A stretch of 64,000 nucleotides of DNA, from assembly GCA_026413885.1 (NCBI GenBank), contig JAOAKA010000001.1, positions 302,762 through 366,761 of the forward strand, given 5' to 3'. Of this stretch, positions 1-64,000 are shown one piece after another (position 1 is the first letter of the stretch; each line of letters starts with the position of its first letter). A program made the translations under genes and the position numbers. Below the pieces are notes generated by a model, which was given only the letters and a program-made list of their open reading frames with translations, ran no database searches and was not told the origin of the DNA. Origin of the DNA: Sulfolobales archaeon. GTDB lineage: Archaea > Thermoproteota > Thermoprotei_A > Sulfolobales > NBVN01.

Positions 1-3
1 GTC

Positions 4-636
4 TCACCTCCTACTCTCAATAAACTTAAGTAATCCTCTCGAGCTATCTTTCATATCTGAGAAGACTTTCTTAAGTAAGCTAATATCTTCTTTAAAGACT
101 TCGTAGAGCTTTGGGTTATAGAGAACTGCCGCTGGGTGGTAAGTAGGCACTAACCACCTCCAAGAACCTAGAATAGACAACCTATAAGCTCTCCCCCTCA
201 TTTTCGTTACACCAACCCACTTAACACTGCCTTTAAGTTCGAAGAGGTAGTAACCAGCGTAATTACCGAGTGCAACTACGATATTGGGGTTGACTAGAGA
301 GATTATTTCATCTGTAAAATAGGAGCAGGTGATTATTTCATCAAGCCTAGGTTCTCGATTGTTGGGAGGTCTGCACTTAACTACGTTAGTTATAAAGAGT
401 TGTTCCCGCTTAAAGCCTACTTCATCTATGACTTTATCGAGAAGTTTACCAGCGGCTCCCACGAAAGGCCTGCCTTCCTCGTCTTCAGACCTACCTGGTG
501 CTTCCCCGAGGAGCACTATATCGGAGTACAGATTTCCTTCACCTGGAACAACCTTAGCTCTAGACAGCGAAAGAGGGCATCTACTACAAGACGATATCTC
601 GCTCTTTATTTTATTCCACCTAGGTTCTCTACTCAT
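4..636 (-). CDS. Family 4 uracil-DNA glycosylase (Fe-S)
   Basis: GEAPGRSEDEEGRPFVGAAGKLLD and TYHPAA motifs; N-terminal CSRCPL Cys motif. Confidence 0.93.
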   Translation of the reverse strand: MSREPRWNKIKSEISSCSRCPLSLSRAKVVPGEGNLYSDIVLLGEAPGRSEDEEGRPFVGAAGKLLDKVIDEVGFKREQLFITNVVKCRPPNNREPRLDEIITCSYFTDEIISLVNPNIVVALGNYAGYYLFELKGSVKWVGVTKMRGRAYRLSILGSWRWLVPTYHPAAVLYNPKLYEVFKEDISLLKKVFSDMKDSSRGLLKFIESRR

Positions 637-681
637 CTACTTCACTGCCGACATACACTTCTTTGAGAGAAAATAGATTTA

Positions 682-1521
682 CTACTCAATAACTTCAAGA
701 CCGTATGTATCTGAAACTGCTTTAACTACGTGCTTTACATAAGCAGGAATCTTGCCTTCTAAAACAACTCTCATAGTTCTAGTACTTGACTTCAGTATCG
801 CCTGTCTTAAAGCACTTTCTAGGAGCTCGAGAGAATCTCGAAATTCTTTAACTACATGTCTCGATATTATATGTCCGTAGCACTCATTTGTAGCAATAGA
901 TCTCTGGGTGAATTGATGAGCGTAGTGACCTCCTCCAACTCCTACAGAAGAAATACAGTTGGGGTGTGGTTCAGTAATAGCTCTAAAGACCGCTTCAGCT
1001 AGCACTTCTTGGTAGGGCTTATGAGACCACTCAAAAGGAGAAGAACCGATTTCGGCAAATGTTAGAGGTTTACCAACTTCTGTAGGTCCGTGGTGTGTAA
1101 CTTCGTAAGTTACTTCTGTCTCTTCCAGTTTTCGGTCTTTAGCGAGCTGTATAAGGTGTTTTAAAATCGATAGAGCGATTGGTGGATTAGATATTGCTAG
1201 TTCTCTAGGCCTACCGCCGTACTCCGCTCTATCTAATATATTTCCGGTGTGATGTACTGTAAGAGACTTTATTCTAGATACAGCACTATGTCTCGATACA
1301 ATAATGAAGTAGTCGGCATCAAATACTCTATCTAGAAAACTGAAGTAGAGAACATCTTCAGCAAATCCAGCGATCACTAGCTCTAGATTGCTGAGGTAGG
1401 TAACACAAGTAATCGAGTTTCCAGCTTTAAGCTCTCTACAGTCAGTCATCTTAGCTAGCTCGAGTGCTGTACCAGCTCCAGCTGGATCTATAGTACTATA
1501 TGCTACTACCACTCTTTTCAA
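682..1521 (-). CDS. dtdA: D-aminoacyl-tRNA deacylase, archaeal DTD2 type
   Basis: N-terminus VVVAYSTIDPAG, VTHHGPT and GGGHYAHQFT motifs; TTG start 7 nt after GGGT. Confidence 0.88.
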   Translation of the reverse strand: MKRVVVAYSTIDPAGAGTALELAKMTDCRELKAGNSITCVTYLSNLELVIAGFAEDVLYFSFLDRVFDADYFIIVSRHSAVSRIKSLTVHHTGNILDRAEYGGRPRELAISNPPIALSILKHLIQLAKDRKLEETEVTYEVTHHGPTEVGKPLTFAEIGSSPFEWSHKPYQEVLAEAVFRAITEPHPNCISSVGVGGGHYAHQFTQRSIATNECYGHIISRHVVKEFRDSLELLESALRQAILKSSTRTMRVVLEGKIPAYVKHVVKAVSDTYGLEVIE

Positions 1522-1767
1522 GTCTCAAACCCGTAGGTAGAACTTTGAATTAGTATTTAACAATGTGGAGCCAACCTCTAAAGTTCTACCAGTCGCTAGA
1601 AGTCCACGGCTGCTCCAGTGTTTTGAAGACCTTGTATAATAGTGAGTACATAATTTCGTTACGTAGTATCTACGTCGGGATTCGATATACCTAATGTAAT
1701 ACGAGCTAGCTGTAAGTCTGGATACATAGCTTTCACATACCTAGAGAAGTGTATTGATAAATCGATA

Positions 1768-2145
1768 TTGGAGTTAGTAAATCATTTATGTAGAGTCGAG
1801 ATAGTCGAACAAAATTGGAACTGCTTGCTTAGTGGGGTGAAGATCTCTAGAGAGCTGCCATACTCCATGCAGTACAGTAACTGCATATACTTTGAGATAT
1901 CACAGGGATACTACGTAGGAGTGCTACCGGGCTATATCGATGCTCAATGTATCTACTGTGATAGTGAACTTAGGTGTAGATACGGTCTCCAGAAGAAAGT
2001 ATGCTCTCTAAGTGGATATATTGAAGCCACCTACCACCTAGATATCAAGCAAATTAGAGAGTTAGTGATGAAGCTTAGTGAAGTAAATAGAGACTATATA
2101 TGGTGCATTACTGAAAGTGGTGAGCTATTACACTCATATTTATGA
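1768..2145 (+). CDS. Hypothetical Cys-rich protein
   Basis: 125-codon ORF; family not recognised; start uncertain. Confidence 0.5.
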   Translation: MELVNHLCRVEIVEQNWNCLLSGVKISRELPYSMQYSNCIYFEISQGYYVGVLPGYIDAQCIYCDSELRCRYGLQKKVCSLSGYIEATYHLDIKQIRELVMKLSEVNRDYIWCITESGELLHSYL

Positions 2146-2288
2146 CCCTTCAAGACGAGTGCAAGTACTACATTCATATTAACCTCTTCAAACCACGTTC
2201 TTTAGAATATGCTTTAAGCACAGTTTCCTATAGTATTTCTGACTCTTCTGTAATAGAAGTGAATACCTCATTATGTGAGATATATTGA
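2142..2288 (+). CDS. Small hypothetical protein (48 aa), start overlaps upstream stop
   Basis: ATGA overlap with the stop at 2143-2145; reads MTLQDECKYYIHINLFKPRSLEYALSTVSYSISDSSVIEVNTSLCEIY; below the ORF-track cutoff. Confidence 0.35.
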   Translation: MTLQDECKYYIHINLFKPRSLEYALSTVSYSISDSSVIEVNTSLCEIY

Positions 2289-2341
2289 AGATCTAGAAAG
2301 TCTATAATACGCTTTTAACTAAGTAGAACAATGTTAGTATA

Positions 2342-3574
2342 GTGTCAGACGTCAGCTACTATGGTGATGACCTCATGGTGAAATACGTAGTAAGAGCTAA
2401 AATAGAGGTAGATGGAATTGTAGATAAGCACGATATTATAGGCGCTATCTTCGGTCAAACAGAGGGATTATTTGGTTCTGAACTAGACCTCAGAGACCTG
2501 CAGGATAAGGGAAGAATTGGAAGAATATCTGTTGAAGCTAAGCAGCACGGCTCTAAAATCGTCGGCGAGATCCTAGTTCCATCTAATCTAGATCGAGCTG
2601 AAACTGCTCTTATAGCGTCTATGCTCGAATTTGTAGATAAAGTAGGTCCATTTAACGCTAGGATTAAAGTTGTTGATATAGTTGATGTTAGAAGAGAGAA
2701 GATAAAAAAGATTATTGAGAGAGCTAAGGAAATAATGCTGACAATGATTAAAGAGAAAGAAGTAGACGTTAAGGAATTACTGCAGGAAATAGAGTCCTCA
2801 GTGAGAACTGCGGAACTAGTGCTCTACGGTCCAGAGAGACTGCCGGCTGGACCTGATATAGAGAAATCCGACACTATGATCATAGTTGAGGGAAGAGCAG
2901 ATGTCTTAAACCTACTTAAGTATGGTTATAGAAACGTAATCGCACTTGAAGGAGCTAGAGGAGAGATTCCGGAGACCGTGATTAAATTATCTAACTCTAA
3001 AAAGGTTATAGCGTTTCTTGATGGAGATAGAGCTGGAGATATGATCCTTAAAGAGCTCATGCGTGTAGCTAAAGTCGACATGGTAGCTAGAGCTCCACCA
3101 GGTCGAGAAGTTGAGGAACTCTCTGGAAAGGAGATAGCTAAAGCCTTAAAGAATGCTGCCCCGCTAGAGACGTACCTACAACACCTCCAGAGAGAGGTCT
3201 CTGAGAAAGTAGAGGAAGAAGTTGAAAAAGTTTCAGCAGCTACTATTCCAGAAGCAGAATCTATTAGTGAACTCACTATTCCGGAGCCGCTGATGAAGAC
3301 TATAGAGTCGTTAAAGGGAACTCTAGAGAGTGTAATATACGATAGAAACTGGAGTGAAGTTATGAGAGTGCCAGTTAAAGATCTCGTCGATAAACTCATT
3401 AGCGATGAAATTAAGGATGCGTATGCTGTAGTAAGTGACGGCGTTATAACTCAGAGGCTCTTAGATATAGCTTCAGTGAAGGGAGTCAACATATTGATAG
3501 GTGCTAGAATAGGTGCTATAAGCAAGAAGCCAACTAATGTCGTAATACTTACATTCGATGACGTTAAGTCTTAG
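2342..3574 (+). CDS. dnaG: Archaeal DnaG-like primase (TOPRIM)
   Basis: TOPRIM motifs IIVEGRADV and FLDGDRAGD; archaeal DnaG N-terminus. ATG at 2375 after GGTGATGACCTC is an alternative start. Confidence 0.93.
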   Translation: MSDVSYYGDDLMVKYVVRAKIEVDGIVDKHDIIGAIFGQTEGLFGSELDLRDLQDKGRIGRISVEAKQHGSKIVGEILVPSNLDRAETALIASMLEFVDKVGPFNARIKVVDIVDVRREKIKKIIERAKEIMLTMIKEKEVDVKELLQEIESSVRTAELVLYGPERLPAGPDIEKSDTMIIVEGRADVLNLLKYGYRNVIALEGARGEIPETVIKLSNSKKVIAFLDGDRAGDMILKELMRVAKVDMVARAPPGREVEELSGKEIAKALKNAAPLETYLQHLQREVSEKVEEEVEKVSAATIPEAESISELTIPEPLMKTIESLKGTLESVIYDRNWSEVMRVPVKDLVDKLISDEIKDAYAVVSDGVITQRLLDIASVKGVNILIGARIGAISKKPTNVVILTFDDVKS

Positions 3575-3623
3575 ACTTAAGTAGTAGAAACATTGTTTTA
3601 ATTCTAATCCAGAGTATTGCTTT

Positions 3624-4763
3624 CTAACACAGTCTTCTACCTAAACCCATATTTCCAGCTATAGAATTGAGTTCGTCACATAGTTTAACGTGAACTGGTA
3701 TTCCTACTTTTAGTCTAGTCATCATTGTGTACCAAGCTTTCTCACCGGGGATCCATATTCTATCGGCACTAGGGTGCTTCTTTAGAGACTTAATCTCGCT
3801 GATATAGCTTTCAATTCTCTGATAGAACTCCTCTTTCGACATGAAGGCATCTATATCGATAGCAGCAAAAGCGTGTCCTACATTAGCTGGCGCCGTATCT
3901 ACGGTATATCTAACGTGAAGACCCCAAGCAGCTCCCGAGAGAACTCCCGATATAATATCTACTATGAATGCCAGACCCGAACCCTTATGTCCACCGAACT
4001 CTTCCCCGAGGCCTCCTAGAGGGAGAATAGACGCCTTACCAGACCTTATTTCCGATAGTACTTTTGATGCTTCACCACTAAGCATTCTGCCTTCACTATC
4101 TATAACCCAGCCTTCCGGAACTGTCTTCCCGAGTTTAGAGTAGATCTCGATTTTACCAACTGGAATTACTGCTGTTGCTGAATCAAAGAGTATTGGTGGA
4201 GGTGTTTTCCTAGGAATTCCTACAGCGATCGGATTCGTTCCCAAACTCTTAGTAACGGTATTGACATACGCCACGAGTTTTTCTGAATTTGTTGTAGAAA
4301 TACCAATGAGCTCTTTTTCAACAGCTTTGAGACTATAGTAGCCGGCTATACCGTAGTGGTGGCTATTCTTAACTAACACTAGTGAAACTCCATATCTCTC
4401 AGCTTTTTCTACAGCTATCTCCATTGCCTTTACTCCAGCTATGTGTCCTAATCCATTATCAGCATCTATCAATGCTGTAGCTCCACAATCTCTAACCACT
4501 CTGATATCGGGTCTAGGATTCACACAGCAGCGCAATAAACCATCAACATATCTTCGCACTCTCTGAATACCGTGACTAGAGATCCCCATTAAGTCCGCAG
4601 TAACTAACACATCAGCAACTATATGTGCGTCATCATCACGCAATCCCGCTGCGGCAAAGATTTCGTAAACAAATTCTCTAGCTAGAGTGTGGTGAACCCT
4701 CACATATTCTTCGGGAGGTATTACTAGCTCACGCTCATAGAGATATAGCTCAGACAAAATCAT
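3624..4763 (-). CDS. Malate/L-lactate dehydrogenase family (Ldh2-type) oxidoreductase
   Basis: SHGIQRVRRYV, SHHYGIAGYYS, LGTNPIAVG and GHKGSGLAF motifs. Confidence 0.9.
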   Translation of the reverse strand: MILSELYLYERELVIPPEEYVRVHHTLAREFVYEIFAAAGLRDDDAHIVADVLVTADLMGISSHGIQRVRRYVDGLLRCCVNPRPDIRVVRDCGATALIDADNGLGHIAGVKAMEIAVEKAERYGVSLVLVKNSHHYGIAGYYSLKAVEKELIGISTTNSEKLVAYVNTVTKSLGTNPIAVGIPRKTPPPILFDSATAVIPVGKIEIYSKLGKTVPEGWVIDSEGRMLSGEASKVLSEIRSGKASILPLGGLGEEFGGHKGSGLAFIVDIISGVLSGAAWGLHVRYTVDTAPANVGHAFAAIDIDAFMSKEEFYQRIESYISEIKSLKKHPSADRIWIPGEKAWYTMMTRLKVGIPVHVKLCDELNSIAGNMGLGRRLC

Positions 4764-4775
4764 CCCGGCTACAAG

Positions 4776-5186
4776 TCATTCTACAAATATATCTCTCCTA
4801 CTAGACTTCTTCGTAAATCTACTCTTAGACAGGAACCCTAGCTCCTCTCTCTCGAGTTCGGTGAAGAATTCCTCACTATCCTTAAACTTCACAGTAAAAG
4901 CACAGTTGCCGTTCGGTAGAAGTGCCTTTCTATCACAGTAAGCAAACTGACATCTATAGCCAATACATTGGTCTCCAGTCAGCCTGCACATAGCAACTTT
5001 CTGAGTGTACCCCTTTATTACCTTTGTCGAGAGTACTAGCGCATTTTTAGCACATCTAAACAAGGGACATAGATTATTGCACATATTTCCCAGAGGTTTC
5101 GGTTCAGCTAGCTCTCTTTCTCTAATTTCTCGTCTTGAGTAAAATTCATGTCTATCCGGATTCTTAGACACTGAATTCTTACCCAT
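4776..5186 (-). CDS. Conserved-type hypothetical Cys-rich protein
   Basis: 136-aa ORF with about 10 Cys in CxxxCPLFRC / CRLTGDQCIGYRCQFAYC pattern; possible metal or Fe-S binding. Confidence 0.6.
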   Translation of the reverse strand: MGKNSVSKNPDRHEFYSRREIRERELAEPKPLGNMCNNLCPLFRCAKNALVLSTKVIKGYTQKVAMCRLTGDQCIGYRCQFAYCDRKALLPNGNCAFTVKFKDSEEFFTELEREELGFLSKSRFTKKSSRRDIFVE

Positions 5187-5220
5187 TAAACTTTATTCGT
5201 TTAACCTATTAAACTTTATT
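5185..5220. repeat. 13-bp direct repeat ATTAAACTTTATT, two copies with 23-bp period, in 4776-5186 gene promoter
   Basis: Identical copies at 5185-5197 and 5208-5220; inner copy overlaps the ATG. Confidence 0.7.
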
Positions 5221-5503
5221 GAAGGGATCAAACATAATAACACATTATAGGCCTAGCCACTGGGTGCGTGAGTTCTACTGTTAAACATGTAAATAGAGTC
5301 AGATTTTCAACGCGATTTCTTTGTTTCTCTTGACTACCGGATGCCTGCCTTGAATACGGAGGTACATTGAAATATAATCTCTCGGTACCGGTGTATAGAT
5401 TGGTAGAGATTCTGAGCTAACTAAGCAGCTTCCCGTTTAAGTTATCAACTCTCACTTACTCACTTATTTAGCTTATAACTCGCTGTTTAGACCTCTCAGT
5501 GGT

Positions 5504-6379
5504 GTGTCTTTGAAAAAGGTATTGGGATACGTCCTGGTGTTTGTGGCATGGCTTAGTATATCTTCTGCGTCAGTTATGGTGATTCTATCTGGGTCGAGTT
5601 CCTTAGTCTGTGCTTTCTGGAGGCTTCTAATAGCCACACTTTTAATAGTGCTCTACTCTATCCTATTTGAAGACTTTAACAACATGTTCCCTAGAGACTT
5701 AAGGACAGTTCTTCTATCGGTTGTCTCAGGCGTCTTCTTAGCGACTCACTTTCTAACATGGATGGAGTCACTATTCTATGTACCGGTATCACTATCAACA
5801 ACTATAGTCGTTCTCTACCCTCTGGTAGCTATGCTCTACGAGGTAGCTTTAAAGATCTCTAAGCCTAGGCCGCTCGAAGTCTTCGGTATGCTCACTGCTT
5901 TCAGCGGTACAGTAGTGGCGGTCCGCCCCTACCTCTTCGGCGAAGCTCTCTACGGGTCTATTTTAGCGTTTATTGGAGCTCTAACAGGGGCCGCCTACTT
6001 TACGATAGGTAGGGTACTGAGGAAAAATAGAGTTAGTCTGACGGGATACGTTATACCTTGCTATAGTGCTTCAACAATAACTGTATTCACTTACTCTATG
6101 TTGACTAATCGATCTATATGGCCAGCTAGAGCTGACTCATGGATATATCTAGTGCTTCTGGCAGTAGTTCCAATGATTGGTGGACACACAGTTATCAACT
6201 ACCTAGTGAAGTACATGAAGTCATATGTAGCAACAGTTATAGGTTTTGGAGAAGCACCAGGCGCCACTATTCTCGCATCTCTGTTACTATCACAAAAAAT
6301 TGAGTTAAACGTAGTTGTGGGAATGGTAGTAGCAGTCTCAGGTGCTCTACTAACCGTAAGTCTTAAGGAAGTAAAATAG
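5504..6379 (+). CDS. EamA/DMT-superfamily transporter
   Basis: Ten-TM-type hydrophobic protein with duplicated EamA pattern; likely TTG start at 5510 after GGTG. Confidence 0.85.
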   Translation: MSLKKVLGYVLVFVAWLSISSASVMVILSGSSSLVCAFWRLLIATLLIVLYSILFEDFNNMFPRDLRTVLLSVVSGVFLATHFLTWMESLFYVPVSLSTTIVVLYPLVAMLYEVALKISKPRPLEVFGMLTAFSGTVVAVRPYLFGEALYGSILAFIGALTGAAYFTIGRVLRKNRVSLTGYVIPCYSASTITVFTYSMLTNRSIWPARADSWIYLVLLAVVPMIGGHTVINYLVKYMKSYVATVIGFGEAPGATILASLLLSQKIELNVVVGMVVAVSGALLTVSLKEVK

Positions 6380-6483
6380 AACGCGATCTATGAGTCGCAG
6401 ATAAAGGCTCTTCTACCACAACTTCAGTGAACGTATTAAGTATAGACTTTAGCAGTGGAATATCTCTCAAGCCGGAGAGGTAG

Positions 6484-6933
6484 TGCTGGTGTTAGATGTG
6501 AGATTATGTCTACCTATCGAAGCTAGTAAAAATATTTAGAAAATAATCAGTGTGCAGTCTATAACTAGTATAATTCATGAGGTATCCCGCTTAGTTCACT
6601 ATGAAGTAGCAAAAGCAGGTATAGTCAGTTTCACTAAGTGCTTAAAAGCTAAGCTAGCTCCGTCCAGGATCGAGGTTAGCTTGACAGCCCCTAGACCCAT
6701 ACTTGAAGGTGTTAAATCGATTTAGCCTCCTGAAGACGCGAAGCCACAGGAAATAGCTACACCACTGGGTATTAGGTCTTTCGTCGGATGTGGTTCACAT
6801 AGTCCTATCTCTAGTAAGTTACTACACTGAATTCATTACTGGGCGGATATTCGTAGTTGATGGAGATCATGCATTCGTTAATCTCAGACTAGTCCTCGGG
6901 GATGTCCTAAAACCTATTGAGCAGATACTTTAA
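6484..6933 (+). pseudogene. Decayed short-chain dehydrogenase/reductase (FabG-like)
   Basis: Three-frame reading gives VLVLDVRLCLPIEASKNI*KIISVQSI...VHYEVAKAGIVSFTKCLKAKLAPSRIEV..APRPILEG, then ...PPEDAKPQEIATPLGI, then FITGRIFVVDGDHA: SDR YxxxK and C-terminal TG..VDG blocks, with stops and a frameshift. Confidence 0.75.
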
Positions 6934-7048
6934 GCCGCAAGATAGCTGTAAGCCTTAGATAGATTGTAATACGGCAAAAGTAGGTATTCTCATAAGCTGA
7001 ATACTTGGTGTTTTAAAGTAATGTATCTAGCTAGTCGTGGGGATCTGT

Positions 7049-7678
7049 CTGAAAGTTACTTTAGTGTCTTGGAGCTCTCCGGCTCATGCTGACCCTAGAA
7101 GGCTCATCGTATTGGCCGCGAAGACTTCTCAAGGAAAGCTATCACAAGATACTCTATCTTATTATCTGAGGGATTACCCAGAGAAAGATGTGTGTGGATG
7201 GATCTTAGAGTCCGTGAATTTTCCATCAGTTTTAGAACATATTTCATTTACTTTCCTAATTGAGGGTATTTCTAGAGTTACTTCTCACCAACTAGTTAGA
7301 CATAGAATAGCTTCCTATACTCAAGAATCCCAGAGATATATTGAAGTTAAATGCGAATACATAGTTCCGGAATCAGTAAGAACCAGTGGCTTCGAGGAGA
7401 GGTTTAGAGAAGTAGTTGAGAACTCCTTTAAGCTGTATGCCGAAATGGTTAAAGCAGGTGTTCCCATAGAAGACGCTAGATATATTCTATCTCAAGCTGT
7501 TACAACTAAGATACTGATGACTGTAAATTTGAGAGAACTACTGCATATAGCTTGCCTCAGACTCTCAGAGAAAGCTCAGTGGGAAATTAGAGAGTTAGTT
7601 AGAAGAATGGTTGAAGAAGCATCTAAAGTAGTTCCTGAAATTAATGATCTATTGAGAGCTTCGTGTAGTGAAAAGTAA
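7049..7678 (+). CDS. thyX: Flavin-dependent thymidylate synthase
   Basis: ThyX motif RHRIASYTQESQRY; proposed CTG start gives (M)KVTLVSW; ORF track uses GTG at 7037. Confidence 0.92.
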   Translation: MKVTLVSWSSPAHADPRRLIVLAAKTSQGKLSQDTLSYYLRDYPEKDVCGWILESVNFPSVLEHISFTFLIEGISRVTSHQLVRHRIASYTQESQRYIEVKCEYIVPESVRTSGFEERFREVVENSFKLYAEMVKAGVPIEDARYILSQAVTTKILMTVNLRELLHIACLRLSEKAQWEIRELVRRMVEEASKVVPEINDLLRASCSEK

Positions 7679-7719
7679 GTGTTTAATAGCTTTCTAACTC
7701 TCTAAGTGAGGAGGTTGAT

Positions 7720-8667
7720 ATGAATAGCAAGAAGTCTCTTGAAGACTTAGGTCTTTCCTCAACTATTCTCACTAAACTGAAGGAAGCTGGATATAAGACC
7801 TTGGAGTCTCTAGCAGTAGCTAATATAAGTGAATTAGCGAGTATTACCGGGATACCCCTACCTACAGCACACCGGATAGTCTCGAAAGCTCGAGAGCTTC
7901 TCGGTCTAACCCTAAAGACAGCTCTAGACTTGAAGAAAGAGAGAGGTGCTTTACCGAAGATAACTACAGGATCTAAGAGACTAGATGGATTACTTGGGGG
8001 AGGTGTTGAGGTCGGGACTATAACAGAGTTCTTCGGAGAGTACGGCACTGGGAAGACACAGCTCTGCCTGCAGCTATCAGTTAACGTTCAGCTGCCTAGA
8101 GAGCGCGGTGGACTAGAAGCTAGAGCAATATTCATAGATGCTGAAGGTACGTTCAGATGGGAGAGAATTGAGGCGATGGCTAAAGCGGTCGGTCTAGACC
8201 CAGAGAAAGCTATGAGTAGTATATTTTGGGTGAGAGCTATCTCAAGCGATCATCAGATGGCCGTTATCGAGGAAGTAACCGATTTAATACCAAAAGAGAA
8301 TGTGGGAATCATTATCGTGGACTCAGTGACAGGTCACTTTAGAGCTGAATACCCGGGCAGAGAAAACCTAGCCGTTAGACAGCAGAAGCTGAATAGACAC
8401 CTCCACCAGCTAACGAGAATCGCCGATATATATGAAGTAGCGATAGTTGTAACGAATCAAGTAATGGCGAGACCCGATGTATTCTACGGCGACCCAACTC
8501 AAGCAGTCGGTGGGCACGTTCTAGCACATGCGCCCGGTGTGAGGGTGCAGTTGAGGAAGTCCAGAGGTAATAGAAGGATAGCCAGAGTAGTTGACGCACC
8601 ACATCTACCAGAGGGAGAAGCTGTTTTCGCGATTACTGAAGAAGGCATTAAAGACATAGAAGAGTAG
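7720..8667 (+). CDS. radA: DNA repair and recombination protein RadA
   Basis: N-terminal HhH, Walker [43 protein letters not shown]. Confidence 0.97.
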
Positions 8668-8674
8668 AAGTAAA

Positions 8675-9409
8675 TTGTTCGACAGCGTCTTTGAGAACCC
8701 GGCTATACTAGCTATAGTATTTACATTCATATACACATCATATAGAGATTTAGTTAGCAGAGAGATTCCGGAGCTGAGTTGGGTGCCAGCATACTTAGTT
8801 GTATTAATTGATTTCGTAGTTAGACGCCTCAACGAGTTCTCTCTAATAAATACTGCCGTAGCTATGACACCATCGCTAATCTACGGCCTACTCTTCGCTC
8901 TAGGGATGATTGGTGGAGCAGATTTTCTAGCAATTCTCTTAGTCTCTCTGGGACATCTAAGTGAGCCGCTGATTCCTTTACTAGTATTTATTTTGTCGTC
9001 TATGGCTCCTCTACCAATTGCCTTTATCAACCTCCTCAGGAATTTAACAATAGATAGAAAAGCTATAGAGAGTATTAACTGTGTTAAAGGTGGTAAAAAA
9101 ATACTGTACCTCGTAGGTAGATTGATTACCGTAGCTGAATTCTTGAGGAAGAAGTTCGCTTTCCTCCACACTTATCCAGAGGAAGAAGGATTCATATGTA
9201 TTGGCTCTACAAACGTCAATATAGACTTTGAAGAACAGAAAAAGAGCTTAGAGAGAGCTCTATCCAGAGGCTTGGTCAAGTCAGATGATTACGTAGTTTA
9301 TTCACCAGCTCTCCCACATATAGTATTTATAGCTGCGTCGTATCTGATCACTCTGCTAGCAGCATTCTATGTAAGAGAACTCTCTATATTTCTAGGGAAA
9401 CAGCTTTAG
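8675..9409 (+). CDS. A24-family prepilin/preflagellin peptidase
   Basis: N-terminal TSYRDLVSREIP aspartate motif and GGADFLAI motif in a membrane protein. Confidence 0.8.
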   Translation: MFDSVFENPAILAIVFTFIYTSYRDLVSREIPELSWVPAYLVVLIDFVVRRLNEFSLINTAVAMTPSLIYGLLFALGMIGGADFLAILLVSLGHLSEPLIPLLVFILSSMAPLPIAFINLLRNLTIDRKAIESINCVKGGKKILYLVGRLITVAEFLRKKFAFLHTYPEEEGFICIGSTNVNIDFEEQKKSLERALSRGLVKSDDYVVYSPALPHIVFIAASYLITLLAAFYVRELSIFLGKQL

Positions 9410-9488
9410 AGTCAAACACTTCACAATAACTTTTTGAAGACTCTATCATAGCTATTATAGCTTTAACTAAACTACTATGGGTAAATAG

Positions 9489-9974
9489 ATGAAGATATTG
9501 TGGGCTCCATGGAGAATGAGCTATATAAAGAAGGCTTCTGAAATATCTGAGTGCCTCTTCTGTAAAGCATATAGTTCTAAAAGTGACGAGAACTACCTAA
9601 TTCTAATGCGTACACAGCATAGTCTAGTAATGCTGAACGCATATCCCTACAATACTGCGCACGTGATGATTGCCCCCAGAAGACATATTTCGAGAGTAGA
9701 GCTACTAAACGATTACGAAGTTCTAGACTTATTTAATTTAACTAGAGCAGTAATGAAGGCAGTAGATGAAGAATATAGACCAGAAGGCTACAATATAGGG
9801 TTGAATATTGGAAGAACTGCTGGTGCCGGTATAGAAGCTCATCTACATATACACATAGTTCCGAGATGGTCGGGAGACACGAACTTCATGCCTGTAATAG
9901 CATCGACTAAAGTCATACCTGAAGACCTGAAGGTAACTTTGGCTAGATTGAAGGCGAGGTTAGACTACAAATAG
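9489..9974 (+). CDS. HIT-family protein
   Basis: CLFCKA, NAYPYNTAHVMIAPRRH and HLHIHIVPRW (HxHxH) motifs. Confidence 0.93.
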   Translation: MKILWAPWRMSYIKKASEISECLFCKAYSSKSDENYLILMRTQHSLVMLNAYPYNTAHVMIAPRRHISRVELLNDYEVLDLFNLTRAVMKAVDEEYRPEGYNIGLNIGRTAGAGIEAHLHIHIVPRWSGDTNFMPVIASTKVIPEDLKVTLARLKARLDYK

Positions 9975-10028
9975 ACTATACGGCAACTATTATCTATCTA
10001 CGTATATTTAACAGAGTATGTAGAGGCA

Positions 10029-10694
10029 TTGGAGGTGAACACTGTAACAGCTAGATTCTCTATATTTGTGCTGAATCCGAGGCTGTTTCTAGATTTGGTA
10101 TCTATACTTAGAAGACATAGAATTAAGTTCAGAGTCCCAATGAATTTAGATGAACTATGTCTTGACAGTGAGCTACTAGTTGTAGACACAGAAGGTTTAA
10201 ACTACATCAACAAGAGTAAGATATCTGCAGACATCTGTCGTGAAGTTATTATAGTAAGTAGCTCCGACGAAGTGCACAACGCTATATTGAGTAGAGTTTT
10301 CGAGAGCTGCAGTCCTATCTCCATCGGGATAGATCTAGGAAAAAGAATAGCTTACGCTGTACTAGCCGGCGGACATCTTCTTTTCTACGACTACGTAGAT
10401 AGTTTAAGAAGTGTTTTGGAAGTAGTTGAGAGATTAAATACTGCTAAAACTAGGGTAGTCCTAGTAGGTATAGGTGCTGAATACCTCAGAGACATGCCCG
10501 ACGAAGTATATGACCTAGTAGAGAATGAAAAAGTGACTGCAGTGTATATAGTTGAAGAAGAAAACACTAACAGAGCATTTCTCCCCAAGTTATTTGATGA
10601 AGATATCGAAAACCTACCGGAAGATCTTAGAGCAGCTATCGTGATAGCCATTAAGGTATATGAAAAACACTTACTAGCACAAGGTAAACTCTGA
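10029..10694 (+). CDS. Hypothetical protein with possible RNase H-fold-like segment
   Basis: 221-aa ORF; ISIGIDLGKRIAYAVLAGG segment; start ambiguous. Confidence 0.6.
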   Translation: MEVNTVTARFSIFVLNPRLFLDLVSILRRHRIKFRVPMNLDELCLDSELLVVDTEGLNYINKSKISADICREVIIVSSSDEVHNAILSRVFESCSPISIGIDLGKRIAYAVLAGGHLLFYDYVDSLRSVLEVVERLNTAKTRVVLVGIGAEYLRDMPDEVYDLVENEKVTAVYIVEEENTNRAFLPKLFDEDIENLPEDLRAAIVIAIKVYEKHLLAQGKL

Positions 10695-10918
10695 GTCGGC
10701 TAGCATTAATTCATAGATAATCAGGTAACTGAGATATTCTAGTCGGAGTATGTTCTAGAGCTAGAGCGATTCTCTGTAATTCCAGGGGTTTCTTTATTAC
10801 TATCTCCATAGCGATTACTGTGATACATTAAGTGATTACCTTATTTTGTAGCTTTACATGTATACTTTACTAGAAGCAGACTTCCAAGTAAATTTTACTT
10901 ATCGAGTTCCGCGGAATT

Positions 10919-12148
10919 TTATTTAGTAATTACCTTGACTTCCTTAGACATCTGGCTTACTATTTGCTCTAGGATGGTTTTAGATATTTCCCCATCTGGT
11001 AATTCAAATACTAATTCTACTAATGCGTAACCTGGAGGTATTTCCAGACCTGTTCTCTCATGTCTTATTTCTAGTATATTACATCTATGTCTGGCTAACA
11101 CCTCAAGAACTCTATACAAAGAGCCGGGTACGTCTTCTAAAAGGAGAGAGAGCTTCATAATGCGTCTCTCGATACTAAGTCCCTTCAGTATCACTCTGTA
11201 TATAGTTGTGAGGTCTGCGTTACCCCCACTCACTACAGCTACGAGATTCCTACCTTCACCTACTAGATACCCGCTTAATATAGCTGCTAATGGTAGTGCT
11301 CCAGCACCTTCAGCCACTAACTTTACTCTCTCCATAAGCAGAAACATAGCTCGAGCTATAGAGTCTTCGTCAACTAAGACCACGTCATCGACAACCTCAC
11401 TCATCAATTTGTAGGTCAGCTCACCAACAGACTTCGTTACTACTCCATCAGCTAAACTCGGTGCGACAGGTATCGGTTCTGGTTTCCCATGTATCCGAGC
11501 TTGATATAGCTTAGATGCGTTCTTCGGTTCTACAGCTACTACTTTAGCTCTACTACCGAGAATCTTCTTGATAGCTATAGCTATACCCGATATAAGCCCA
11601 CCACCGCCAACAGGAACTAGAACGTAGTCTACGTTTTTTAAGCTAGTCGCAATCTCAATTCCAATAGTACCCTGGCCGGCTATTACATAGGGGTCGTCAA
11701 ACGGGTGAATAAAGATGGCACCAGTTTCTCTAGATATCTCAATAGCTTTCTCGTAGGATTCATCGTATATGCGGCCGTACAGCACGACTTTCGCTCCATA
11801 GGACTTAGTAGCATTAATCTTGTAAGGGGGAGTCGTTTCCGGCATTACTATAGTTGATGCGACACCTAATTCAGAAGCTGAGTAAGCAACACCTTGAGCG
11901 TGATTACCTGAAGATGCTGTTACAACACCGCATTTTCTACATCTTTCTAACTCTGAGTATATCTTGAAGTAGGCACCTCTAACTTTAAAGGCCCCTGTCT
12001 TCTGAAGATTCTCGAGTTTTAAGAAGACATTGTTACCTGAGACCTTCGAGAAAAACGTTGAGTGAACTAATGGTGTGCGGTGAACAACTCCTTCAATAAC
12101 TTCGTTAGCATGTCTAATTAGACTCCAGATTTCATCTATAGTGCTCAC
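10919..12148 (-). CDS. ilvA: Threonine ammonia-lyase with C-terminal ACT domain
   Basis: PLP motif KLENLQKTGAFKVRGA, SSGNHAQGVA, PVGGGGLISG, C-terminal ACT-like region. Confidence 0.93.
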   Translation of the reverse strand: MSTIDEIWSLIRHANEVIEGVVHRTPLVHSTFFSKVSGNNVFLKLENLQKTGAFKVRGAYFKIYSELERCRKCGVVTASSGNHAQGVAYSASELGVASTIVMPETTPPYKINATKSYGAKVVLYGRIYDESYEKAIEISRETGAIFIHPFDDPYVIAGQGTIGIEIATSLKNVDYVLVPVGGGGLISGIAIAIKKILGSRAKVVAVEPKNASKLYQARIHGKPEPIPVAPSLADGVVTKSVGELTYKLMSEVVDDVVLVDEDSIARAMFLLMERVKLVAEGAGALPLAAILSGYLVGEGRNLVAVVSGGNADLTTIYRVILKGLSIERRIMKLSLLLEDVPGSLYRVLEVLARHRCNILEIRHERTGLEIPPGYALVELVFELPDGEISKTILEQIVSQMSKEVKVITK

Positions 12149-12211
12149 AGCTCTACACCATTTATTTCTCAGAGTTTATAACTTAATAGATAACGTAGTA
12201 TTAGATAGTGA

Positions 12212-13201
12212 ATGCTGGAGCTAGTGCTACTGATAGTGTTAACAGCGGTAACTAGTTACACACTATCTGAAGCTGTCTGCAGTCTTGAGATGAAGCTTAA
12301 TTTTACTGCGGTAGATATTCACAAACCAGGTAGAAGACTCGTTGCTCGTTCTGGAGGTGTAGCCTTAATGGGTTCTTTAATCCTTGGGGTAGCCTACGTA
12401 GGCCTTATAGGTGGATTAAACAGTTTAGTTGTAGCATATATTACATCAGCTATAGCTGCCGGACTCGTGGGACTCATTGACGACTTCATGCACTTAAGTA
12501 TTAAATTAAAGCTCACACTATTTTGTCTACCAGCTCTGCTTCCGGTAGTGCTTCAATTCTACGAGCCCTATCCGTATGTTCCGGGAGTGGGGTATTTACG
12601 GCTAACTATTCTATATCCACTCGCTGTTATAGCTGTATTTGATGTTATGGCAAATGCTTTCAATATGAGTGATACACATAACGGCATAGTAGTGTCAGTG
12701 TTCTTAATATTCGCTGTATCACTATTTCTATCGATGTACCTACCCGGTCCAGAGCCTCTCGACGGCTTTGAGATTTTACTAGCTATATCCGCAGCATCTC
12801 TAGCAGGCTATTTACCTCTAAACTTCTATCCGGCTAGAATGCTTAATGGAAACTCCGGGTCGCATCTAATTGGGAGCCTAGCTGCGGCTCTAATAGTTAC
12901 ATCTCGAAGAGAGTTTCTAGCTATAATGCTTCTACTACCGCAAATCCTCAATGGATACTTCATATTGTTTACTACAGGCTTCAAGAGTAAGGAGTATATC
13001 GAGAGACCTACCAAGCTTGTAGCAGATGGCGTTATACATCCTAACTGTAGTCCTAGAGCTTCAATAACTCTCGTAAGATTGTTTGTTGTTGAAAAAGGAC
13101 TTAGAGAGCGTGAGCTCATTAAGAAATATTTGATTCTTCAAGTAGTTAATAGTACCGCATCTCTAGTTCTCTACCTAGCTTTGTGCTCTATTAAAATTTA
13201 G
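12212..13201 (+). CDS. Glycosyltransferase family 4 (MraY/WecA/AglH-like phospho-GlcNAc transferase)
   Basis: Multi-TM protein with GLIDDFMHLSIKLKL and FNMSDTHNGI motifs. Confidence 0.85.
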   Translation: MLELVLLIVLTAVTSYTLSEAVCSLEMKLNFTAVDIHKPGRRLVARSGGVALMGSLILGVAYVGLIGGLNSLVVAYITSAIAAGLVGLIDDFMHLSIKLKLTLFCLPALLPVVLQFYEPYPYVPGVGYLRLTILYPLAVIAVFDVMANAFNMSDTHNGIVVSVFLIFAVSLFLSMYLPGPEPLDGFEILLAISAASLAGYLPLNFYPARMLNGNSGSHLIGSLAAALIVTSRREFLAIMLLLPQILNGYFILFTTGFKSKEYIERPTKLVADGVIHPNCSPRASITLVRLFVVEKGLRERELIKKYLILQVVNSTASLVLYLALCSIKI

Positions 13202-14162
13202 AGCTAGAGACATGAACTGTATGTCCTACCTCAGAGACTCTGCTAACCCATACATCACAACTAACTCCGATCTTACTTAAACTACTTAAAATAGCCTTAC
13301 GAGCAATTTCAGCTACTACAAAGCTATCTGTAAACCCGTATACTGCAGGTCCCCAACTGCTCTGACCGATCCCTCTTAAACCACTCTCAATCATAGTTTT
13401 AGCTATCAGGTCCCCATATGGACTACTAAAGAATCCTCCTTGAGCTTGCGAGAAATACCTACCGGCGACTTCTTGCAAAGTTTCAATTCCGTGTGTGAAT
13501 AAGTCTATTCTCTCTAACTTAGCTCCTGTAATTAACTCTACTAGAGCTCTATACAATTCTTTTTGTTCTTCAATAGGAACTGGATTATCTAAGTATCTAA
13601 CTTCCTCACTTTCTCTCAAACCTCTCCCCTCCGGTATTGCGAGAACAACAAACCAAGACCTCGGGAACCTCAGTAGAACTAGAGGCTTCGGAATCCCTCC
13701 ATCAGAAACTCTCAATCCAGAGTCTACTGCGAGTCCTCCATACATTAGCGTGTAGTACCCGACACAGCTATATCTACACCGACCGAGTTTAATAAGCAGC
13801 TCCTCTAAGTTCAAGTCGGTTATTTTGAGAGCTACTGCAGACAGTATTGCTGTAGCTAAGTAGATCCTTGTGAGAGAGCCGAGACCGACGTGGTGTCTTA
13901 CGTAACCAGTCATCTCAAGAGCTCCACTAGTGAGACCTACACTATTAACAACTCTAACAATAGCCTCTCTAGCTTCTTCTGTCGGCATTCGAACATCCAG
14001 TTTCCGATCGTAGCTAGTAGCTGAGTAGTGTAACTCTAGGTAAGGTTCTTCTAGAGCTATGCCGACAGATCCGTAAGCTATTCCATTATCTACATATCTA
14101 TAAAAACCTAGGTGTAACCTATATCCAGCCCTTACAACTATCCTCGAAACACTCAATTTCAT
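13191..14162 (-). CDS. Beta-ribofuranosylaminobenzene 5'-phosphate synthase-like (GHMP kinase superfamily)
   Basis: RLHLGFYR N-terminus, HHVGLGSLTRIYLA GHMP-like motif, GIGQSSWGPAVYGF. Confidence 0.82.
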   Translation of the reverse strand: MKLSVSRIVVRAGYRLHLGFYRYVDNGIAYGSVGIALEEPYLELHYSATSYDRKLDVRMPTEEAREAIVRVVNSVGLTSGALEMTGYVRHHVGLGSLTRIYLATAILSAVALKITDLNLEELLIKLGRCRYSCVGYYTLMYGGLAVDSGLRVSDGGIPKPLVLLRFPRSWFVVLAIPEGRGLRESEEVRYLDNPVPIEEQKELYRALVELITGAKLERIDLFTHGIETLQEVAGRYFSQAQGGFFSSPYGDLIAKTMIESGLRGIGQSSWGPAVYGFTDSFVVAEIARKAILSSLSKIGVSCDVWVSRVSEVGHTVHVSSSKF

Positions 14163-14829
14163 ACCCAGTATTCTTAAGTAGCGATAGTAAAAGCCTTGCC
14201 CAAGCTAGTTTAGCTATCTTAATGTTTGCGTTAACACGTGTACCAGACGGCTTCAACCACCTACCGATAGAACTAAAGTCGAAACCCTGTAGATATACCT
14301 TCTTAGCACCGTAGTAATACGCTAAAAAGACAGCTCTATCTCCATCTGTAAAACCTCCAGGTACCTCAACTCTTGGAGAACACTTAAATTGAGATGTCCC
14401 AATGAAGAAACCCTCAATACTTGGTAGCAGTCTATTAACACGATCAACGTTATCTCCGTGAGCATGGACTACAAATAGCGTGTCTTTAAGTCTGAGAGAA
14501 TTAGTGCTTATGCCGTCTAAGTCTGTAGCCACTACATCTGGGACTACTCCTTCCTCTAAACATTTTTCAAGAGAAGAGTCAGCTGCGATTAAAACGGCTC
14601 CACCCAACTTACGGCATCGAGATCTCGGTGAATCTCCAATTACTACTACAGTTCTTCCACTTACGAGTTCCATGATGTATCTGAGAGACCTAAGTACTAC
14701 GTTCATCCTAGTAGAAAGCAGTATGTCTAGAATACGGCATGAGTAGTAATCTCCCTCTCTACTAAACCCTAAGCTAGTTAGTATGTAGTCGTATAGCATC
14801 TCCCAAAACAGGGGGTCTTTTAAGTTCAT
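14119..14829 (-). CDS. 6-hydroxymethylpterin pyrophosphokinase, MptE-like (DUF115)
   Basis: VVVIGDSPS..., IAADSSLEKCLEEGVVPDVVATDLDG and VHAHGDN motifs. Confidence 0.85.
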   Translation of the reverse strand: MNLKDPLFWEMLYDYILTSLGFSREGDYYSCRILDILLSTRMNVVLRSLRYIMELVSGRTVVVIGDSPRSRCRKLGGAVLIAADSSLEKCLEEGVVPDVVATDLDGISTNSLRLKDTLFVVHAHGDNVDRVNRLLPSIEGFFIGTSQFKCSPRVEVPGGFTDGDRAVFLAYYYGAKKVYLQGFDFSSIGRWLKPSGTRVNANIKIAKLAWARLLLSLLKNTGYEIECFEDSCKGWI

Positions 14830-15455
14830 CTATACATACCCATATTCTCCAGCTCTTCATATATACGCTCTACACACTCGATAAGTTCTCCCGAACCTAG
14901 TTTTCTAGCTATTGAAGCAGCATATTCTAGAGTTCTCAACCACTCGGAAATACTCACATCACGTAAGCTGCTATCTATACCAAGAGCCCGGATCTTAGTG
15001 AAGTATATTAGAGCTTCTATAAGCATAGAATTCGCTCGACTATATGGAAAATAATCACTACTTCCTTCATATAGATCCATAACTCGCATAGATACTGACG
15101 CTATTTGATTTCTAACTTCAATACCCTTAGGCACAGCCTCTATATAGAAATCTACATCACCATCCAATATGTAAACTGAACTACTTCTCCCGTGCTTAAA
15201 TCTCAACTTAGACGAATTCATAACTACATCACAGAATACCAGCGCATTATGAGTAAGAGCTAGAGAGACGAGGGAACCCCTCTGAATATTTCTAAATGTT
15301 TTCGTGGTTACGTATGGATGGAGAATTAAGTCATCACCAACAAGTCTAACTCCCATAGCTGCTGCGTGAGGACTTCCACTTTCTTCAACTGTAACAGCTA
15401 CGGCTTCGTGATGTCCGAATCTCATCATCTTTTTGAGAGCTGCGACAGCACTCAT
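14826..15455 (-). CDS. DUF447-family protein
   Basis: MGVRLVGDDLILHPYVTTKTFRNIQRGSLVSL pattern; adjacent to pterin genes. Confidence 0.8.
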   Translation of the reverse strand: MSAVAALKKMMRFGHHEAVAVTVEESGSPHAAAMGVRLVGDDLILHPYVTTKTFRNIQRGSLVSLALTHNALVFCDVVMNSSKLRFKHGRSSSVYILDGDVDFYIEAVPKGIEVRNQIASVSMRVMDLYEGSSDYFPYSRANSMLIEALIYFTKIRALGIDSSLRDVSISEWLRTLEYAASIARKLGSGELIECVERIYEELENMGMYR

Positions 15456-15691
15456 AGTCCAATCTAGCTATCCGCAGTCTAACTAATAATTCAATCTAGC
15501 TTACTCCACTTTATCGAGATCGTAGTAAGGAAAGTCTACAACTCAAACACCTAGAATTTCAACTAACCGGAATCTAGGTAATAGTTGATAAACTATAGAA
15601 GACTACAATAAGTTTATGTGTTGACTGAGATTTCTTATATTCATCGTCTCTAGATATATACCTATTAGCAGAGCCACTAGTTGGATAAAGT

Positions 15692-16093
15692 ATGAAGAGA
15701 TTCGTAGTGGTTGATTCTAATAGATGTGTTGGATGCCATCTGTGTGTCTACGCCTGCACTAACAGATTCGGCTATGTCGGTGTGAGTAAATCAGCCATAC
15801 ACGTCAGGTCCGCCGGCGGTGTTGAGAGAGGTTTTGCGGTGATAGTCTGCAGAGCCTGTAGAGACCCACCATGCGCTAGAGCGTGTCCAGTTGATGCTTT
15901 AGCCCTTAGACCAGGTGGTGGTGTAATTCTAAACACTAGTAAGTGTATAGGTTGTGGATTCTGTGTTAATGCTTGCGATATAGGTGCTGTAATGTGGGAT
16001 TCAGAGTTTATGAAGCCTGTGATATGTACTCACTGCGGCTACTGTGTTAGCTTCTGTCCTCACGGAGTAATAGCTTTAGAGGAGGTGACATAG
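15692..16093 (+). CDS. 4Fe-4S dicluster-type ferredoxin
   Basis: CVGCHLCVYAC, CRACRDPPCARACPV, CIGCGFCVNAC and CTHCGYCVSFCP clusters. Confidence 0.93.
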   Translation: MKRFVVVDSNRCVGCHLCVYACTNRFGYVGVSKSAIHVRSAGGVERGFAVIVCRACRDPPCARACPVDALALRPGGGVILNTSKCIGCGFCVNACDIGAVMWDSEFMKPVICTHCGYCVSFCPHGVIALEEVT

Positions 16094-16094
16094 A

Positions 16095-17918
16095 TTGAAC
16101 AGCTGGATAAAAACTCTCTCTAGAACACTCTACCTAGATCTCAGTAGAAAACAGTTCTGGATTGAAGAGAGAGACGATCTCTTTAGTAAGTGGCTCGGAG
16201 GTACAGGTGTCGCAATACAGCTATATAGAGAAGAATCGTCGAGAAGAGCTGACCCTCTGGGACCCGAGAACGTAGTAGTTTTCGCTATAGGACCTCTTAC
16301 CGGAGTTTTTCCAATGGCTTCTAAGGTAGTATCAGTCTTTAAGTCGCCTCTTAACGGCTATGTAACAGAATCTCACGCCGGTGGAAGGGCGGCTACAGCT
16401 ATCAGATACGCAGGTTATGGAGCTATAGTCATTAAGGGTTCTAGCGATATGCCGGTTTACATAGTTATTGATGAGGAGAAGGTGAGGTTTAGAGACGCTG
16501 GAGCACTATGGGGTATGAGAAGCTCTGAGACTGTGGGTAAAGTGCTAAGAGAGGCTATGCCGGGTGCTGGATATAGAACGATCATGAGAATAGGTAGAGC
16601 TGGTGAGAAACTCGTTAGATTCTCCAATTTAACTGTTGAGACCTACAGACACTTCGGAAGAATGGGGCTTGGTGCTGTATTCGGCTCAAAGAAACTAAAA
16701 GCTCTCGTTATAATAGGTAGAAAAGGATTCAAACTCCCCAACCCGAGAGCATATCGAGAAGTCTATAGAGAGATATATGAACTAACTAAGGGACCAGCCA
16801 CCAGGAAATATCATGACTTAGGCACCGCAGCAAATATTATACCTCTCGATAAGCTGGGAGCCCTACCTACTAGAAACTTCTCTAGCGGGAGATTTGATGG
16901 CGCTAGAGAAATTAGTGGTGAGAAGTTAGCGGAAGACAATCTCTCGAGGAGATTAGCATGTACTGCTTGTCCAGTCGCGTGCATTCACTTAGCAGCTATA
17001 AGAGAGGAGTATGAAGACGAAAAGTACTTCTATAAAACTGAGTTCGTTCCATATGACCACGAACCAATATATGCTCTCGGCAGTAATTTAGGTATAAGCG
17101 ATAGATACGGACTACTGAAGCTGATTAAAGTTGTGGAAGACGAGGGTCTTGACTCAATATCTACAGGAGTGGTTCTATCGTGGGCTACAGAAGCTTTTGA
17201 GAGAGAATTGATCAGTATAAAGGATACACTAGTCGAGCTTAGATGGGGTAACTGGAGAAACTACGTTAAAGCAGTTACCTATATAGTTTTACAGCCTAAC
17301 GAGTTCTATGCGACTCTAGCGCTAGGAGTTGAAGAAGCCGCACTCAAATACGGTGGTGTAGACTTTGCTCTAGCTTTCAATAGAGTTGAGCCCGCAGGTT
17401 ACCACACGGGACCTCTCTATCACTCTTCACTAGCTATTGGGTTCAGACACTCCCATTTGGACGCAGGAGCCTACTCTATCGATCAGAGCCTAGTTGCTTC
17501 CGGAACTCCAGTCCCTAGTCCTGAAGAAGCTGCTAAGATGATTATCGAAGAAGAATCGTGGAGACAGATACTGAACTCCATGGTTGTATGTCTCTTTGCT
17601 CGCGGCGCGTATAGTAAGAATATCGTAGAGAAAGCTCTGAAAGCCCTCGGCTACGAAATAGATGAATCTAGATTAGTAGAATTAGGAAAGCAGATATACC
17701 TAGAGAAACATGCGGTCAAGCTCTCTGAGGGATTTGAACCAGAAAAAATGAGAATACCGAAGAGAGTCCTCGAAACCCCAACTCCTCTAGGAAATATTCC
17801 AGAAGAATATGTAAGGAAAGTCGTAAGACATTACATAAAACTCGTGAGGGAGTATATCGAGAAAGTGGGGAGCTCGAATGAGGTTTTCAGAGAAATAGAT
17901 TCCACATCAGCGACCTGA
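16095..17918 (+). CDS. Aldehyde/tungsten:ferredoxin oxidoreductase
   Basis: AOR fold: LGGTGVAIQL, ESHAGGRAATAIRYAGYGAIVI, RMGLGAVFGSKKLKA, CTACPVACIH; TTG start after GGAGGTGACATAGA. Confidence 0.94.
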   Translation: MNSWIKTLSRTLYLDLSRKQFWIEERDDLFSKWLGGTGVAIQLYREESSRRADPLGPENVVVFAIGPLTGVFPMASKVVSVFKSPLNGYVTESHAGGRAATAIRYAGYGAIVIKGSSDMPVYIVIDEEKVRFRDAGALWGMRSSETVGKVLREAMPGAGYRTIMRIGRAGEKLVRFSNLTVETYRHFGRMGLGAVFGSKKLKALVIIGRKGFKLPNPRAYREVYREIYELTKGPATRKYHDLGTAANIIPLDKLGALPTRNFSSGRFDGAREISGEKLAEDNLSRRLACTACPVACIHLAAIREEYEDEKYFYKTEFVPYDHEPIYALGSNLGISDRYGLLKLIKVVEDEGLDSISTGVVLSWATEAFERELISIKDTLVELRWGNWRNYVKAVTYIVLQPNEFYATLALGVEEAALKYGGVDFALAFNRVEPAGYHTGPLYHSSLAIGFRHSHLDAGAYSIDQSLVASGTPVPSPEEAAKMIIEEESWRQILNSMVVCLFARGAYSKNIVEKALKALGYEIDESRLVELGKQIYLEKHAVKLSEGFEPEKMRIPKRVLETPTPLGNIPEEYVRKVVRHYIKLVREYIEKVGSSNEVFREIDSTSAT

Positions 17919-17929
17919 ATTATATGTCC

Positions 17930-19336
17930 TTAAAATATTTCTAATTTAATCGCTCTTCTAAAAACTGTCGAAAGCTCCGGAGACCTACGTATTCTAACGT
18001 ATTCGCATACTTCATCTAAGTTCTTTAAGATAGCTGAGACGTAGAGTTCGCCTTCCGGCTTAAGTGATTTAGCGTAATCCTCTACGACTTGGTGGGGGTG
18101 TACATACTTTCTCTGTCTTAAAGTGAATATACGTCCAGAAGGAGTCACGTAAGGACCTAGACCTCTACTAGTGCTATAGTATTTCAGGGTGAAGGAGCCG
18201 ATGTCGTTTACTCTCCCTAGAGGAGGTCCTAAGTGTATTTCATATAGAGAGAGTTCTCTAGGCATGATTGTCACTATAACAGCTGCCTCAGAGATTTCAT
18301 CACTCCAAATCGAGTAACTCACTACTTTAAATCCTTCTCTCTCCAAGAGGTTTAATAAGGACTTTGTAGTAGACCTCAGCTTACCCCAAAGGACATCCGG
18401 CGCCACCTCATTGAATAGCTTGAAAACTACACCGACAACTTCGCGTCCAGTTTCGATCGCAAGCCGGCGTAGGCTTTCTACATCACTTTCTCCAAGACTT
18501 TCGACCCCAGCTAGAAGCATATTTTTAGATGGTTTTTGAAGAAAGATAGACGAAGCTAGTACTGCTCTAGCCAGAGACTCTGCAGATACAGCAGAAGCAG
18601 CATTTCTCTTGAGGTCTACTGGGTCTGGAATAATTAGCGGGGCTTTGAAGACTTTCCTTAAGTAGTTGTAACTTACTTCAACAGGCTCTTCAACAACAAC
18701 TATCTCGCTGAAGCGCCACTTAGAGATATTTTTTAGAGCATTGATAAAGCTTCCGTATTTAATCACTAGTAGCTCTGTGAGATAGCCTGAGAACCCCTCA
18801 AACTTTATCTCCGCTCCATAAACTCCGACGTTCTTAAAGAATGCTTTAAGTAGTCTGACTTCATCTTTCATTTCTTCAGAGAGCTTGCTCACTACATACC
18901 TAGTGTGAAAAGGTGTTCTGTCGACAGCTGTCTTTATTTCTGAGGTACTTCTAGCCCAGTAAGCTGGAACTACATCTACTTCGTACTTACCTAACTGGAG
19001 GTATACATACGGATGTGTAGAGTACCTCAATCTAACACATTCATAGAGCTTCTTGAATACGTTTAGAAGGGGTTTAACTACTTCTTTCTCAAGCCACTCT
19101 CTACTGATGTCATCGTATCTTATGAGTAGAAATACATCTAAGTCTATCATACCTCTTAATTCAGTACCTTTAGCAACAGATCCATGTAGTTCTACAGTAA
19201 ACTCATAAGGTATTCTTAGAGATGTCTCTATAACTTTCTTAATTTCTCCATATATTTCAATGGCTTCAGCTCTCTCATCTTCGCGAGGTCTAAGCTCATG
19301 GAGAGATTCTTCTAGTACTCTCTCGATATCACCCAT
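17930..19336 (-). CDS. cca: CCA-adding tRNA nucleotidyltransferase (archaeal class I)
   Basis: HGSVAKGTELRGMIDLDVF nucleotidyltransferase motif; archaeal CCA enzyme architecture. Confidence 0.94.
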   Translation of the reverse strand: MGDIERVLEESLHELRPREDERAEAIEIYGEIKKVIETSLRIPYEFTVELHGSVAKGTELRGMIDLDVFLLIRYDDISREWLEKEVVKPLLNVFKKLYECVRLRYSTHPYVYLQLGKYEVDVVPAYWARSTSEIKTAVDRTPFHTRYVVSKLSEEMKDEVRLLKAFFKNVGVYGAEIKFEGFSGYLTELLVIKYGSFINALKNISKWRFSEIVVVEEPVEVSYNYLRKVFKAPLIIPDPVDLKRNAASAVSAESLARAVLASSIFLQKPSKNMLLAGVESLGESDVESLRRLAIETGREVVGVVFKLFNEVAPDVLWGKLRSTTKSLLNLLEREGFKVVSYSIWSDEISEAAVIVTIMPRELSLYEIHLGPPLGRVNDIGSFTLKYYSTSRGLGPYVTPSGRIFTLRQRKYVHPHQVVEDYAKSLKPEGELYVSAILKNLDEVCEYVRIRRSPELSTVFRRAIKLEIF

Positions 19337-19901
19337 CGCTCTTCAGCCTAAATACAGCTACATCACTATATATTGGTCCTCTAGGAGTTAACTGACTTCT
19401 CTTAAGCTTAATTTGTGTTACAGGGCTTACACCAAAACTAGCGAACTCGTATTTTCTAGTGTATGCAAATAGACACTCATGTCTGTATCTACCCTTAATT
19501 CTAGCAACTGTGATATGTGGAGTGAATTCCTCACGGTCTTCCTCGACTAAAGTCTTCAGGCAGCTCTCAAAAGAGCTTCTCATGTTCTTCAGTACTTCAG
19601 CACCCTCTCTAACACCTACCCACACGACTCGAGGTCTAGCTATACTTGGAAAGGCCCCCACTCCATAGAGACTTAAATCAAATTTCTTAAAGTTTTGTAC
19701 TAACTTCAGACACTCTATAATTCTAGGTAAATACACCTCAGAGACTTCCCCTATAAACCTCAGAGTGAGGTGTATGTTTTCATCCTCTACAGGCTTTATA
19801 CCTCCGTTAATTGAACAAGAGGTGATAGCATCTCTAAACTCTAGAATACTTCTCCAGGCTTCAGTATTTTCTATCTCTACAGCAACGAATAGTCTAATCA
19901 T
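19329..19901 (-). CDS. thpR: RNA 2',3'-cyclic phosphodiesterase
   Basis: Paired HLTLRF and HITVAR HxTx motifs; overlaps cca. Confidence 0.94.
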   Translation of the reverse strand: MIRLFVAVEIENTEAWRSILEFRDAITSCSINGGIKPVEDENIHLTLRFIGEVSEVYLPRIIECLKLVQNFKKFDLSLYGVGAFPSIARPRVVWVGVREGAEVLKNMRSSFESCLKTLVEEDREEFTPHITVARIKGRYRHECLFAYTRKYEFASFGVSPVTQIKLKRSQLTPRGPIYSDVAVFRLKSDG

Positions 19902-20054
19902 ACTTCCACCACATACGCCTGAAGATAGGGGATTTTCACGTATTTTACCGTAACTGCACTTGTTTCATACATTTATCTAGGTTAAGTAAATTAGGCCTGA
20001 CTAAATGTTTAAATGCTATGAACATCAACTCTGAGCTATTCACAGATCTCACTT

Positions 20055-20750
20055 CTACAATTTGGGAGAACTAATCTGCTTTAATACTCCTTCAAATAGA
20101 CTCATAGACCTATCTACATATTCAAGTAATCTAGCATCGTGAGTTACTATTACAACAGTTGTACTGAAGTCTTTCTTAATATCTAAGAATAATTCAGCTA
20201 CCTTAATCGCGTTAGACCAGTCTAAGTTCGCAGTAGGTTCATCTGCTAGCAGAACTGAGGGAGTCGTAACTAGAGCTCTACCTATAGCTACTCTCTGTTT
20301 TTCACCTCCGGAGAGCTTTCCAACCTTTGCATTAGCTTTTTCCTTGAGTCCTACGTATTCCAATACCTCCATCACCTTCTTTCTTCTAATACCGACATCA
20401 ACACCAGCAAGAAGTAGTGGTATCTCAGCGTTCTCGTAGACTGTCATGCTATCGACTACAGCAAAGTCTTGAGGTATGTAGCTGCATACGTTATTTCTAT
20501 ATAGAGCTAGTCCGTATTCATCCAGCATGTTTAAATTGTATCCGTCAATTATTACCTCACCTTTATCAGGTCTCTCAAGCCCAGCAATAATCTTTAGTAG
20601 TGTTGTCTTTCCTGAACCACTGGGACCGTGAATACCTACAGCTTCACCTCTATATGCAATCATGTTTATACCTCTCAATATGCTGATACTCGATCCTAAG
20701 TACGTATATGACTTCCAGACATCTCTCAGCAGCACGACTACGTCAGCCAT
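20055..20750 (-). CDS. ABC transporter ATP-binding protein (LolD/MacB type)
   Basis: GPSGSGKTTLLK, LSGGEKQRVAIGRAL, LLADEPTANLD. Confidence 0.92.
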   Translation of the reverse strand: MADVVVLLRDVWKSYTYLGSSISILRGINMIAYRGEAVGIHGPSGSGKTTLLKIIAGLERPDKGEVIIDGYNLNMLDEYGLALYRNNVCSYIPQDFAVVDSMTVYENAEIPLLLAGVDVGIRRKKVMEVLEYVGLKEKANAKVGKLSGGEKQRVAIGRALVTTPSVLLADEPTANLDWSNAIKVAELFLDIKKDFSTTVVIVTHDARLLEYVDRSMSLFEGVLKQISSPKL

Positions 20751-20759
20751 ACTATAACC

Positions 20760-21185
20760 TCAGACTATTGTTGCACTACTACTTTCTTTAACTTTTCTCA
20801 CATAGTATGTGTGAAGAGCTATACATAAAAGTGTAGAGATGAGTAGAGTAATTAAGACGATAGTTAGCCTTCCCGAAGTAGCGGTAGCTAGAGATAGAGG
20901 TACTGTTATTGAGAGTGAACTCACAACCTTAAATAAGTTGAAGTGTTTAGGAATGGCTCCACTAATCAGCATTAAGTAAAAAAGCTGTATATAGGTGAGC
21001 TTCCCGTACTCCACTACAGTTAAACCAGCTACCGATGCTAAGACTGGAATAAAGCTGACTGCTTCTGAGTTCCGCGTAAAGTAGGAGAGAAGAGATAGTG
21101 GTAGAGAAGCCGATATCAACACTATGTGAGAAGAAGTAGTTGCGAGAGACCTCCTAGCTATATCGAGAACTTCAACTACTCTCAC
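20760..21185 (-). CDS. Hypothetical small membrane protein next to ABC ATPase
   Basis: 141-aa hydrophobic ORF in tandem with the ABC ATPase. Confidence 0.55.
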   Translation of the reverse strand: MRVVEVLDIARRSLATTSSHIVLISASLPLSLLSYFTRNSEAVSFIPVLASVAGLTVVEYGKLTYIQLFYLMLISGAIPKHFNLFKVVSSLSITVPLSLATATSGRLTIVLITLLISTLLCIALHTYYVRKVKESSSATIV

Positions 21186-21500
21186 AGCCCGCCCTAGTTA
21201 ATCTAGCATTAGAATGCTCTTAAAGAATGCTTAGGTGTTCAATTCTTCTCTATCAACTCCTTTGAAGCGGATTTTTGTTGGTTAGACCTAAATTCATTAC
21301 TATTTTCTCACATCTACTAGATTGATTCTAAACAGTTTAATCTGAGAATTTCAATGCGGCCGTTCGGAACTCGGAGTCTACTTAAACTAGCACGCCGCCC
21401 GTAGGAAGCTAGATGAGAAAGCCTAGATTATGAAGCCTGATAGTGAATAGTTATAAAATCTCGGCAGGCTAGTTTTCTGGAGTTTAAATTGGGTGGAAGT

Positions 21501-23852
21501 GTGAAGAAGAGAGCTGTCGAACGTAGAATTAGGACTACGTTGTCGAATATATTAACAGATAAAAGATTCCTTTCAGCACTTGGATTAGCTGCTCTCGCTA
21601 TATCAATTACTTATGGATGCTTCCTTAGACTACAGATCGTTCAAAACTCAGTTACGTACGGCTACGGTCCAACACTCTACGAGCTCGACCCATTTCAAGA
21701 ATACTTCGTCGCGAACACACTTCTCGAACACGGCTTGGACTACCTAACGTACTTAAATCGCTATAACAATATCACGCAGATATTTTGGTATCCGTGGGGC
21801 AGAGACTTTACTCACAGTGTCTATGTAAGTCTTCCATTCTTTTCTATAGTGACGTACCACATAGCTAGACTATTCGATTCGAGCTTAACTCTATACGACT
21901 GGATGGTTTACCTACCACCACTATTCTTCGTAATATCTGTTGTAGGTGTGTATCTAACTGTACGAGAAATATCCTCAGACCTACCTGCTGGAATATCCTC
22001 CCTGATTTACTCACTTATGTTTAACAGTAGGCAGCTCGCTGGGTTTACGGTTAAGTACTCTATAGGTCTGGCTTTTCTCTCTATTGCTATATTTCTACAT
22101 GTACGAGCATGGAGGAAGAGAGACTACCTCACAGCTTCACTCGCAGGATTAATGACCGGCATAGCGGCTCTAGGGTGGGCTGGTTTCAACGTGGTATTTG
22201 CGGCCATGGTCGCTCATATAGTGCTCCTACCTCTAATAAGACAGCCGAACATTAAGGACCTCCTGCTTTGGGTAATAGAATACGCACCCTTACTAGTACT
22301 TCAACTCTCAGCTCCAACATACGGCTATAGATACATCATTAGGTCAGTTGGGCTTCTAGGACCTGTATCGATACTAATACTCGCACTCGGCTACCTTGTT
22401 TATAATGTTAAGAAAACAAGACTTTCCGAATACTTAGGGATAATAGCTGAGAAACCAAAACTCGCGTACCTCACTATTCTCGCACTAGCCGGTTTAGGGG
22501 GTATATACCTGGTCGTTGGCGGTAGGCTAGCCCTAGCCGGTAAAGCTCTAGCAGCAGTTGGTCTCGGAGCTCTAACTCACGTAATTGTTGAAACAGTCGC
22601 TGAATACCAACCCGCAGGTGCTCAAGAAATTCTAATGAGCTTAGGTGCCGTCATGATATATGCTGCTATTTCTTTAGTATACATAATTCTAAGTAGTTTA
22701 TTTAAGAAGAGAGACTTGAAGTACGGGTGGTACGCTCTCCTAGCAGCAATAGCCCTAATAGTTGCGTCCTTCATCTATGGAAGACAGGAAACATCACTCT
22801 CGAGATTTGCGATATCTGCAGCTATAGCTGTGGGCTTCATCATAATGTCTATAGGTTCGAGAATAGAAGATGAGTTTCTCTTCCTCATAATGTTCCTCGC
22901 ATTCTCTATAGTCGGGACGATCAATATTTCGTACTTCATCTACCTACTGGCTGTAGCGACTACAGTCTTAGCTGGATATTTAATGTATGTACTGCTATCT
23001 AATGTCGTAAACCGCAAGTCGGGAGTCTTAAGCAAGCTAATTTCAATTGTGTTGATCTCCATATACTTGATCTCAACGATATTTCAAGGCTCTAGCACAT
23101 GGGTTAGAGCTTACAGTAGTCAGCTACCTACAATCGTAGAAGCATCACTCGGTCTTAATTCGGAAGCACCAGTATGGGTAGATGGACTTAGATGGATTAG
23201 AGAAAACACACCTAAAGATGCTGTAGTAGTTTCGTGGTGGGACTACGGCTACTGGATTAGTGTAGTTGGTCAAAGAGCTTCAGTGGCAGACGGAGCTACA
23301 ATTAACGTTACTCAGATAGAGCTTCTAGCCGATGCTCTAACAAGTGATGAGGAGAGAGCTCTAGATATATTTATCAATAACTTCAAGATAAGACCAGATA
23401 GACTTTATGTGGCAGTATACGAAGTCTTCATGATTGATGTCGCAACTTACTCGTTCTATCCAGGTCCACTAATACTAGGTAACGCATTTCTCGGGGCTGA
23501 CGCAGCTAAAGGTATATCAGCCATATATAAGATAGCCGGTAAGACACCCTCTACATACGTATACAGCAACCCAGAGATGGGAATAGCAGCAGGTCTACCA
23601 GATTGGACTTCCGAGAATTTAACTTCTACATTACTATATAAAATACTCATAGATGCGGCCTACAGGCTTTGGGGACCTGGTGGTCTTAGAGGAGCGTTTA
23701 TATATAGAAACATCCAGGAGCCTCCAGAGATACCCAGACCCTCTCTATCGCTCTTCGAACCTGCCTACATATCGACGTCACTCCTGTATTCTCGAAATCA
23801 ATACTCGATATACGTGCTTCTAGCTATATACAAGGTGAAGATAGCGTTATGA
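21501..23852 (+). CDS. aglB: Oligosaccharyltransferase AglB/STT3
   Basis: WWDYGYW catalytic motif and multi-TM N-terminus with DPFQEYFVANTL; likely GTG start after GGTGGAAGT (track starts at 21489). Confidence 0.94.
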   Translation: MKKRAVERRIRTTLSNILTDKRFLSALGLAALAISITYGCFLRLQIVQNSVTYGYGPTLYELDPFQEYFVANTLLEHGLDYLTYLNRYNNITQIFWYPWGRDFTHSVYVSLPFFSIVTYHIARLFDSSLTLYDWMVYLPPLFFVISVVGVYLTVREISSDLPAGISSLIYSLMFNSRQLAGFTVKYSIGLAFLSIAIFLHVRAWRKRDYLTASLAGLMTGIAALGWAGFNVVFAAMVAHIVLLPLIRQPNIKDLLLWVIEYAPLLVLQLSAPTYGYRYIIRSVGLLGPVSILILALGYLVYNVKKTRLSEYLGIIAEKPKLAYLTILALAGLGGIYLVVGGRLALAGKALAAVGLGALTHVIVETVAEYQPAGAQEILMSLGAVMIYAAISLVYIILSSLFKKRDLKYGWYALLAAIALIVASFIYGRQETSLSRFAISAAIAVGFIIMSIGSRIEDEFLFLIMFLAFSIVGTINISYFIYLLAVATTVLAGYLMYVLLSNVVNRKSGVLSKLISIVLISIYLISTIFQGSSTWVRAYSSQLPTIVEASLGLNSEAPVWVDGLRWIRENTPKDAVVVSWWDYGYWISVVGQRASVADGATINVTQIELLADALTSDEERALDIFINNFKIRPDRLYVAVYEVFMIDVATYSFYPGPLILGNAFLGADAAKGISAIYKIAGKTPSTYVYSNPEMGIAAGLPDWTSENLTSTLLYKILIDAAYRLWGPGGLRGAFIYRNIQEPPEIPRPSLSLFEPAYISTSLLYSRNQYSIYVLLAIYKVKIAL

Positions 23853-25072
23853 AGAAAGTATGTGGAAAGTACACCATAGTATCAGCTTATGAAGTAGTTG
23901 AAGATGCTTGCGTGATTTTCGACGAAAAGATAGTCCGCATCGAGAAAGAGAGAGACATCCCAGAAGATACAGTAGTCACACACGGATTTGCGAGTATACA
24001 CACCCACCTAGGTCTATACCCTATCAGAACAACACTCAACAGTTACTTAAAACTCGATGAGTGGGTTCTCAAATATGTGTGGCCGTGGGAAAGACTCCTA
24101 CGTCGAGAACCTGAATTAAGCTACGCATCCGCGATCTTAGCCATCTCTGAGCTTGTTTTAAGTGGAGTAACAGCTATCGCAGATATGCATTTCAATGAGG
24201 ATATAGTAGCTGAAGCACTCTTAAGGGTCGGTGTTAGAGGTAGTTTAAGTATCGCGATTATGTCGAAGGGTATCTACAGCTCACTAGATGAAGCCCTACA
24301 AGACAACTTAGAGCTGGCTAGAAAGCTGAGAGGTGTAGATCTGCTAGAAGTTAGACTTGGTCCTACTACACCAAGGCTACTAACTCTAGAAGAATTTAAG
24401 AAAGTTGTTGATGTCGCTACAGAGATCGGTGTCGGTATCCATACCCACATAGCTGAAGTTCCTGAAGACGCTATATACCTTGAGAGAGAGTATGGAAAGA
24501 AGCTGAAGGACTTCATAGAGTACGTAGGTTTACAGAAAGTAAACACTATAGTCGCTCACGGAGTCTGGCTAGATTCAGACTCACTCGATGTTTTAGCTCA
24601 CCCAAATATCACGATAGCTCACTGCCCGTCTTCAAATACTCTACTAAGAGACGGTGTTGCACCAATAAGAAGCTACTTAAATAGAAATATTAGAGTAGGT
24701 TTAGGTGTAGATGTATCTCCAACTTACAGCATGCTAGACGAAATTAAAACAGCTATACCACTACACCTAGGTCGTGGTGACCTAGGATTTAAAGAGCTCT
24801 TTAATGCAGCAACATCTACCGGCTACAGAGCTCTAGGTGTAGGTAGTGGTCTCATTGAAGTCGGTGAAACAGCTGATGTAGTACTGTGGAGTTTAAATGA
24901 ACCAGCTCTAGACCCAGTTACTGATGTAGTAGTTTTCGGCAGAGTTAGTGAAGTTTATGTGAGAGGTGAGAAGATAGTAGAGAACGGTCGACTAGCTAGA
25001 GTAACTAGTAATGAAATGAAGGAACTAAGGGGAGATGTAACGAGGCACCTCAAGAAATGTCTTACAGCGTAG
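23849..25072 (+). CDS. Amidohydrolase (SAH/MTA deaminase, chlorohydrolase-like)
   Basis: GFASIHTHLGLYP, IHTHIAEV, AHGVWLD, AHCPSSN and GVDVSPT metal-site motifs. Confidence 0.9.
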   Translation: MKKVCGKYTIVSAYEVVEDACVIFDEKIVRIEKERDIPEDTVVTHGFASIHTHLGLYPIRTTLNSYLKLDEWVLKYVWPWERLLRREPELSYASAILAISELVLSGVTAIADMHFNEDIVAEALLRVGVRGSLSIAIMSKGIYSSLDEALQDNLELARKLRGVDLLEVRLGPTTPRLLTLEEFKKVVDVATEIGVGIHTHIAEVPEDAIYLEREYGKKLKDFIEYVGLQKVNTIVAHGVWLDSDSLDVLAHPNITIAHCPSSNTLLRDGVAPIRSYLNRNIRVGLGVDVSPTYSMLDEIKTAIPLHLGRGDLGFKELFNAATSTGYRALGVGSGLIEVGETADVVLWSLNEPALDPVTDVVVFGRVSEVYVRGEKIVENGRLARVTSNEMKELRGDVTRHLKKCLTA

Positions 25073-25269
25073 TTTTTTCAGTAGTTTCACGAAGCACTAC
25101 ACTCCTTACGGCTACAATAACTCAAACACCTACTAGAGACTACGAATCCCAGATAAGTCTTAGTTACGTAGTGCTCATTACTATTGGTCTAGCATTAGTC
25201 TTAGCTGGATTGCTCATCGAGAAAAAGAGATCGCACCATACTCGAAAAAATAAAGCTAAGTTTCTCTAA
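25057..25269 (+). CDS. Hypothetical single-TM small protein
   Basis: 70-aa ORF with C-terminal TM (YVVLITIGLALVLAGLLI) and basic tail. Confidence 0.4.
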   Translation: MSYSVVFSVVSRSTTLLTATITQTPTRDYESQISLSYVVLITIGLALVLAGLLIEKKRSHHTRKNKAKFL

Positions 25270-25310
25270 CTTCAAATACGGCGCAAGTAGGTATTAGAGA
25301 ATATCGAATA

Positions 25311-26705
25311 GTGAAAGATATGTATAGTCTCGATATACCTGCCGGTTCAGCTGCTGAGAGGTCTCTAGTTAGAAGTCTTGTGGAGTACTTTGAGGCTAGA
25401 GGTCTACCAACTAGAGTAATTCCGGTTGAGGTATTAGAGTGGGGTGAGATCGAGTGCTGGATAAACGATATCAGTTGCACAGCTCAACCACCAATTAGGA
25501 ATTCCGAAGTATCTGGAACACTCGGTAGGGATGTGCTGATTTCATCTACAACTAAAGACCCCGATAACGTATGGGCGACCTACTGGTCGAGTGTTGAAAA
25601 AGGAGCTTCAGCTATAGTATTCTATGACGAATACCCGAATATAGGAAGAAGAAGAATAGTCGTTAACGAGATCCCGAGCTATAGCTCAAAAACTAAGATG
25701 AGAGCAGATATACCGGCTGTCCACATACCTCAAATCACTTTAGCTAATTTGAAGAAATCTAGAGAAGTAAACATATCTGTTAGAACACTGAAGAGAGTGT
25801 CTCAAGGATCGACTATAGAAGTTTTTACAGGTGATAGAGAGCCGAAGGTCTTAGTTACAACACACCACGACCGATGGCTAACAGGTTTCAGAGATAATAG
25901 TATGGGAGTTCTAATTGTAATGAAGCTCGTAGAGCTGTTGAGTAAGCTAAATATTCCAGCTAGACTCGTAAGCTTTACTGGTGAAGAATTCGGAGACCCT
26001 TCCGAGAGTTCATTCTACTGGGCTTACGGGTCTCGAATATACTCTAAGCAGGTTGTTGATTCAGATATAGATCTAGCTGTAGTTGTTGACACAGCTCACG
26101 TAGAGCCGGTAGAAGTTGATATAGCTGGAGTTAGAGGTCTTGAATCTAGGCTAGGTTTAATTAAGGTAAGTGAGAGACCTATAGGCATAGGCTACACAGA
26201 TGCTGCCTCCCTAGTAGCTGAAGGAATTCCCTCACTAGTACTACATAATCTAAGTTCCATCAAACCTGTGTACCATACAGATGCCGATAGATATCCGGGT
26301 AGGTCTGCGGAAGCTATAATCACAAAAATAGCTAGGTCTATCGTAAATGTAGTTAAAGAATTTGAGAAAGGTGATGTAAGACAGCTGTATAGAGCTTACG
26401 TAGAACAGGTCTATAGAACATCACCACCAGACATCAGAAACTACTTGATGGCAACTCTCGATTACACAGCTCTAAGCAAATGTTTGATAAAGCACTATAC
26501 CGCACTAGCGATCGAGGGAACATATAGAGACTACTACACTGAAATAAGGTTACTTACATACTCCGATATTTTAAGAGGAATCGAATCCGGATTTAAGTAT
26601 ACTATTCTCTATGAAGATGTGGAAGTCGATCTCTCAGATGCGGACCTCATAAGAGAAACTGCTAAGACGAGAATAGAAGAAGTAGTTTCATGCTATAAGA
26701 AGTAG
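25311..26705 (+). CDS. M28-type aminopeptidase-like protein
   Basis: VTTHHDRWLTGFRDNSMGV, SFTGEEFGDP, VVDTAHVEP and YHTDADRY metal-site motifs. Confidence 0.85.
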   Translation: MKDMYSLDIPAGSAAERSLVRSLVEYFEARGLPTRVIPVEVLEWGEIECWINDISCTAQPPIRNSEVSGTLGRDVLISSTTKDPDNVWATYWSSVEKGASAIVFYDEYPNIGRRRIVVNEIPSYSSKTKMRADIPAVHIPQITLANLKKSREVNISVRTLKRVSQGSTIEVFTGDREPKVLVTTHHDRWLTGFRDNSMGVLIVMKLVELLSKLNIPARLVSFTGEEFGDPSESSFYWAYGSRIYSKQVVDSDIDLAVVVDTAHVEPVEVDIAGVRGLESRLGLIKVSERPIGIGYTDAASLVAEGIPSLVLHNLSSIKPVYHTDADRYPGRSAEAIITKIARSIVNVVKEFEKGDVRQLYRAYVEQVYRTSPPDIRNYLMATLDYTALSKCLIKHYTALAIEGTYRDYYTEIRLLTYSDILRGIESGFKYTILYEDVEVDLSDADLIRETAKTRIEEVVSCYKK

Positions 26706-26733
26706 GCGCTAGGTGTTGTACTAGTTTCACTAT

Positions 26734-27474
26734 CTAAGCTATTCTATCGACCTTAGTTTTTCCGTATCTCGAGATTAACTCAACTAATCTCTCAATATCA
26801 TTTGCATAGATGCGGAATAGAACTTCAACTCCTCCCTCATTTTTCGCAAAATCTACGAATTTTCGCATTGGGTAAACTTTCACTGAATACCCTTGAATTG
26901 GAAACTTTGCTGTGAATCCAGGTTTACCGATAATACCAGTATTATAGATTTCAGCACTCCTTAAGACATTAACGTACCTCTTAACTAATCTACGGCTAGC
27001 AGTCTGTATCGTGAAAGACACTGCTACTGGTACTTCGTAGAGAGTTAGTAGCCTTAGCAACTGCCCATAAATGCCGTCGCTTGCTGAGAAATACGGCTGA
27101 ATGATATTTGGATATATGACGAAGAACCACATCATTATTATCGCCATAGAGAATAGGGAGACACCAGACGCTTTGAGAAGAGGCTTTAACTCCTTAACTA
27201 ACTCTACGTCCTTAGACTGAAGTTCAGCTACTTCTTCCTGCTTTATTACTAAGATTCTCTTACCGGATGCTATGTCCTTAGCGTCACTACCTAGTCTCTG
27301 GTGTCTCATAGTGGTCATCGCAAATACGGACATGAACACCACAAAGTATAGTGTCATAATAATTCCGTGATATTCTGACGGTACGAAGAGATTCATAACC
27401 ACAAAGAGAGCTATTACTCCCTGACTGATCGCCAGCGAACGTATTAAAGCCTTCTTCGTTAGATAATACGACAG
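26734..27474 (-). CDS. DUF106/EMC3-TMCO1-like (Oxa1 superfamily) membrane protein
   Basis: DUF106-like TM and coiled-coil pattern; extended N-terminus LSYYLTKKALIRSLAISQGVIALFVVMNLF from proposed CTG at 27472-27474 after AGGAGGTG. Confidence 0.75.
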   Translation of the reverse strand: MSYYLTKKALIRSLAISQGVIALFVVMNLFVPSEYHGIIMTLYFVVFMSVFAMTTMRHQRLGSDAKDIASGKRILVIKQEEVAELQSKDVELVKELKPLLKASGVSLFSMAIIMMWFFVIYPNIIQPYFSASDGIYGQLLRLLTLYEVPVAVSFTIQTASRRLVKRYVNVLRSAEIYNTGIIGKPGFTAKFPIQGYSVKVYPMRKFVDFAKNEGGVEVLFRIYANDIERLVELISRYGKTKVDRIA

Positions 27475-27565
27475 TCCGCAACACCTCCTACAATATCGAG
27501 ATACACAGCAATTTAAACCAAGATAGGTAGAGCTTTAAAGAAACACTAATCTAGAGAATCAATAG

Positions 27566-27907
27566 GTGGTTAAAGTGAAGATACCTTCAGAACTAATTGT
27601 ACTAAAAGTGATAGCTAAACATAGACCTATTAAAGGTAAGATAAACCTACACAATCTATTTCGAGAACTACAGGAAAAAGGTATACTGAAAACCGAGTTC
27701 AACTTCGTTAAATACAGCTTTGGGTATTACAGTAAAGATTTAGAAGAAGTTCTTAGCTCTCTGAAAAATCTAGGTCTAATCAGAATACTCAATGGAAGCG
27801 ACGGCTTCGAAGTCTACGAAATTACAGATAGGGGAATAGCTGTCCTGGAATCACTTCATCAAATTCAAAGTCGAGGTCTTCAACTCTCCGAATCTATGTC
27901 TAGGTGA
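27566..27907 (+). CDS. Winged-helix-like hypothetical protein
   Basis: 113-aa ORF; GGTG GTTAAA GTG start; helical DNA-binding-like C-terminal pattern. Confidence 0.55.
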   Translation: MVKVKIPSELIVLKVIAKHRPIKGKINLHNLFRELQEKGILKTEFNFVKYSFGYYSKDLEEVLSSLKNLGLIRILNGSDGFEVYEITDRGIAVLESLHQIQSRGLQLSESMSR

Positions 27908-27941
27908 ATAGGAGAAAGCGTCTGCCCGAAAGATGCAACCA

Positions 27942-28712
27942 CTATATTGGATATGAATGTGCCCTCTTCCACGGGTCCCCGTAGATACCGAGTCCAACCC
28001 TAATAGAGTGTGTAACTCTATGCTTCACTAGACCTAGGGATTTGAGAAGATCTAAAGCTGCATCGTAGTGAGGTTTTACTCTAGATTTTCTAATGCCTTC
28101 AACTATCTCCTCCGCATTAAGGTCTTTAATTTCTACTAGAGTGTAAGCAGAACCTACTAGCTCGGGTATATGAGCATCACTTCCCGCAGTCTTACAGTCT
28201 TTGAAACTAGCTGTGTGTATTGTGTAGAGATTAGTCACTGTATCTGAAGAGGAATTGTATACTTCTACACAGTTCAAATGCTTTAACTCGAACAACCTAC
28301 CGCAACCCTCTCTAGATACAGCAAACGGATGAACAGCTACTGTAACACAATTCTCTCTAGCCGCTAGCTCTAATAGCGAGGAGAGTTTTATGTATTCTAA
28401 TCCCCTATTTCTCAACTTAAGTTCTAGTGCTGAATCTATAGGTAAACTACCACATAGCACTAGTATATCACCGTGTTCTGTTCTAAATTCGGCACCTGGT
28501 ACAAGAACCACTCCTTCTTCAAATCCCTTCTTTAAAGCGACATAGGATCCGAGAAAGGTATTGTGATCCGTTATCGAAATTGCGGATAACCCTTTTCGTT
28601 TAGCTAATCTAACTATATCTCGAGGATCCATTTCCCCATCGCTTACATAACTATGGACGTGTAAGTCAGCTTTGATCCAGCTTATTGTAGACCCCTCTAA
28701 CGTATCTCTCAT
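27942..28712 (-). CDS. PHP-domain metal-dependent phosphoesterase
   Basis: ADLHVHSYVSDGEMDP, SITDHNT, GAEFRTEHGDIL and AGSDAHIPE motifs; alternative ATA start at 28685. Confidence 0.9.
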   Translation of the reverse strand: MRDTLEGSTISWIKADLHVHSYVSDGEMDPRDIVRLAKRKGLSAISITDHNTFLGSYVALKKGFEEGVVLVPGAEFRTEHGDILVLCGSLPIDSALELKLRNRGLEYIKLSSLLELAARENCVTVAVHPFAVSREGCGRLFELKHLNCVEVYNSSSDTVTNLYTIHTASFKDCKTAGSDAHIPELVGSAYTLVEIKDLNAEEIVEGIRKSRVKPHYDAALDLLKSLGLVKHRVTHSIRVGLGIYGDPWKRAHSYPI

Positions 28713-30081
28713 ACCATTCGACCGCTAATCTAAGGACTCCGACCGCCTCCTCTGGAGACTTAAAGTACGGTATCTTGAGTTCTTTCTCCATAGTCTTCGC
28801 ATACTTTACCGTATATTCACCCCCAGGAGCTATTAAAGCAATGGGCTTCACCGCTCGATTACATACGTCTCTCATTAACTCAACGAATTTAAGTGGGTCG
28901 AAAGCCGGTGACTGCATTAAGGTAATAACTAACACTAAATCAACACCTCCGTCACTAAGAACTACGTCTACGACTGCTCTATATCTCTCTGGGGGTGCGT
29001 CTCCTAAGATATCGATCGGATTGTTTGAAGATGCTGCTGGTGGGAGAATCTTTCTAAGACTTTCGAGAGTCTCAGCTGAAAGAGTTGCTAGCTTCATCCC
29101 TCCACGCTCGACTTCATCTGCTGCTAAAACACCCATCCCACCGCCGTTAGTTACTATAGCAACTCTTCTACCTCTCGGAGTTCCAAGCCACTCCAATACC
29201 TTCAGTAATCCAACTAGTTCGCTAAGACTGTTAACTACGACGGCTCCAGCCTGTCTTACAGCTGATATAAAGACTTCCGAACTAGCTGTTAAAGCTCCAG
29301 TGTGTGATGCAGCTGCTCTAACTCCAGATTGTGTTCTACCTCCTTTGAGCACTATGACAGGTTTACCAACTGCTAGAGTCTTTCTTAAACTGCTCACGAA
29401 TTTCCTTCCATCTTCAACTCCCTCTATGTATAGAGCTACTATTCTAGTTTGAGGATCCTCTGCTAAATACTCTATGAGTTCCCATTCCTTAATATCCGCT
29501 GCATTTCCATAGCTTACAAACTTACTCATTCCAATTCCTATTTCAGCAAGCCAATCTAGTATAGCAGCCCCCAGAGCTCCAGACTGAGAGAGAAGAGCTA
29601 TTGAACCTGGACCTGGTTTTGACTGTCTATCCCCTGGATTGAATATCGTGTCTACCCCACTCCAAGCGTCATAGATTCCGAGGCAGTTAGGTCCTAGAAT
29701 TCTCATACCACATGATCTAGCACTACCGACCAACTCGGACTCTAGTTTCACACCTTCAGTACCTACTTCTCTAAATCCAGCACTAACTACGATGCAGGCT
29801 TTTACACCTACACTACATAACTCTCTAGCAATCTCCGGAGTACTTCGAGCTGGTGTAGCAATAACAGCTAGGTCGGGCGTCTCCGGTACTTCTACTACAG
29901 ACCTATAACACTTTAAGCCAAACACAGCCTCGTACTTCCAGTTTACTGGATATACTTTACCCCTAAATGTTTTAAGAAGATTCTCAACTATTGCTCTACC
30001 GACACTACCAGGTCTCTCTGAAGCTCCGACTACGACTATCGAGCGAGGTTTAAACAGGAATTCTAGGCTTGAGTGTTTCAG
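28666..30081 (-). CDS. ADP-forming acyl-CoA synthetase (acetate-CoA ligase) alpha subunit
   Basis: FKPRSIVVVGASERPGSVGRAI, GPNCLGIYD, SQSGALGAAILDW, ASHTGALT; proposed CTG start (track GTG at 30090). Confidence 0.92.
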   Translation of the reverse strand: MKHSSLEFLFKPRSIVVVGASERPGSVGRAIVENLLKTFRGKVYPVNWKYEAVFGLKCYRSVVEVPETPDLAVIATPARSTPEIARELCSVGVKACIVVSAGFREVGTEGVKLESELVGSARSCGMRILGPNCLGIYDAWSGVDTIFNPGDRQSKPGPGSIALLSQSGALGAAILDWLAEIGIGMSKFVSYGNAADIKEWELIEYLAEDPQTRIVALYIEGVEDGRKFVSSLRKTLAVGKPVIVLKGGRTQSGVRAAASHTGALTASSEVFISAVRQAGAVVVNSLSELVGLLKVLEWLGTPRGRRVAIVTNGGGMGVLAADEVERGGMKLATLSAETLESLRKILPPAASSNNPIDILGDAPPERYRAVVDVVLSDGGVDLVLVITLMQSPAFDPLKFVELMRDVCNRAVKPIALIAPGGEYTVKYAKTMEKELKIPYFKSPEEAVGVLRLAVEWYERYVRGVYNKLDQS

Positions 30082-30169
30082 CTTCGACACCTCTGAAACT
30101 ACGAGCTACCTCAAATAACTGAAGCACACAGAAAGCTTTTATGAGGGTTGCAGAGCAATTTAAGAAGCT

Positions 30170-30910
30170 CTAACTTAGTGATAGGTGGTTGAAGATCTTG
30201 TACCTACGTAAGCCGAGGCTTTCGATAACTTTCTCCCAATTCTTTCCTACAGCAAAAACGGCTACGAGGGCTATCGGCTGAGCCCCACTTTTCCTGACTA
30301 TAGTAAGTGCTGCCTCCAGTAGCTCTTTATTATTTAGAACTAGTGTTGCTAAAACCACTTTTCCCTTTCTCGGAATACAGCCTCTACTAACAGCTAACAT
30401 ATCTAGCTCCATAGAGTTGTCCTTATAGTACTCTATGAGAGCTTCACCAAGTGAAACAGCCTTAGTAGTTACACAGACATCTCCCCTAATCCAGTGAGCT
30501 ATCACAGCACCTAGTACACCGGACTCCTCCGGAAATGCGAGTACTCCATCTACATCTTCTCCATCTAGAAGCTCCAGAGTTTCAAAAGCTACGAGGTCTA
30601 GAAACCCGATGTTTTTAACGATAGCCCATATATCACTTAAGTCCTTCGCTATCGCGAAGTTTTTCTCGAAAGTATTTTCAATAAGTTTCCTCTCCCTAAT
30701 AGTCTGTATCAACTTCTTAGCTGTTCCCTCCTCAGGAGTCGTTAGATAGTTGGTATATCGCCACAGGGTCTGATAGGGTATTCCGAGAATTTCTTCTAGT
30801 TCTTTAAATGTATAGAAGTCCTTTAGCGCAGATAAGAGCTTCATAGTAAGTACTTTAACATCACGCCTCAGAAGTTGAACAACTTCACCTGGCTCACTCA
30901 TTTTAACCAT
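30170..30910 (-). CDS. HTH plus phosphoribosyltransferase-like protein (GfcR/PyrE-like)
   Basis: N-terminal HTH (EEILGIPYQTLWRYTNYL), C-terminal PRTase-like GKVVLATLVLNN. Confidence 0.7.
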   Translation of the reverse strand: MVKMSEPGEVVQLLRRDVKVLTMKLLSALKDFYTFKELEEILGIPYQTLWRYTNYLTTPEEGTAKKLIQTIRERKLIENTFEKNFAIAKDLSDIWAIVKNIGFLDLVAFETLELLDGEDVDGVLAFPEESGVLGAVIAHWIRGDVCVTTKAVSLGEALIEYYKDNSMELDMLAVSRGCIPRKGKVVLATLVLNNKELLEAALTIVRKSGAQPIALVAVFAVGKNWEKVIESLGLRRYKIFNHLSLS

Positions 30911-31092
30911 CTCAATACTTGAGCTAGCCCTTAAAAATCTCAGCCTACACAGCCGACAAGATTTAAATGTAGTACTCTGTGTGTTTCTTCAAGGTCTTAC
31001 TTAAGATGTATGTAGTATGTATAGCACGCGCTATTAATGTATAGTATGTAACACAGGGTATCTGGTAGCTAAGAGCAGTGGTGGAGGGTTGG

Positions 31093-31183
31093 TAGCGGGG
31101 GGTGGATTTGAACCACCGACCTCGGGGTCTCACAGGTGTTCACCATATGAGCCCCGCGGGCTACCAGGCTACCCCACCCCGCT
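31093..31183 (-). tRNA. Initiator tRNA-Met (CAT) with about 17-nt intron; CCA encoded at 31090-31092
   Basis: Acceptor stem AGCGGGG/CCCCGCT (A1-U72), GGTGGTTCAAATCCACC T arm, anticodon loop CTCATA|intron|A; intron 31129-31145. Confidence 0.93.
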
Positions 31184-31279
31184 GTCTTGACCCTCCATTA
31201 GCTTTATTACTAATTTGTAGCTTATAAGCTCATATTCAGTAGATGTAGGCTTAGCTGAAATACTGATAAAACCGCTGAC

Positions 31280-32647
31280 TTACTGATGTTTTTGCTGAGT
31301 TAAGCTCTTCACAGTTTTGTAGTACACTATAGGCATTAAGCTGAGTGAATCTATATCTACATACTCGTTATCTCCATGCATGCCGCCGCCTCTAGGACCT
31401 ATATCTACGACTTCAACACCTAGAGATGTGAAGTATCTGGAGTCACTAGCACCAGCACCCTCTGTTAGGCGTGGGATTATACCTACATCTCTAAGTGATG
31501 CTGTAAGAACTTCAACGACTTTAGAGTTAGGTGGTGTGTATAGGTAGTGTCCCAAGTCAGTTCTAACTTTAATATCAGCACTCGGTAGACATGCTTTAAT
31601 TACCTCTCTAAAGGAATCAGTGATATCTTCAACTAGAGACATTGCTCTCACATCAAGTACCACTTTGTGAATATTCTCTGAGTAGGTATAGATATTTGGT
31701 GTTATAGAGACGCCGTAGTCACTATATGCTCTAGTTCTAATAGGTATTTTAGCGAGAGGCACCAGAGTTCTAACCAGCTCCGTAAGTCCTTCATCTACTT
31801 CCACCTCGCTACCTCCAGAGTCTGGGACTACATACTCCACTTCTACTTCCGGTGGAATTACGTTAGACTTCACAAAGGATCCTCTAATACTTCTAATTAA
31901 CACATCATTCTCTCTAGTGAAAACTGAAGCTGAGATTAGGGGGTGGGAATCGACGCCACCTATGAAATACGCTGCGTGAGCGTGTTGAGATACTGGATAG
32001 TGAGCTGTGAATCTAGCGGTTTTAATAAAGCCTCTTACACTAGTTTTCCTCGACTTAACGTAGACTTCAATGCTGAAGCTCTTTCTTCTCCTTACTATGG
32101 GCATCATTCCGGCACCATCTCCATTTATTATATACCTAGGCAGCAGCCCAGAATTCTTCAGCTTCTGTGATACTATGTAGGCACCATTACTACCACCTAT
32201 CTCTTCATCCCCGGTAAACGCAAATGCGATCCCACAGCTAGGCCTAGATTTCACAAGTTCCTCTAAAGCAATTAGAATAGATGCAACATTTGATTTATCG
32301 TCTAGGGCTCCTCTACCATAAGCTCTACTACCAACTACCGTGAGTTTAAATGGATCGTAACTCCATCTCTCCAATATAGCTGGAACAGTATCAAAGTGAG
32401 ATAGGAGTCCAACACAGGGGGGTTCTCTCCCAATAAACCCGAAAACACTATAGTACCCACTGGATTCAACTACTTCAGCCGCAATCCCACGTTTAGCTAA
32501 CCAATCAATGAGAAAATCTACTATTTCGCGAGTTGGTTTAATCCCTCTTTCAGGGTCGTTTACCGTGTTGAAGGAAACTAAAGTATCTAGTAAATTAATT
32601 AGCTCAGACTTATTCGCCAAGAGTAGATCACCACCTAGTAGTGTCAC
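31280..32647 (-). CDS. M20-family metallopeptidase/deacylase
   Basis: LLSHFDTVP, GRGALDDKSN, FTGDEEIGGSNGA and DSRYFTSLGV motifs; probable TTG start after GGTGATC. Confidence 0.88.
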   Translation of the reverse strand: MTLLGGDLLLANKSELINLLDTLVSFNTVNDPERGIKPTREIVDFLIDWLAKRGIAAEVVESSGYYSVFGFIGREPPCVGLLSHFDTVPAILERWSYDPFKLTVVGSRAYGRGALDDKSNVASILIALEELVKSRPSCGIAFAFTGDEEIGGSNGAYIVSQKLKNSGLLPRYIINGDGAGMMPIVRRRKSFSIEVYVKSRKTSVRGFIKTARFTAHYPVSQHAHAAYFIGGVDSHPLISASVFTRENDVLIRSIRGSFVKSNVIPPEVEVEYVVPDSGGSEVEVDEGLTELVRTLVPLAKIPIRTRAYSDYGVSITPNIYTYSENIHKVVLDVRAMSLVEDITDSFREVIKACLPSADIKVRTDLGHYLYTPPNSKVVEVLTASLRDVGIIPRLTEGAGASDSRYFTSLGVEVVDIGPRGGGMHGDNEYVDIDSLSLMPIVYYKTVKSLTQQKHQ

Positions 32648-32744
32648 ACATCTACTTTAATACTTAATTGTTGTATGTAGACATTACGTTCTACAATTTT
32701 AATATACTATGTCTACGACTATATAACTGGAGTTTAATAGACGT

Positions 32745-35441
32745 ATGAGGATGAATTCACAGCAAATATTAGGGAGTGAGCGAAGCACAGGCAGTCTCGA
32801 AGCTTACGCAGTAAAAAACGTTGTTAAAGATCTAGGGAACTTCATCGTAAAAATAAGAATCAGCAGAAAAAATAGAAACGACTATCAAAGAAGTGATTCA
32901 GCAGTATATGAAGTAGTTAATTCGGTAGAAGATGCTTATCTACTTGGGGTTTACTACTCTGGTGAACTCAATAAAGCCTACATGAAGCTGTACTCAGAGA
33001 AGAGCGGTAAGATCTACATTGTCTACGACCCAGTAGGTCACAAACCCTACTTTCTTACTGAGATATCTCCAGAGGAATTATCTGGTAATAAAAGACTAGT
33101 TAAGCACCCATCTTTCGAGGCTTTCGAGTTAGTAGAAAAACTCGACTTACTTAGAATGAAGAAGGTAAAGTTAACGAAAGTAGTTACAAAAGACCCTCTA
33201 ACTGTAAGAGAACTTAGAGGATACGTAGATAAGGCCTATGAAGCTAAGATAAAGTACCACCATAATTACGTATACGACCTATTGCTCATACCTGGAATGA
33301 GGTACTCGATCTCAAACGGAAGAGTGGTTCGAAGTAAGACCCAGATAAGTGAGGAAAGTGCTGTTCTCCTATCTAAGCTCACTGAAGGATATCCTCCCGA
33401 GAAGAAGTCGTACTTCATGGAGTTCGCAGAGCTCTTCGAAGAAAAACCTCCTGAGCTCAAGATTTTAGCAGTTGATGTAGAAGTATATACACCAATAGAA
33501 ACCCGCATTCCTAATCCAGAAGAAGCACACTATCCGGTAATAAGTGTAGCATTAGTAAGTTCAGACGGTCTTAAAAAAGTCTTAGTCTTATCTAGACAGA
33601 CTGAATTCGGAAATCTATCTGCTATTCCAGAGAACTGCGTAATTGAGTTTTTTGATGATGAGAGGTCTCTGATTATGGAGCTCTTTAGAGTTATTGGACT
33701 ATACCACGTTATTGTAACATTCAATGGAGATATTTTTGACCTACAATACGTGATCAATAGAGCTCTTACTCTAGGAATAGATAGGTCTGATATTCCTTTT
33801 GATGTCGTTGACGACTACATAACTTTAAGACATGGATTCCATATAGATCTCTATAGATTTTTCAGCATAGAAGCAATTCAAAACTACGCATTCGGGTCGA
33901 CATATAAAGAAAAAACACTGGACTCAGTATCTAGAGCTCTACTAGGTGAATCTAAATTAGAAATAGAGGTGGGAGTTTCATCACTACCGATATGTGATTT
34001 AATAAGATATAATTTAAGAGATGCGGAGCTTACCCTAAAGCTCTTAACTCGCAACAATATGCTTGTCTGGAAACTCGTAATCTTAATGATGCGCATATCT
34101 AAGATGGGTATAGAGGAAGTTACTCGAAAAGCGGTATCTGCTTGGATTAAGAGTTTACTCTTCTGGGAACATAGAAGAAGAGGTTACTTAATACCTGAGA
34201 GCTCCGATATTATCGCTCTTAAAGGTGAGGTTAAGACCGCCTCTAAATTAGGAAAGAAATTCGCTGGAGCCATAGTTATAGACCCCATACCGGGAGTCTA
34301 CTTCAACGTAACTGTTTTAGATTTCGCTTCACTATATCCCTCTATAATGGTTGTTTGGAATCTAAGTTATGAAACTATCGATCCCCAGCAGGGTACGTGT
34401 AGAAGACTTGCCGATGTTAAAGATGAATCGGGACGGATTATTCATAGAGTGTGTATGGATTATGAAGGAATAACTTCTCAAACAATATCTATTCTAAGAG
34501 AATTTAGAGTTAAAGTATATAAAAAGCTAGCAAAAGACAGAAGTCTCTCCGAAGAATTGAGAAACTGGTATGATATAGTTCAGTCAGCGATGAAGGTCTT
34601 TATAAACGCTAGCTACGGAGTCTTCGGCCACCGAGAGTTTCCATTCTTTAGTCCAGCTCTCGCTGAATCCGTAACTGCTATTGGAAGACATGTTATTACA
34701 TCTACACTAGAACTAGCTTCAAAACACGGTCTCAGAGTACTCTACGGAGATACGGACTCCCTATTCGTGTGGAACCCCGAGCGTAGTGCTCTCGATAATC
34801 TAGTGAAGGAAGTTTCTGAGAAATTTAAGTTAGAAATAGAAGTCGATAAGACATATAGGTACGTAGTATTTGCTCTAAAGAAGAACTACATAGGTGTTAA
34901 AGAGGATGGAAATGCTGATGTTAAAGGATTTACAGGAAAGAAAAGAAATACTCCAGAGATAGTTAAGAACGTATTTAACTACGTAGTTGAAGCCATGAAA
35001 ACTATAGAACCCGCTATAGACTCAGTAGAGGATATAAAGAAGAAGGTAAGAGAGTCTGTAGGGTCTCTATATATCAAACTTAAAAATAGAGATCTCTCAC
35101 TAGAAGATGTAACATACAGTGTTGAACTCGGTAAAAATCTCGATGAATACGATTCTGAAGGAGCTCACGTAAAAGCCGCAAAAATGTTGCTAGCCTACAA
35201 CAGACAGGTTAGACCGGGAGACGTTATATACTTAATCAAGGTTAGAAGCAAAGAGAAAGTTAAGCCTATTCAGCTTGCTAGAATAGATGAAATAGATATA
35301 GGTGAATACATGAGTATAGCTAGATCTACTCTAGAGCAGCTTCTAACACCTCTCAATATATCTTGGGATGAAATCGCTGGGTCTATATCTCAAGATCTCT
35401 ACACCTACACTAAAGGTGTTCACAATAACTCTCAAACATGA
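32745..35441 (+). CDS. Family B DNA polymerase, exonuclease and polymerase motifs intact
   Basis: Exo I AVDVEVY, Exo II FNGDIFDLQY, Exo III YNLRD; pol DFASLYPSIM, YGDTDS. Confidence 0.96.
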   Translation: MRMNSQQILGSERSTGSLEAYAVKNVVKDLGNFIVKIRISRKNRNDYQRSDSAVYEVVNSVEDAYLLGVYYSGELNKAYMKLYSEKSGKIYIVYDPVGHKPYFLTEISPEELSGNKRLVKHPSFEAFELVEKLDLLRMKKVKLTKVVTKDPLTVRELRGYVDKAYEAKIKYHHNYVYDLLLIPGMRYSISNGRVVRSKTQISEESAVLLSKLTEGYPPEKKSYFMEFAELFEEKPPELKILAVDVEVYTPIETRIPNPEEAHYPVISVALVSSDGLKKVLVLSRQTEFGNLSAIPENCVIEFFDDERSLIMELFRVIGLYHVIVTFNGDIFDLQYVINRALTLGIDRSDIPFDVVDDYITLRHGFHIDLYRFFSIEAIQNYAFGSTYKEKTLDSVSRALLGESKLEIEVGVSSLPICDLIRYNLRDAELTLKLLTRNNMLVWKLVILMMRISKMGIEEVTRKAVSAWIKSLLFWEHRRRGYLIPESSDIIALKGEVKTASKLGKKFAGAIVIDPIPGVYFNVTVLDFASLYPSIMVVWNLSYETIDPQQGTCRRLADVKDESGRIIHRVCMDYEGITSQTISILREFRVKVYKKLAKDRSLSEELRNWYDIVQSAMKVFINASYGVFGHREFPFFSPALAESVTAIGRHVITSTLELASKHGLRVLYGDTDSLFVWNPERSALDNLVKEVSEKFKLEIEVDKTYRYVVFALKKNYIGVKEDGNADVKGFTGKKRNTPEIVKNVFNYVVEAMKTIEPAIDSVEDIKKKVRESVGSLYIKLKNRDLSLEDVTYSVELGKNLDEYDSEGAHVKAAKMLLAYNRQVRPGDVIYLIKVRSKEKVKPIQLARIDEIDIGEYMSIARSTLEQLLTPLNISWDEIAGSISQDLYTYTKGVHNNSQT

Positions 35442-36825
35442 TCAAAATCTCGACACAAACTTCTATACAGCTAGAACTACAGTATACGTCATAGTAGTGC
35501 TTTTGTATCTACTATCAGTAAATACTTCAATTATCAGTAGCTACCACTACACGATACTTGTGTTCGCTGACTCTATTCTCAATGGAAGTACAAAAATAGC
35601 TCCAGAAACCTACTATAGATATTTTCCAATCGCTGTCGACGTTATTTCGACTAGCGAAGGCTTTATAGCAGCTCACTCAGCAGGCTACGTATTCTGGGCT
35701 TCACTCTCGATTTCGATCTCGAGGTTTCTTACTCCAGGTGCGGATCGTGAATACTTTAGTGCTTTTAGAGCTATGAACTTTATCTCAGCACTCATGGGGC
35801 TATTATCGATGGTGTTCGTAGAGAAAATCGCGAAATTATATCTCAATCACCGAGAAGCTCTCTTGGTAGCTGTCTTTTATGCCGTAGGCTCTATAGCATG
35901 GATATACTCTGCTGTAGCATACACACAGAGTTTCTCAGCACCCTTTGTCGCTATCGGTACGTACTACCTATTTTCCTATCTACGACTGAGAAGACTACAC
36001 TATCTAACTCTCTCGTTTATCTCCTTCTCAGCAGCTACAGCAGCTGACCACTTTCTGATTATAGTAGGTGTTAGCTCCCTTTTACTAGTGTGTTACGTAG
36101 ATCGCGCTAAGTTAAAGAGTTTAGTTACATCCACTATTTTTTATTCTACTTTTCTCATTCTAACATTACTCTATTACATCTGGGTTGTAGGTAAACCTCT
36201 ACCTACTCAGTCTCTCTACGCAGCTCAACTCGGATACTCAGTACTAGACATTACTAGAGTTGTTAGAGAGTATTCACTACTAGAGATGCTTTTTGGATAT
36301 AAGAAAGGCCTACCCGCGGTATCACCAGCTGTACTCCTAGCCCTACTTACTTCACCTTTAATTCTCTTAAAAGTAAAAACTCTAGAAAGAGTAGAAGTCT
36401 TTTACTCTCTCACGGTATTTCTCTCTACAGCATTCATGTACGCGTCATGGTATGACTGGCATGGAGGACTAAGCTATGGACCGCGCTTGCTCTATAGTCT
36501 TTTTCCACTATTAACTACACCTACAGCTATAGCTTTAAGAACTCAGAAAAGACTTGCTTACGTGTTTGTATCTCTGAGTCTTCTGGGAGCTATCTCTAGT
36601 GCTATTACAGTAGCAACTGACCCGCTTTCGTGTGCGTATCAAGATCTAGCTAGAGAAAATCTAGCTCAGCCACTAGTATGTAACTTACCTCTACTATACT
36701 TTAACTGTAGGAGTCCTACTCTACTAGGGTGGTTTGGAGCTACCTGCTCTATAGCGGTACTCATCTTTATTGCTACAATAGTAGTAGTTAAAGGTATTCT
36801 GTTAATTAGTATAGGTAGTGTGTAG
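35368..36825 (+). CDS. Polytopic membrane protein (possible PMT/GT-C-like)
   Basis: 485-aa multi-TM ORF overlapping polB end; start uncertain (ATA at 35425 after AAGGTGTTCACA). Confidence 0.65.
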   Translation: MKSLGLYLKISTPTLKVFTITLKHDQNLDTNFYTARTTVYVIVVLLYLLSVNTSIISSYHYTILVFADSILNGSTKIAPETYYRYFPIAVDVISTSEGFIAAHSAGYVFWASLSISISRFLTPGADREYFSAFRAMNFISALMGLLSMVFVEKIAKLYLNHREALLVAVFYAVGSIAWIYSAVAYTQSFSAPFVAIGTYYLFSYLRLRRLHYLTLSFISFSAATAADHFLIIVGVSSLLLVCYVDRAKLKSLVTSTIFYSTFLILTLLYYIWVVGKPLPTQSLYAAQLGYSVLDITRVVREYSLLEMLFGYKKGLPAVSPAVLLALLTSPLILLKVKTLERVEVFYSLTVFLSTAFMYASWYDWHGGLSYGPRLLYSLFPLLTTPTAIALRTQKRLAYVFVSLSLLGAISSAITVATDPLSCAYQDLARENLAQPLVCNLPLLYFNCRSPTLLGWFGATCSIAVLIFIATIVVVKGILLISIGSV

Positions 36826-37259
36826 TGAGTGAATCACATTTCTATATTAAAGTTGCGAGAGATTTCCTAGATCAAGCAGAAAGCGTGCTTACCTCAAAAA
36901 CACTTTCTCTAGCCGCACTCAGTTTAGTATTAGCAGTAGAAAACTCTATTCTATCTGTAATATCCTGCTTTAAACTACCATCAGCAGTCGGAGACCCAGT
37001 AATGGAGCTCAAGTTTATAGCTGAAGAACACAGCGCAGTGTTTGGAAATCTAGCAGCTAGCTTAGATAAGTTTATCGAGATTTCACAGTACGTCGAGTAT
37101 ACATATAGAGATATACTAATGCACGGTGATTACGCAAACAATAGAGTTCCATCAGAAATTCTGTCTATAGAAGAATTCTACGAGCTTAAGACCGACGTGG
37201 AGAAAACTATAGAGATAGCTAGTGCGTTAATAGACAGATGCCAGAAGCACGCCGTATAG
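36825..37259 (+). CDS. HEPN-domain-like protein
   Basis: Alpha-helical small protein with RDILMH (RX4H) motif. Confidence 0.6.
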   Translation: MSESHFYIKVARDFLDQAESVLTSKTLSLAALSLVLAVENSILSVISCFKLPSAVGDPVMELKFIAEEHSAVFGNLAASLDKFIEISQYVEYTYRDILMHGDYANNRVPSEILSIEEFYELKTDVEKTIEIASALIDRCQKHAV

Positions 37260-37537
37260 GCCGGGCCTTCTCTAGGTAGACTCAACATCAACCTAAGTTA
37301 TGAACGATCTTATAGGTTCTACGTAGAGTTAAATAAGTACTGAGACTACAGAGAAGTAGTACTATTGAATGTCGAAGTATATAGTTTAATACTGTTTACT
37401 CACGTAATTCAATTATAGAGTAGTTAACTTCACATAGCAGAAGTCTTTCTAGCACAATGAATCTTCTAAATATAAGGCTATATAGACATTACTCTTGGGT
37501 GCAATAAATAACTATAACAACTAAGCTATCGATTTTA

Positions 37538-38662
37538 ATGAATAAACTAGTAGAGCCGTTTGCTGGTAGAGATGAAGAATGTAGAATAGTGATTCTAACT
37601 CTTCTCTCTAGAGAACACGCAGTGCTAATAGGTGAACCAGGTACAGCTAAGTCAGCTATGATTAGGAGAGTTAGTGAGCTACTTAACGCTAGATTTTTCT
37701 CTTATTTGCTAACGAGATTTACAGAGCCTTCCGAGCTCTTCGGTCCAATAGATATAAAGGCTCTTGAAGAAGGGAAATACGTTAGGATAATAACTAGAAA
37801 ACTTCCATCGGCTGAGATAGCGTTTTTAGATGAGATTTTTAAAGCCAATTCAGCTATTCTAAACGCTCTCAACACACTACTTCAGGAGAGAGTACTCTAC
37901 GATGGATATAGTGAAATAGCTGTACCGCTCTGGTCCCTCTTTGGAGCTAGTAACGAGGTTCCAGAGGAGACAGAGCTACTGGCGTTCTACGATAGATTCC
38001 TCATTAGACACTTCTTAAAACCTGTACCTGAAAATTTGTGGAAAGACTTGCTAGATAAAGCTTGGGCATTTGAAAAGAACTTCTATTACAACGAAATAAA
38101 GAAGTCAGATGCAGTTATGGATATGAAAGAACTGAGGAAACTGCATGAAGCCGCACTCGAAGTAGATCTAGAGACAATAAAGCACAAGCTCACTAAGCTC
38201 TTCGCCGCATTTGAGAGTCGAGGAATTCACGTAAGTGATAGAAGAAAGGGGAAGGCATTAAAAGTTATAGCATCTAATGCTGTTCTAGAGAATAGAAGTA
38301 GGGTCCAAGAACAGGATCTCTTAATATTAAAGTACGTAATCCCAAAAGATTTGGATGAGCTGGAGAAGGTAAATACCATACTCTCTGAAGAGCTGAAGAC
38401 CCCCTACAGATATCTTAGAGAATTAAATGAAATAAAGACCAACCTGCAGGAACTCTTTAACTATGTTGTTAGTCTTCAGCCGGTAGAGTCTAGGTATATT
38501 GACTACAGATTTAAGCAAATTATGAAAGACATAGAGCTTACCAAAGAAAGAGTAGCTGCGATAGCTGTAGAATCACAAGACAGAAGTGTTCAGAGAGCTG
38601 CTGAAGAAGTTCTCGATTTAATTGAGCAGATAGCATCTATAATTAAAAAGAGGCTTCCATAG
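37538..38662 (+). CDS. MoxR/RavA-type AAA+ ATPase
   Basis: LIGEPGTAKSAMIRR, FTEPSELFGPIDI, FLDEIFKANSAILNALNTLLQER. Confidence 0.92.
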   Translation: MNKLVEPFAGRDEECRIVILTLLSREHAVLIGEPGTAKSAMIRRVSELLNARFFSYLLTRFTEPSELFGPIDIKALEEGKYVRIITRKLPSAEIAFLDEIFKANSAILNALNTLLQERVLYDGYSEIAVPLWSLFGASNEVPEETELLAFYDRFLIRHFLKPVPENLWKDLLDKAWAFEKNFYYNEIKKSDAVMDMKELRKLHEAALEVDLETIKHKLTKLFAAFESRGIHVSDRRKGKALKVIASNAVLENRSRVQEQDLLILKYVIPKDLDELEKVNTILSEELKTPYRYLRELNEIKTNLQELFNYVVSLQPVESRYIDYRFKQIMKDIELTKERVAAIAVESQDRSVQRAAEEVLDLIEQIASIIKKRLP

Positions 38663-38664
38663 AT

Positions 38665-39939
38665 ATGCCTAGTGTTCTAAGAAGTGTAGACCACAAAGAC
38701 CCAGTAGCTCTTTATAGAGGAGAGAAAGTTCTCCAAATAGCTAAGAAGATATTCGGTAAGACTGAGAATGTGGATCAAGCATTCGCTATTGACAGCTACT
38801 ACACACTCTACCTACCACACCCTCTTCTTAAAGACGTCGGCGACGTTCCGAGAGAACTTACGAGAAACTACGTATTCTTTAAGACGATCTTAGAATCCGA
38901 AGATTTCGCGGAGACTAGGTATAGCACTATTGGAGACTCTTCTCTAAGTATCCTAGTTGCGTCACTCATAGCTACAGAATTCGAGAAATCTGTGGAAGAG
39001 CTACAGCAACTTGCTGGAGGTAACTCAGATCAGAGAGAGCTTAGTGAAGAAGAGGTAAGAAATATAGCTGAATCTATAAGTAGAAAGATATCGGAAACTG
39101 TCGATACTGTAAAATCTATAAAGAAGCTTATGAGTTACGGAAATGAGCCGGGAACAGGTTCAGTCTTCGACCTTGAAGAAGAAGGTGAAGAAATCATAAA
39201 GCTCGCACAACTAGCAGATATTAAAGCTATCCTAGAATTACTCAGTAGAATACCGAACATATCTGGAAAGCTTCTGAGACCTTATGAAAGATATAGTAGA
39301 GGTGAAATAAGAGGATTTGAGATCGGGGGAGATCTCGAGAGAGTGCATCCCTCTGAGATAGCCATGCCTAAGATGCTCTTCAGGCTGAAACTAGCTGAAG
39401 ATAAGCTTCTTCTCTACGATAAAGTGCTGCCGAAAATTCTTGGACCTATATACGCACTCGTAGATAAATCCGGAAGTATGGAGGGCGAGAAGATGGTTTG
39501 GGCTAAAGCAACTCTTCTAGCACTCCTCATGAGAAGTAGGAAGGATGGAAGAGACTTCTACTTAAGGTTCTTCAATGGAATACCTCATCAACTCAATAAG
39601 ATAAGTAGGAGAATGAAGTCCAACGAGTTCATCGAGCTCATGAAGTACCTTACGAGAGTTAAGAGCGGTGGTGGAACAGATATAACTAAGGCAGTAATTT
39701 CCGCATGTGATGATATATCCAGTGGAGCTACTAGAGAGGTATCAGATATAGTGTTAATAACTGATGGAGAGGATAAAATAGCTTCATCAGCTTTAAGTAA
39801 GAAGCTTAAAGACGTTAACTGCCGCTTACACACGGTCATGATAATGGGTGACAACAGAGACCTAAAAAAGATAAGCTACAGATATCTGAGAGCGAATAAG
39901 TTATCTTATAAAGAGATAATTCAGATAGTCAATTTCTAG
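38665..39939 (+). CDS. VWA-domain protein (ViaA/CoxE-like)
   Basis: MIDAS ALVDKSGSM, GGTDI, LITDGED; directly downstream of MoxR ATPase. Confidence 0.9.
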   Translation: MPSVLRSVDHKDPVALYRGEKVLQIAKKIFGKTENVDQAFAIDSYYTLYLPHPLLKDVGDVPRELTRNYVFFKTILESEDFAETRYSTIGDSSLSILVASLIATEFEKSVEELQQLAGGNSDQRELSEEEVRNIAESISRKISETVDTVKSIKKLMSYGNEPGTGSVFDLEEEGEEIIKLAQLADIKAILELLSRIPNISGKLLRPYERYSRGEIRGFEIGGDLERVHPSEIAMPKMLFRLKLAEDKLLLYDKVLPKILGPIYALVDKSGSMEGEKMVWAKATLLALLMRSRKDGRDFYLRFFNGIPHQLNKISRRMKSNEFIELMKYLTRVKSGGGTDITKAVISACDDISSGATREVSDIVLITDGEDKIASSALSKKLKDVNCRLHTVMIMGDNRDLKKISYRYLRANKLSYKEIIQIVNF

Positions 39940-40130
39940 CGAGCCGACTGAATCATACAGCATAGCGGGTATGTGACTCACTCGATTTCGTAATCTATAC
40001 TATGAATTCAAACTCAGAAGCCTCGGTCTTCAGAATAATAAAGAAGCTGTAGTTTAATCTACGTTTAGCTAGAACTTAGAATATGGTGCCGCATGGCTAC
40101 AGTAGGTATAGAATACTCAAATATTTCCTT

Positions 40131-41339
40131 CTACATAGCTATTAGCCCCATAACTACTTGCTTCAGAGCTCCAGTAGCTTTTGGAACGTTATTAGATATG
40201 CCGCTTAAAGTTTCGTGAGCTAGTACAGCCATTCCCAGCGCCTCCTTATACTTAGAGTCTATTCCCAGCTCTTCATGTGAGAGAAGCTTTAATCCTCTTT
40301 TCTTCAGCTCCTTCTCTAGTTCACGAACTATGAATCTGTTTCTAGTACCTCCACCACCGAGAACGACTTCTGAGAACTTCTTCTCCGAGTTTTTGAGTAC
40401 GTATTTATCGTAGTTGTAGACTATACTTTTAACTGTAAACATGGAAATAGTAGCTACAATATCCTTCTTCGAGAGTCCTAGACTTAGTCCTTTCTTAATT
40501 GCGTATTCAGTAAACCGACGGCCAAACTCTCTTCTACCAGCTGTTTTCGGTGGTGGTGAATATATGAAGTCGTGCGCCATTAGCTCATTTAGCAGTTTAG
40601 GACTGACGTTCCCATCCATAGCCTCAGAACCATTTAAATCAAATTCAACTCCATATAGAATCCTCATGACCTCATCTATCACCATGTTCCCAGGCCCGGT
40701 GTCGAAAGCGTAGACTTCAGATAGATCGGCATTCGGAGGTAAGACAGTTACATTAGCAATTCCACCTATGTTCTGAATGAGTCTACCGGTGTTGTTAGAA
40801 GTGAGAAGAGCCCAATCGACATAGGCTATGATTGGAGCTCCCTGACCTCCAGCAGCTATATCTCTACTTCTAAAATCCCCGACAGTGATTACTCCAGTAT
40901 CTTCAGCTATAACTGATAGATTACCTAGCTGAAGCGTGCACCTAGTCACTATGTTTTCAATACTAACATATTCAGACATGTGGTAGACGGTTTGCCCGTG
41001 AGAACCAATTGCGTCAACTTCAGAGGGATTAATGCCACTATCCTCTAAAACAGTAGCAATAGCTCTCGCGAAAAAACGACCGACGGCGTAGTTTAAGATA
41101 CATACATCCTCTACACTACCTACTTCAGAGCTGAGGAGTATTCTCTTCTTCATTTCGAGAGGATATGGAACTACTCCCTTAGAGATAAACCTCCACTTAA
41201 TACTTCTACCGTGATTCTCTAGATCGACTACTACAACATCAACACCGTCTGCGCTAGTACCAGAAATAACACCTATAATGAGTCTTCTATCTTCACTTAT
41301 GACTTGAAGAAGTCTTTGAATAGGATTCGTAAAACTCAC
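40131..41339 (-). CDS. anmK: Anhydro-N-acetylmuramic acid kinase family
   Basis: GVISGTSADGVDVVVVD, GSHGQTVYH, FDTGPGNMVIDE, VLGGGGTRNRFI. Confidence 0.92.
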   Translation of the reverse strand: MSFTNPIQRLLQVISEDRRLIIGVISGTSADGVDVVVVDLENHGRSIKWRFISKGVVPYPLEMKKRILLSSEVGSVEDVCILNYAVGRFFARAIATVLEDSGINPSEVDAIGSHGQTVYHMSEYVSIENIVTRCTLQLGNLSVIAEDTGVITVGDFRSRDIAAGGQGAPIIAYVDWALLTSNNTGRLIQNIGGIANVTVLPPNADLSEVYAFDTGPGNMVIDEVMRILYGVEFDLNGSEAMDGNVSPKLLNELMAHDFIYSPPPKTAGRREFGRRFTEYAIKKGLSLGLSKKDIVATISMFTVKSIVYNYDKYVLKNSEKKFSEVVLGGGGTRNRFIVRELEKELKKRGLKLLSHEELGIDSKYKEALGMAVLAHETLSGISNNVPKATGALKQVVMGLIAM

Positions 41340-41367
41340 CAGCTATTGAGGATGGATAAGAATACAT

Positions 41368-41982
41368 TTAAATTACTTTGAATACTTCTTCTAGTGGTCT
41401 TCTACGTCTCGGACTTGGCGTTTCTTGAGGATATCCTAGTGCTATAATTCCCATGAGTTTATACTCTTGCGGCAGATCTAGAAGTTTGCGGAATTCTTCT
41501 TCTAGTAGTAGTGGAGCTCCCAACCAAACAGAACCTACTCCAAAACACCAGCTAGTCAATATAGCGTTCTCTATGGCTGCTGCGACACTCTGAATCTCCA
41601 TTATAAACTCTGCGTTAAAGGCGCTAACTTCTCCTGTAGCAGTAAGTTTACTAGTATCTATGTAGACAGCTATGTAAAGAGGAGCAAAGTACATTCCTCC
41701 CTCCATAAGCTTTCTCCACTTCTCTATTCTTTCCTGAGGCATTCTAGCTATCTCTCTAGCGTACTTTATATGTGAATCGATAAGTAGTTTATGAATCTTC
41801 GTCCGCATCTCATCGCTTTTTATCACCACGAAAAACCAGTTCTCTCGTCCACCAGCAGTAGGAGCTCTAGTAGCTGACCACAGAATTCTCTTTATTGCTT
41901 CATCCGGTATAGGTTCCGGTCTAAACCTGCGAATAGAAGTTCTTGTTTCCACTACATTTAGAAATTCTTTTATGCAGACCAT
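41368..41982 (-). CDS. Nitroreductase-family protein
   Basis: TSIRRFRPEPIPDEAIKRIL, APTAGGRENWFFVVI, C-terminal IALGYPQE. Confidence 0.9.
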   Translation of the reverse strand: MVCIKEFLNVVETRTSIRRFRPEPIPDEAIKRILWSATRAPTAGGRENWFFVVIKSDEMRTKIHKLLIDSHIKYAREIARMPQERIEKWRKLMEGGMYFAPLYIAVYIDTSKLTATGEVSAFNAEFIMEIQSVAAAIENAILTSWCFGVGSVWLGAPLLLEEEFRKLLDLPQEYKLMGIIALGYPQETPSPRRRRPLEEVFKVI

Positions 41983-42083
41983 AGACCATCCAACCAGCTA
42001 TTTCACGTAATTTAAAAAGCTCTGCATATCTCAATATCTCTAAGATTGAATAAAGTATCTAGAAAACTTGTGTCTTCAGATAG

Positions 42084-43169
42084 CTACCCACTAGCCTTAG
42101 CTAATAGCTCGGAAGCACTCATAGCTCCGAGGTCTTCCGAAAGTGGAAGTCTTAAAATACTAGCTGAATCGATTTCAAGAATTATCCACCCTCTAATTAA
42201 ATCTCTAGACTCGAGAATTCCCAGGAAATCTACTACTTTTGGAATTAATCCTACTGGTAGAGTAGATACAACATATGCAATACCTTCTCTAGTACTTAAA
42301 TACGCTTCAGTAAACCCCGGTATTGCTATAATGGCTTTAACTCCTTTGAGCAGGAAATTCGGTACGCCGTAGAGAACTAGAAGCTTCCTTACTGCCGGAG
42401 TTACGCGATCTATGTAGTTTTCAATAGTTGGTCTTATCCCTATAATCACATCTCTCTCGAGTATGTGCTTTCTAAAGTGCTTCAAAAATGTTTGGTAGCT
42501 ACATGCCATCACACTACTTTTAACAACGCTGTGAACTTCCTTAATCTTAGCTAAGGCATTCTCTTCTAGCTTATTTGCTAGTAATATGTCTATTGAGTCT
42601 AAACGGCTGATAACCGATTTCTTCCCCAAGAACTGTGGAAGAGATGCTACCGCCATAAGTTCTCTCAAATACAGCCTATCTAGAGTACTTCGAGTTATGT
42701 GAGACAGTACGTATCTTGGAGGAACTATCGTATCGAGGACATAGACTTCCGATGGTTCTTGATCTAGGCTTGCTATAACGTAATTAACTGTTGATTCAAC
42801 TTCGTGAACTCTAGTTACATACTTTAAAAAAGTTGCGCCTTCCAGAGTTCTAATAAACGATCTTATAAGCTTCTTGGGAACCCTATCTAACGGCAACCTA
42901 GATTTATAAACCAGTAAGACTTCTGTGAGGCCTAGTCTACCTAGGTCTACAACAGCCTTAAACTCTACACCCAGCTTCTTTAAGTTGTTTAAGACCCTCC
43001 ATACAGTTGAAGAACTTAAACCAACGGCACTCCCTATTTCTGCGATAGTGGGAATATAGCTCACACTATTTAAATAGTCAATCACCCTAACGACGTGGGG
43101 ACTTAACCGCATTCTTTTAGTACCCTGTGAACACCTGTTCTCAAGTATATCTAGTAGTGAGAGACACAT
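42084..43169 (-). CDS. HTH transcriptional regulator-like protein
   Basis: N-terminal HTH TIAEIGSAVGLSSSTVWRVLNNLKKLGV; remainder unrecognised. Confidence 0.65.
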   Translation of the reverse strand: MCLSLLDILENRCSQGTKRMRLSPHVVRVIDYLNSVSYIPTIAEIGSAVGLSSSTVWRVLNNLKKLGVEFKAVVDLGRLGLTEVLLVYKSRLPLDRVPKKLIRSFIRTLEGATFLKYVTRVHEVESTVNYVIASLDQEPSEVYVLDTIVPPRYVLSHITRSTLDRLYLRELMAVASLPQFLGKKSVISRLDSIDILLANKLEENALAKIKEVHSVVKSSVMACSYQTFLKHFRKHILERDVIIGIRPTIENYIDRVTPAVRKLLVLYGVPNFLLKGVKAIIAIPGFTEAYLSTREGIAYVVSTLPVGLIPKVVDFLGILESRDLIRGWIILEIDSASILRLPLSEDLGAMSASELLAKASG

Positions 43170-43260
43170 ATACCGCAGTTACGACTTCAAACATGGTGCT
43201 AGATCTATTTACAGAGAGATCGATTTAGATGTAACGCTATATGCCAGTTTCTCCCTACCT

Positions 43261-44121
43261 ATGTACAGAAAAAGTGGAAACTGCTGGATTAAAGTCTTCG
43301 GTTTCGGAAGGAATACTGTGATCTGCCTAGAAGACGGTCTAAAATGTTATGGATCTTACTGTTCAAATAGACTCTTCATCAACTACATAACCGGCCGCTG
43401 GTTCGACTTAGATAAAGGTCTTAGTGAAGTAGAGGATGTAGCTAGACGAGCAGTAGAGGACGTAATAGAGAGATTCTATTGTTTAAGTGTATCTGCTTCA
43501 CCTTGGGATAAGTTTGAAGTACTTACCGCTGCTTTCTTATCTAGAAACACGGATTACCATAGAAACACAGTTAGATGGGTTAAGAGCTTACTACACAAAT
43601 TATCTAATACGAACATAGATAGTGCTAACGGCATTGTGAGAGCTGCTTTTTTAACATACAATGAATATAGGTCTTACCAGCTTCATCAGCTTACTGAAGT
43701 CCTCAGTGAAATACTCAGTGCTCTTCAAGCTGTTTCTGCGATGGACGTAGAAACAATTAGAAAACAGTTGATTAAAATTAAGCATCTAGGCCCTAAGGTA
43801 GTTGATTCCTTCTTACTTCACAGCGGTCTCGAGACTATTCACGCACCTGTTGATATACACTACTTGAGATTTCTAAAGAAATACGGTCTTCTCAGAGATG
43901 TATTCACATATCCACGAAAGAAATATTGTACTGAATTTAACTGCTATACTTGCCCGATAGCTCGGAAATGTGTCTACGCATACACTATCAAGATGTTTAA
44001 AAACTTAAACGGATTTATTCAGACTGCTTCTTATGTCTCAGGTAAGCTTAAAGTAGAAAGCTGTAGAGACTTAGGTGGATCTAATCTTAGATCGCTGCTT
44101 GAGAAAATTACAGCTAGCTAG
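43261..44121 (+). CDS. HhH-GPD DNA glycosylase / endonuclease III-like with Fe-S cluster
   Basis: IKHLGPKVVDSFLLHSG...APVDIHYLRF and CTEFNCYTCPIARKC. Confidence 0.82.
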   Translation: MYRKSGNCWIKVFGFGRNTVICLEDGLKCYGSYCSNRLFINYITGRWFDLDKGLSEVEDVARRAVEDVIERFYCLSVSASPWDKFEVLTAAFLSRNTDYHRNTVRWVKSLLHKLSNTNIDSANGIVRAAFLTYNEYRSYQLHQLTEVLSEILSALQAVSAMDVETIRKQLIKIKHLGPKVVDSFLLHSGLETIHAPVDIHYLRFLKKYGLLRDVFTYPRKKYCTEFNCYTCPIARKCVYAYTIKMFKNLNGFIQTASYVSGKLKVESCRDLGGSNLRSLLEKITAS

Positions 44122-44128
44122 AACTCGA

Positions 44129-44647
44129 CTACCACTTCGGTAGGACAACTCCTCTCTGGCCTTGATACTTTCCTCTGTAGGTACTGATGACTGGAGTTGC
44201 TACTTTAGCAAATACAACATGTAGAAATCTAGTTCCAATAGCTATTTTAGCTGGGTAGGGAGGAGTTAGGACTTCGATAGTGAGCTGTCCTTCAAATCCA
44301 GCATCAACTATAGTTGGAGGCATGAGAAACCCTAGTCTAGCGAAAGTTGATCTAAGTTCAACAAACCCCATGAGCTCCGGCGGCATCTTTAGATACTCTA
44401 TCGTGTGTAGTAGGTAGTGAGTAGAAGGCTCTAACCTCAGATATTCTTTAGCATGACTACAGTTAAAATACTCTTCAACACGGTCTTCACCAACAATCAA
44501 TTCTCTTGGTGAAGTATTAATGCGGCAGAAACTTTCTCCAACTCTAAGGTCAAGTCCGTTTTCTCTAACAATTTCTTCAGAAAAAGGCTCTATTTGAAGC
44601 CTCTTACTTGTAAGATATGCCTTAAGGTCGAAATCTGAGAGTATCAT
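44129..44647 (-). CDS. dcd: dCTP deaminase
   Basis: MILSDFDLKAYL, ENGLDLRVG, ELRSTFARLGF, DAGFEGQLTIE, YQGQRG. Confidence 0.94.
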   Translation of the reverse strand: MILSDFDLKAYLTSKRLQIEPFSEEIVRENGLDLRVGESFCRINTSPRELIVGEDRVEEYFNCSHAKEYLRLEPSTHYLLHTIEYLKMPPELMGFVELRSTFARLGFLMPPTIVDAGFEGQLTIEVLTPPYPAKIAIGTRFLHVVFAKVATPVISTYRGKYQGQRGVVLPKW

Positions 44648-44806
44648 ACTTCCACCGCATTTTTCTCGATAACAGCTTCTTAAAACTGATTGTGAACTTA
44701 CCTAGATATGAATATTCTCTAAAATTCAATCAGTTCAATTGAGTTAAGCTGGCACTATCTGAGAAATACTTATTAGGATATTTTAGGTAAATCGGCATGT
44801 GATAAT

Positions 44807-45535
44807 ATGTTGGGTAAACCTATTCATATGACTATATCCCCTGAAACTGTAGCTAAGAGAGCTATTGTAGCTGGAGACCCAGCCAGAGTTGAGCACATTA
44901 AAGAACTGCTGGAAGACCCTAAGTTAGTTAATACTCAGAGAGCCTTCATTACCTACACAGGAACCTACAGAGGAGTACCGGTAACTATAGCTGCTCACGG
45001 TGTAGGATTTCCTTCTTCAGCTATAGTTTTTGAAGAGTTATCAATGGTCGGATCAAAACTCATTGTAAGATTTGGTACCTGTGGTGCTATGGTTCCCGGC
45101 ATGCGGATTGGAGATGTAGTTATACCGACTGGTGCTGCTTACTACCCTGGTGGAGCATACTACCAATACTTCCGGGAGTGGACATGTTGCCCTGCCGTAC
45201 CGTCTTTTGATGTAGTTAGAGCTATAGTCGACGAATTCGAGAAAGCTGGGATAAAGCACTTTGTTAGTCCAGTAGTAAGTAGTGATGCTTTCTACGCTGA
45301 AGACCCAGAGTTCGTTAAGAAGTGGACATCTAGAGGAGTTATAGCTGTAGAAATGGAGTGTGCTGGACTCTTCTCACTAGGATTAGCTAAAAACGTTAAG
45401 ACAGGTGCGGTGTTACTCGTTAGTGATTCTTTAGTAGAGCACCTAGGATATGCAAAAGCAGAAGAACTAAGAGAGTATGTATCAAGAGCAGCTAGAGCTC
45501 TACTAGAAGCAGTAATTAAGGTAAAACTAGATTAA
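44807..45535 (+). CDS. Purine-nucleoside/uridine phosphorylase family
   Basis: AIVAGDPARVEHI, AHGVGFPS, RFGTCGAM, AVEMECAGLF, LLVSDSL. Confidence 0.93.
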   Translation: MLGKPIHMTISPETVAKRAIVAGDPARVEHIKELLEDPKLVNTQRAFITYTGTYRGVPVTIAAHGVGFPSSAIVFEELSMVGSKLIVRFGTCGAMVPGMRIGDVVIPTGAAYYPGGAYYQYFREWTCCPAVPSFDVVRAIVDEFEKAGIKHFVSPVVSSDAFYAEDPEFVKKWTSRGVIAVEMECAGLFSLGLAKNVKTGAVLLVSDSLVEHLGYAKAEELREYVSRAARALLEAVIKVKLD

Positions 45536-45569
45536 CACAAGTCTAGAGGTTTTAGAAGAGTGTTTTTAA

Positions 45570-46238
45570 CTAGTTTGAAATATAGCACGGATTTCTTAAA
45601 GTAGTTAATTTAAGTTCTTCAATATAGTACTGAATGTTTCTTATGAAATCTTTGAAGTAGTATATAGGTATGATACCAATACCTTCAATAGAACCTCTAA
45701 CAGATTCACTTAACGTAATAACCAATCCAATAAACCTATTTACTCTTCTTAGTGAGGGATAACTTGTTAACTCATAACCACACCACTCAAGAAGTTTCTT
45801 GAGTTTTTCAAGATGTATGTAAGATGCTTCTCTAATCTTACTGGTGCTAGAGCACCTAGGTGACCAATGTTTGCAGTCAGCAACAACACCGAGAGATGCC
45901 GGTATATTAACAGCTAGAATATCAAACTCCCACTTCCTTACACCGAACTTGAAGTTTCTGAAGACATCGTATCCGCTTTCTACTAGAGCTTCAGCAACGA
46001 ATGACTCGAAATCTCTCCAGCTAAGGTAGTTTGAAACTTTTTTCGAGTCACATCCGCATTTTACTGCTAATATAGCTAGCTGAGTTAATGATTTAATACA
46101 GAGTTCTCCGGAAATTCCTCTGTAGATTAGACCTAGGTCTAGAAGTTCTTTAACTATATCGCTATTTAGTTCACTTTCTCTAGTACACTGCTTCTCAGAG
46201 AAGAACCGCAGAAGCTGGTAATAATCAGTCGGTTGCAT
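45570..46238 (-). CDS. Restriction-endonuclease-like PD-(D/E)XK nuclease
   Basis: DFESFVAEALVESGYDVFRNFKFGVRKWEFDILAV...VVADCKHW nuclease pattern. Confidence 0.7.
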   Translation of the reverse strand: MQPTDYYQLLRFFSEKQCTRESELNSDIVKELLDLGLIYRGISGELCIKSLTQLAILAVKCGCDSKKVSNYLSWRDFESFVAEALVESGYDVFRNFKFGVRKWEFDILAVNIPASLGVVADCKHWSPRCSSTSKIREASYIHLEKLKKLLEWCGYELTSYPSLRRVNRFIGLVITLSESVRGSIEGIGIIPIYYFKDFIRNIQYYIEELKLTTLRNPCYISN

Positions 46239-46333
46239 CCATCGTCACCAAATCTGAGATCACCTCCCTCATCATGGAGTCTGCTCTAGACTCCAGCTAC
46301 GATAGTTAAATACACTAATAAATGAGTTTTCAA

Positions 46334-46850
46334 AGATTGTGTGTCTAGGCTAGGCAGGTGATACAGCTATACGGAAATTACTAGCTAGAGCAGCTGGAAC
46401 CGGTAAACCTAGCTAAGATTCTATCGATAATGAGACTACTCTCTTCCACATCTTCGGAAGAGATGTTCTGAAATCAACCACGTCTCTACCAAAAATTTAG
46501 ATAGTTAAAACTCTTCTACTCACAGCAGCTATGGTGACCTCCGTTATGTGTTTCTGAGAGCCGGTATCACTCTTGAATTAATCAGGCCCTCTTCTGATAA
46601 AGTATCCTACATCTCTAATTTCATCGCAGCTATAGCTTTAACTTGAGCGACTATCAGACTATAGGAATACCTGAGCAATCTAGTAGGAACGAGCTCCAAA
46701 TCGAGAATGCCTGCGTAGAAAAAGCATTCAAATATCTAAAAGCTTTGTACATAGGAACACCTGTAGTAACTCCTCTCTTGAGCTGCTTAAAGATGGTGGT
46801 CACTACTTAACGATGGCTACCCAAGAAATAGTGTTCAAGTAGTCTACAGA
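46334..46850 (+). pseudogene. Decayed protein gene, family unidentified
   Basis: Frame-switching reading: IVCLG*AGDTAIRKLLARAAGTGKPS*DSIDNETTLFHIFGRDVLKSTTSLPKI... GDLRYVFLRAGITLELIRPSSDKVSYISNFIAAIALT* DYQTIGIPEQSSRNELQIENACVEKAFKYLKALYIGTPVVTPL.. ELLKDGGHYLTMATQEIVFK*. Confidence 0.65.
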
Positions 46851-46858
46851 GAAGACCT

Positions 46859-47398
46859 TCAATATGGAACGCTCTTTAACTTCACTAAGTACGCTAGATA
46901 GTTTGCTAGAGGATGTAGCACTAGGGCTATTCCAATGGCTATTACTATCTCAGTTAAACCGAGTTCTACACCTGTGTAGAAATCTATCTTCAGCAGTTTT
47001 ACGAATAGTAGTGATATTAATATAAACGATGTTTGATCTAAAACGGGTAGTAGTGCTCCAGGCTTCATTCCGAGTCTTCTCTTTATGAAGGAGTTCACCA
47101 GATCTCCGATCATTGAACCAACTCCCTGAATAAATCCAGCTATAGCTAGATGAGTGAGAGGGTAATGATAGATAAATAATAGAGCTACCCCAGCTAGAGT
47201 GCCAGCAGAAACACCGGCAAATAAACCCTCCCAGCTCTTGCTGTCACCAAAGATTCTCTTACCGTCTATGAAGTTTCTGCCGAAATCAACCGGGTGAGCG
47301 TTTCTTACGATTTTTCGAACTATTAATGGGAAAGCATTAGCAGTGTAAGATGGTGCTAGTAGTAGCAGTTTATATGTAAGTTCTAGATAGCTACTCAA
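46859..47398 (-). CDS. carS: CDP-archaeol synthase
   Basis: PVDFGRNFIDGKRIFGDSKSWEGLFAG and GSMIGDLVNSFIKRRLGMKPGALLPVLDQ motifs. Confidence 0.95.
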   Translation of the reverse strand: MSSYLELTYKLLLLAPSYTANAFPLIVRKIVRNAHPVDFGRNFIDGKRIFGDSKSWEGLFAGVSAGTLAGVALLFIYHYPLTHLAIAGFIQGVGSMIGDLVNSFIKRRLGMKPGALLPVLDQTSFILISLLFVKLLKIDFYTGVELGLTEIVIAIGIALVLHPLANYLAYLVKLKSVPY

Positions 47399-47990
47399 AC
47401 TCGATACCTCGGTCGGTGATTGAGAACTTTATTCTACGATTTCTAAATTCACTTGGTTTAACTACCTCGATTTCTCTATCGTTTCCCTTTTTCTTGATCT
47501 CGACGATAATATCAGACCAAAAATCAAGTATTTCGTAACCACTAGGAACTACCTCGCCTTCTTCCTCTCTAACTTGAGCAGTAAGTAAGATTCTAGAACC
47601 AAAACTGCTTGCTGTATATGAGAGAATAGCTAGTGATGTGTTGAGTAACTTATTAGCTATAGGTCTCTCAACGACTTCATATCGATAGTGTGTGTTAATG
47701 GAATCTATACATACATTTTTAAACTTACTCAAGGAGTAATCTAGGAACATCTCAATGAGTAGGATAGATAGGTCTTCTAGACTGAAGATTTCTCTGAAAT
47801 AGAACTCTCTACTACATAGAGAATACCTCTCCAGGAGAGGTATCGGTATAGATCCCTCCGTACTCAAGTATAGAGAGGGTTTAGAGCTTTTAGATACGAT
47901 CCAAAGACATAGATTAGTCTTACCAACACCAGCACTACCATATAGTAAACTCACTCTACCTTCAGTAGCTTCAACCAGCCATTTACTCAG
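47391..47990 (-). CDS. RecA-fold ATPase, RadB/KaiC-like
   Basis: VSLLYGSAGVGKTNLCLWIV Walker A; CTG start gives N-terminus SKWLVEATEGRVSLLYG; track GTG start begins at Walker A strand. Confidence 0.75.
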   Translation of the reverse strand: MSKWLVEATEGRVSLLYGSAGVGKTNLCLWIVSKSSKPSLYLSTEGSIPIPLLERYSLCSREFYFREIFSLEDLSILLIEMFLDYSLSKFKNVCIDSINTHYRYEVVERPIANKLLNTSLAILSYTASSFGSRILLTAQVREEEGEVVPSGYEILDFWSDIIVEIKKKGNDREIEVVKPSEFRNRRIKFSITDRGIEFE

Positions 47991-48088
47991 GTGCTACCCT
48001 AGAATAAATCACTATCTACACCTTAATTATTTCAGAATTAGATATCTACATATAAGTACTAGCTATATATAGATAGGCTATGTTATAG

Positions 48089-49495
48089 ATGCGGGTGAGG
48101 ATATCTATGCCGAACGATCTCAGAAGTGCCGCACTAAAAGCTGTTCTTCTGACATCTTTTCTCATAGTTTTCAGTCTCAGTATGTGGAACTGGTACGATA
48201 TAAGTATATTTGAAAACTGGTTCGAAGCCTCTAGATCCACAAGTCTCTATAAGATCTATGAAGTTCCTCTAGCTCTAGGCAACATTAGCTATAGAGTCGT
48301 ATACCCACCTCTCCCACCTCTTATCTACATAGGAACCCGCTGGCTAGTAGATGCAGCTATTAATGCTATAATTGCGATAGGTAGAACCGCACCTACAATC
48401 GGACATGCTTTGCTAACGGCGACTGACTACTTTATTAGAGCAATTATAAAGCTACCTCTCCTAGTATTTACTGTAGCTCTAGCTACACTACTCTGGAAGA
48501 AACTCGGTTCTAGAGCATCTCACTGGGTTATAGCTGGTGTTCCGACACTAGTCACTATAGCTAACTATCAATTCGATCCATTAGTTGCTTTCTCTCTGTA
48601 TCTATCTATAATTGGTTTAGACATACCGCGTATAGGTATAATCTTAAGCTCTATATCTACAGCACTCATAATTTTAACAAAACCTCTAGCAGCTATTTCA
48701 CTTCTCCCTCTAGTATACTACATACATAGAAAAATGGGGAAAAGAGACCTAGTTCGCTATGTAGTTATCACTCTAGCTGTAGTTCTCGCATTCACTCTTC
48801 CGTTCTTTCTAATTAACCCATACGCATTCATATACAATGTATTTCTATTTCACAGTGAGAGAGCACCTCAGTATATCTCAATCTGGAATCTCCCTGTTTT
48901 ACTCTCGAAGAGAAACCCGGAAATTGCGAGAATAGTGAATAGTGTGTGGCTTCCTGTAATGCTAGCTATTCTCGGAGTAGCGTTTCTATCATTAAAGAAA
49001 AAGCTCACATTGGAAAATAGAGATAATGTAGTTCTAGCTACATTAATTCTTCTGCTACTAGTCTTAATCTTCAATAAGGTCGTGAACCCTAATTACCTCT
49101 TGTGGGCATATCCTCTGATAATTCACCTAGCTTACAGCCGTGAACATAAATTAAAGCCTAGAAAGACTCTAATAACGTACAATATAGCTGCAGCACTAGC
49201 AGCTCTCTGGGGAGGTCTCTACATGATGATCCCAGCCTTAGTGAATGATATAGTAGTTATAGAGGAGACAGGTGAGATTATCCCCGCTAGAAACATAATA
49301 TACAGATCTCTCGACACACCTCTAAATGAAACAATAACAAATCTAATTAGCTTAAGTGAAAAATACTACGACTACATCAAGATAGTGGAATCATATACTA
49401 ACCTCCTCGGTGCTTCATTAATAGTCACATACAGCTCAGTCATGCTGACTTTAATATGGAGCCTGATCAGAGAGTGCTCTAAGCCTGAGTCTTAG
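48089..49495 (+). CDS. Polytopic membrane glycosyltransferase-like (GT-C fold)
   Basis: 468-aa multi-TM protein with mannosyltransferase-like features; alternative start ATG 48107. Confidence 0.65.
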   Translation: MRVRISMPNDLRSAALKAVLLTSFLIVFSLSMWNWYDISIFENWFEASRSTSLYKIYEVPLALGNISYRVVYPPLPPLIYIGTRWLVDAAINAIIAIGRTAPTIGHALLTATDYFIRAIIKLPLLVFTVALATLLWKKLGSRASHWVIAGVPTLVTIANYQFDPLVAFSLYLSIIGLDIPRIGIILSSISTALIILTKPLAAISLLPLVYYIHRKMGKRDLVRYVVITLAVVLAFTLPFFLINPYAFIYNVFLFHSERAPQYISIWNLPVLLSKRNPEIARIVNSVWLPVMLAILGVAFLSLKKKLTLENRDNVVLATLILLLLVLIFNKVVNPNYLLWAYPLIIHLAYSREHKLKPRKTLITYNIAAALAALWGGLYMMIPALVNDIVVIEETGEIIPARNIIYRSLDTPLNETITNLISLSEKYYDYIKIVESYTNLLGASLIVTYSSVMLTLIWSLIRECSKPES

Positions 49496-50003
49496 AGAGT
49501 ACTGCAGACTCTACGAAGTCTTTGAAGTAGTTCTTACCTACTTCAAGAACTTTAGATAGTAAAATACATGTATTTCCGGTTGTTGAAGAAATCCGGCAGA
49601 AGCTAGATGAGAGATCGAAGTAGTCTCTAGTAATTACGAGTCTTACGTTGGGCATATTAACGCTATCTCCCTGTATCACTAGGTAAAGAGATCCGGAGGG
49701 GATAGCCTTACTTATAGAGATAGACCTCACGAAAGACTGATATCCATCTAGCGTCTCTAAAATCTCTGGAAAACCGATTTCTCTCAATACGTATAGTAGC
49801 TTATCTTCAACATATATTTCTACAACAGCTGGACTAACTCTTAAATCGAGCAGTAAATCACTATCTAGTTGAATAGCTAGATAAACCGTTGAATTAGAAG
49901 AAGAAAATAGAACTCTAGAACCTGGAGTTCTATCTGAAATCTGCTTAATTATCTCTCTAACATTCTTTAAGTCTATCGGTAGCCCTCTAAATACCTCTCT
50001 CAG
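49479..50003 (-). CDS. Hypothetical protein, 174 aa, proposed CTG start
   Basis: Frame open from a TAG two codons upstream of CTG 50001-50003; no ATG/GTG/TTG for 72 codons; GGTG TAGTCT CTG. Confidence 0.65.
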   Translation of the reverse strand: MREVFRGLPIDLKNVREIIKQISDRTPGSRVLFSSSNSTVYLAIQLDSDLLLDLRVSPAVVEIYVEDKLLYVLREIGFPEILETLDGYQSFVRSISISKAIPSGSLYLVIQGDSVNMPNVRLVITRDYFDLSSSFCRISSTTGNTCILLSKVLEVGKNYFKDFVESAVLSKTQA

Positions 50004-50151
50004 AGACTACACCATCATATATCTTTATACTTACACATCTATAAATACTCGCAGAACACAAGTTTAAGACCTACTTCAGCAGCCGCAACATGCTACCGCC
50101 ATATAGAGACTGCGTTAAACGAGGTCTTACTGTGTGAATAGGTGCTCTCCA

Positions 50152-50355
50152 TCACCTATATCTCTTCTCGATAACCACAACTACGCAGTCTTCTTCTTCA
50201 CGCGCATCTACAACAGATAGCTTCTGTCTTATTGCTTCATCAATAGTAAACTCTAGAACTTCTTCTGAGACCTCTATAGTCGTAGATTCACCTATATTCA
50301 GCTTCTTTCTCATATCCTCTAAAGTCTTACGGACTTCATCTTCACTTTTCAGCAA
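50152..50355 (-). CDS. Small hypothetical protein (67 aa)
   Basis: Short helical ORF with GAGGAG TTAGCT TTG start. Confidence 0.5.
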   Translation of the reverse strand: MLKSEDEVRKTLEDMRKKLNIGESTTIEVSEEVLEFTIDEAIRQKLSVVDAREEEDCVVVVIEKRYR

Positions 50356-50473
50356 AGCTAACTCCTCAAGTTAGTGAATCAGCAGCTAATAACTATTTTT
50401 CAGTAGTTAAGTAGCTCTCAAGTTTGCTTCACTCTATACTTTAGCTACGTAAATCGGTTTGATAGTACCTAGT

Positions 50474-51079
50474 TTAACTCGTAGTAGAGGTAAGACTGAG
50501 AACATAGCTAGCTATGAATTCATCACTTAACCAATCCACGTAGACTCTGCACAATCTAATTCCAGAGACGACTTCAATAACTTCTCTAACTACTTCCTCC
50601 AAACTCCTACCGCTTACATCAACTTCACATACCTTTTCCACCGGATGCTCGGAGAGAGCGTTACTAGTGCATACACCTACGAATTCAGCCTCAATATTTT
50701 CTCGCATTTTCTTTGCTGGCCACCCTCTTCTACTCAGTCTCTCAGCTAGCTCTATCGGGTTTATTCTTAAAATAATTATCTTATCTAAGATATCGTCATC
50801 TACAATCTCGCTGTAGTGACCAACTACTATAAGTCTACCCTTCTCTAGTGCTAGCTTTCTAACACGCTCTCTCAACCTCGATTCATCGATAACGAAGCTC
50901 GTTCTTTCGTTATCGTAATCTACATAGAGTCCCTCCTCAAGTGCTAGATTACTTAGCTCTACTAGGTCTACGCCCAGTAGTCTAGATATAGCTATTCCAA
51001 CATCTGACTTACCCGTACCGGGAGTACCACTAATAGCTATAACCCTCCAACTCTTACTACTAGTACTCAATCTAGCCAC
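50474..51079 (-). CDS. Fap7/AK6-like adenylate kinase
   Basis: ISGTPGTGKSDVGIAISRLL, VVGHYSEIVDDDI; likely TTG start GGTG GCTAGA TTG. Confidence 0.9.
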   Translation of the reverse strand: MARLSTSSKSWRVIAISGTPGTGKSDVGIAISRLLGVDLVELSNLALEEGLYVDYDNERTSFVIDESRLRERVRKLALEKGRLIVVGHYSEIVDDDILDKIIILRINPIELAERLSRRGWPAKKMRENIEAEFVGVCTSNALSEHPVEKVCEVDVSGRSLEEVVREVIEVVSGIRLCRVYVDWLSDEFIASYVLSLTSTTS

Positions 51080-51161
51080 CGAAGAAACATTGATAAGAAA
51101 CTAATTACAGTAAAACATGTACCTTATTAGCTGCCTGAATATCTTCGATATGGTGCTCTCA

Positions 51162-52304
51162 CTGGGTTTCTGCGAGCTATGTGGTAGTAGCTCTAAAACT
51201 ATAAGTAACACTATAGGAGTTTGCGCAAACTGTCTTAGAAGTTGCGGTGAGAAGTCTCTGGAAGTAGCACGTAGAGCTCATAGAGACTATAGAGCAAGTA
51301 TGAAACTACCACTAGCAGTACCTAGGCACGGAGAGACAACGTGTAGAATCTGCATAAATGAGTGTTCTATATCTGAAGGCTCACGCGGATACTGCGGTTT
51401 CTGGACTGTGAAAAACGGGACTCTAAACCCTATCACATCAGACCCTAGCGTAGGCCTCGTCTTCTGGTACTACGATCCCCACCCTACAAACTGTGTTGCT
51501 GGACCACTCTGCCCAGCAAACACATCGAGAGGATATCCACAGTTCACTAAGTCTAAAGGAGTTGAAGTAGGCTATTACAACCTAGCTGTTTTCTATACTG
51601 CGTGCAATCTTAACTGCTTATTCTGCCAGAACTGGGAGCACAAGGCTATTCTAGCTGAAGATAGGTTGAAATCTAGATATAGAAAAACAGTAGGCGAACT
51701 TGTTGAAGAAGCTTTAAATAGGAGAGTTACCTGTGTTTGTTACTTTGGAGGAGATCCAGCACCTCAGATACATCACGCACTAGCAGCTTCTAGAAAAATT
51801 CTCGCCGAGAAGAATTCAGATGATGTAAAGAGGATCTGTTGGGAAACTAACGGACTCGAGAATACAGCAATTATGAAGCAGATGGCGGAACTCAGTCTAG
51901 TTTCCGGCGGTATAGTGAAGATCGATTGGAAAGCTTGGAGTCCGGAAGTCTATGAAGCACTAACTGGTGTAGATGGTCGAAAAGCTATTGAGAGACTTAC
52001 AACTAATGTTAAGCTAGTGTCGAGTCTAGCTAAAGACCGTAGTGAACCCCCACTATTAGTCATAAGCACACTCCTAGTTCCCGGATACGTAGACGAGTAT
52101 GAAGTCGGTAAGATAGCTGAGTTTCTAGCTTCAGTAGATAGTGAAATACCACTCATACTTCTCGCATTCCATCCAGACAATGTATTGCGAGATTTACCAC
52201 CAACGAGTAGAAGACATGTTGAAGCTGCTCAAAGAGAAGTTCTTAGTGCCGGTCTCAAGGAGGTCTACATAGGTAACGTGTGGCTTCTAGGAAACTATTA
52301 CTAG
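51162..52304 (+). CDS. Radical SAM protein (PflA-like archaeal family)
   Basis: CNLNCLFCQNWEHK radical SAM motif, CYFGGDPAPQ; N-terminal CELCG and CANC; proposed CTG start (track 51117). Confidence 0.9.
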   Translation: MGFCELCGSSSKTISNTIGVCANCLRSCGEKSLEVARRAHRDYRASMKLPLAVPRHGETTCRICINECSISEGSRGYCGFWTVKNGTLNPITSDPSVGLVFWYYDPHPTNCVAGPLCPANTSRGYPQFTKSKGVEVGYYNLAVFYTACNLNCLFCQNWEHKAILAEDRLKSRYRKTVGELVEEALNRRVTCVCYFGGDPAPQIHHALAASRKILAEKNSDDVKRICWETNGLENTAIMKQMAELSLVSGGIVKIDWKAWSPEVYEALTGVDGRKAIERLTTNVKLVSSLAKDRSEPPLLVISTLLVPGYVDEYEVGKIAEFLASVDSEIPLILLAFHPDNVLRDLPPTSRRHVEAAQREVLSAGLKEVYIGNVWLLGNYY

Positions 52305-52335
52305 CCCGAGAAGCCTACTTCTGAACTCAGTAGAC

Positions 52336-53052
52336 TCAGGCCTCTCTCCTTCGATCCGGTCTTTTCAATTTTCCTTGAACAACATTCTCCACAGGCTCTG
52401 AAGGATCTAAGACTACTTTAAAGAATAACCCAGTTCTACCCACATCATCTCTCCGGCTTAAGATTCTTATTCTCTCGGTGACAGTATCTACACTGATCCC
52501 CAATAGTTTAGCTACGTAGTGCTCGTAACCTACAACTGGAGCTGCTCGATGGCCTCCCTCGGTGGGAACTACTAAAATTAAAGACTTAGTTACTCCAGGC
52601 ACTCTAATATCTTTAACTAGCTCTTCGTAGGATATCCCGCCCCCAAATTTGTAGAATTCAGTCTCTCTAGGATTTAGCTTCTCTAAAGGAATAGACACAG
52701 CTATATCACCGCTAGAACTAAGCTCGTAGATAACTCTCATAGTCGATGTAGGTGTAGCTCTCAAAACGATTTTCCTATAAACCTTTAGTCCCCACCTATC
52801 TAAACATGCTTCAAAAATAGCTGGAGAAGTAGTGTGTAGTATCGCTATATCTACATCACTCTCACGATCTACATCACCTCTAGCTACAGAACCATGTAGA
52901 ATAGGTAGATAACTACACTGAACTAACACTTTCATTAAGTCAGCTGCGATACCTCTTAACTTCCTTAGAAGAAGCCACCTATGCTCATCATATACAACTT
53001 CTTTAAATTCTGGTGTTTTCAACACCTTATGCTTAGGATTTTTGTGATACAT
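52336..53052 (-). CDS. Nucleotidyltransferase-domain protein
   Basis: LHGSVARGDVDRESDVDIAI motif. Confidence 0.82.
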   Translation of the reverse strand: MYHKNPKHKVLKTPEFKEVVYDEHRWLLLRKLRGIAADLMKVLVQCSYLPILHGSVARGDVDRESDVDIAILHTTSPAIFEACLDRWGLKVYRKIVLRATPTSTMRVIYELSSSGDIAVSIPLEKLNPRETEFYKFGGGISYEELVKDIRVPGVTKSLILVVPTEGGHRAAPVVGYEHYVAKLLGISVDTVTERIRILSRRDDVGRTGLFFKVVLDPSEPVENVVQGKLKRPDRRREA

Positions 53053-53122
53053 GTATCTCCATCCAACACTACTCTATAGAAATTAAAGAATCCAACAGAA
53101 GTTATCGAAAACCGGCTATAGG

Positions 53123-53731
53123 TCAGCTAATTACTACCTGCTGTAAATCTTCTGGGGTATCTACATCAAATAAAACACCTAGATCATCAACATCTAGGTA
53201 GCGCACAAACTCTCCACACCTGGATATTAGGCCTTTAAGTCCTCGCTCATCTTCACTTATTTTCAATGCTTCTCTAATTAAATTCCCTAGAAGAACTAGA
53301 GGATGACCTCCCTTTCCGCGATATCTCGGAATTACGATACAATCACTACCGCAGAGTGAGCTTACTGAAGTGACTATATGTCTGAGGGTTTCAGTCTTTA
53401 TGAATGGAACGTCGGATGGGTGAATCGCTACCAGTTTAGAGTACTTAAGTAATCTCCTTACACCAGCGATAACGGATGTAGACATCCCCAAAGTGAAATT
53501 GGGATTGTAGATAAATTTAACCTCGAGATCAGCAAGTACTTCAACTATTCTTTCGTACTCGTATCCGACAACAACTACTATTTCATCGAAAACAGATGAG
53601 TTTAGAAACTTTCTCGCTGTAATCCTAACCATGAAATCCTCTCCAAACTCACTATCGAGAACTCTATAGAGCATCTTGTTGACGCCGAAACGTCTTGATT
53701 CACCAGCTGCTAGAAGTACAGCAGACTTCAA
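53123..53731 (-). CDS. MobA/MocA-like molybdenum cofactor nucleotidyltransferase
   Basis: LLAAGESRRFGVNKML, HPSDVPFI, GGHPLVL; adjacent to Mo hydroxylase. Confidence 0.87.
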   Translation of the reverse strand: MKSAVLLAAGESRRFGVNKMLYRVLDSEFGEDFMVRITARKFLNSSVFDEIVVVVGYEYERIVEVLADLEVKFIYNPNFTLGMSTSVIAGVRRLLKYSKLVAIHPSDVPFIKTETLRHIVTSVSSLCGSDCIVIPRYRGKGGHPLVLLGNLIREALKISEDERGLKGLISRCGEFVRYLDVDDLGVLFDVDTPEDLQQVVIS

Positions 53732-53963
53732 GACCTAGACCTAGGCGATATGTGGCTGTGAAACTTATAACGGAAATCTTCAAACTACGGAGACTCTCCA
53801 CTTACTTTAAGCTAGACAGCGGATGAGCTCTTGAATACTCCCTCACTCTTAATAGCTACTTATCTAGCTCCCTAGCCATAGCATGTCTTAATCAAAGCCG
53901 CATTTTGTAGATGTAGAGTCTCATAGCTATCTAAGTCTTAAGCTATTGAATAGCAGTTATAGG

Positions 53964-54446
53964 TTATCTAACTTGAGTTCTTCTCTCAAGAACCTTTTCG
54001 ATAGCCATCAAGACTCTGGGATACGTGCCGCAGCGACATAAATTCCCCTCTATAGCTTTGGCTATGTCCTCTCTAGAAGGCTTCAAAGAGTTTTCTAATG
54101 CCTTCTTGATGAACGCATATGAAGTTAGAGCCATAGCTGGACTACAGTAGCCACATTGTACAGCAAAGCTTTTACTGAACTCAGAAGCTAACTCCATGAA
54201 TAAGTCGTCCGACTGTAACCCCTCAACTGTAACTATATTACTTCCGTTGATTTGAACTGTTAGAAGTAGGCAGGAAACTACCGGTACATTGCTTACTAAG
54301 ACTGTACAAGCACCACACTCACCTCTTTCACAACCTCTTTTTACGCTCTTAATCCCCAATCTAAGCCTTAAAGTATCTAGAAGTACTTCATTGGGCTCTA
54401 CATCTACTTCAACGACACGTCCATTCAAAGTGAAGACTACACGCAT
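53964..54446 (-). CDS. Molybdenum hydroxylase small (2Fe-2S) subunit
   Basis: CERGECGACTVLVSNVPVVSC, CGYCSPAM, GNLCRCGTYPR. Confidence 0.95.
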   Translation of the reverse strand: MRVVFTLNGRVVEVDVEPNEVLLDTLRLRLGIKSVKRGCERGECGACTVLVSNVPVVSCLLLTVQINGSNIVTVEGLQSDDLFMELASEFSKSFAVQCGYCSPAMALTSYAFIKKALENSLKPSREDIAKAIEGNLCRCGTYPRVLMAIEKVLERRTQVR

Positions 54447-55309
54447 TACTCAACACCTAGAGCTCTACTGAGAGTGTCTAGAGTCAGCCTATGACTCATC
54501 TCCCTCCTATACCAAGACGTAGACCTAATGTCGTCTATAGGCGAGACCTCACCAGCAACAAATCTAGCTGCTTCTTCTACTAGCTTCATCTCAATTTTCT
54601 TACCTCTCAATACTTCCTCAGCTCTATAGGCTCTAATAGGTGTTGGAGCTACCGAGTTAAGCGCTATTCTAATGTCTTCAACAACGCTATTAGATATCTT
54701 AGCTGTAACTGCTACCGCAACTATAGACAGGGTAAATCCTCCTCTCCTACCTAGCTTCACATAGGACCACTTAGTCCAATTCGACTTCCTAACGACTATT
54801 TCCTTAAGGATTTCTCCATAGCCTATAGCCGTCTTTCTATATCCTGTGAAAAACTTAGATACGGGTACTACTCTAAGCCCACTCCTTCCAGCAATAGTGA
54901 GTTCAGCGTCGTATGCTAGTAGTGGTGGAGCTGTATCTGCTGCTGGTGAAGCAGTACATAAATTACCACCTATAGTAGCCAAATTCCTAATCTGCCAAGA
55001 CCCCATCGACTCTATAGCAGCTCTCAGTAAGGGTAAATTCTCAGAGATAGTGTGTGACTCCAGTATTTCTTGAAGTTTTGTGGCGGCTCCAATCCTAATA
55101 AACTCTCCAGCATCTACTATACCTCTAAGCTCTGCTATAGAGTTTATATCTATGAGTGCTCGCACTTTAGCTCTAGAGGTCTTTATATCTACTAAGAGAT
55201 CTGTCCCCCCGGCGACAATTTTAGAGCCTTCGATATTTAATAGTAGTTCTATAGCTTCTTCGAGAGTCTTAGGGCGGTAGTACTCTACTTTCGGAATACT
55301 GTAGTACAT
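54446..55309 (-). CDS. Molybdenum hydroxylase FAD-binding medium subunit
   Basis: IVAGGTDLLVD, TIGGNLCTASPAADTAPPLLA. Confidence 0.95.
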   Translation of the reverse strand: MYYSIPKVEYYRPKTLEEAIELLLNIEGSKIVAGGTDLLVDIKTSRAKVRALIDINSIAELRGIVDAGEFIRIGAATKLQEILESHTISENLPLLRAAIESMGSWQIRNLATIGGNLCTASPAADTAPPLLAYDAELTIAGRSGLRVVPVSKFFTGYRKTAIGYGEILKEIVVRKSNWTKWSYVKLGRRGGFTLSIVAVAVTAKISNSVVEDIRIALNSVAPTPIRAYRAEEVLRGKKIEMKLVEEAARFVAGEVSPIDDIRSTSWYRREMSHRLTLDTLSRALGVE

Positions 55310-55316
55310 AAATCGA

Positions 55317-57647
55317 TCACCTAGAACTGTCTCTTGTTAGAGAATATACTTTATCTAGGGTTAGAGGTAGCTCCGTAACTCGAATACCTAGTGCGTGACT
55401 TAAGGCGTTGGCTATGGCGGCCGGCATAGGTATGAAAGCCATTTCGCCAACTCCCTTAGCTCCGAAGGGTCCGTATTCCCAGAGATCTTCAACAAAGATT
55501 GCCTCCCTAATTACGGGAGTCTCATGAGATGTCGGTATAACGTAATCAGTTAGATTATCATTAATTATCCTCCCATCTTCTGAAATAACTAGTTTCTCCA
55601 TTAATGTGTAACCCAGTCCCTGCACTATAGCTCCTTCAACTTGGGTTTTAACAGCTTCTGGGTTAATTACTTTACCTACAGCTAGAGCTGGATGTACTTC
55701 CAGCACCCTCACCTTACCCGTAAAAGTATCGACTTCAACTTCAGCTACTACGGCTATAAAGCTAAATGCTGGATACGCGAAACCCTGTCCAACTTCATCG
55801 TTGAATACACCCTTCGGTAGGAAGAAGTAGCCTGTCGCTGAGAGGTCTACTCCCTTACTATATGCTAAAGCTATAAGTTCTTCCCATTTCATCTTAACCT
55901 TATCACCTACTACTACTTCACCACTAGACATCTTGATCTCTTCTTTCTGAACATTGAAGTATTCCGCAAGAAAGCTCTCTAACCTGCTCCTGATCTTTCC
56001 GGCTGCTACTAGTATTCCTATAGCACCTACACTAGTACCTCTCGAAGCATGTGTAGCTCCAGTGTCCGGCGCATCTGTTGTTCCGAAGACTATGTTGACC
56101 TTCTCGAACGGGCAGCCTAAAACTTCGGCTACGAGCTGTCTGTGGGAACTTGATGGGGAACCCTGCCCGATTTCCACTATGCCTGTGTAGACACTAACAG
56201 AACCATCTCGAGATATATGTATATAGGAATTAGACCAGTCCGGCACAGCTCTACTTGTGCTATTACCGTGCCAACCGACAGCTACTCCAATCCCCCTCCT
56301 AAATCGCCCTGCTCTACTCTCTTCATACATTCTTCTCTTAATTCTCCAGTTACTCTCACTAGCGAGCTTCTTTAGAGCGTCATATATACCTACAGACGAC
56401 ATCAACATCTGACCAGTTATAGTTTCACTGCTTGGTCTAAGCATGTTGATTAATCTGAGATCGATGGGGTCAAATCCCAGTTTCTCAGCTAGTTGATCCA
56501 TTTGAGCTTCAGCTGCAAATTGAACTGATGGATTTCCGAACCCTCGGAAAGACCCCTGTGGAACCTTGTTAGTATAGACACAGTAGCCGTCGATTTTAGC
56601 GTTAGGTACGTAGTATGGACCTGAAGAGTGCATTGTAGCTCTCCAGAGTATGAAGGGACCTCTATTAGCGTAAGCACCGGTATCGTGTACTATGGTTACC
56701 TCGATCGCAGTTAATTTACCGTCTTGCGTAGCTCCTGACTTATACCTTATTACAGTAGCTTCTCGCTTAGGGTGTATCTGCATAGAGTCTTCTCTAGTAT
56801 AATAGAGTAGTACCGGTCTTCTGAGGTGGTAGGCTGCTAGAGCTGCTCTCGCAGCTACTAGAGGACCTTCATCATCTTTTCCACCAAATCCTCCCCCGAT
56901 ATAGGGAGCTACGATCTTTACGTAGCTCGATGGAATTCCAAGAACTTTAGCCACTATCTTCTGACCTAGGTGTGGGTATTGAATTGTGGCTATCACGGTA
57001 ATTCTATTTTCTAGGTCAGGTATTGCGAGAGCTGCTTCCGGCTCCAAGTATGCGTGTTCCTGGTGGTGGGTTCTATAGGTATTCTCTACTACGACATCGG
57101 CCTTACTAAAGCCACTATCTACATCACCTTTCCTCACCCTAGTTTTAAAGGCTATGTTAGTTCCTAGTGCTTCGTGAACAAGGATGTCCTGTCTCTCCAT
57201 AGCTTCTAGAGAGTTGTAGAGAGCTGGTAGAGGGTCTACATCTAAAACTACTTCTTCTACTGCACTGTTAACTGTGTCTGGATCTCTACCGACTACTACT
57301 GCTACAGGTTCTCCATAGTATCTAACTTTTCTTTCTGCTAGAAGTGGTTGGTCAGGTATGGCGTAGCCAACCTGGTTTTCACCAGGGATATCGCGGTAGG
57401 TGAGAACTTGGTGGACCTTAGGGTTTTTCAGTATGTGGTCATAGCTTATCTTTCTAATTCTAGCGTGTGGAATTCTAGCTAGAGCCAGTCTAGCAACAAG
57501 AAATCCTTCTTCGAAGAAATCCTCAACGAATCTAGCTCTACCTAGTACTTTCTCAATTGAGTCTACTCTCTCGAGACTTTTTCCTACAGCGATAAATGAT
57601 TCAGCAACAAACCATCTCCTAATGATGATTTCAGGATCTTCAACCAT
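55317..57647 (-). CDS. Molybdenum hydroxylase large (molybdopterin) subunit
   Basis: YIGGGFGGKDDEG, PQGSFRGFGNPSVQFA, EIGQGS, GAKGVGEMAF. Confidence 0.95.
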   Translation of the reverse strand: MVEDPEIIIRRWFVAESFIAVGKSLERVDSIEKVLGRARFVEDFFEEGFLVARLALARIPHARIRKISYDHILKNPKVHQVLTYRDIPGENQVGYAIPDQPLLAERKVRYYGEPVAVVVGRDPDTVNSAVEEVVLDVDPLPALYNSLEAMERQDILVHEALGTNIAFKTRVRKGDVDSGFSKADVVVENTYRTHHQEHAYLEPEAALAIPDLENRITVIATIQYPHLGQKIVAKVLGIPSSYVKIVAPYIGGGFGGKDDEGPLVAARAALAAYHLRRPVLLYYTREDSMQIHPKREATVIRYKSGATQDGKLTAIEVTIVHDTGAYANRGPFILWRATMHSSGPYYVPNAKIDGYCVYTNKVPQGSFRGFGNPSVQFAAEAQMDQLAEKLGFDPIDLRLINMLRPSSETITGQMLMSSVGIYDALKKLASESNWRIKRRMYEESRAGRFRRGIGVAVGWHGNSTSRAVPDWSNSYIHISRDGSVSVYTGIVEIGQGSPSSSHRQLVAEVLGCPFEKVNIVFGTTDAPDTGATHASRGTSVGAIGILVAAGKIRSRLESFLAEYFNVQKEEIKMSSGEVVVGDKVKMKWEELIALAYSKGVDLSATGYFFLPKGVFNDEVGQGFAYPAFSFIAVVAEVEVDTFTGKVRVLEVHPALAVGKVINPEAVKTQVEGAIVQGLGYTLMEKLVISEDGRIINDNLTDYVIPTSHETPVIREAIFVEDLWEYGPFGAKGVGEMAFIPMPAAIANALSHALGIRVTELPLTLDKVYSLTRDSSR

Positions 57648-57723
57648 CCTTAATACCCATAATATACTGCACCGGGCACTCGCCTTTATATTTGCTCTTC
57701 AAAATTACACCGGTGTAGAGTGA

Positions 57724-58143
57724 ATGTATGTTCGAGAACCTACTTATGTAGTAAGCTATATGTTTAAGAGAATACTAGTTCCTATCGACGGCTCTTCACA
57801 CAGCATTAAAGCTCTAGATGTCGCTTTAGACTTCGCGAAGAGATACGGCTCAGTAATAACAGCCTTCATAGTAGATGATGGAAATATAGGACCTATAGAA
57901 AAAGTTCGCGAAGTAGTAGAATCGATCTCTAGGAAAGCTGGAGTAAGCATCGAATTCAAGATCGCTAAACTAGACCCGACGACATCTATTTCAACAGCTA
58001 TAGTTGAAGAAGTCTCAAGAGGGGGTTACGACCTCGTTGTCGTATCTGCTAGGGGGAGAACAGTAAATCCAGAATTAATCATAGGGTCAGTTACTCTTTC
58101 GGTAGTTGTAAATGTGCCTGTCTCAGTGTTCGTAGTAAGATAG
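57724..58143 (+). CDS. UspA-family universal stress protein
   Basis: FKRILVPIDGSSHSIKALDVA, GSVTLSVVVNVPVSVFVV; ATG at 57760 is a plausible start. Confidence 0.92.
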   Translation: MYVREPTYVVSYMFKRILVPIDGSSHSIKALDVALDFAKRYGSVITAFIVDDGNIGPIEKVREVVESISRKAGVSIEFKIAKLDPTTSISTAIVEEVSRGGYDLVVVSARGRTVNPELIIGSVTLSVVVNVPVSVFVVR

Positions 58144-58265
58144 CAGAATTGAAAACATGTAAACATATCTCCAGCACTATCGTTTAAACTACACACCGCA
58201 GTGTCTTAGTTAACGCATAGTGAGTAGTAATAAACTTGAGGCTTCAACTATTTGTGGTGTTAGTA

Positions 58266-58985
58266 CTGAAAATATTTCCAGAATACCTGCTATACCTAGC
58301 GAGACCTAATAGAAGTATTTCTAACTTAGTAAAAACACTCTATAAGTGTGGAGAAAACAGTAAAGCTGTGTTCGTAGTTAAACCTTCTGTAGTACCAGTC
58401 TGGCTCTATAGTAGACGAATAGCTAACATCGCTATTCCACCATCATCTATAGTGGTAGACTACAGCGTCTTAGAGACATGTAATATAGAAGAACCCGACT
58501 ACAGAGTTGCTGAAGAAGTTTGGATCGATGGGAAGTCTTTTCCCCTAACTGAAGATATATCTAGAAAAAGAGAAAACTGCCTTCTAGTAGACACTCTTGA
58601 AGAGGTATTCGGTAGCTTAAGTAATAGTGGAAGATGCTACGTAGTCTGTGAATACGAAATGCGCGAACTCCTCAAGATTCTCTTAAACCCTGTTGTTTCC
58701 GATTTGAGTACACTGAGAGAAGTAGATAGAGTAAGAGTGGAAGGCTTCATAAGCACTTTCTGGTCTACACACCCAGTGCTCTACGGTCTTAGATTAGACA
58801 GCAAGATGGATCTCGAAGTAGTAAATATAGATAAGACCCTTCTAAGACACTACGTAAAGACTCTAGCGTTTCTAGATCGCTACGTGCTCCTCTCTGAAGT
58901 TCCTTACTCTAATTCAATACTGTTTACTGGATACAGTAGAGAACTTCTAGAAGCAGCTGTTCGAGCAGTTCTATACTCGTGCTAG
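58266..58985 (+). CDS. Hypothetical protein, proposed CTG start
   Basis: GGTG TTAGTA CTG; long ORF, family unrecognised (track TTG at 58236). Confidence 0.6.
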   Translation: MKIFPEYLLYLARPNRSISNLVKTLYKCGENSKAVFVVKPSVVPVWLYSRRIANIAIPPSSIVVDYSVLETCNIEEPDYRVAEEVWIDGKSFPLTEDISRKRENCLLVDTLEEVFGSLSNSGRCYVVCEYEMRELLKILLNPVVSDLSTLREVDRVRVEGFISTFWSTHPVLYGLRLDSKMDLEVVNIDKTLLRHYVKTLAFLDRYVLLSEVPYSNSILFTGYSRELLEAAVRAVLYSC

Positions 58986-59263
58986 AGAATAGCTACTTCA
59001 GCTCCCGCGAGTTGTCCAGGTATGTTTCTATTGAATACAGCTATGACTACACCATTCTTTCCGGTTCCATGAGCCCTTACTATTTTCCCTAGATATGTGT
59101 TTCCGTAACTATCTACTACCTTCACCTTACGGCCTATGAATGAGTGAATACTTGAGGAGGTTGATAGAATCTTTATGTAGACTTGATCTACATACTGCCT
59201 ACTAGAACCTCTCCTATACCCCAAAACTATCCCTAGAGTCTTTGACTCAGTTGCGCCGCACAC
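58982..59263 (-). CDS. Ribosomal protein eL33 (L35Ae)
   Basis: GIVLGYRRGSSRQYVDQVYIKI...IGRKV...GKIVRAHGTGKNGVVIAVFNRNIPGQLAGAEV; GAGGTG TATACT GTG start. Confidence 0.88.
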   Translation of the reverse strand: MCGATESKTLGIVLGYRRGSSRQYVDQVYIKILSTSSSIHSFIGRKVKVVDSYGNTYLGKIVRAHGTGKNGVVIAVFNRNIPGQLAGAEVAIL

Positions 59264-59430
59264 AGTATACACCTCTAGATATGAAAATCTCGAGAATATA
59301 AAGTTAAACAAAAATCAGCCCTCTGTTTAAAGCTACGAAGATCTGCCGTAGGAGAGATAGCTTCAGGTGTTATACAGTGTTTAAAACTTTGCTATAAAAC
59401 TCTGCTAGTTAATTCACTAAGGGCGTAACA

Positions 59431-60141
59431 TTGAGTGTTATGAAGGTAAAAACCCAGGATGTCCCAGGATATTTATACTATATATCGCTAGCAGAACAGA
59501 GACCTTCCACAGTAGCTCTCCACGCTTTCAATCAAAAACCTGAGGACATCGAACAGTATTCTAAGGAACTCGCTGCTCTAGGAATAGTAGTGCTATCTCC
59601 CCGCTATACAGATGCCAGTGATGGTGTTGCTGTTGCTCTAAGAGCTCTAAAGAAACTTAAAACCTTAAGTAGTGTAGACCAAGAGAGATTAGGACTCTTC
59701 GGGATTTCTCTAGGTGGTACAGTAAGTCTGCTAGCATCTACACAAGAAAAAGTGAGATTTGTTGTAAGTATCGGTGGGTGGGTAGACCTAGCAGATCTCT
59801 GTAGATTTCTCTCTAAGTTCCCTCACGGAAGCTCTCAGAAGTATATAGCAGATCTAGTCAGATCTACCTTAGGAGATCCCGAAGAAAATAGAGAGATCTA
59901 CGAGTTAGCTAGCCCGATAACTTATGCAGATAAAATCTCTGGAAGTGTGTTGCTAATTCATGGCTCAGAAGACTCTATGGTGCCTGTCTCGCAATCAGAA
60001 GCCATGTACAGAAAGCTCAGAGAGTTAGGATACGATGTCGAATATCGAGTGATAGAAGGAGGGGGCCACACTCTACTAGGCAAGGAGAGCTTAGTAATTG
60101 ATATAGTGTCAAAGTTTTTAAAAGCTAGGAATATAGTGTAG
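59431..60141 (+). CDS. Dienelactone hydrolase-like alpha/beta hydrolase
   Basis: GLFGISLGGTVSLL, LLIHGSEDSMVP, EGGGHT. Confidence 0.88.
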   Translation: MSVMKVKTQDVPGYLYYISLAEQRPSTVALHAFNQKPEDIEQYSKELAALGIVVLSPRYTDASDGVAVALRALKKLKTLSSVDQERLGLFGISLGGTVSLLASTQEKVRFVVSIGGWVDLADLCRFLSKFPHGSSQKYIADLVRSTLGDPEENREIYELASPITYADKISGSVLLIHGSEDSMVPVSQSEAMYRKLRELGYDVEYRVIEGGGHTLLGKESLVIDIVSKFLKARNIV

Positions 60142-60217
60142 CTAGCTGAGCCGAGATTAACATTTGTTAAACCCTAGTTTTTAACTGTTCGATGTGTTAA
60201 GATTTTGGGTAATCTAT

Positions 60218-61618
60218 ATGAAACCTCAACTAATTCAAGCAGTATTAATAATATTTGTTGTAGTAGCTGGTTTAGCTGGTTACTTTATTGGTCAATCAGC
60301 TGTTCCTCCGAGAGTTGAGATTACGAGACTTACAACAGTGACTCTTAAAGAGACAGTGACTCTTCCCGGAGCAACTATTACTCAGCCGGGAGTTACAGTA
60401 ACAGTGGTTCAAACCATACCTGTATCACCACCTCCAACTACTCCACCTCGATTCGTAGGCACAGTCAAAGTCGGTGCTCTCTTACCGTTAAACCTACCTA
60501 TAGGACGAATGATGTTAGCTGCGATACAGCTAGCTATTGAGGAAATTAACGCAGCTGGTGGGGTTTTAGACCATAAGGTTGAACTTGTATACTACGATAC
60601 TCAGTGGACTGCTGATAAAGCTGCTGAAGGATATAAGAAGCTAGCTGAAGAGAAAGTTAGAGTGATATTCGGAGTCTTCGGATCGCATGAAGCACTAGCT
60701 ATAATGGACCTCCTCCCGCTATATGAGGTCTTAGTTATAGCTTCAGGCGCTGTTAGTGACGCTATAGATGCTAAGGTACTGGAGAAATATAGTGACTACA
60801 AGTACTGGTTCAGAGCCTATGTTAACGCCACTTCTCAAGCAGCAGCAACTTGGGACTTACTAGCGTACTTCTCGAGGAGATTTAATTGGAATAAGGTCGC
60901 CTGGGTCTACGAGGACCTACCGTGGGTGATCCCCCACGCAATATATGGACAGACAAGATCAGCACAAGAAGGTATTGAAGTTGCGATAGCTATTGGAGTA
61001 CCTATAGATGTGACTTCATTTACCGATATCTTTGCTAAGATATCTGCTTCTAGGGCTCAATACATTACTTGGCAGTTCTCCGGCACTGAAGACTATGTCT
61101 TTGCTAGAGACTACTACTTAGGTCAAGTCCCTCTAATAGCTATAGGTGGTGGTACGTATGCTATGCTCGATATCTTCTACAATCAAACTATGGGTGCTGC
61201 TGAAGGACTTATATGTATCTCCTGGGGCTTCCCAACATCAATCACACCCAAGACCATGGAATTTTACGAAAAATACAAGAAACTCGTAGGTACCGAACCT
61301 ATATTCACTACGTGGTATGCTTACGACTCTGTTTACGTGTGGGCTGAAGCAGTTAGAAAAGCTAGATCGTTCGATACAGATAAAGTGATTAAAGCCTTAG
61401 AGACATCGACTTTTGTTGGAACAGCCGGTATTTATGAATTTACTAGAAGTCATACAGCTAAACTAGCTCCGGAGAGAATATACCCAATATACTTCCAGTG
61501 GCAGAAAGGAAAGAGAGTGGTTGTCTGGCCTTTCAGAGCGGTAGAATATGGAACTAAGCTACTATTTCCAAGCATTGCTGACGGCAAGAGGGTGTGGATA
61601 GAGATCCCGTGGCCGTAG
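60218..61618 (+). CDS. Branched-chain amino-acid-type ABC transporter substrate-binding protein
   Basis: N-terminal TM then Thr/Pro-rich linker, VGALLPLNLPIGRMMLAAIQLAIEEINAAGGV; GGGT AATCTAT ATG start (track 60194). Confidence 0.9.
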   Translation: MKPQLIQAVLIIFVVVAGLAGYFIGQSAVPPRVEITRLTTVTLKETVTLPGATITQPGVTVTVVQTIPVSPPPTTPPRFVGTVKVGALLPLNLPIGRMMLAAIQLAIEEINAAGGVLDHKVELVYYDTQWTADKAAEGYKKLAEEKVRVIFGVFGSHEALAIMDLLPLYEVLVIASGAVSDAIDAKVLEKYSDYKYWFRAYVNATSQAAATWDLLAYFSRRFNWNKVAWVYEDLPWVIPHAIYGQTRSAQEGIEVAIAIGVPIDVTSFTDIFAKISASRAQYITWQFSGTEDYVFARDYYLGQVPLIAIGGGTYAMLDIFYNQTMGAAEGLICISWGFPTSITPKTMEFYEKYKKLVGTEPIFTTWYAYDSVYVWAEAVRKARSFDTDKVIKALETSTFVGTAGIYEFTRSHTAKLAPERIYPIYFQWQKGKRVVVWPFRAVEYGTKLLFPSIADGKRVWIEIPWP

Positions 61619-61628
61619 GGAGGTTGTA

Positions 61629-62483
61629 TTGGAAGAGCTTAAGTACATAACGATTTTCGGCTTTTTTCATTCACTAACATACCTAGTCTTTTCTCTTGGT
61701 TTCTCACTTGTTTTTGGTGTTGCTAGACTACCTAATCTATCTTATGGAGCTCTCTATGTCTTCACGGGTTATGTAACCTACACTCTCCTTAGTCAAATGG
61801 GTCTAGATGTTATTCTAGCGATAGCTGCTTCAATACTACTTACTGCTGCTATAAGTCTCTTAATCGGAGAATTCGCCATCAAACCAGCTATAAAGTTTCC
61901 TGTCAGTGTCTTCATAACTACTATGGCTGTCGCCTATATCTTTGAGGAATACTTTAGGATTCAGATGGGGTTAAGACCGGTGACACTCCCACTCTATCCA
62001 GGAACAACTGTGTTAATTGATGTTCCGGTCAGTAACCACTGGTTTCTCGTCGGAATCATTAGCTCGATCATGATTTTAGCATTGCTTCTATTCCTATTTA
62101 AGACTAACACCGGGAGAGCTGTGAGAGCTGTAGCAGAAAACTGGGAGGAGTCTATGAGGCTCGGAATAAATCCACTAAGAGTTTTAAGAACGACCTTCAT
62201 AATATCAGGGGTTTATGCTGCTCTAACCGGTATTCTACTAACACCACTTAAAGCTTTAACACCGAGCGGTGGATGGACACCTCTCTTTACCGCTTTTGCC
62301 GTAGTCGTTATGGGAGGTATAGGAAATGTCTTAGGAACTGTTGCTGCGTCATTTATCTACGGTTTTACTGAGCAGCTTATAATCTACACACTGGGGGGAG
62401 GTATAGCTAGAGTAGTCCCATTAATTCTAATTGTGTTAGTTCTTATTATCAGACCTCACGGACTCTTTGGTAGAGGTGAGTAA
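61629..62483 (+). CDS. Branched-chain amino-acid ABC permease, LivH-like
   Basis: LivH-like multi-TM protein, VVMGGIGNVLGT; GGGAGGTTGTA TTG start. Confidence 0.92.
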   Translation: MEELKYITIFGFFHSLTYLVFSLGFSLVFGVARLPNLSYGALYVFTGYVTYTLLSQMGLDVILAIAASILLTAAISLLIGEFAIKPAIKFPVSVFITTMAVAYIFEEYFRIQMGLRPVTLPLYPGTTVLIDVPVSNHWFLVGIISSIMILALLLFLFKTNTGRAVRAVAENWEESMRLGINPLRVLRTTFIISGVYAALTGILLTPLKALTPSGGWTPLFTAFAVVVMGGIGNVLGTVAASFIYGFTEQLIIYTLGGGIARVVPLILIVLVLIIRPHGLFGRGE

Positions 62484-62484
62484 G

Positions 62485-63513
62485 CTGGTTTTCGCAAAGC
62501 CTTCAAAAGTGAGTAAAGTAAGGAAGATACTGCCTTTTCTCACAGTTGTTTCTATCTACCTCACGCTACCGGCTATAGGTTTGAGAGGATTCTGGATCGA
62601 TGTCCTAACTAGAGTAAACATCTTTCTATTGATAACACTCTCTCTAGATCTATACTCAGGAACTACATTCTATCTAAATCTCGGAGTGCCATTTACTGTA
62701 GGTGTTTCTGCTTACACTCTAGCTCTTTTAAATAGATACTTAGGAGTTCCGGTTGAATACTCTATCTTGCCGTCGGCTATCACCTCCACAATATTCAGCT
62801 TCACTATCTTTATCCCGAGTTTAAGAGTGAGAGGAGCTTACTTCTCTATATTATCGCTACTTCTACCTATAATCTTAGCTGGATTAGTTACATCACAGCC
62901 TTTTTCTCTATACTTAGGTGGTGAAGGAGGTATTTCCTATTTCCCACTATTCTTTTCATATGCCAGAGCCCTACCGGCTGGAGAAAGAGTGTTCTTTCTT
63001 CAGGCATCGCACTTCTACCTTTCGGCTGCGGTAGCTATAGTTGCCTACATTATCTGCTATAAGATAGCTTACTCAGATTTCGGCTTCATGATGAGGTCTA
63101 TTGGTCAAGATGAGCTTCTAGCAGAAGCTACTGGAATCAATACCTTTAGAGTCAAGCTTATAGGATTCATAGCATCATCTTTTCTTTCAGCTCTAGCTGG
63201 AGCTCTCTACGCTGCAATGAGACCTCCAATAACCGCAGATATATTCGTACCAGCGAATACGTTAGTTCCTCCACTGACAGCAGTGATTTTAGGTGGTATG
63301 GGGACGATAGTGGGTCCAGCTATAGCTAACTACTTAACTTTAATTATTTACGAAATTCTGTGGGGTGTCCTAGGTAGTTGGAGAATTATTCTCTATATGT
63401 GTCTTCTCATAGTGTTAGTTCTATTGAGACCTCAGGGACTTATATACTACCTATATTTAAAGATGAAGCAAGTATTTTCAGTGAGAATCTTTAAACACCT
63501 AGGAGGTGTATAG
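62485..63513 (+). CDS. Branched-chain amino-acid ABC permease, LivM-like
   Basis: LivM-like multi-TM, ILGGMGTIVGP; proposed CTG start one nt after livH stop (track 62467). Confidence 0.92.
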   Translation: MVFAKPSKVSKVRKILPFLTVVSIYLTLPAIGLRGFWIDVLTRVNIFLLITLSLDLYSGTTFYLNLGVPFTVGVSAYTLALLNRYLGVPVEYSILPSAITSTIFSFTIFIPSLRVRGAYFSILSLLLPIILAGLVTSQPFSLYLGGEGGISYFPLFFSYARALPAGERVFFLQASHFYLSAAVAIVAYIICYKIAYSDFGFMMRSIGQDELLAEATGINTFRVKLIGFIASSFLSALAGALYAAMRPPITADIFVPANTLVPPLTAVILGGMGTIVGPAIANYLTLIIYEILWGVLGSWRIILYMCLLIVLVLLRPQGLIYYLYLKMKQVFSVRIFKHLGGV

Positions 63514-63515
63514 CT

Positions 63516-64000
63516 ATGGATAAGATATTAATCTGTGATAGTATTACTAAGAGATTTGGTGGACTTATAGCTGTAAGTAGAGTTTCAGTCGAAGTTTCAA
63601 GAGGAGAATTGCTAGGGTTGATAGGCCCCAACGGGTCTGGTAAGACTACACTCATTAATTTAATCTCTGGAGTGTTAGAGCCTGATGAAGGTAGGGTACT
63701 TTTTGAAGGCAGAGACATCACTAAACTAAAACCGCATGCGAGAGTAGCTCTCGGAATTTCACGAATATTTCAAGGAATGAGGGTGTATCCGTATCTCCCA
63801 GTTTACTACAATATAGAACTATCAGCTCGCTCAGTATTTAAAGATGCCAGGCTAGCGAGGTCTAAGACTATTTGGGCTCTAACTACAACTAAACTGCTAG
63901 CTGAATCAGCAGAACTACCCGTTAACTTAACTCCGTACAAGCTTAAAATGGTTGAACTAGCGAGAGCTCTTGTCACTAACCCTAAGCTAGTACTTCTAGA
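63516..64000 (+). CDS. Branched-chain amino-acid ABC ATPase, LivG-like, partial at window end
   Basis: GPNGSGKTTLINLISG, SRIFQGMRVYPYLPVYYNI; GGAGGTG TATAGCT ATG start. Confidence 0.92.
   Translation, partial: MDKILICDSITKRFGGLIAVSRVSVEVSRGELLGLIGPNGSGKTTLINLISGVLEPDEGRVLFEGRDITKLKPHARVALGISRIFQGMRVYPYLPVYYNIELSARSVFKDARLARSKTIWALTTTKLLAESAELPVNLTPYKLKMVELARALVTNPKLVLL

Follow-up and report, generated by a model that had tools for sequence, protein, structure and literature searches.

CTG as a probable fourth start codon behind Shine-Dalgarno motifs in a genus of hot-spring archaea

In a Sulfolobales genus of hot-spring archaea, labelled g1 here, genes led by Shine-Dalgarno (SD) motifs very probably use CTG routinely, as a fourth start codon accounting for about 5-9% of such starts. 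The position of these CTGs, the SDs ahead of them, the spacing, the codons replacing them in orthologues and their frequency are established here by genome comparison.

The window, a stretch of 64,000 nt (G000:C11:302762-366761), is part of an assembly of 1.32 Mb in 23 contigs. Seven g1 genomes were available, from G000, which hosts the window, to G006; they include the MAGs "Sulfolobales archaeon SKW88" (G004, ThyX 83% identical to that of G000) and "Thermoproteota archaeon GXS.bins.2.201912" (G001). GC content ranges within the genus from 42% (G000) up to 63% (G005), and features common to g1 are therefore not due to base composition.

CTG codons at gene starts in the window

Eight CTGs, four of them on the minus strand (27474, 30081, 47990, 50003), had been marked in the initial annotation as starts located 5-7 nt after GGTG, GGGG or GGGT. 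All were found at the claimed coordinates and spacings when the sequence was read, and are organized as follows.

SD core GGGG 7039-7042, CTG 7049-7051, CDS to 7678, plus strand: thyX (Thy1, E 3e-55); GGGG-ATCTGT-CTG
SD GGAGGTG 27482-27488, CTG 27474-27472, CDS to 26734, minus strand: DUF2208 membrane protein (PF09973); GGAGGTG-TTGCGGA-CTG
28666..30093, minus strand: acyl-CoA synthetase subunit (CoA-binding/Succ_CoA_lig, Pfam); SD GAGGTG 30093-30088, CTG 30081-30079; GAGGTG-TCGAAG-CTG
47391..47999, minus strand: KaiC/Rad51-like P-loop protein (PF06745, E 5e-7); SD-like GGGT 47999-47996, CTG 47990-47988; GGGT-AGCAC-CTG
49479..50013, minus strand: hypothetical gene (50003), placed by the orthologue start column; SD GGTG 50013-50010, CTG 50003-50001; GGTG-TAGTCT-CTG
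51152..52304, plus strand: radical SAM protein (rSAM, PF04055); SD GGTG 51152-51155, CTG 51162-51164; GGTG-CTCTCA-CTG
58256..58985, plus strand: hypothetical gene (58266), with conserved SD and CTG; SD GGTG 58256-58259, CTG 58266-58268; GGTG-TTAGTA-CTG
62473..63513, plus strand: livM-like permease (PF02653); SD GAGGTG 62473-62478, CTG 62485-62487; GAGGTG-AGTAAG-CTG

The gene at 27474 had been taken for DUF106; this was wrong, the match being to DUF2208 (Pfam PF09973, E 4e-37). The remaining domain assignments were upheld.

Start columns were analyzed gene by gene in N-terminus alignments with up to 30 relatives. The interpretation of the CTGs as starts is largely supported by these sequences, as the corresponding codon of orthologues is again CTG or one of the standard starts. 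The DUF2208 gene has CTG in G000, G001, G003, G004 and G005, TTG in G006 and GTG in G002, and twelve genomes of other genera all feature ATG, GTG or TTG; out of 246 columns, position 1 alone is NTG in 19/19 sequences. Similarly, rSAM starts with CTG in six g1 genomes, with GTG in G002 and elsewhere nearly always with ATG or GTG (ATA in G012), and its start column, NTG in 20/21 sequences, is the top column of the gene. At 50003, CTG (G000, G004) is replaced by TTG in G001, G003, G005 and G006, and the start is the sole column fully NTG (6/6). The mean NTG share of internal CTG columns ranges, in the per-gene alignments, from 0.17 to 0.43. CTG is found at the start of the KaiC-like gene in G000, G001, G003, G004 and G005 (TTG in G006), and at the aligned start of thyX in G000 and G004 (TTG in G001, G005 and G006, ATG in G003); for these two genes the signal is limited to g1, because N-termini from other genera align poorly. 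CTG preceded by an SD is also found in G004 and G005 for both the acyl-CoA synthetase and the 58266 genes, the latter having ATA behind an SD in G007. The livM SD, which overlaps the end of the preceding gene, is identical in G004 together with the CTG; G005 has ATG. As a side observation, the rSAM orthologue of G026 carries one in-frame TAG.

Some of these CTGs could be ordinary early leucine codons, the real start being a standard GTG, TTG or ATG located upstream, often the GTG within GGTG. In-frame upstream starts are found in the acyl-CoA synthetase (30090, a GTG falling within the SD), rSAM (51117), 58266 (58236) and livM (62467) genes, and in the same four genes an in-frame GTG lies three codons 5' of the CTG, as the initial annotation had proposed for this spacing. 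The proposal failed for the 50003 gene, where an in-frame TAG shortly before the CTG intervenes and no ATG, GTG or TTG occurs from the upstream stop to the CTG, as well as for the DUF2208 and KaiC-like genes of G000, which lack any in-frame alternative upstream, the second having a stop two codons 5' of the CTG. An in-frame TAG leaves no ATG, GTG or TTG ahead of the CTG in thyX of G004 either. At the sequence level, upstream initiation is already contradicted for three window genes. It is further opposed by the ATG, GTG and TTG codons of relatives, which sit exactly at the CTG position, and by the lack of drift to CTA, CTC, CTT or TTA, which would be expected of a leucine codon; upstream starts are an unlikely explanation.

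A start further inside, at the next standard codon, would turn the conserved stretch in between into 5'UTR, and is very unlikely. Downstream ORFs in code table 11 exist at 27402, 47954 and 49787: the nearest GTG is 24 codons inside the DUF2208 gene, the first standard codon of the KaiC-like gene is 12 codons inside, and the 50003 product, 174 aa long from the CTG, corresponds to a 102-aa table-11 ORF. Amino-acid conservation, however, reaches the CTG and ends there, and the SD is placed at the CTG, not at the downstream codon.

Genome-scale frequency of CTG starts

Genes were taken as reciprocal matches between stop-to-stop ORFs, so that the start codon was not presupposed. The sample included 464 kb of contig C11 (about 35% of the G000 genome), 60-400 kb from each of four g1 relatives and, as outgroups, 400 kb each of G007, from the same family, and G019, an order-level relative. 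A pairwise NTG test, a codon-blind count and a start census were carried out on overlapping data, and are mutually non-independent.

Where both G000 and the relative have the SD, 20/24 CTGs of G000 at SD+5-8 are aligned with NTG, vs 631/1602 (39%) of internal CTGs (p=2e-5). The same test gave p=3e-6 for G004 and p=8e-8 for G005, and was not significant for G003 (n=9). Lenient start columns drawn from multiple alignments gave many false columns; strict columns were consistent with the pairwise test.

The codon-blind count was made at positions that mark a conservation boundary and have an SD in each of the two genomes. At the SD-dictated position of conserved N-termini, a tabulation outlined along with the initial annotation and made here on the 464 kb and the relatives, CTG (19) ranks fourth after GTG (75), ATG (71) and TTG (30), with GCT (12) next. 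CTG drops out of the top 22 codons at control spacings. Genus-wide, its spacing profile peaks at 6-7 nt, as do those of ATG, GTG and TTG. When independent gene groups are counted, the shift of leucine codons to CTG holds, being 7-fold (CTG to other leucine codons 13:6 vs 41:137, odds 7.2, p=1e-4), and non-CTG leucine codons are below their controls at the SD-dictated position; taken by itself, CTG exceeds its control modestly (13 vs 6.8, p=0.02).

In the census, restricted to NTG codons, CTG accounts for 38/420 (9%) of the orthologue-supported SD-led starts of G000 and four congeners, and for 9/122 in G000 alone, vs 1/75 outside g1 (G007 and G019; p=0.018). At least 5 of the 38 calls look false (an exosome Rrp41 pair, two cases with ATG directly after the CTG and one with ATG directly before it), and a share of 7-8% is therefore fairer than 9%. 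Non-ATG codons make up 59-75% of the sampled starts in g1 vs 22-39% outside. GGTG-type motifs are enriched ahead of ATG, GTG and TTG; SDs preceding CTG are stronger than those preceding ATG as a trend only (p=0.09). The 16S rRNA gene (G000:C11:485518-486158), whose 3' end would carry the putative anti-SD CACCUCC, is cut off at the edge of contig C11, and its match is broken after model position 496.

Chance, the eight CTGs being picks among many SD-like G-rich motifs, or errors of metagenome assembly could have produced the pattern. SD-like 4-mers are common, a frame-free and annotation-free count of trinucleotides behind SD motifs, too noisy, showed no CTG peak, and the group-level excess reaches just p=0.02; in a single-genome ORF-based count, the CTG ratio is only 1.4-fold. 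On the other hand, CTG and SD are kept together in separately assembled genomes of 42-63% GC, and replacement at the CTG position is limited to NTG, which makes chance or misassembly very unlikely. That CTGs recur beyond chance, as first claimed from the window, is borne out by the orthologue NTG, leucine-codon and census comparisons.

Relation to known start codons

Archaeal start codons are listed in a review as AUG, GUG and UUG (PMC7531240). The SD-led GTG and TTG starts of Sulfolobus and Aeropyrum resemble those of g1 in the GGTG-type SD, the spacing, the initiator tRNA and the common use of non-AUG codons; GGTG has been reported by Prodigal in A. pernix (PMC2848648). The difference is in CTG, which is unlisted there and makes up several percent of SD-led conserved-gene starts in g1. 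Ribo-seq of Methanosarcina mazei assigned CTG starts to 5% of newly found small ORFs (PMC11456600). These are unannotated small ORFs of a methanogen, whereas the CTGs of g1 belong to long conserved genes and are kept as starts genus-wide. CTG is a permitted initiator in NCBI code table 11, and bacteria have CTG and ATT starts on rare occasions. In an E. coli N-terminomics search permitting NTG starts, GTG and TTG accounted for 60/60 annotated non-ATG starts (PMC13245402); CTG is exceptional in that set and recurrent in g1. The near-cognate codon regarded as strongest in eukaryotes is CUG (PMC11706245). No report of CTG starts in Crenarchaeota was found in the open literature searched.

CTG is ignored as a start by standard gene finders such as Prodigal (PMC2848648), and several percent of the genes of the clade would therefore receive wrong or truncated N-termini. 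Many annotated protein beginnings in the group are probably wrong. Residues lost under table-11 annotation amount to 72 in the 50003 product and 24 in the DUF2208 protein.

Initiator tRNA and initiation factors

Two components of the initiation machinery have been located.

31090-31183, minus strand: initiator tRNA-Met (CAU) with a 17-nt intron, called by ARAGORN with introns
G000:C11:405089-405310, minus strand: aIF1, with AVGGT and QGNQK at conserved sites

The tRNA has the initiator hallmarks (A1-U72, G/C anticodon stem) and is near-identical in G004 and G005. Among the 43 tRNA genes, of which a part was inspected individually, the initiator found has the ordinary CAU anticodon; a recoding tRNA would not be needed. 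Run without introns, ARAGORN called the same gene Phe(GAA).

We infer from the comparisons above that initiation actually takes place at CTG, and that Met is used. The 30S subunit would be positioned by a GGAGGTGA-type SD located 5-8 nt upstream of the start. The ordinary CAU initiator tRNA could then take any NTG, with a first-position mismatch tolerated as for the common GTG and TTG, and Met would presumably be inserted at CTG. The start-fidelity factor aIF1 may hypothetically have been relaxed in the clade.

In aIF1 of G000 and G004, AVGGT replaces ATGGT and QGNQK replaces QGDHR. In an alignment with yeast eIF1, the changed motif falls on QGDQR, the site of D83, the residue mutated in sui1-1. 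Searched as the pattern ELQGN[QH]K, the motif was found at the aIF1 locus in 5/7 g1 genomes (G000-G004), as well as in G008, G014 and G017; the N residue is common to most of g1 and to genera g3 and g9. The pattern had no match in G006, and aIF1 was not found in the G005 assembly. The correlation with CTG is incomplete because of these two genomes and of the presence of the change in g3 and g9, and the aIF1 change is a candidate only as a possible cause of CTG use.

Loss of aIF1 was rejected as a cause, the factor being found in every g1 genome except G005, and so was loss of KsgA/Dim1, whose gene is present in 31/31 genomes. Weakened eIF1 binding increases near-cognate starts in yeast (PMC5756025), and non-AUG starts are overrepresented among the proteins that increase when KsgA is lost (PMC7897474). 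Yeast Sui- strains and KsgA losses are mutants; g1 is in contrast a natural lineage, in which KsgA is present and a causal role of aIF1 is hypothetical. A lineage with ATG in the minority and CTG in routine use would be a natural setting in which to ask what aIF1, the initiator tRNA and the strength of the SD each contribute to the stringency of archaeal start selection, a question of wider bearing, as the archaeal initiation core is common to eukaryotes.

CTG starts elsewhere and other non-standard starts

CTG starts were also found outside the window. RpoP starts with ATG in G000 and G007, and with CTG behind GGGGGTGA in G005, which has no alternative start. A gene near the ribosomal cluster has GTG in G000, TTG in G003 and CTG in G005, with ATG in other genera, and a HypF-like gene is a further CTG case devoid of any ATG, GTG or TTG option. 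PurQ of G019 (G019:C1:222598, plus strand) has a forced CTG start, and CTG starts are therefore not unique to g1.

A broader reading is conceivable, though rather doubtful: start selection as a whole may be relaxed, strong SDs permitting CTG and, more rarely, ACG (MetRS, a zinc-ribbon protein, perhaps uL15), ATA and even GTA or TTA in essential genes, through drift of aIF1 at the sites of yeast Sui- mutations. In MetRS, ACG is found at the SD-dictated site in G003 and in G004 (TGA-AGT-ACG; G004:C19, about 113.2 kb, minus strand), where it is forced by the stop two codons upstream. The zinc-ribbon protein and uL15 of G000 (G000:C11:150845 and 118948, both minus strand) similarly have ACG at the SD-dictated start, and ATG or GTG in relatives. 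The former lacks standard alternatives; uL15 has in-frame GTGs also two and three codons 5' of the ACG. The individual ACG starts of MetRS and of the zinc-ribbon protein look convincing at the sequence level. By gene group, the excess at SD+5-8 was significant neither for ACG (4 vs 2.3) nor for ATA (8 vs 7.0), and starts of both types therefore remain single cases.

One more gene of the window may have a non-standard start.

10029..10694, plus strand: gene with a strong SD, GGAGGTG, pointing at GTA 10044, identified by SD conservation

The SD and an NTA codon (GTA or TTA) are kept in four genomes, the orthologues being in G001, G004 and G005, and two of these sequences have no upstream alternative.
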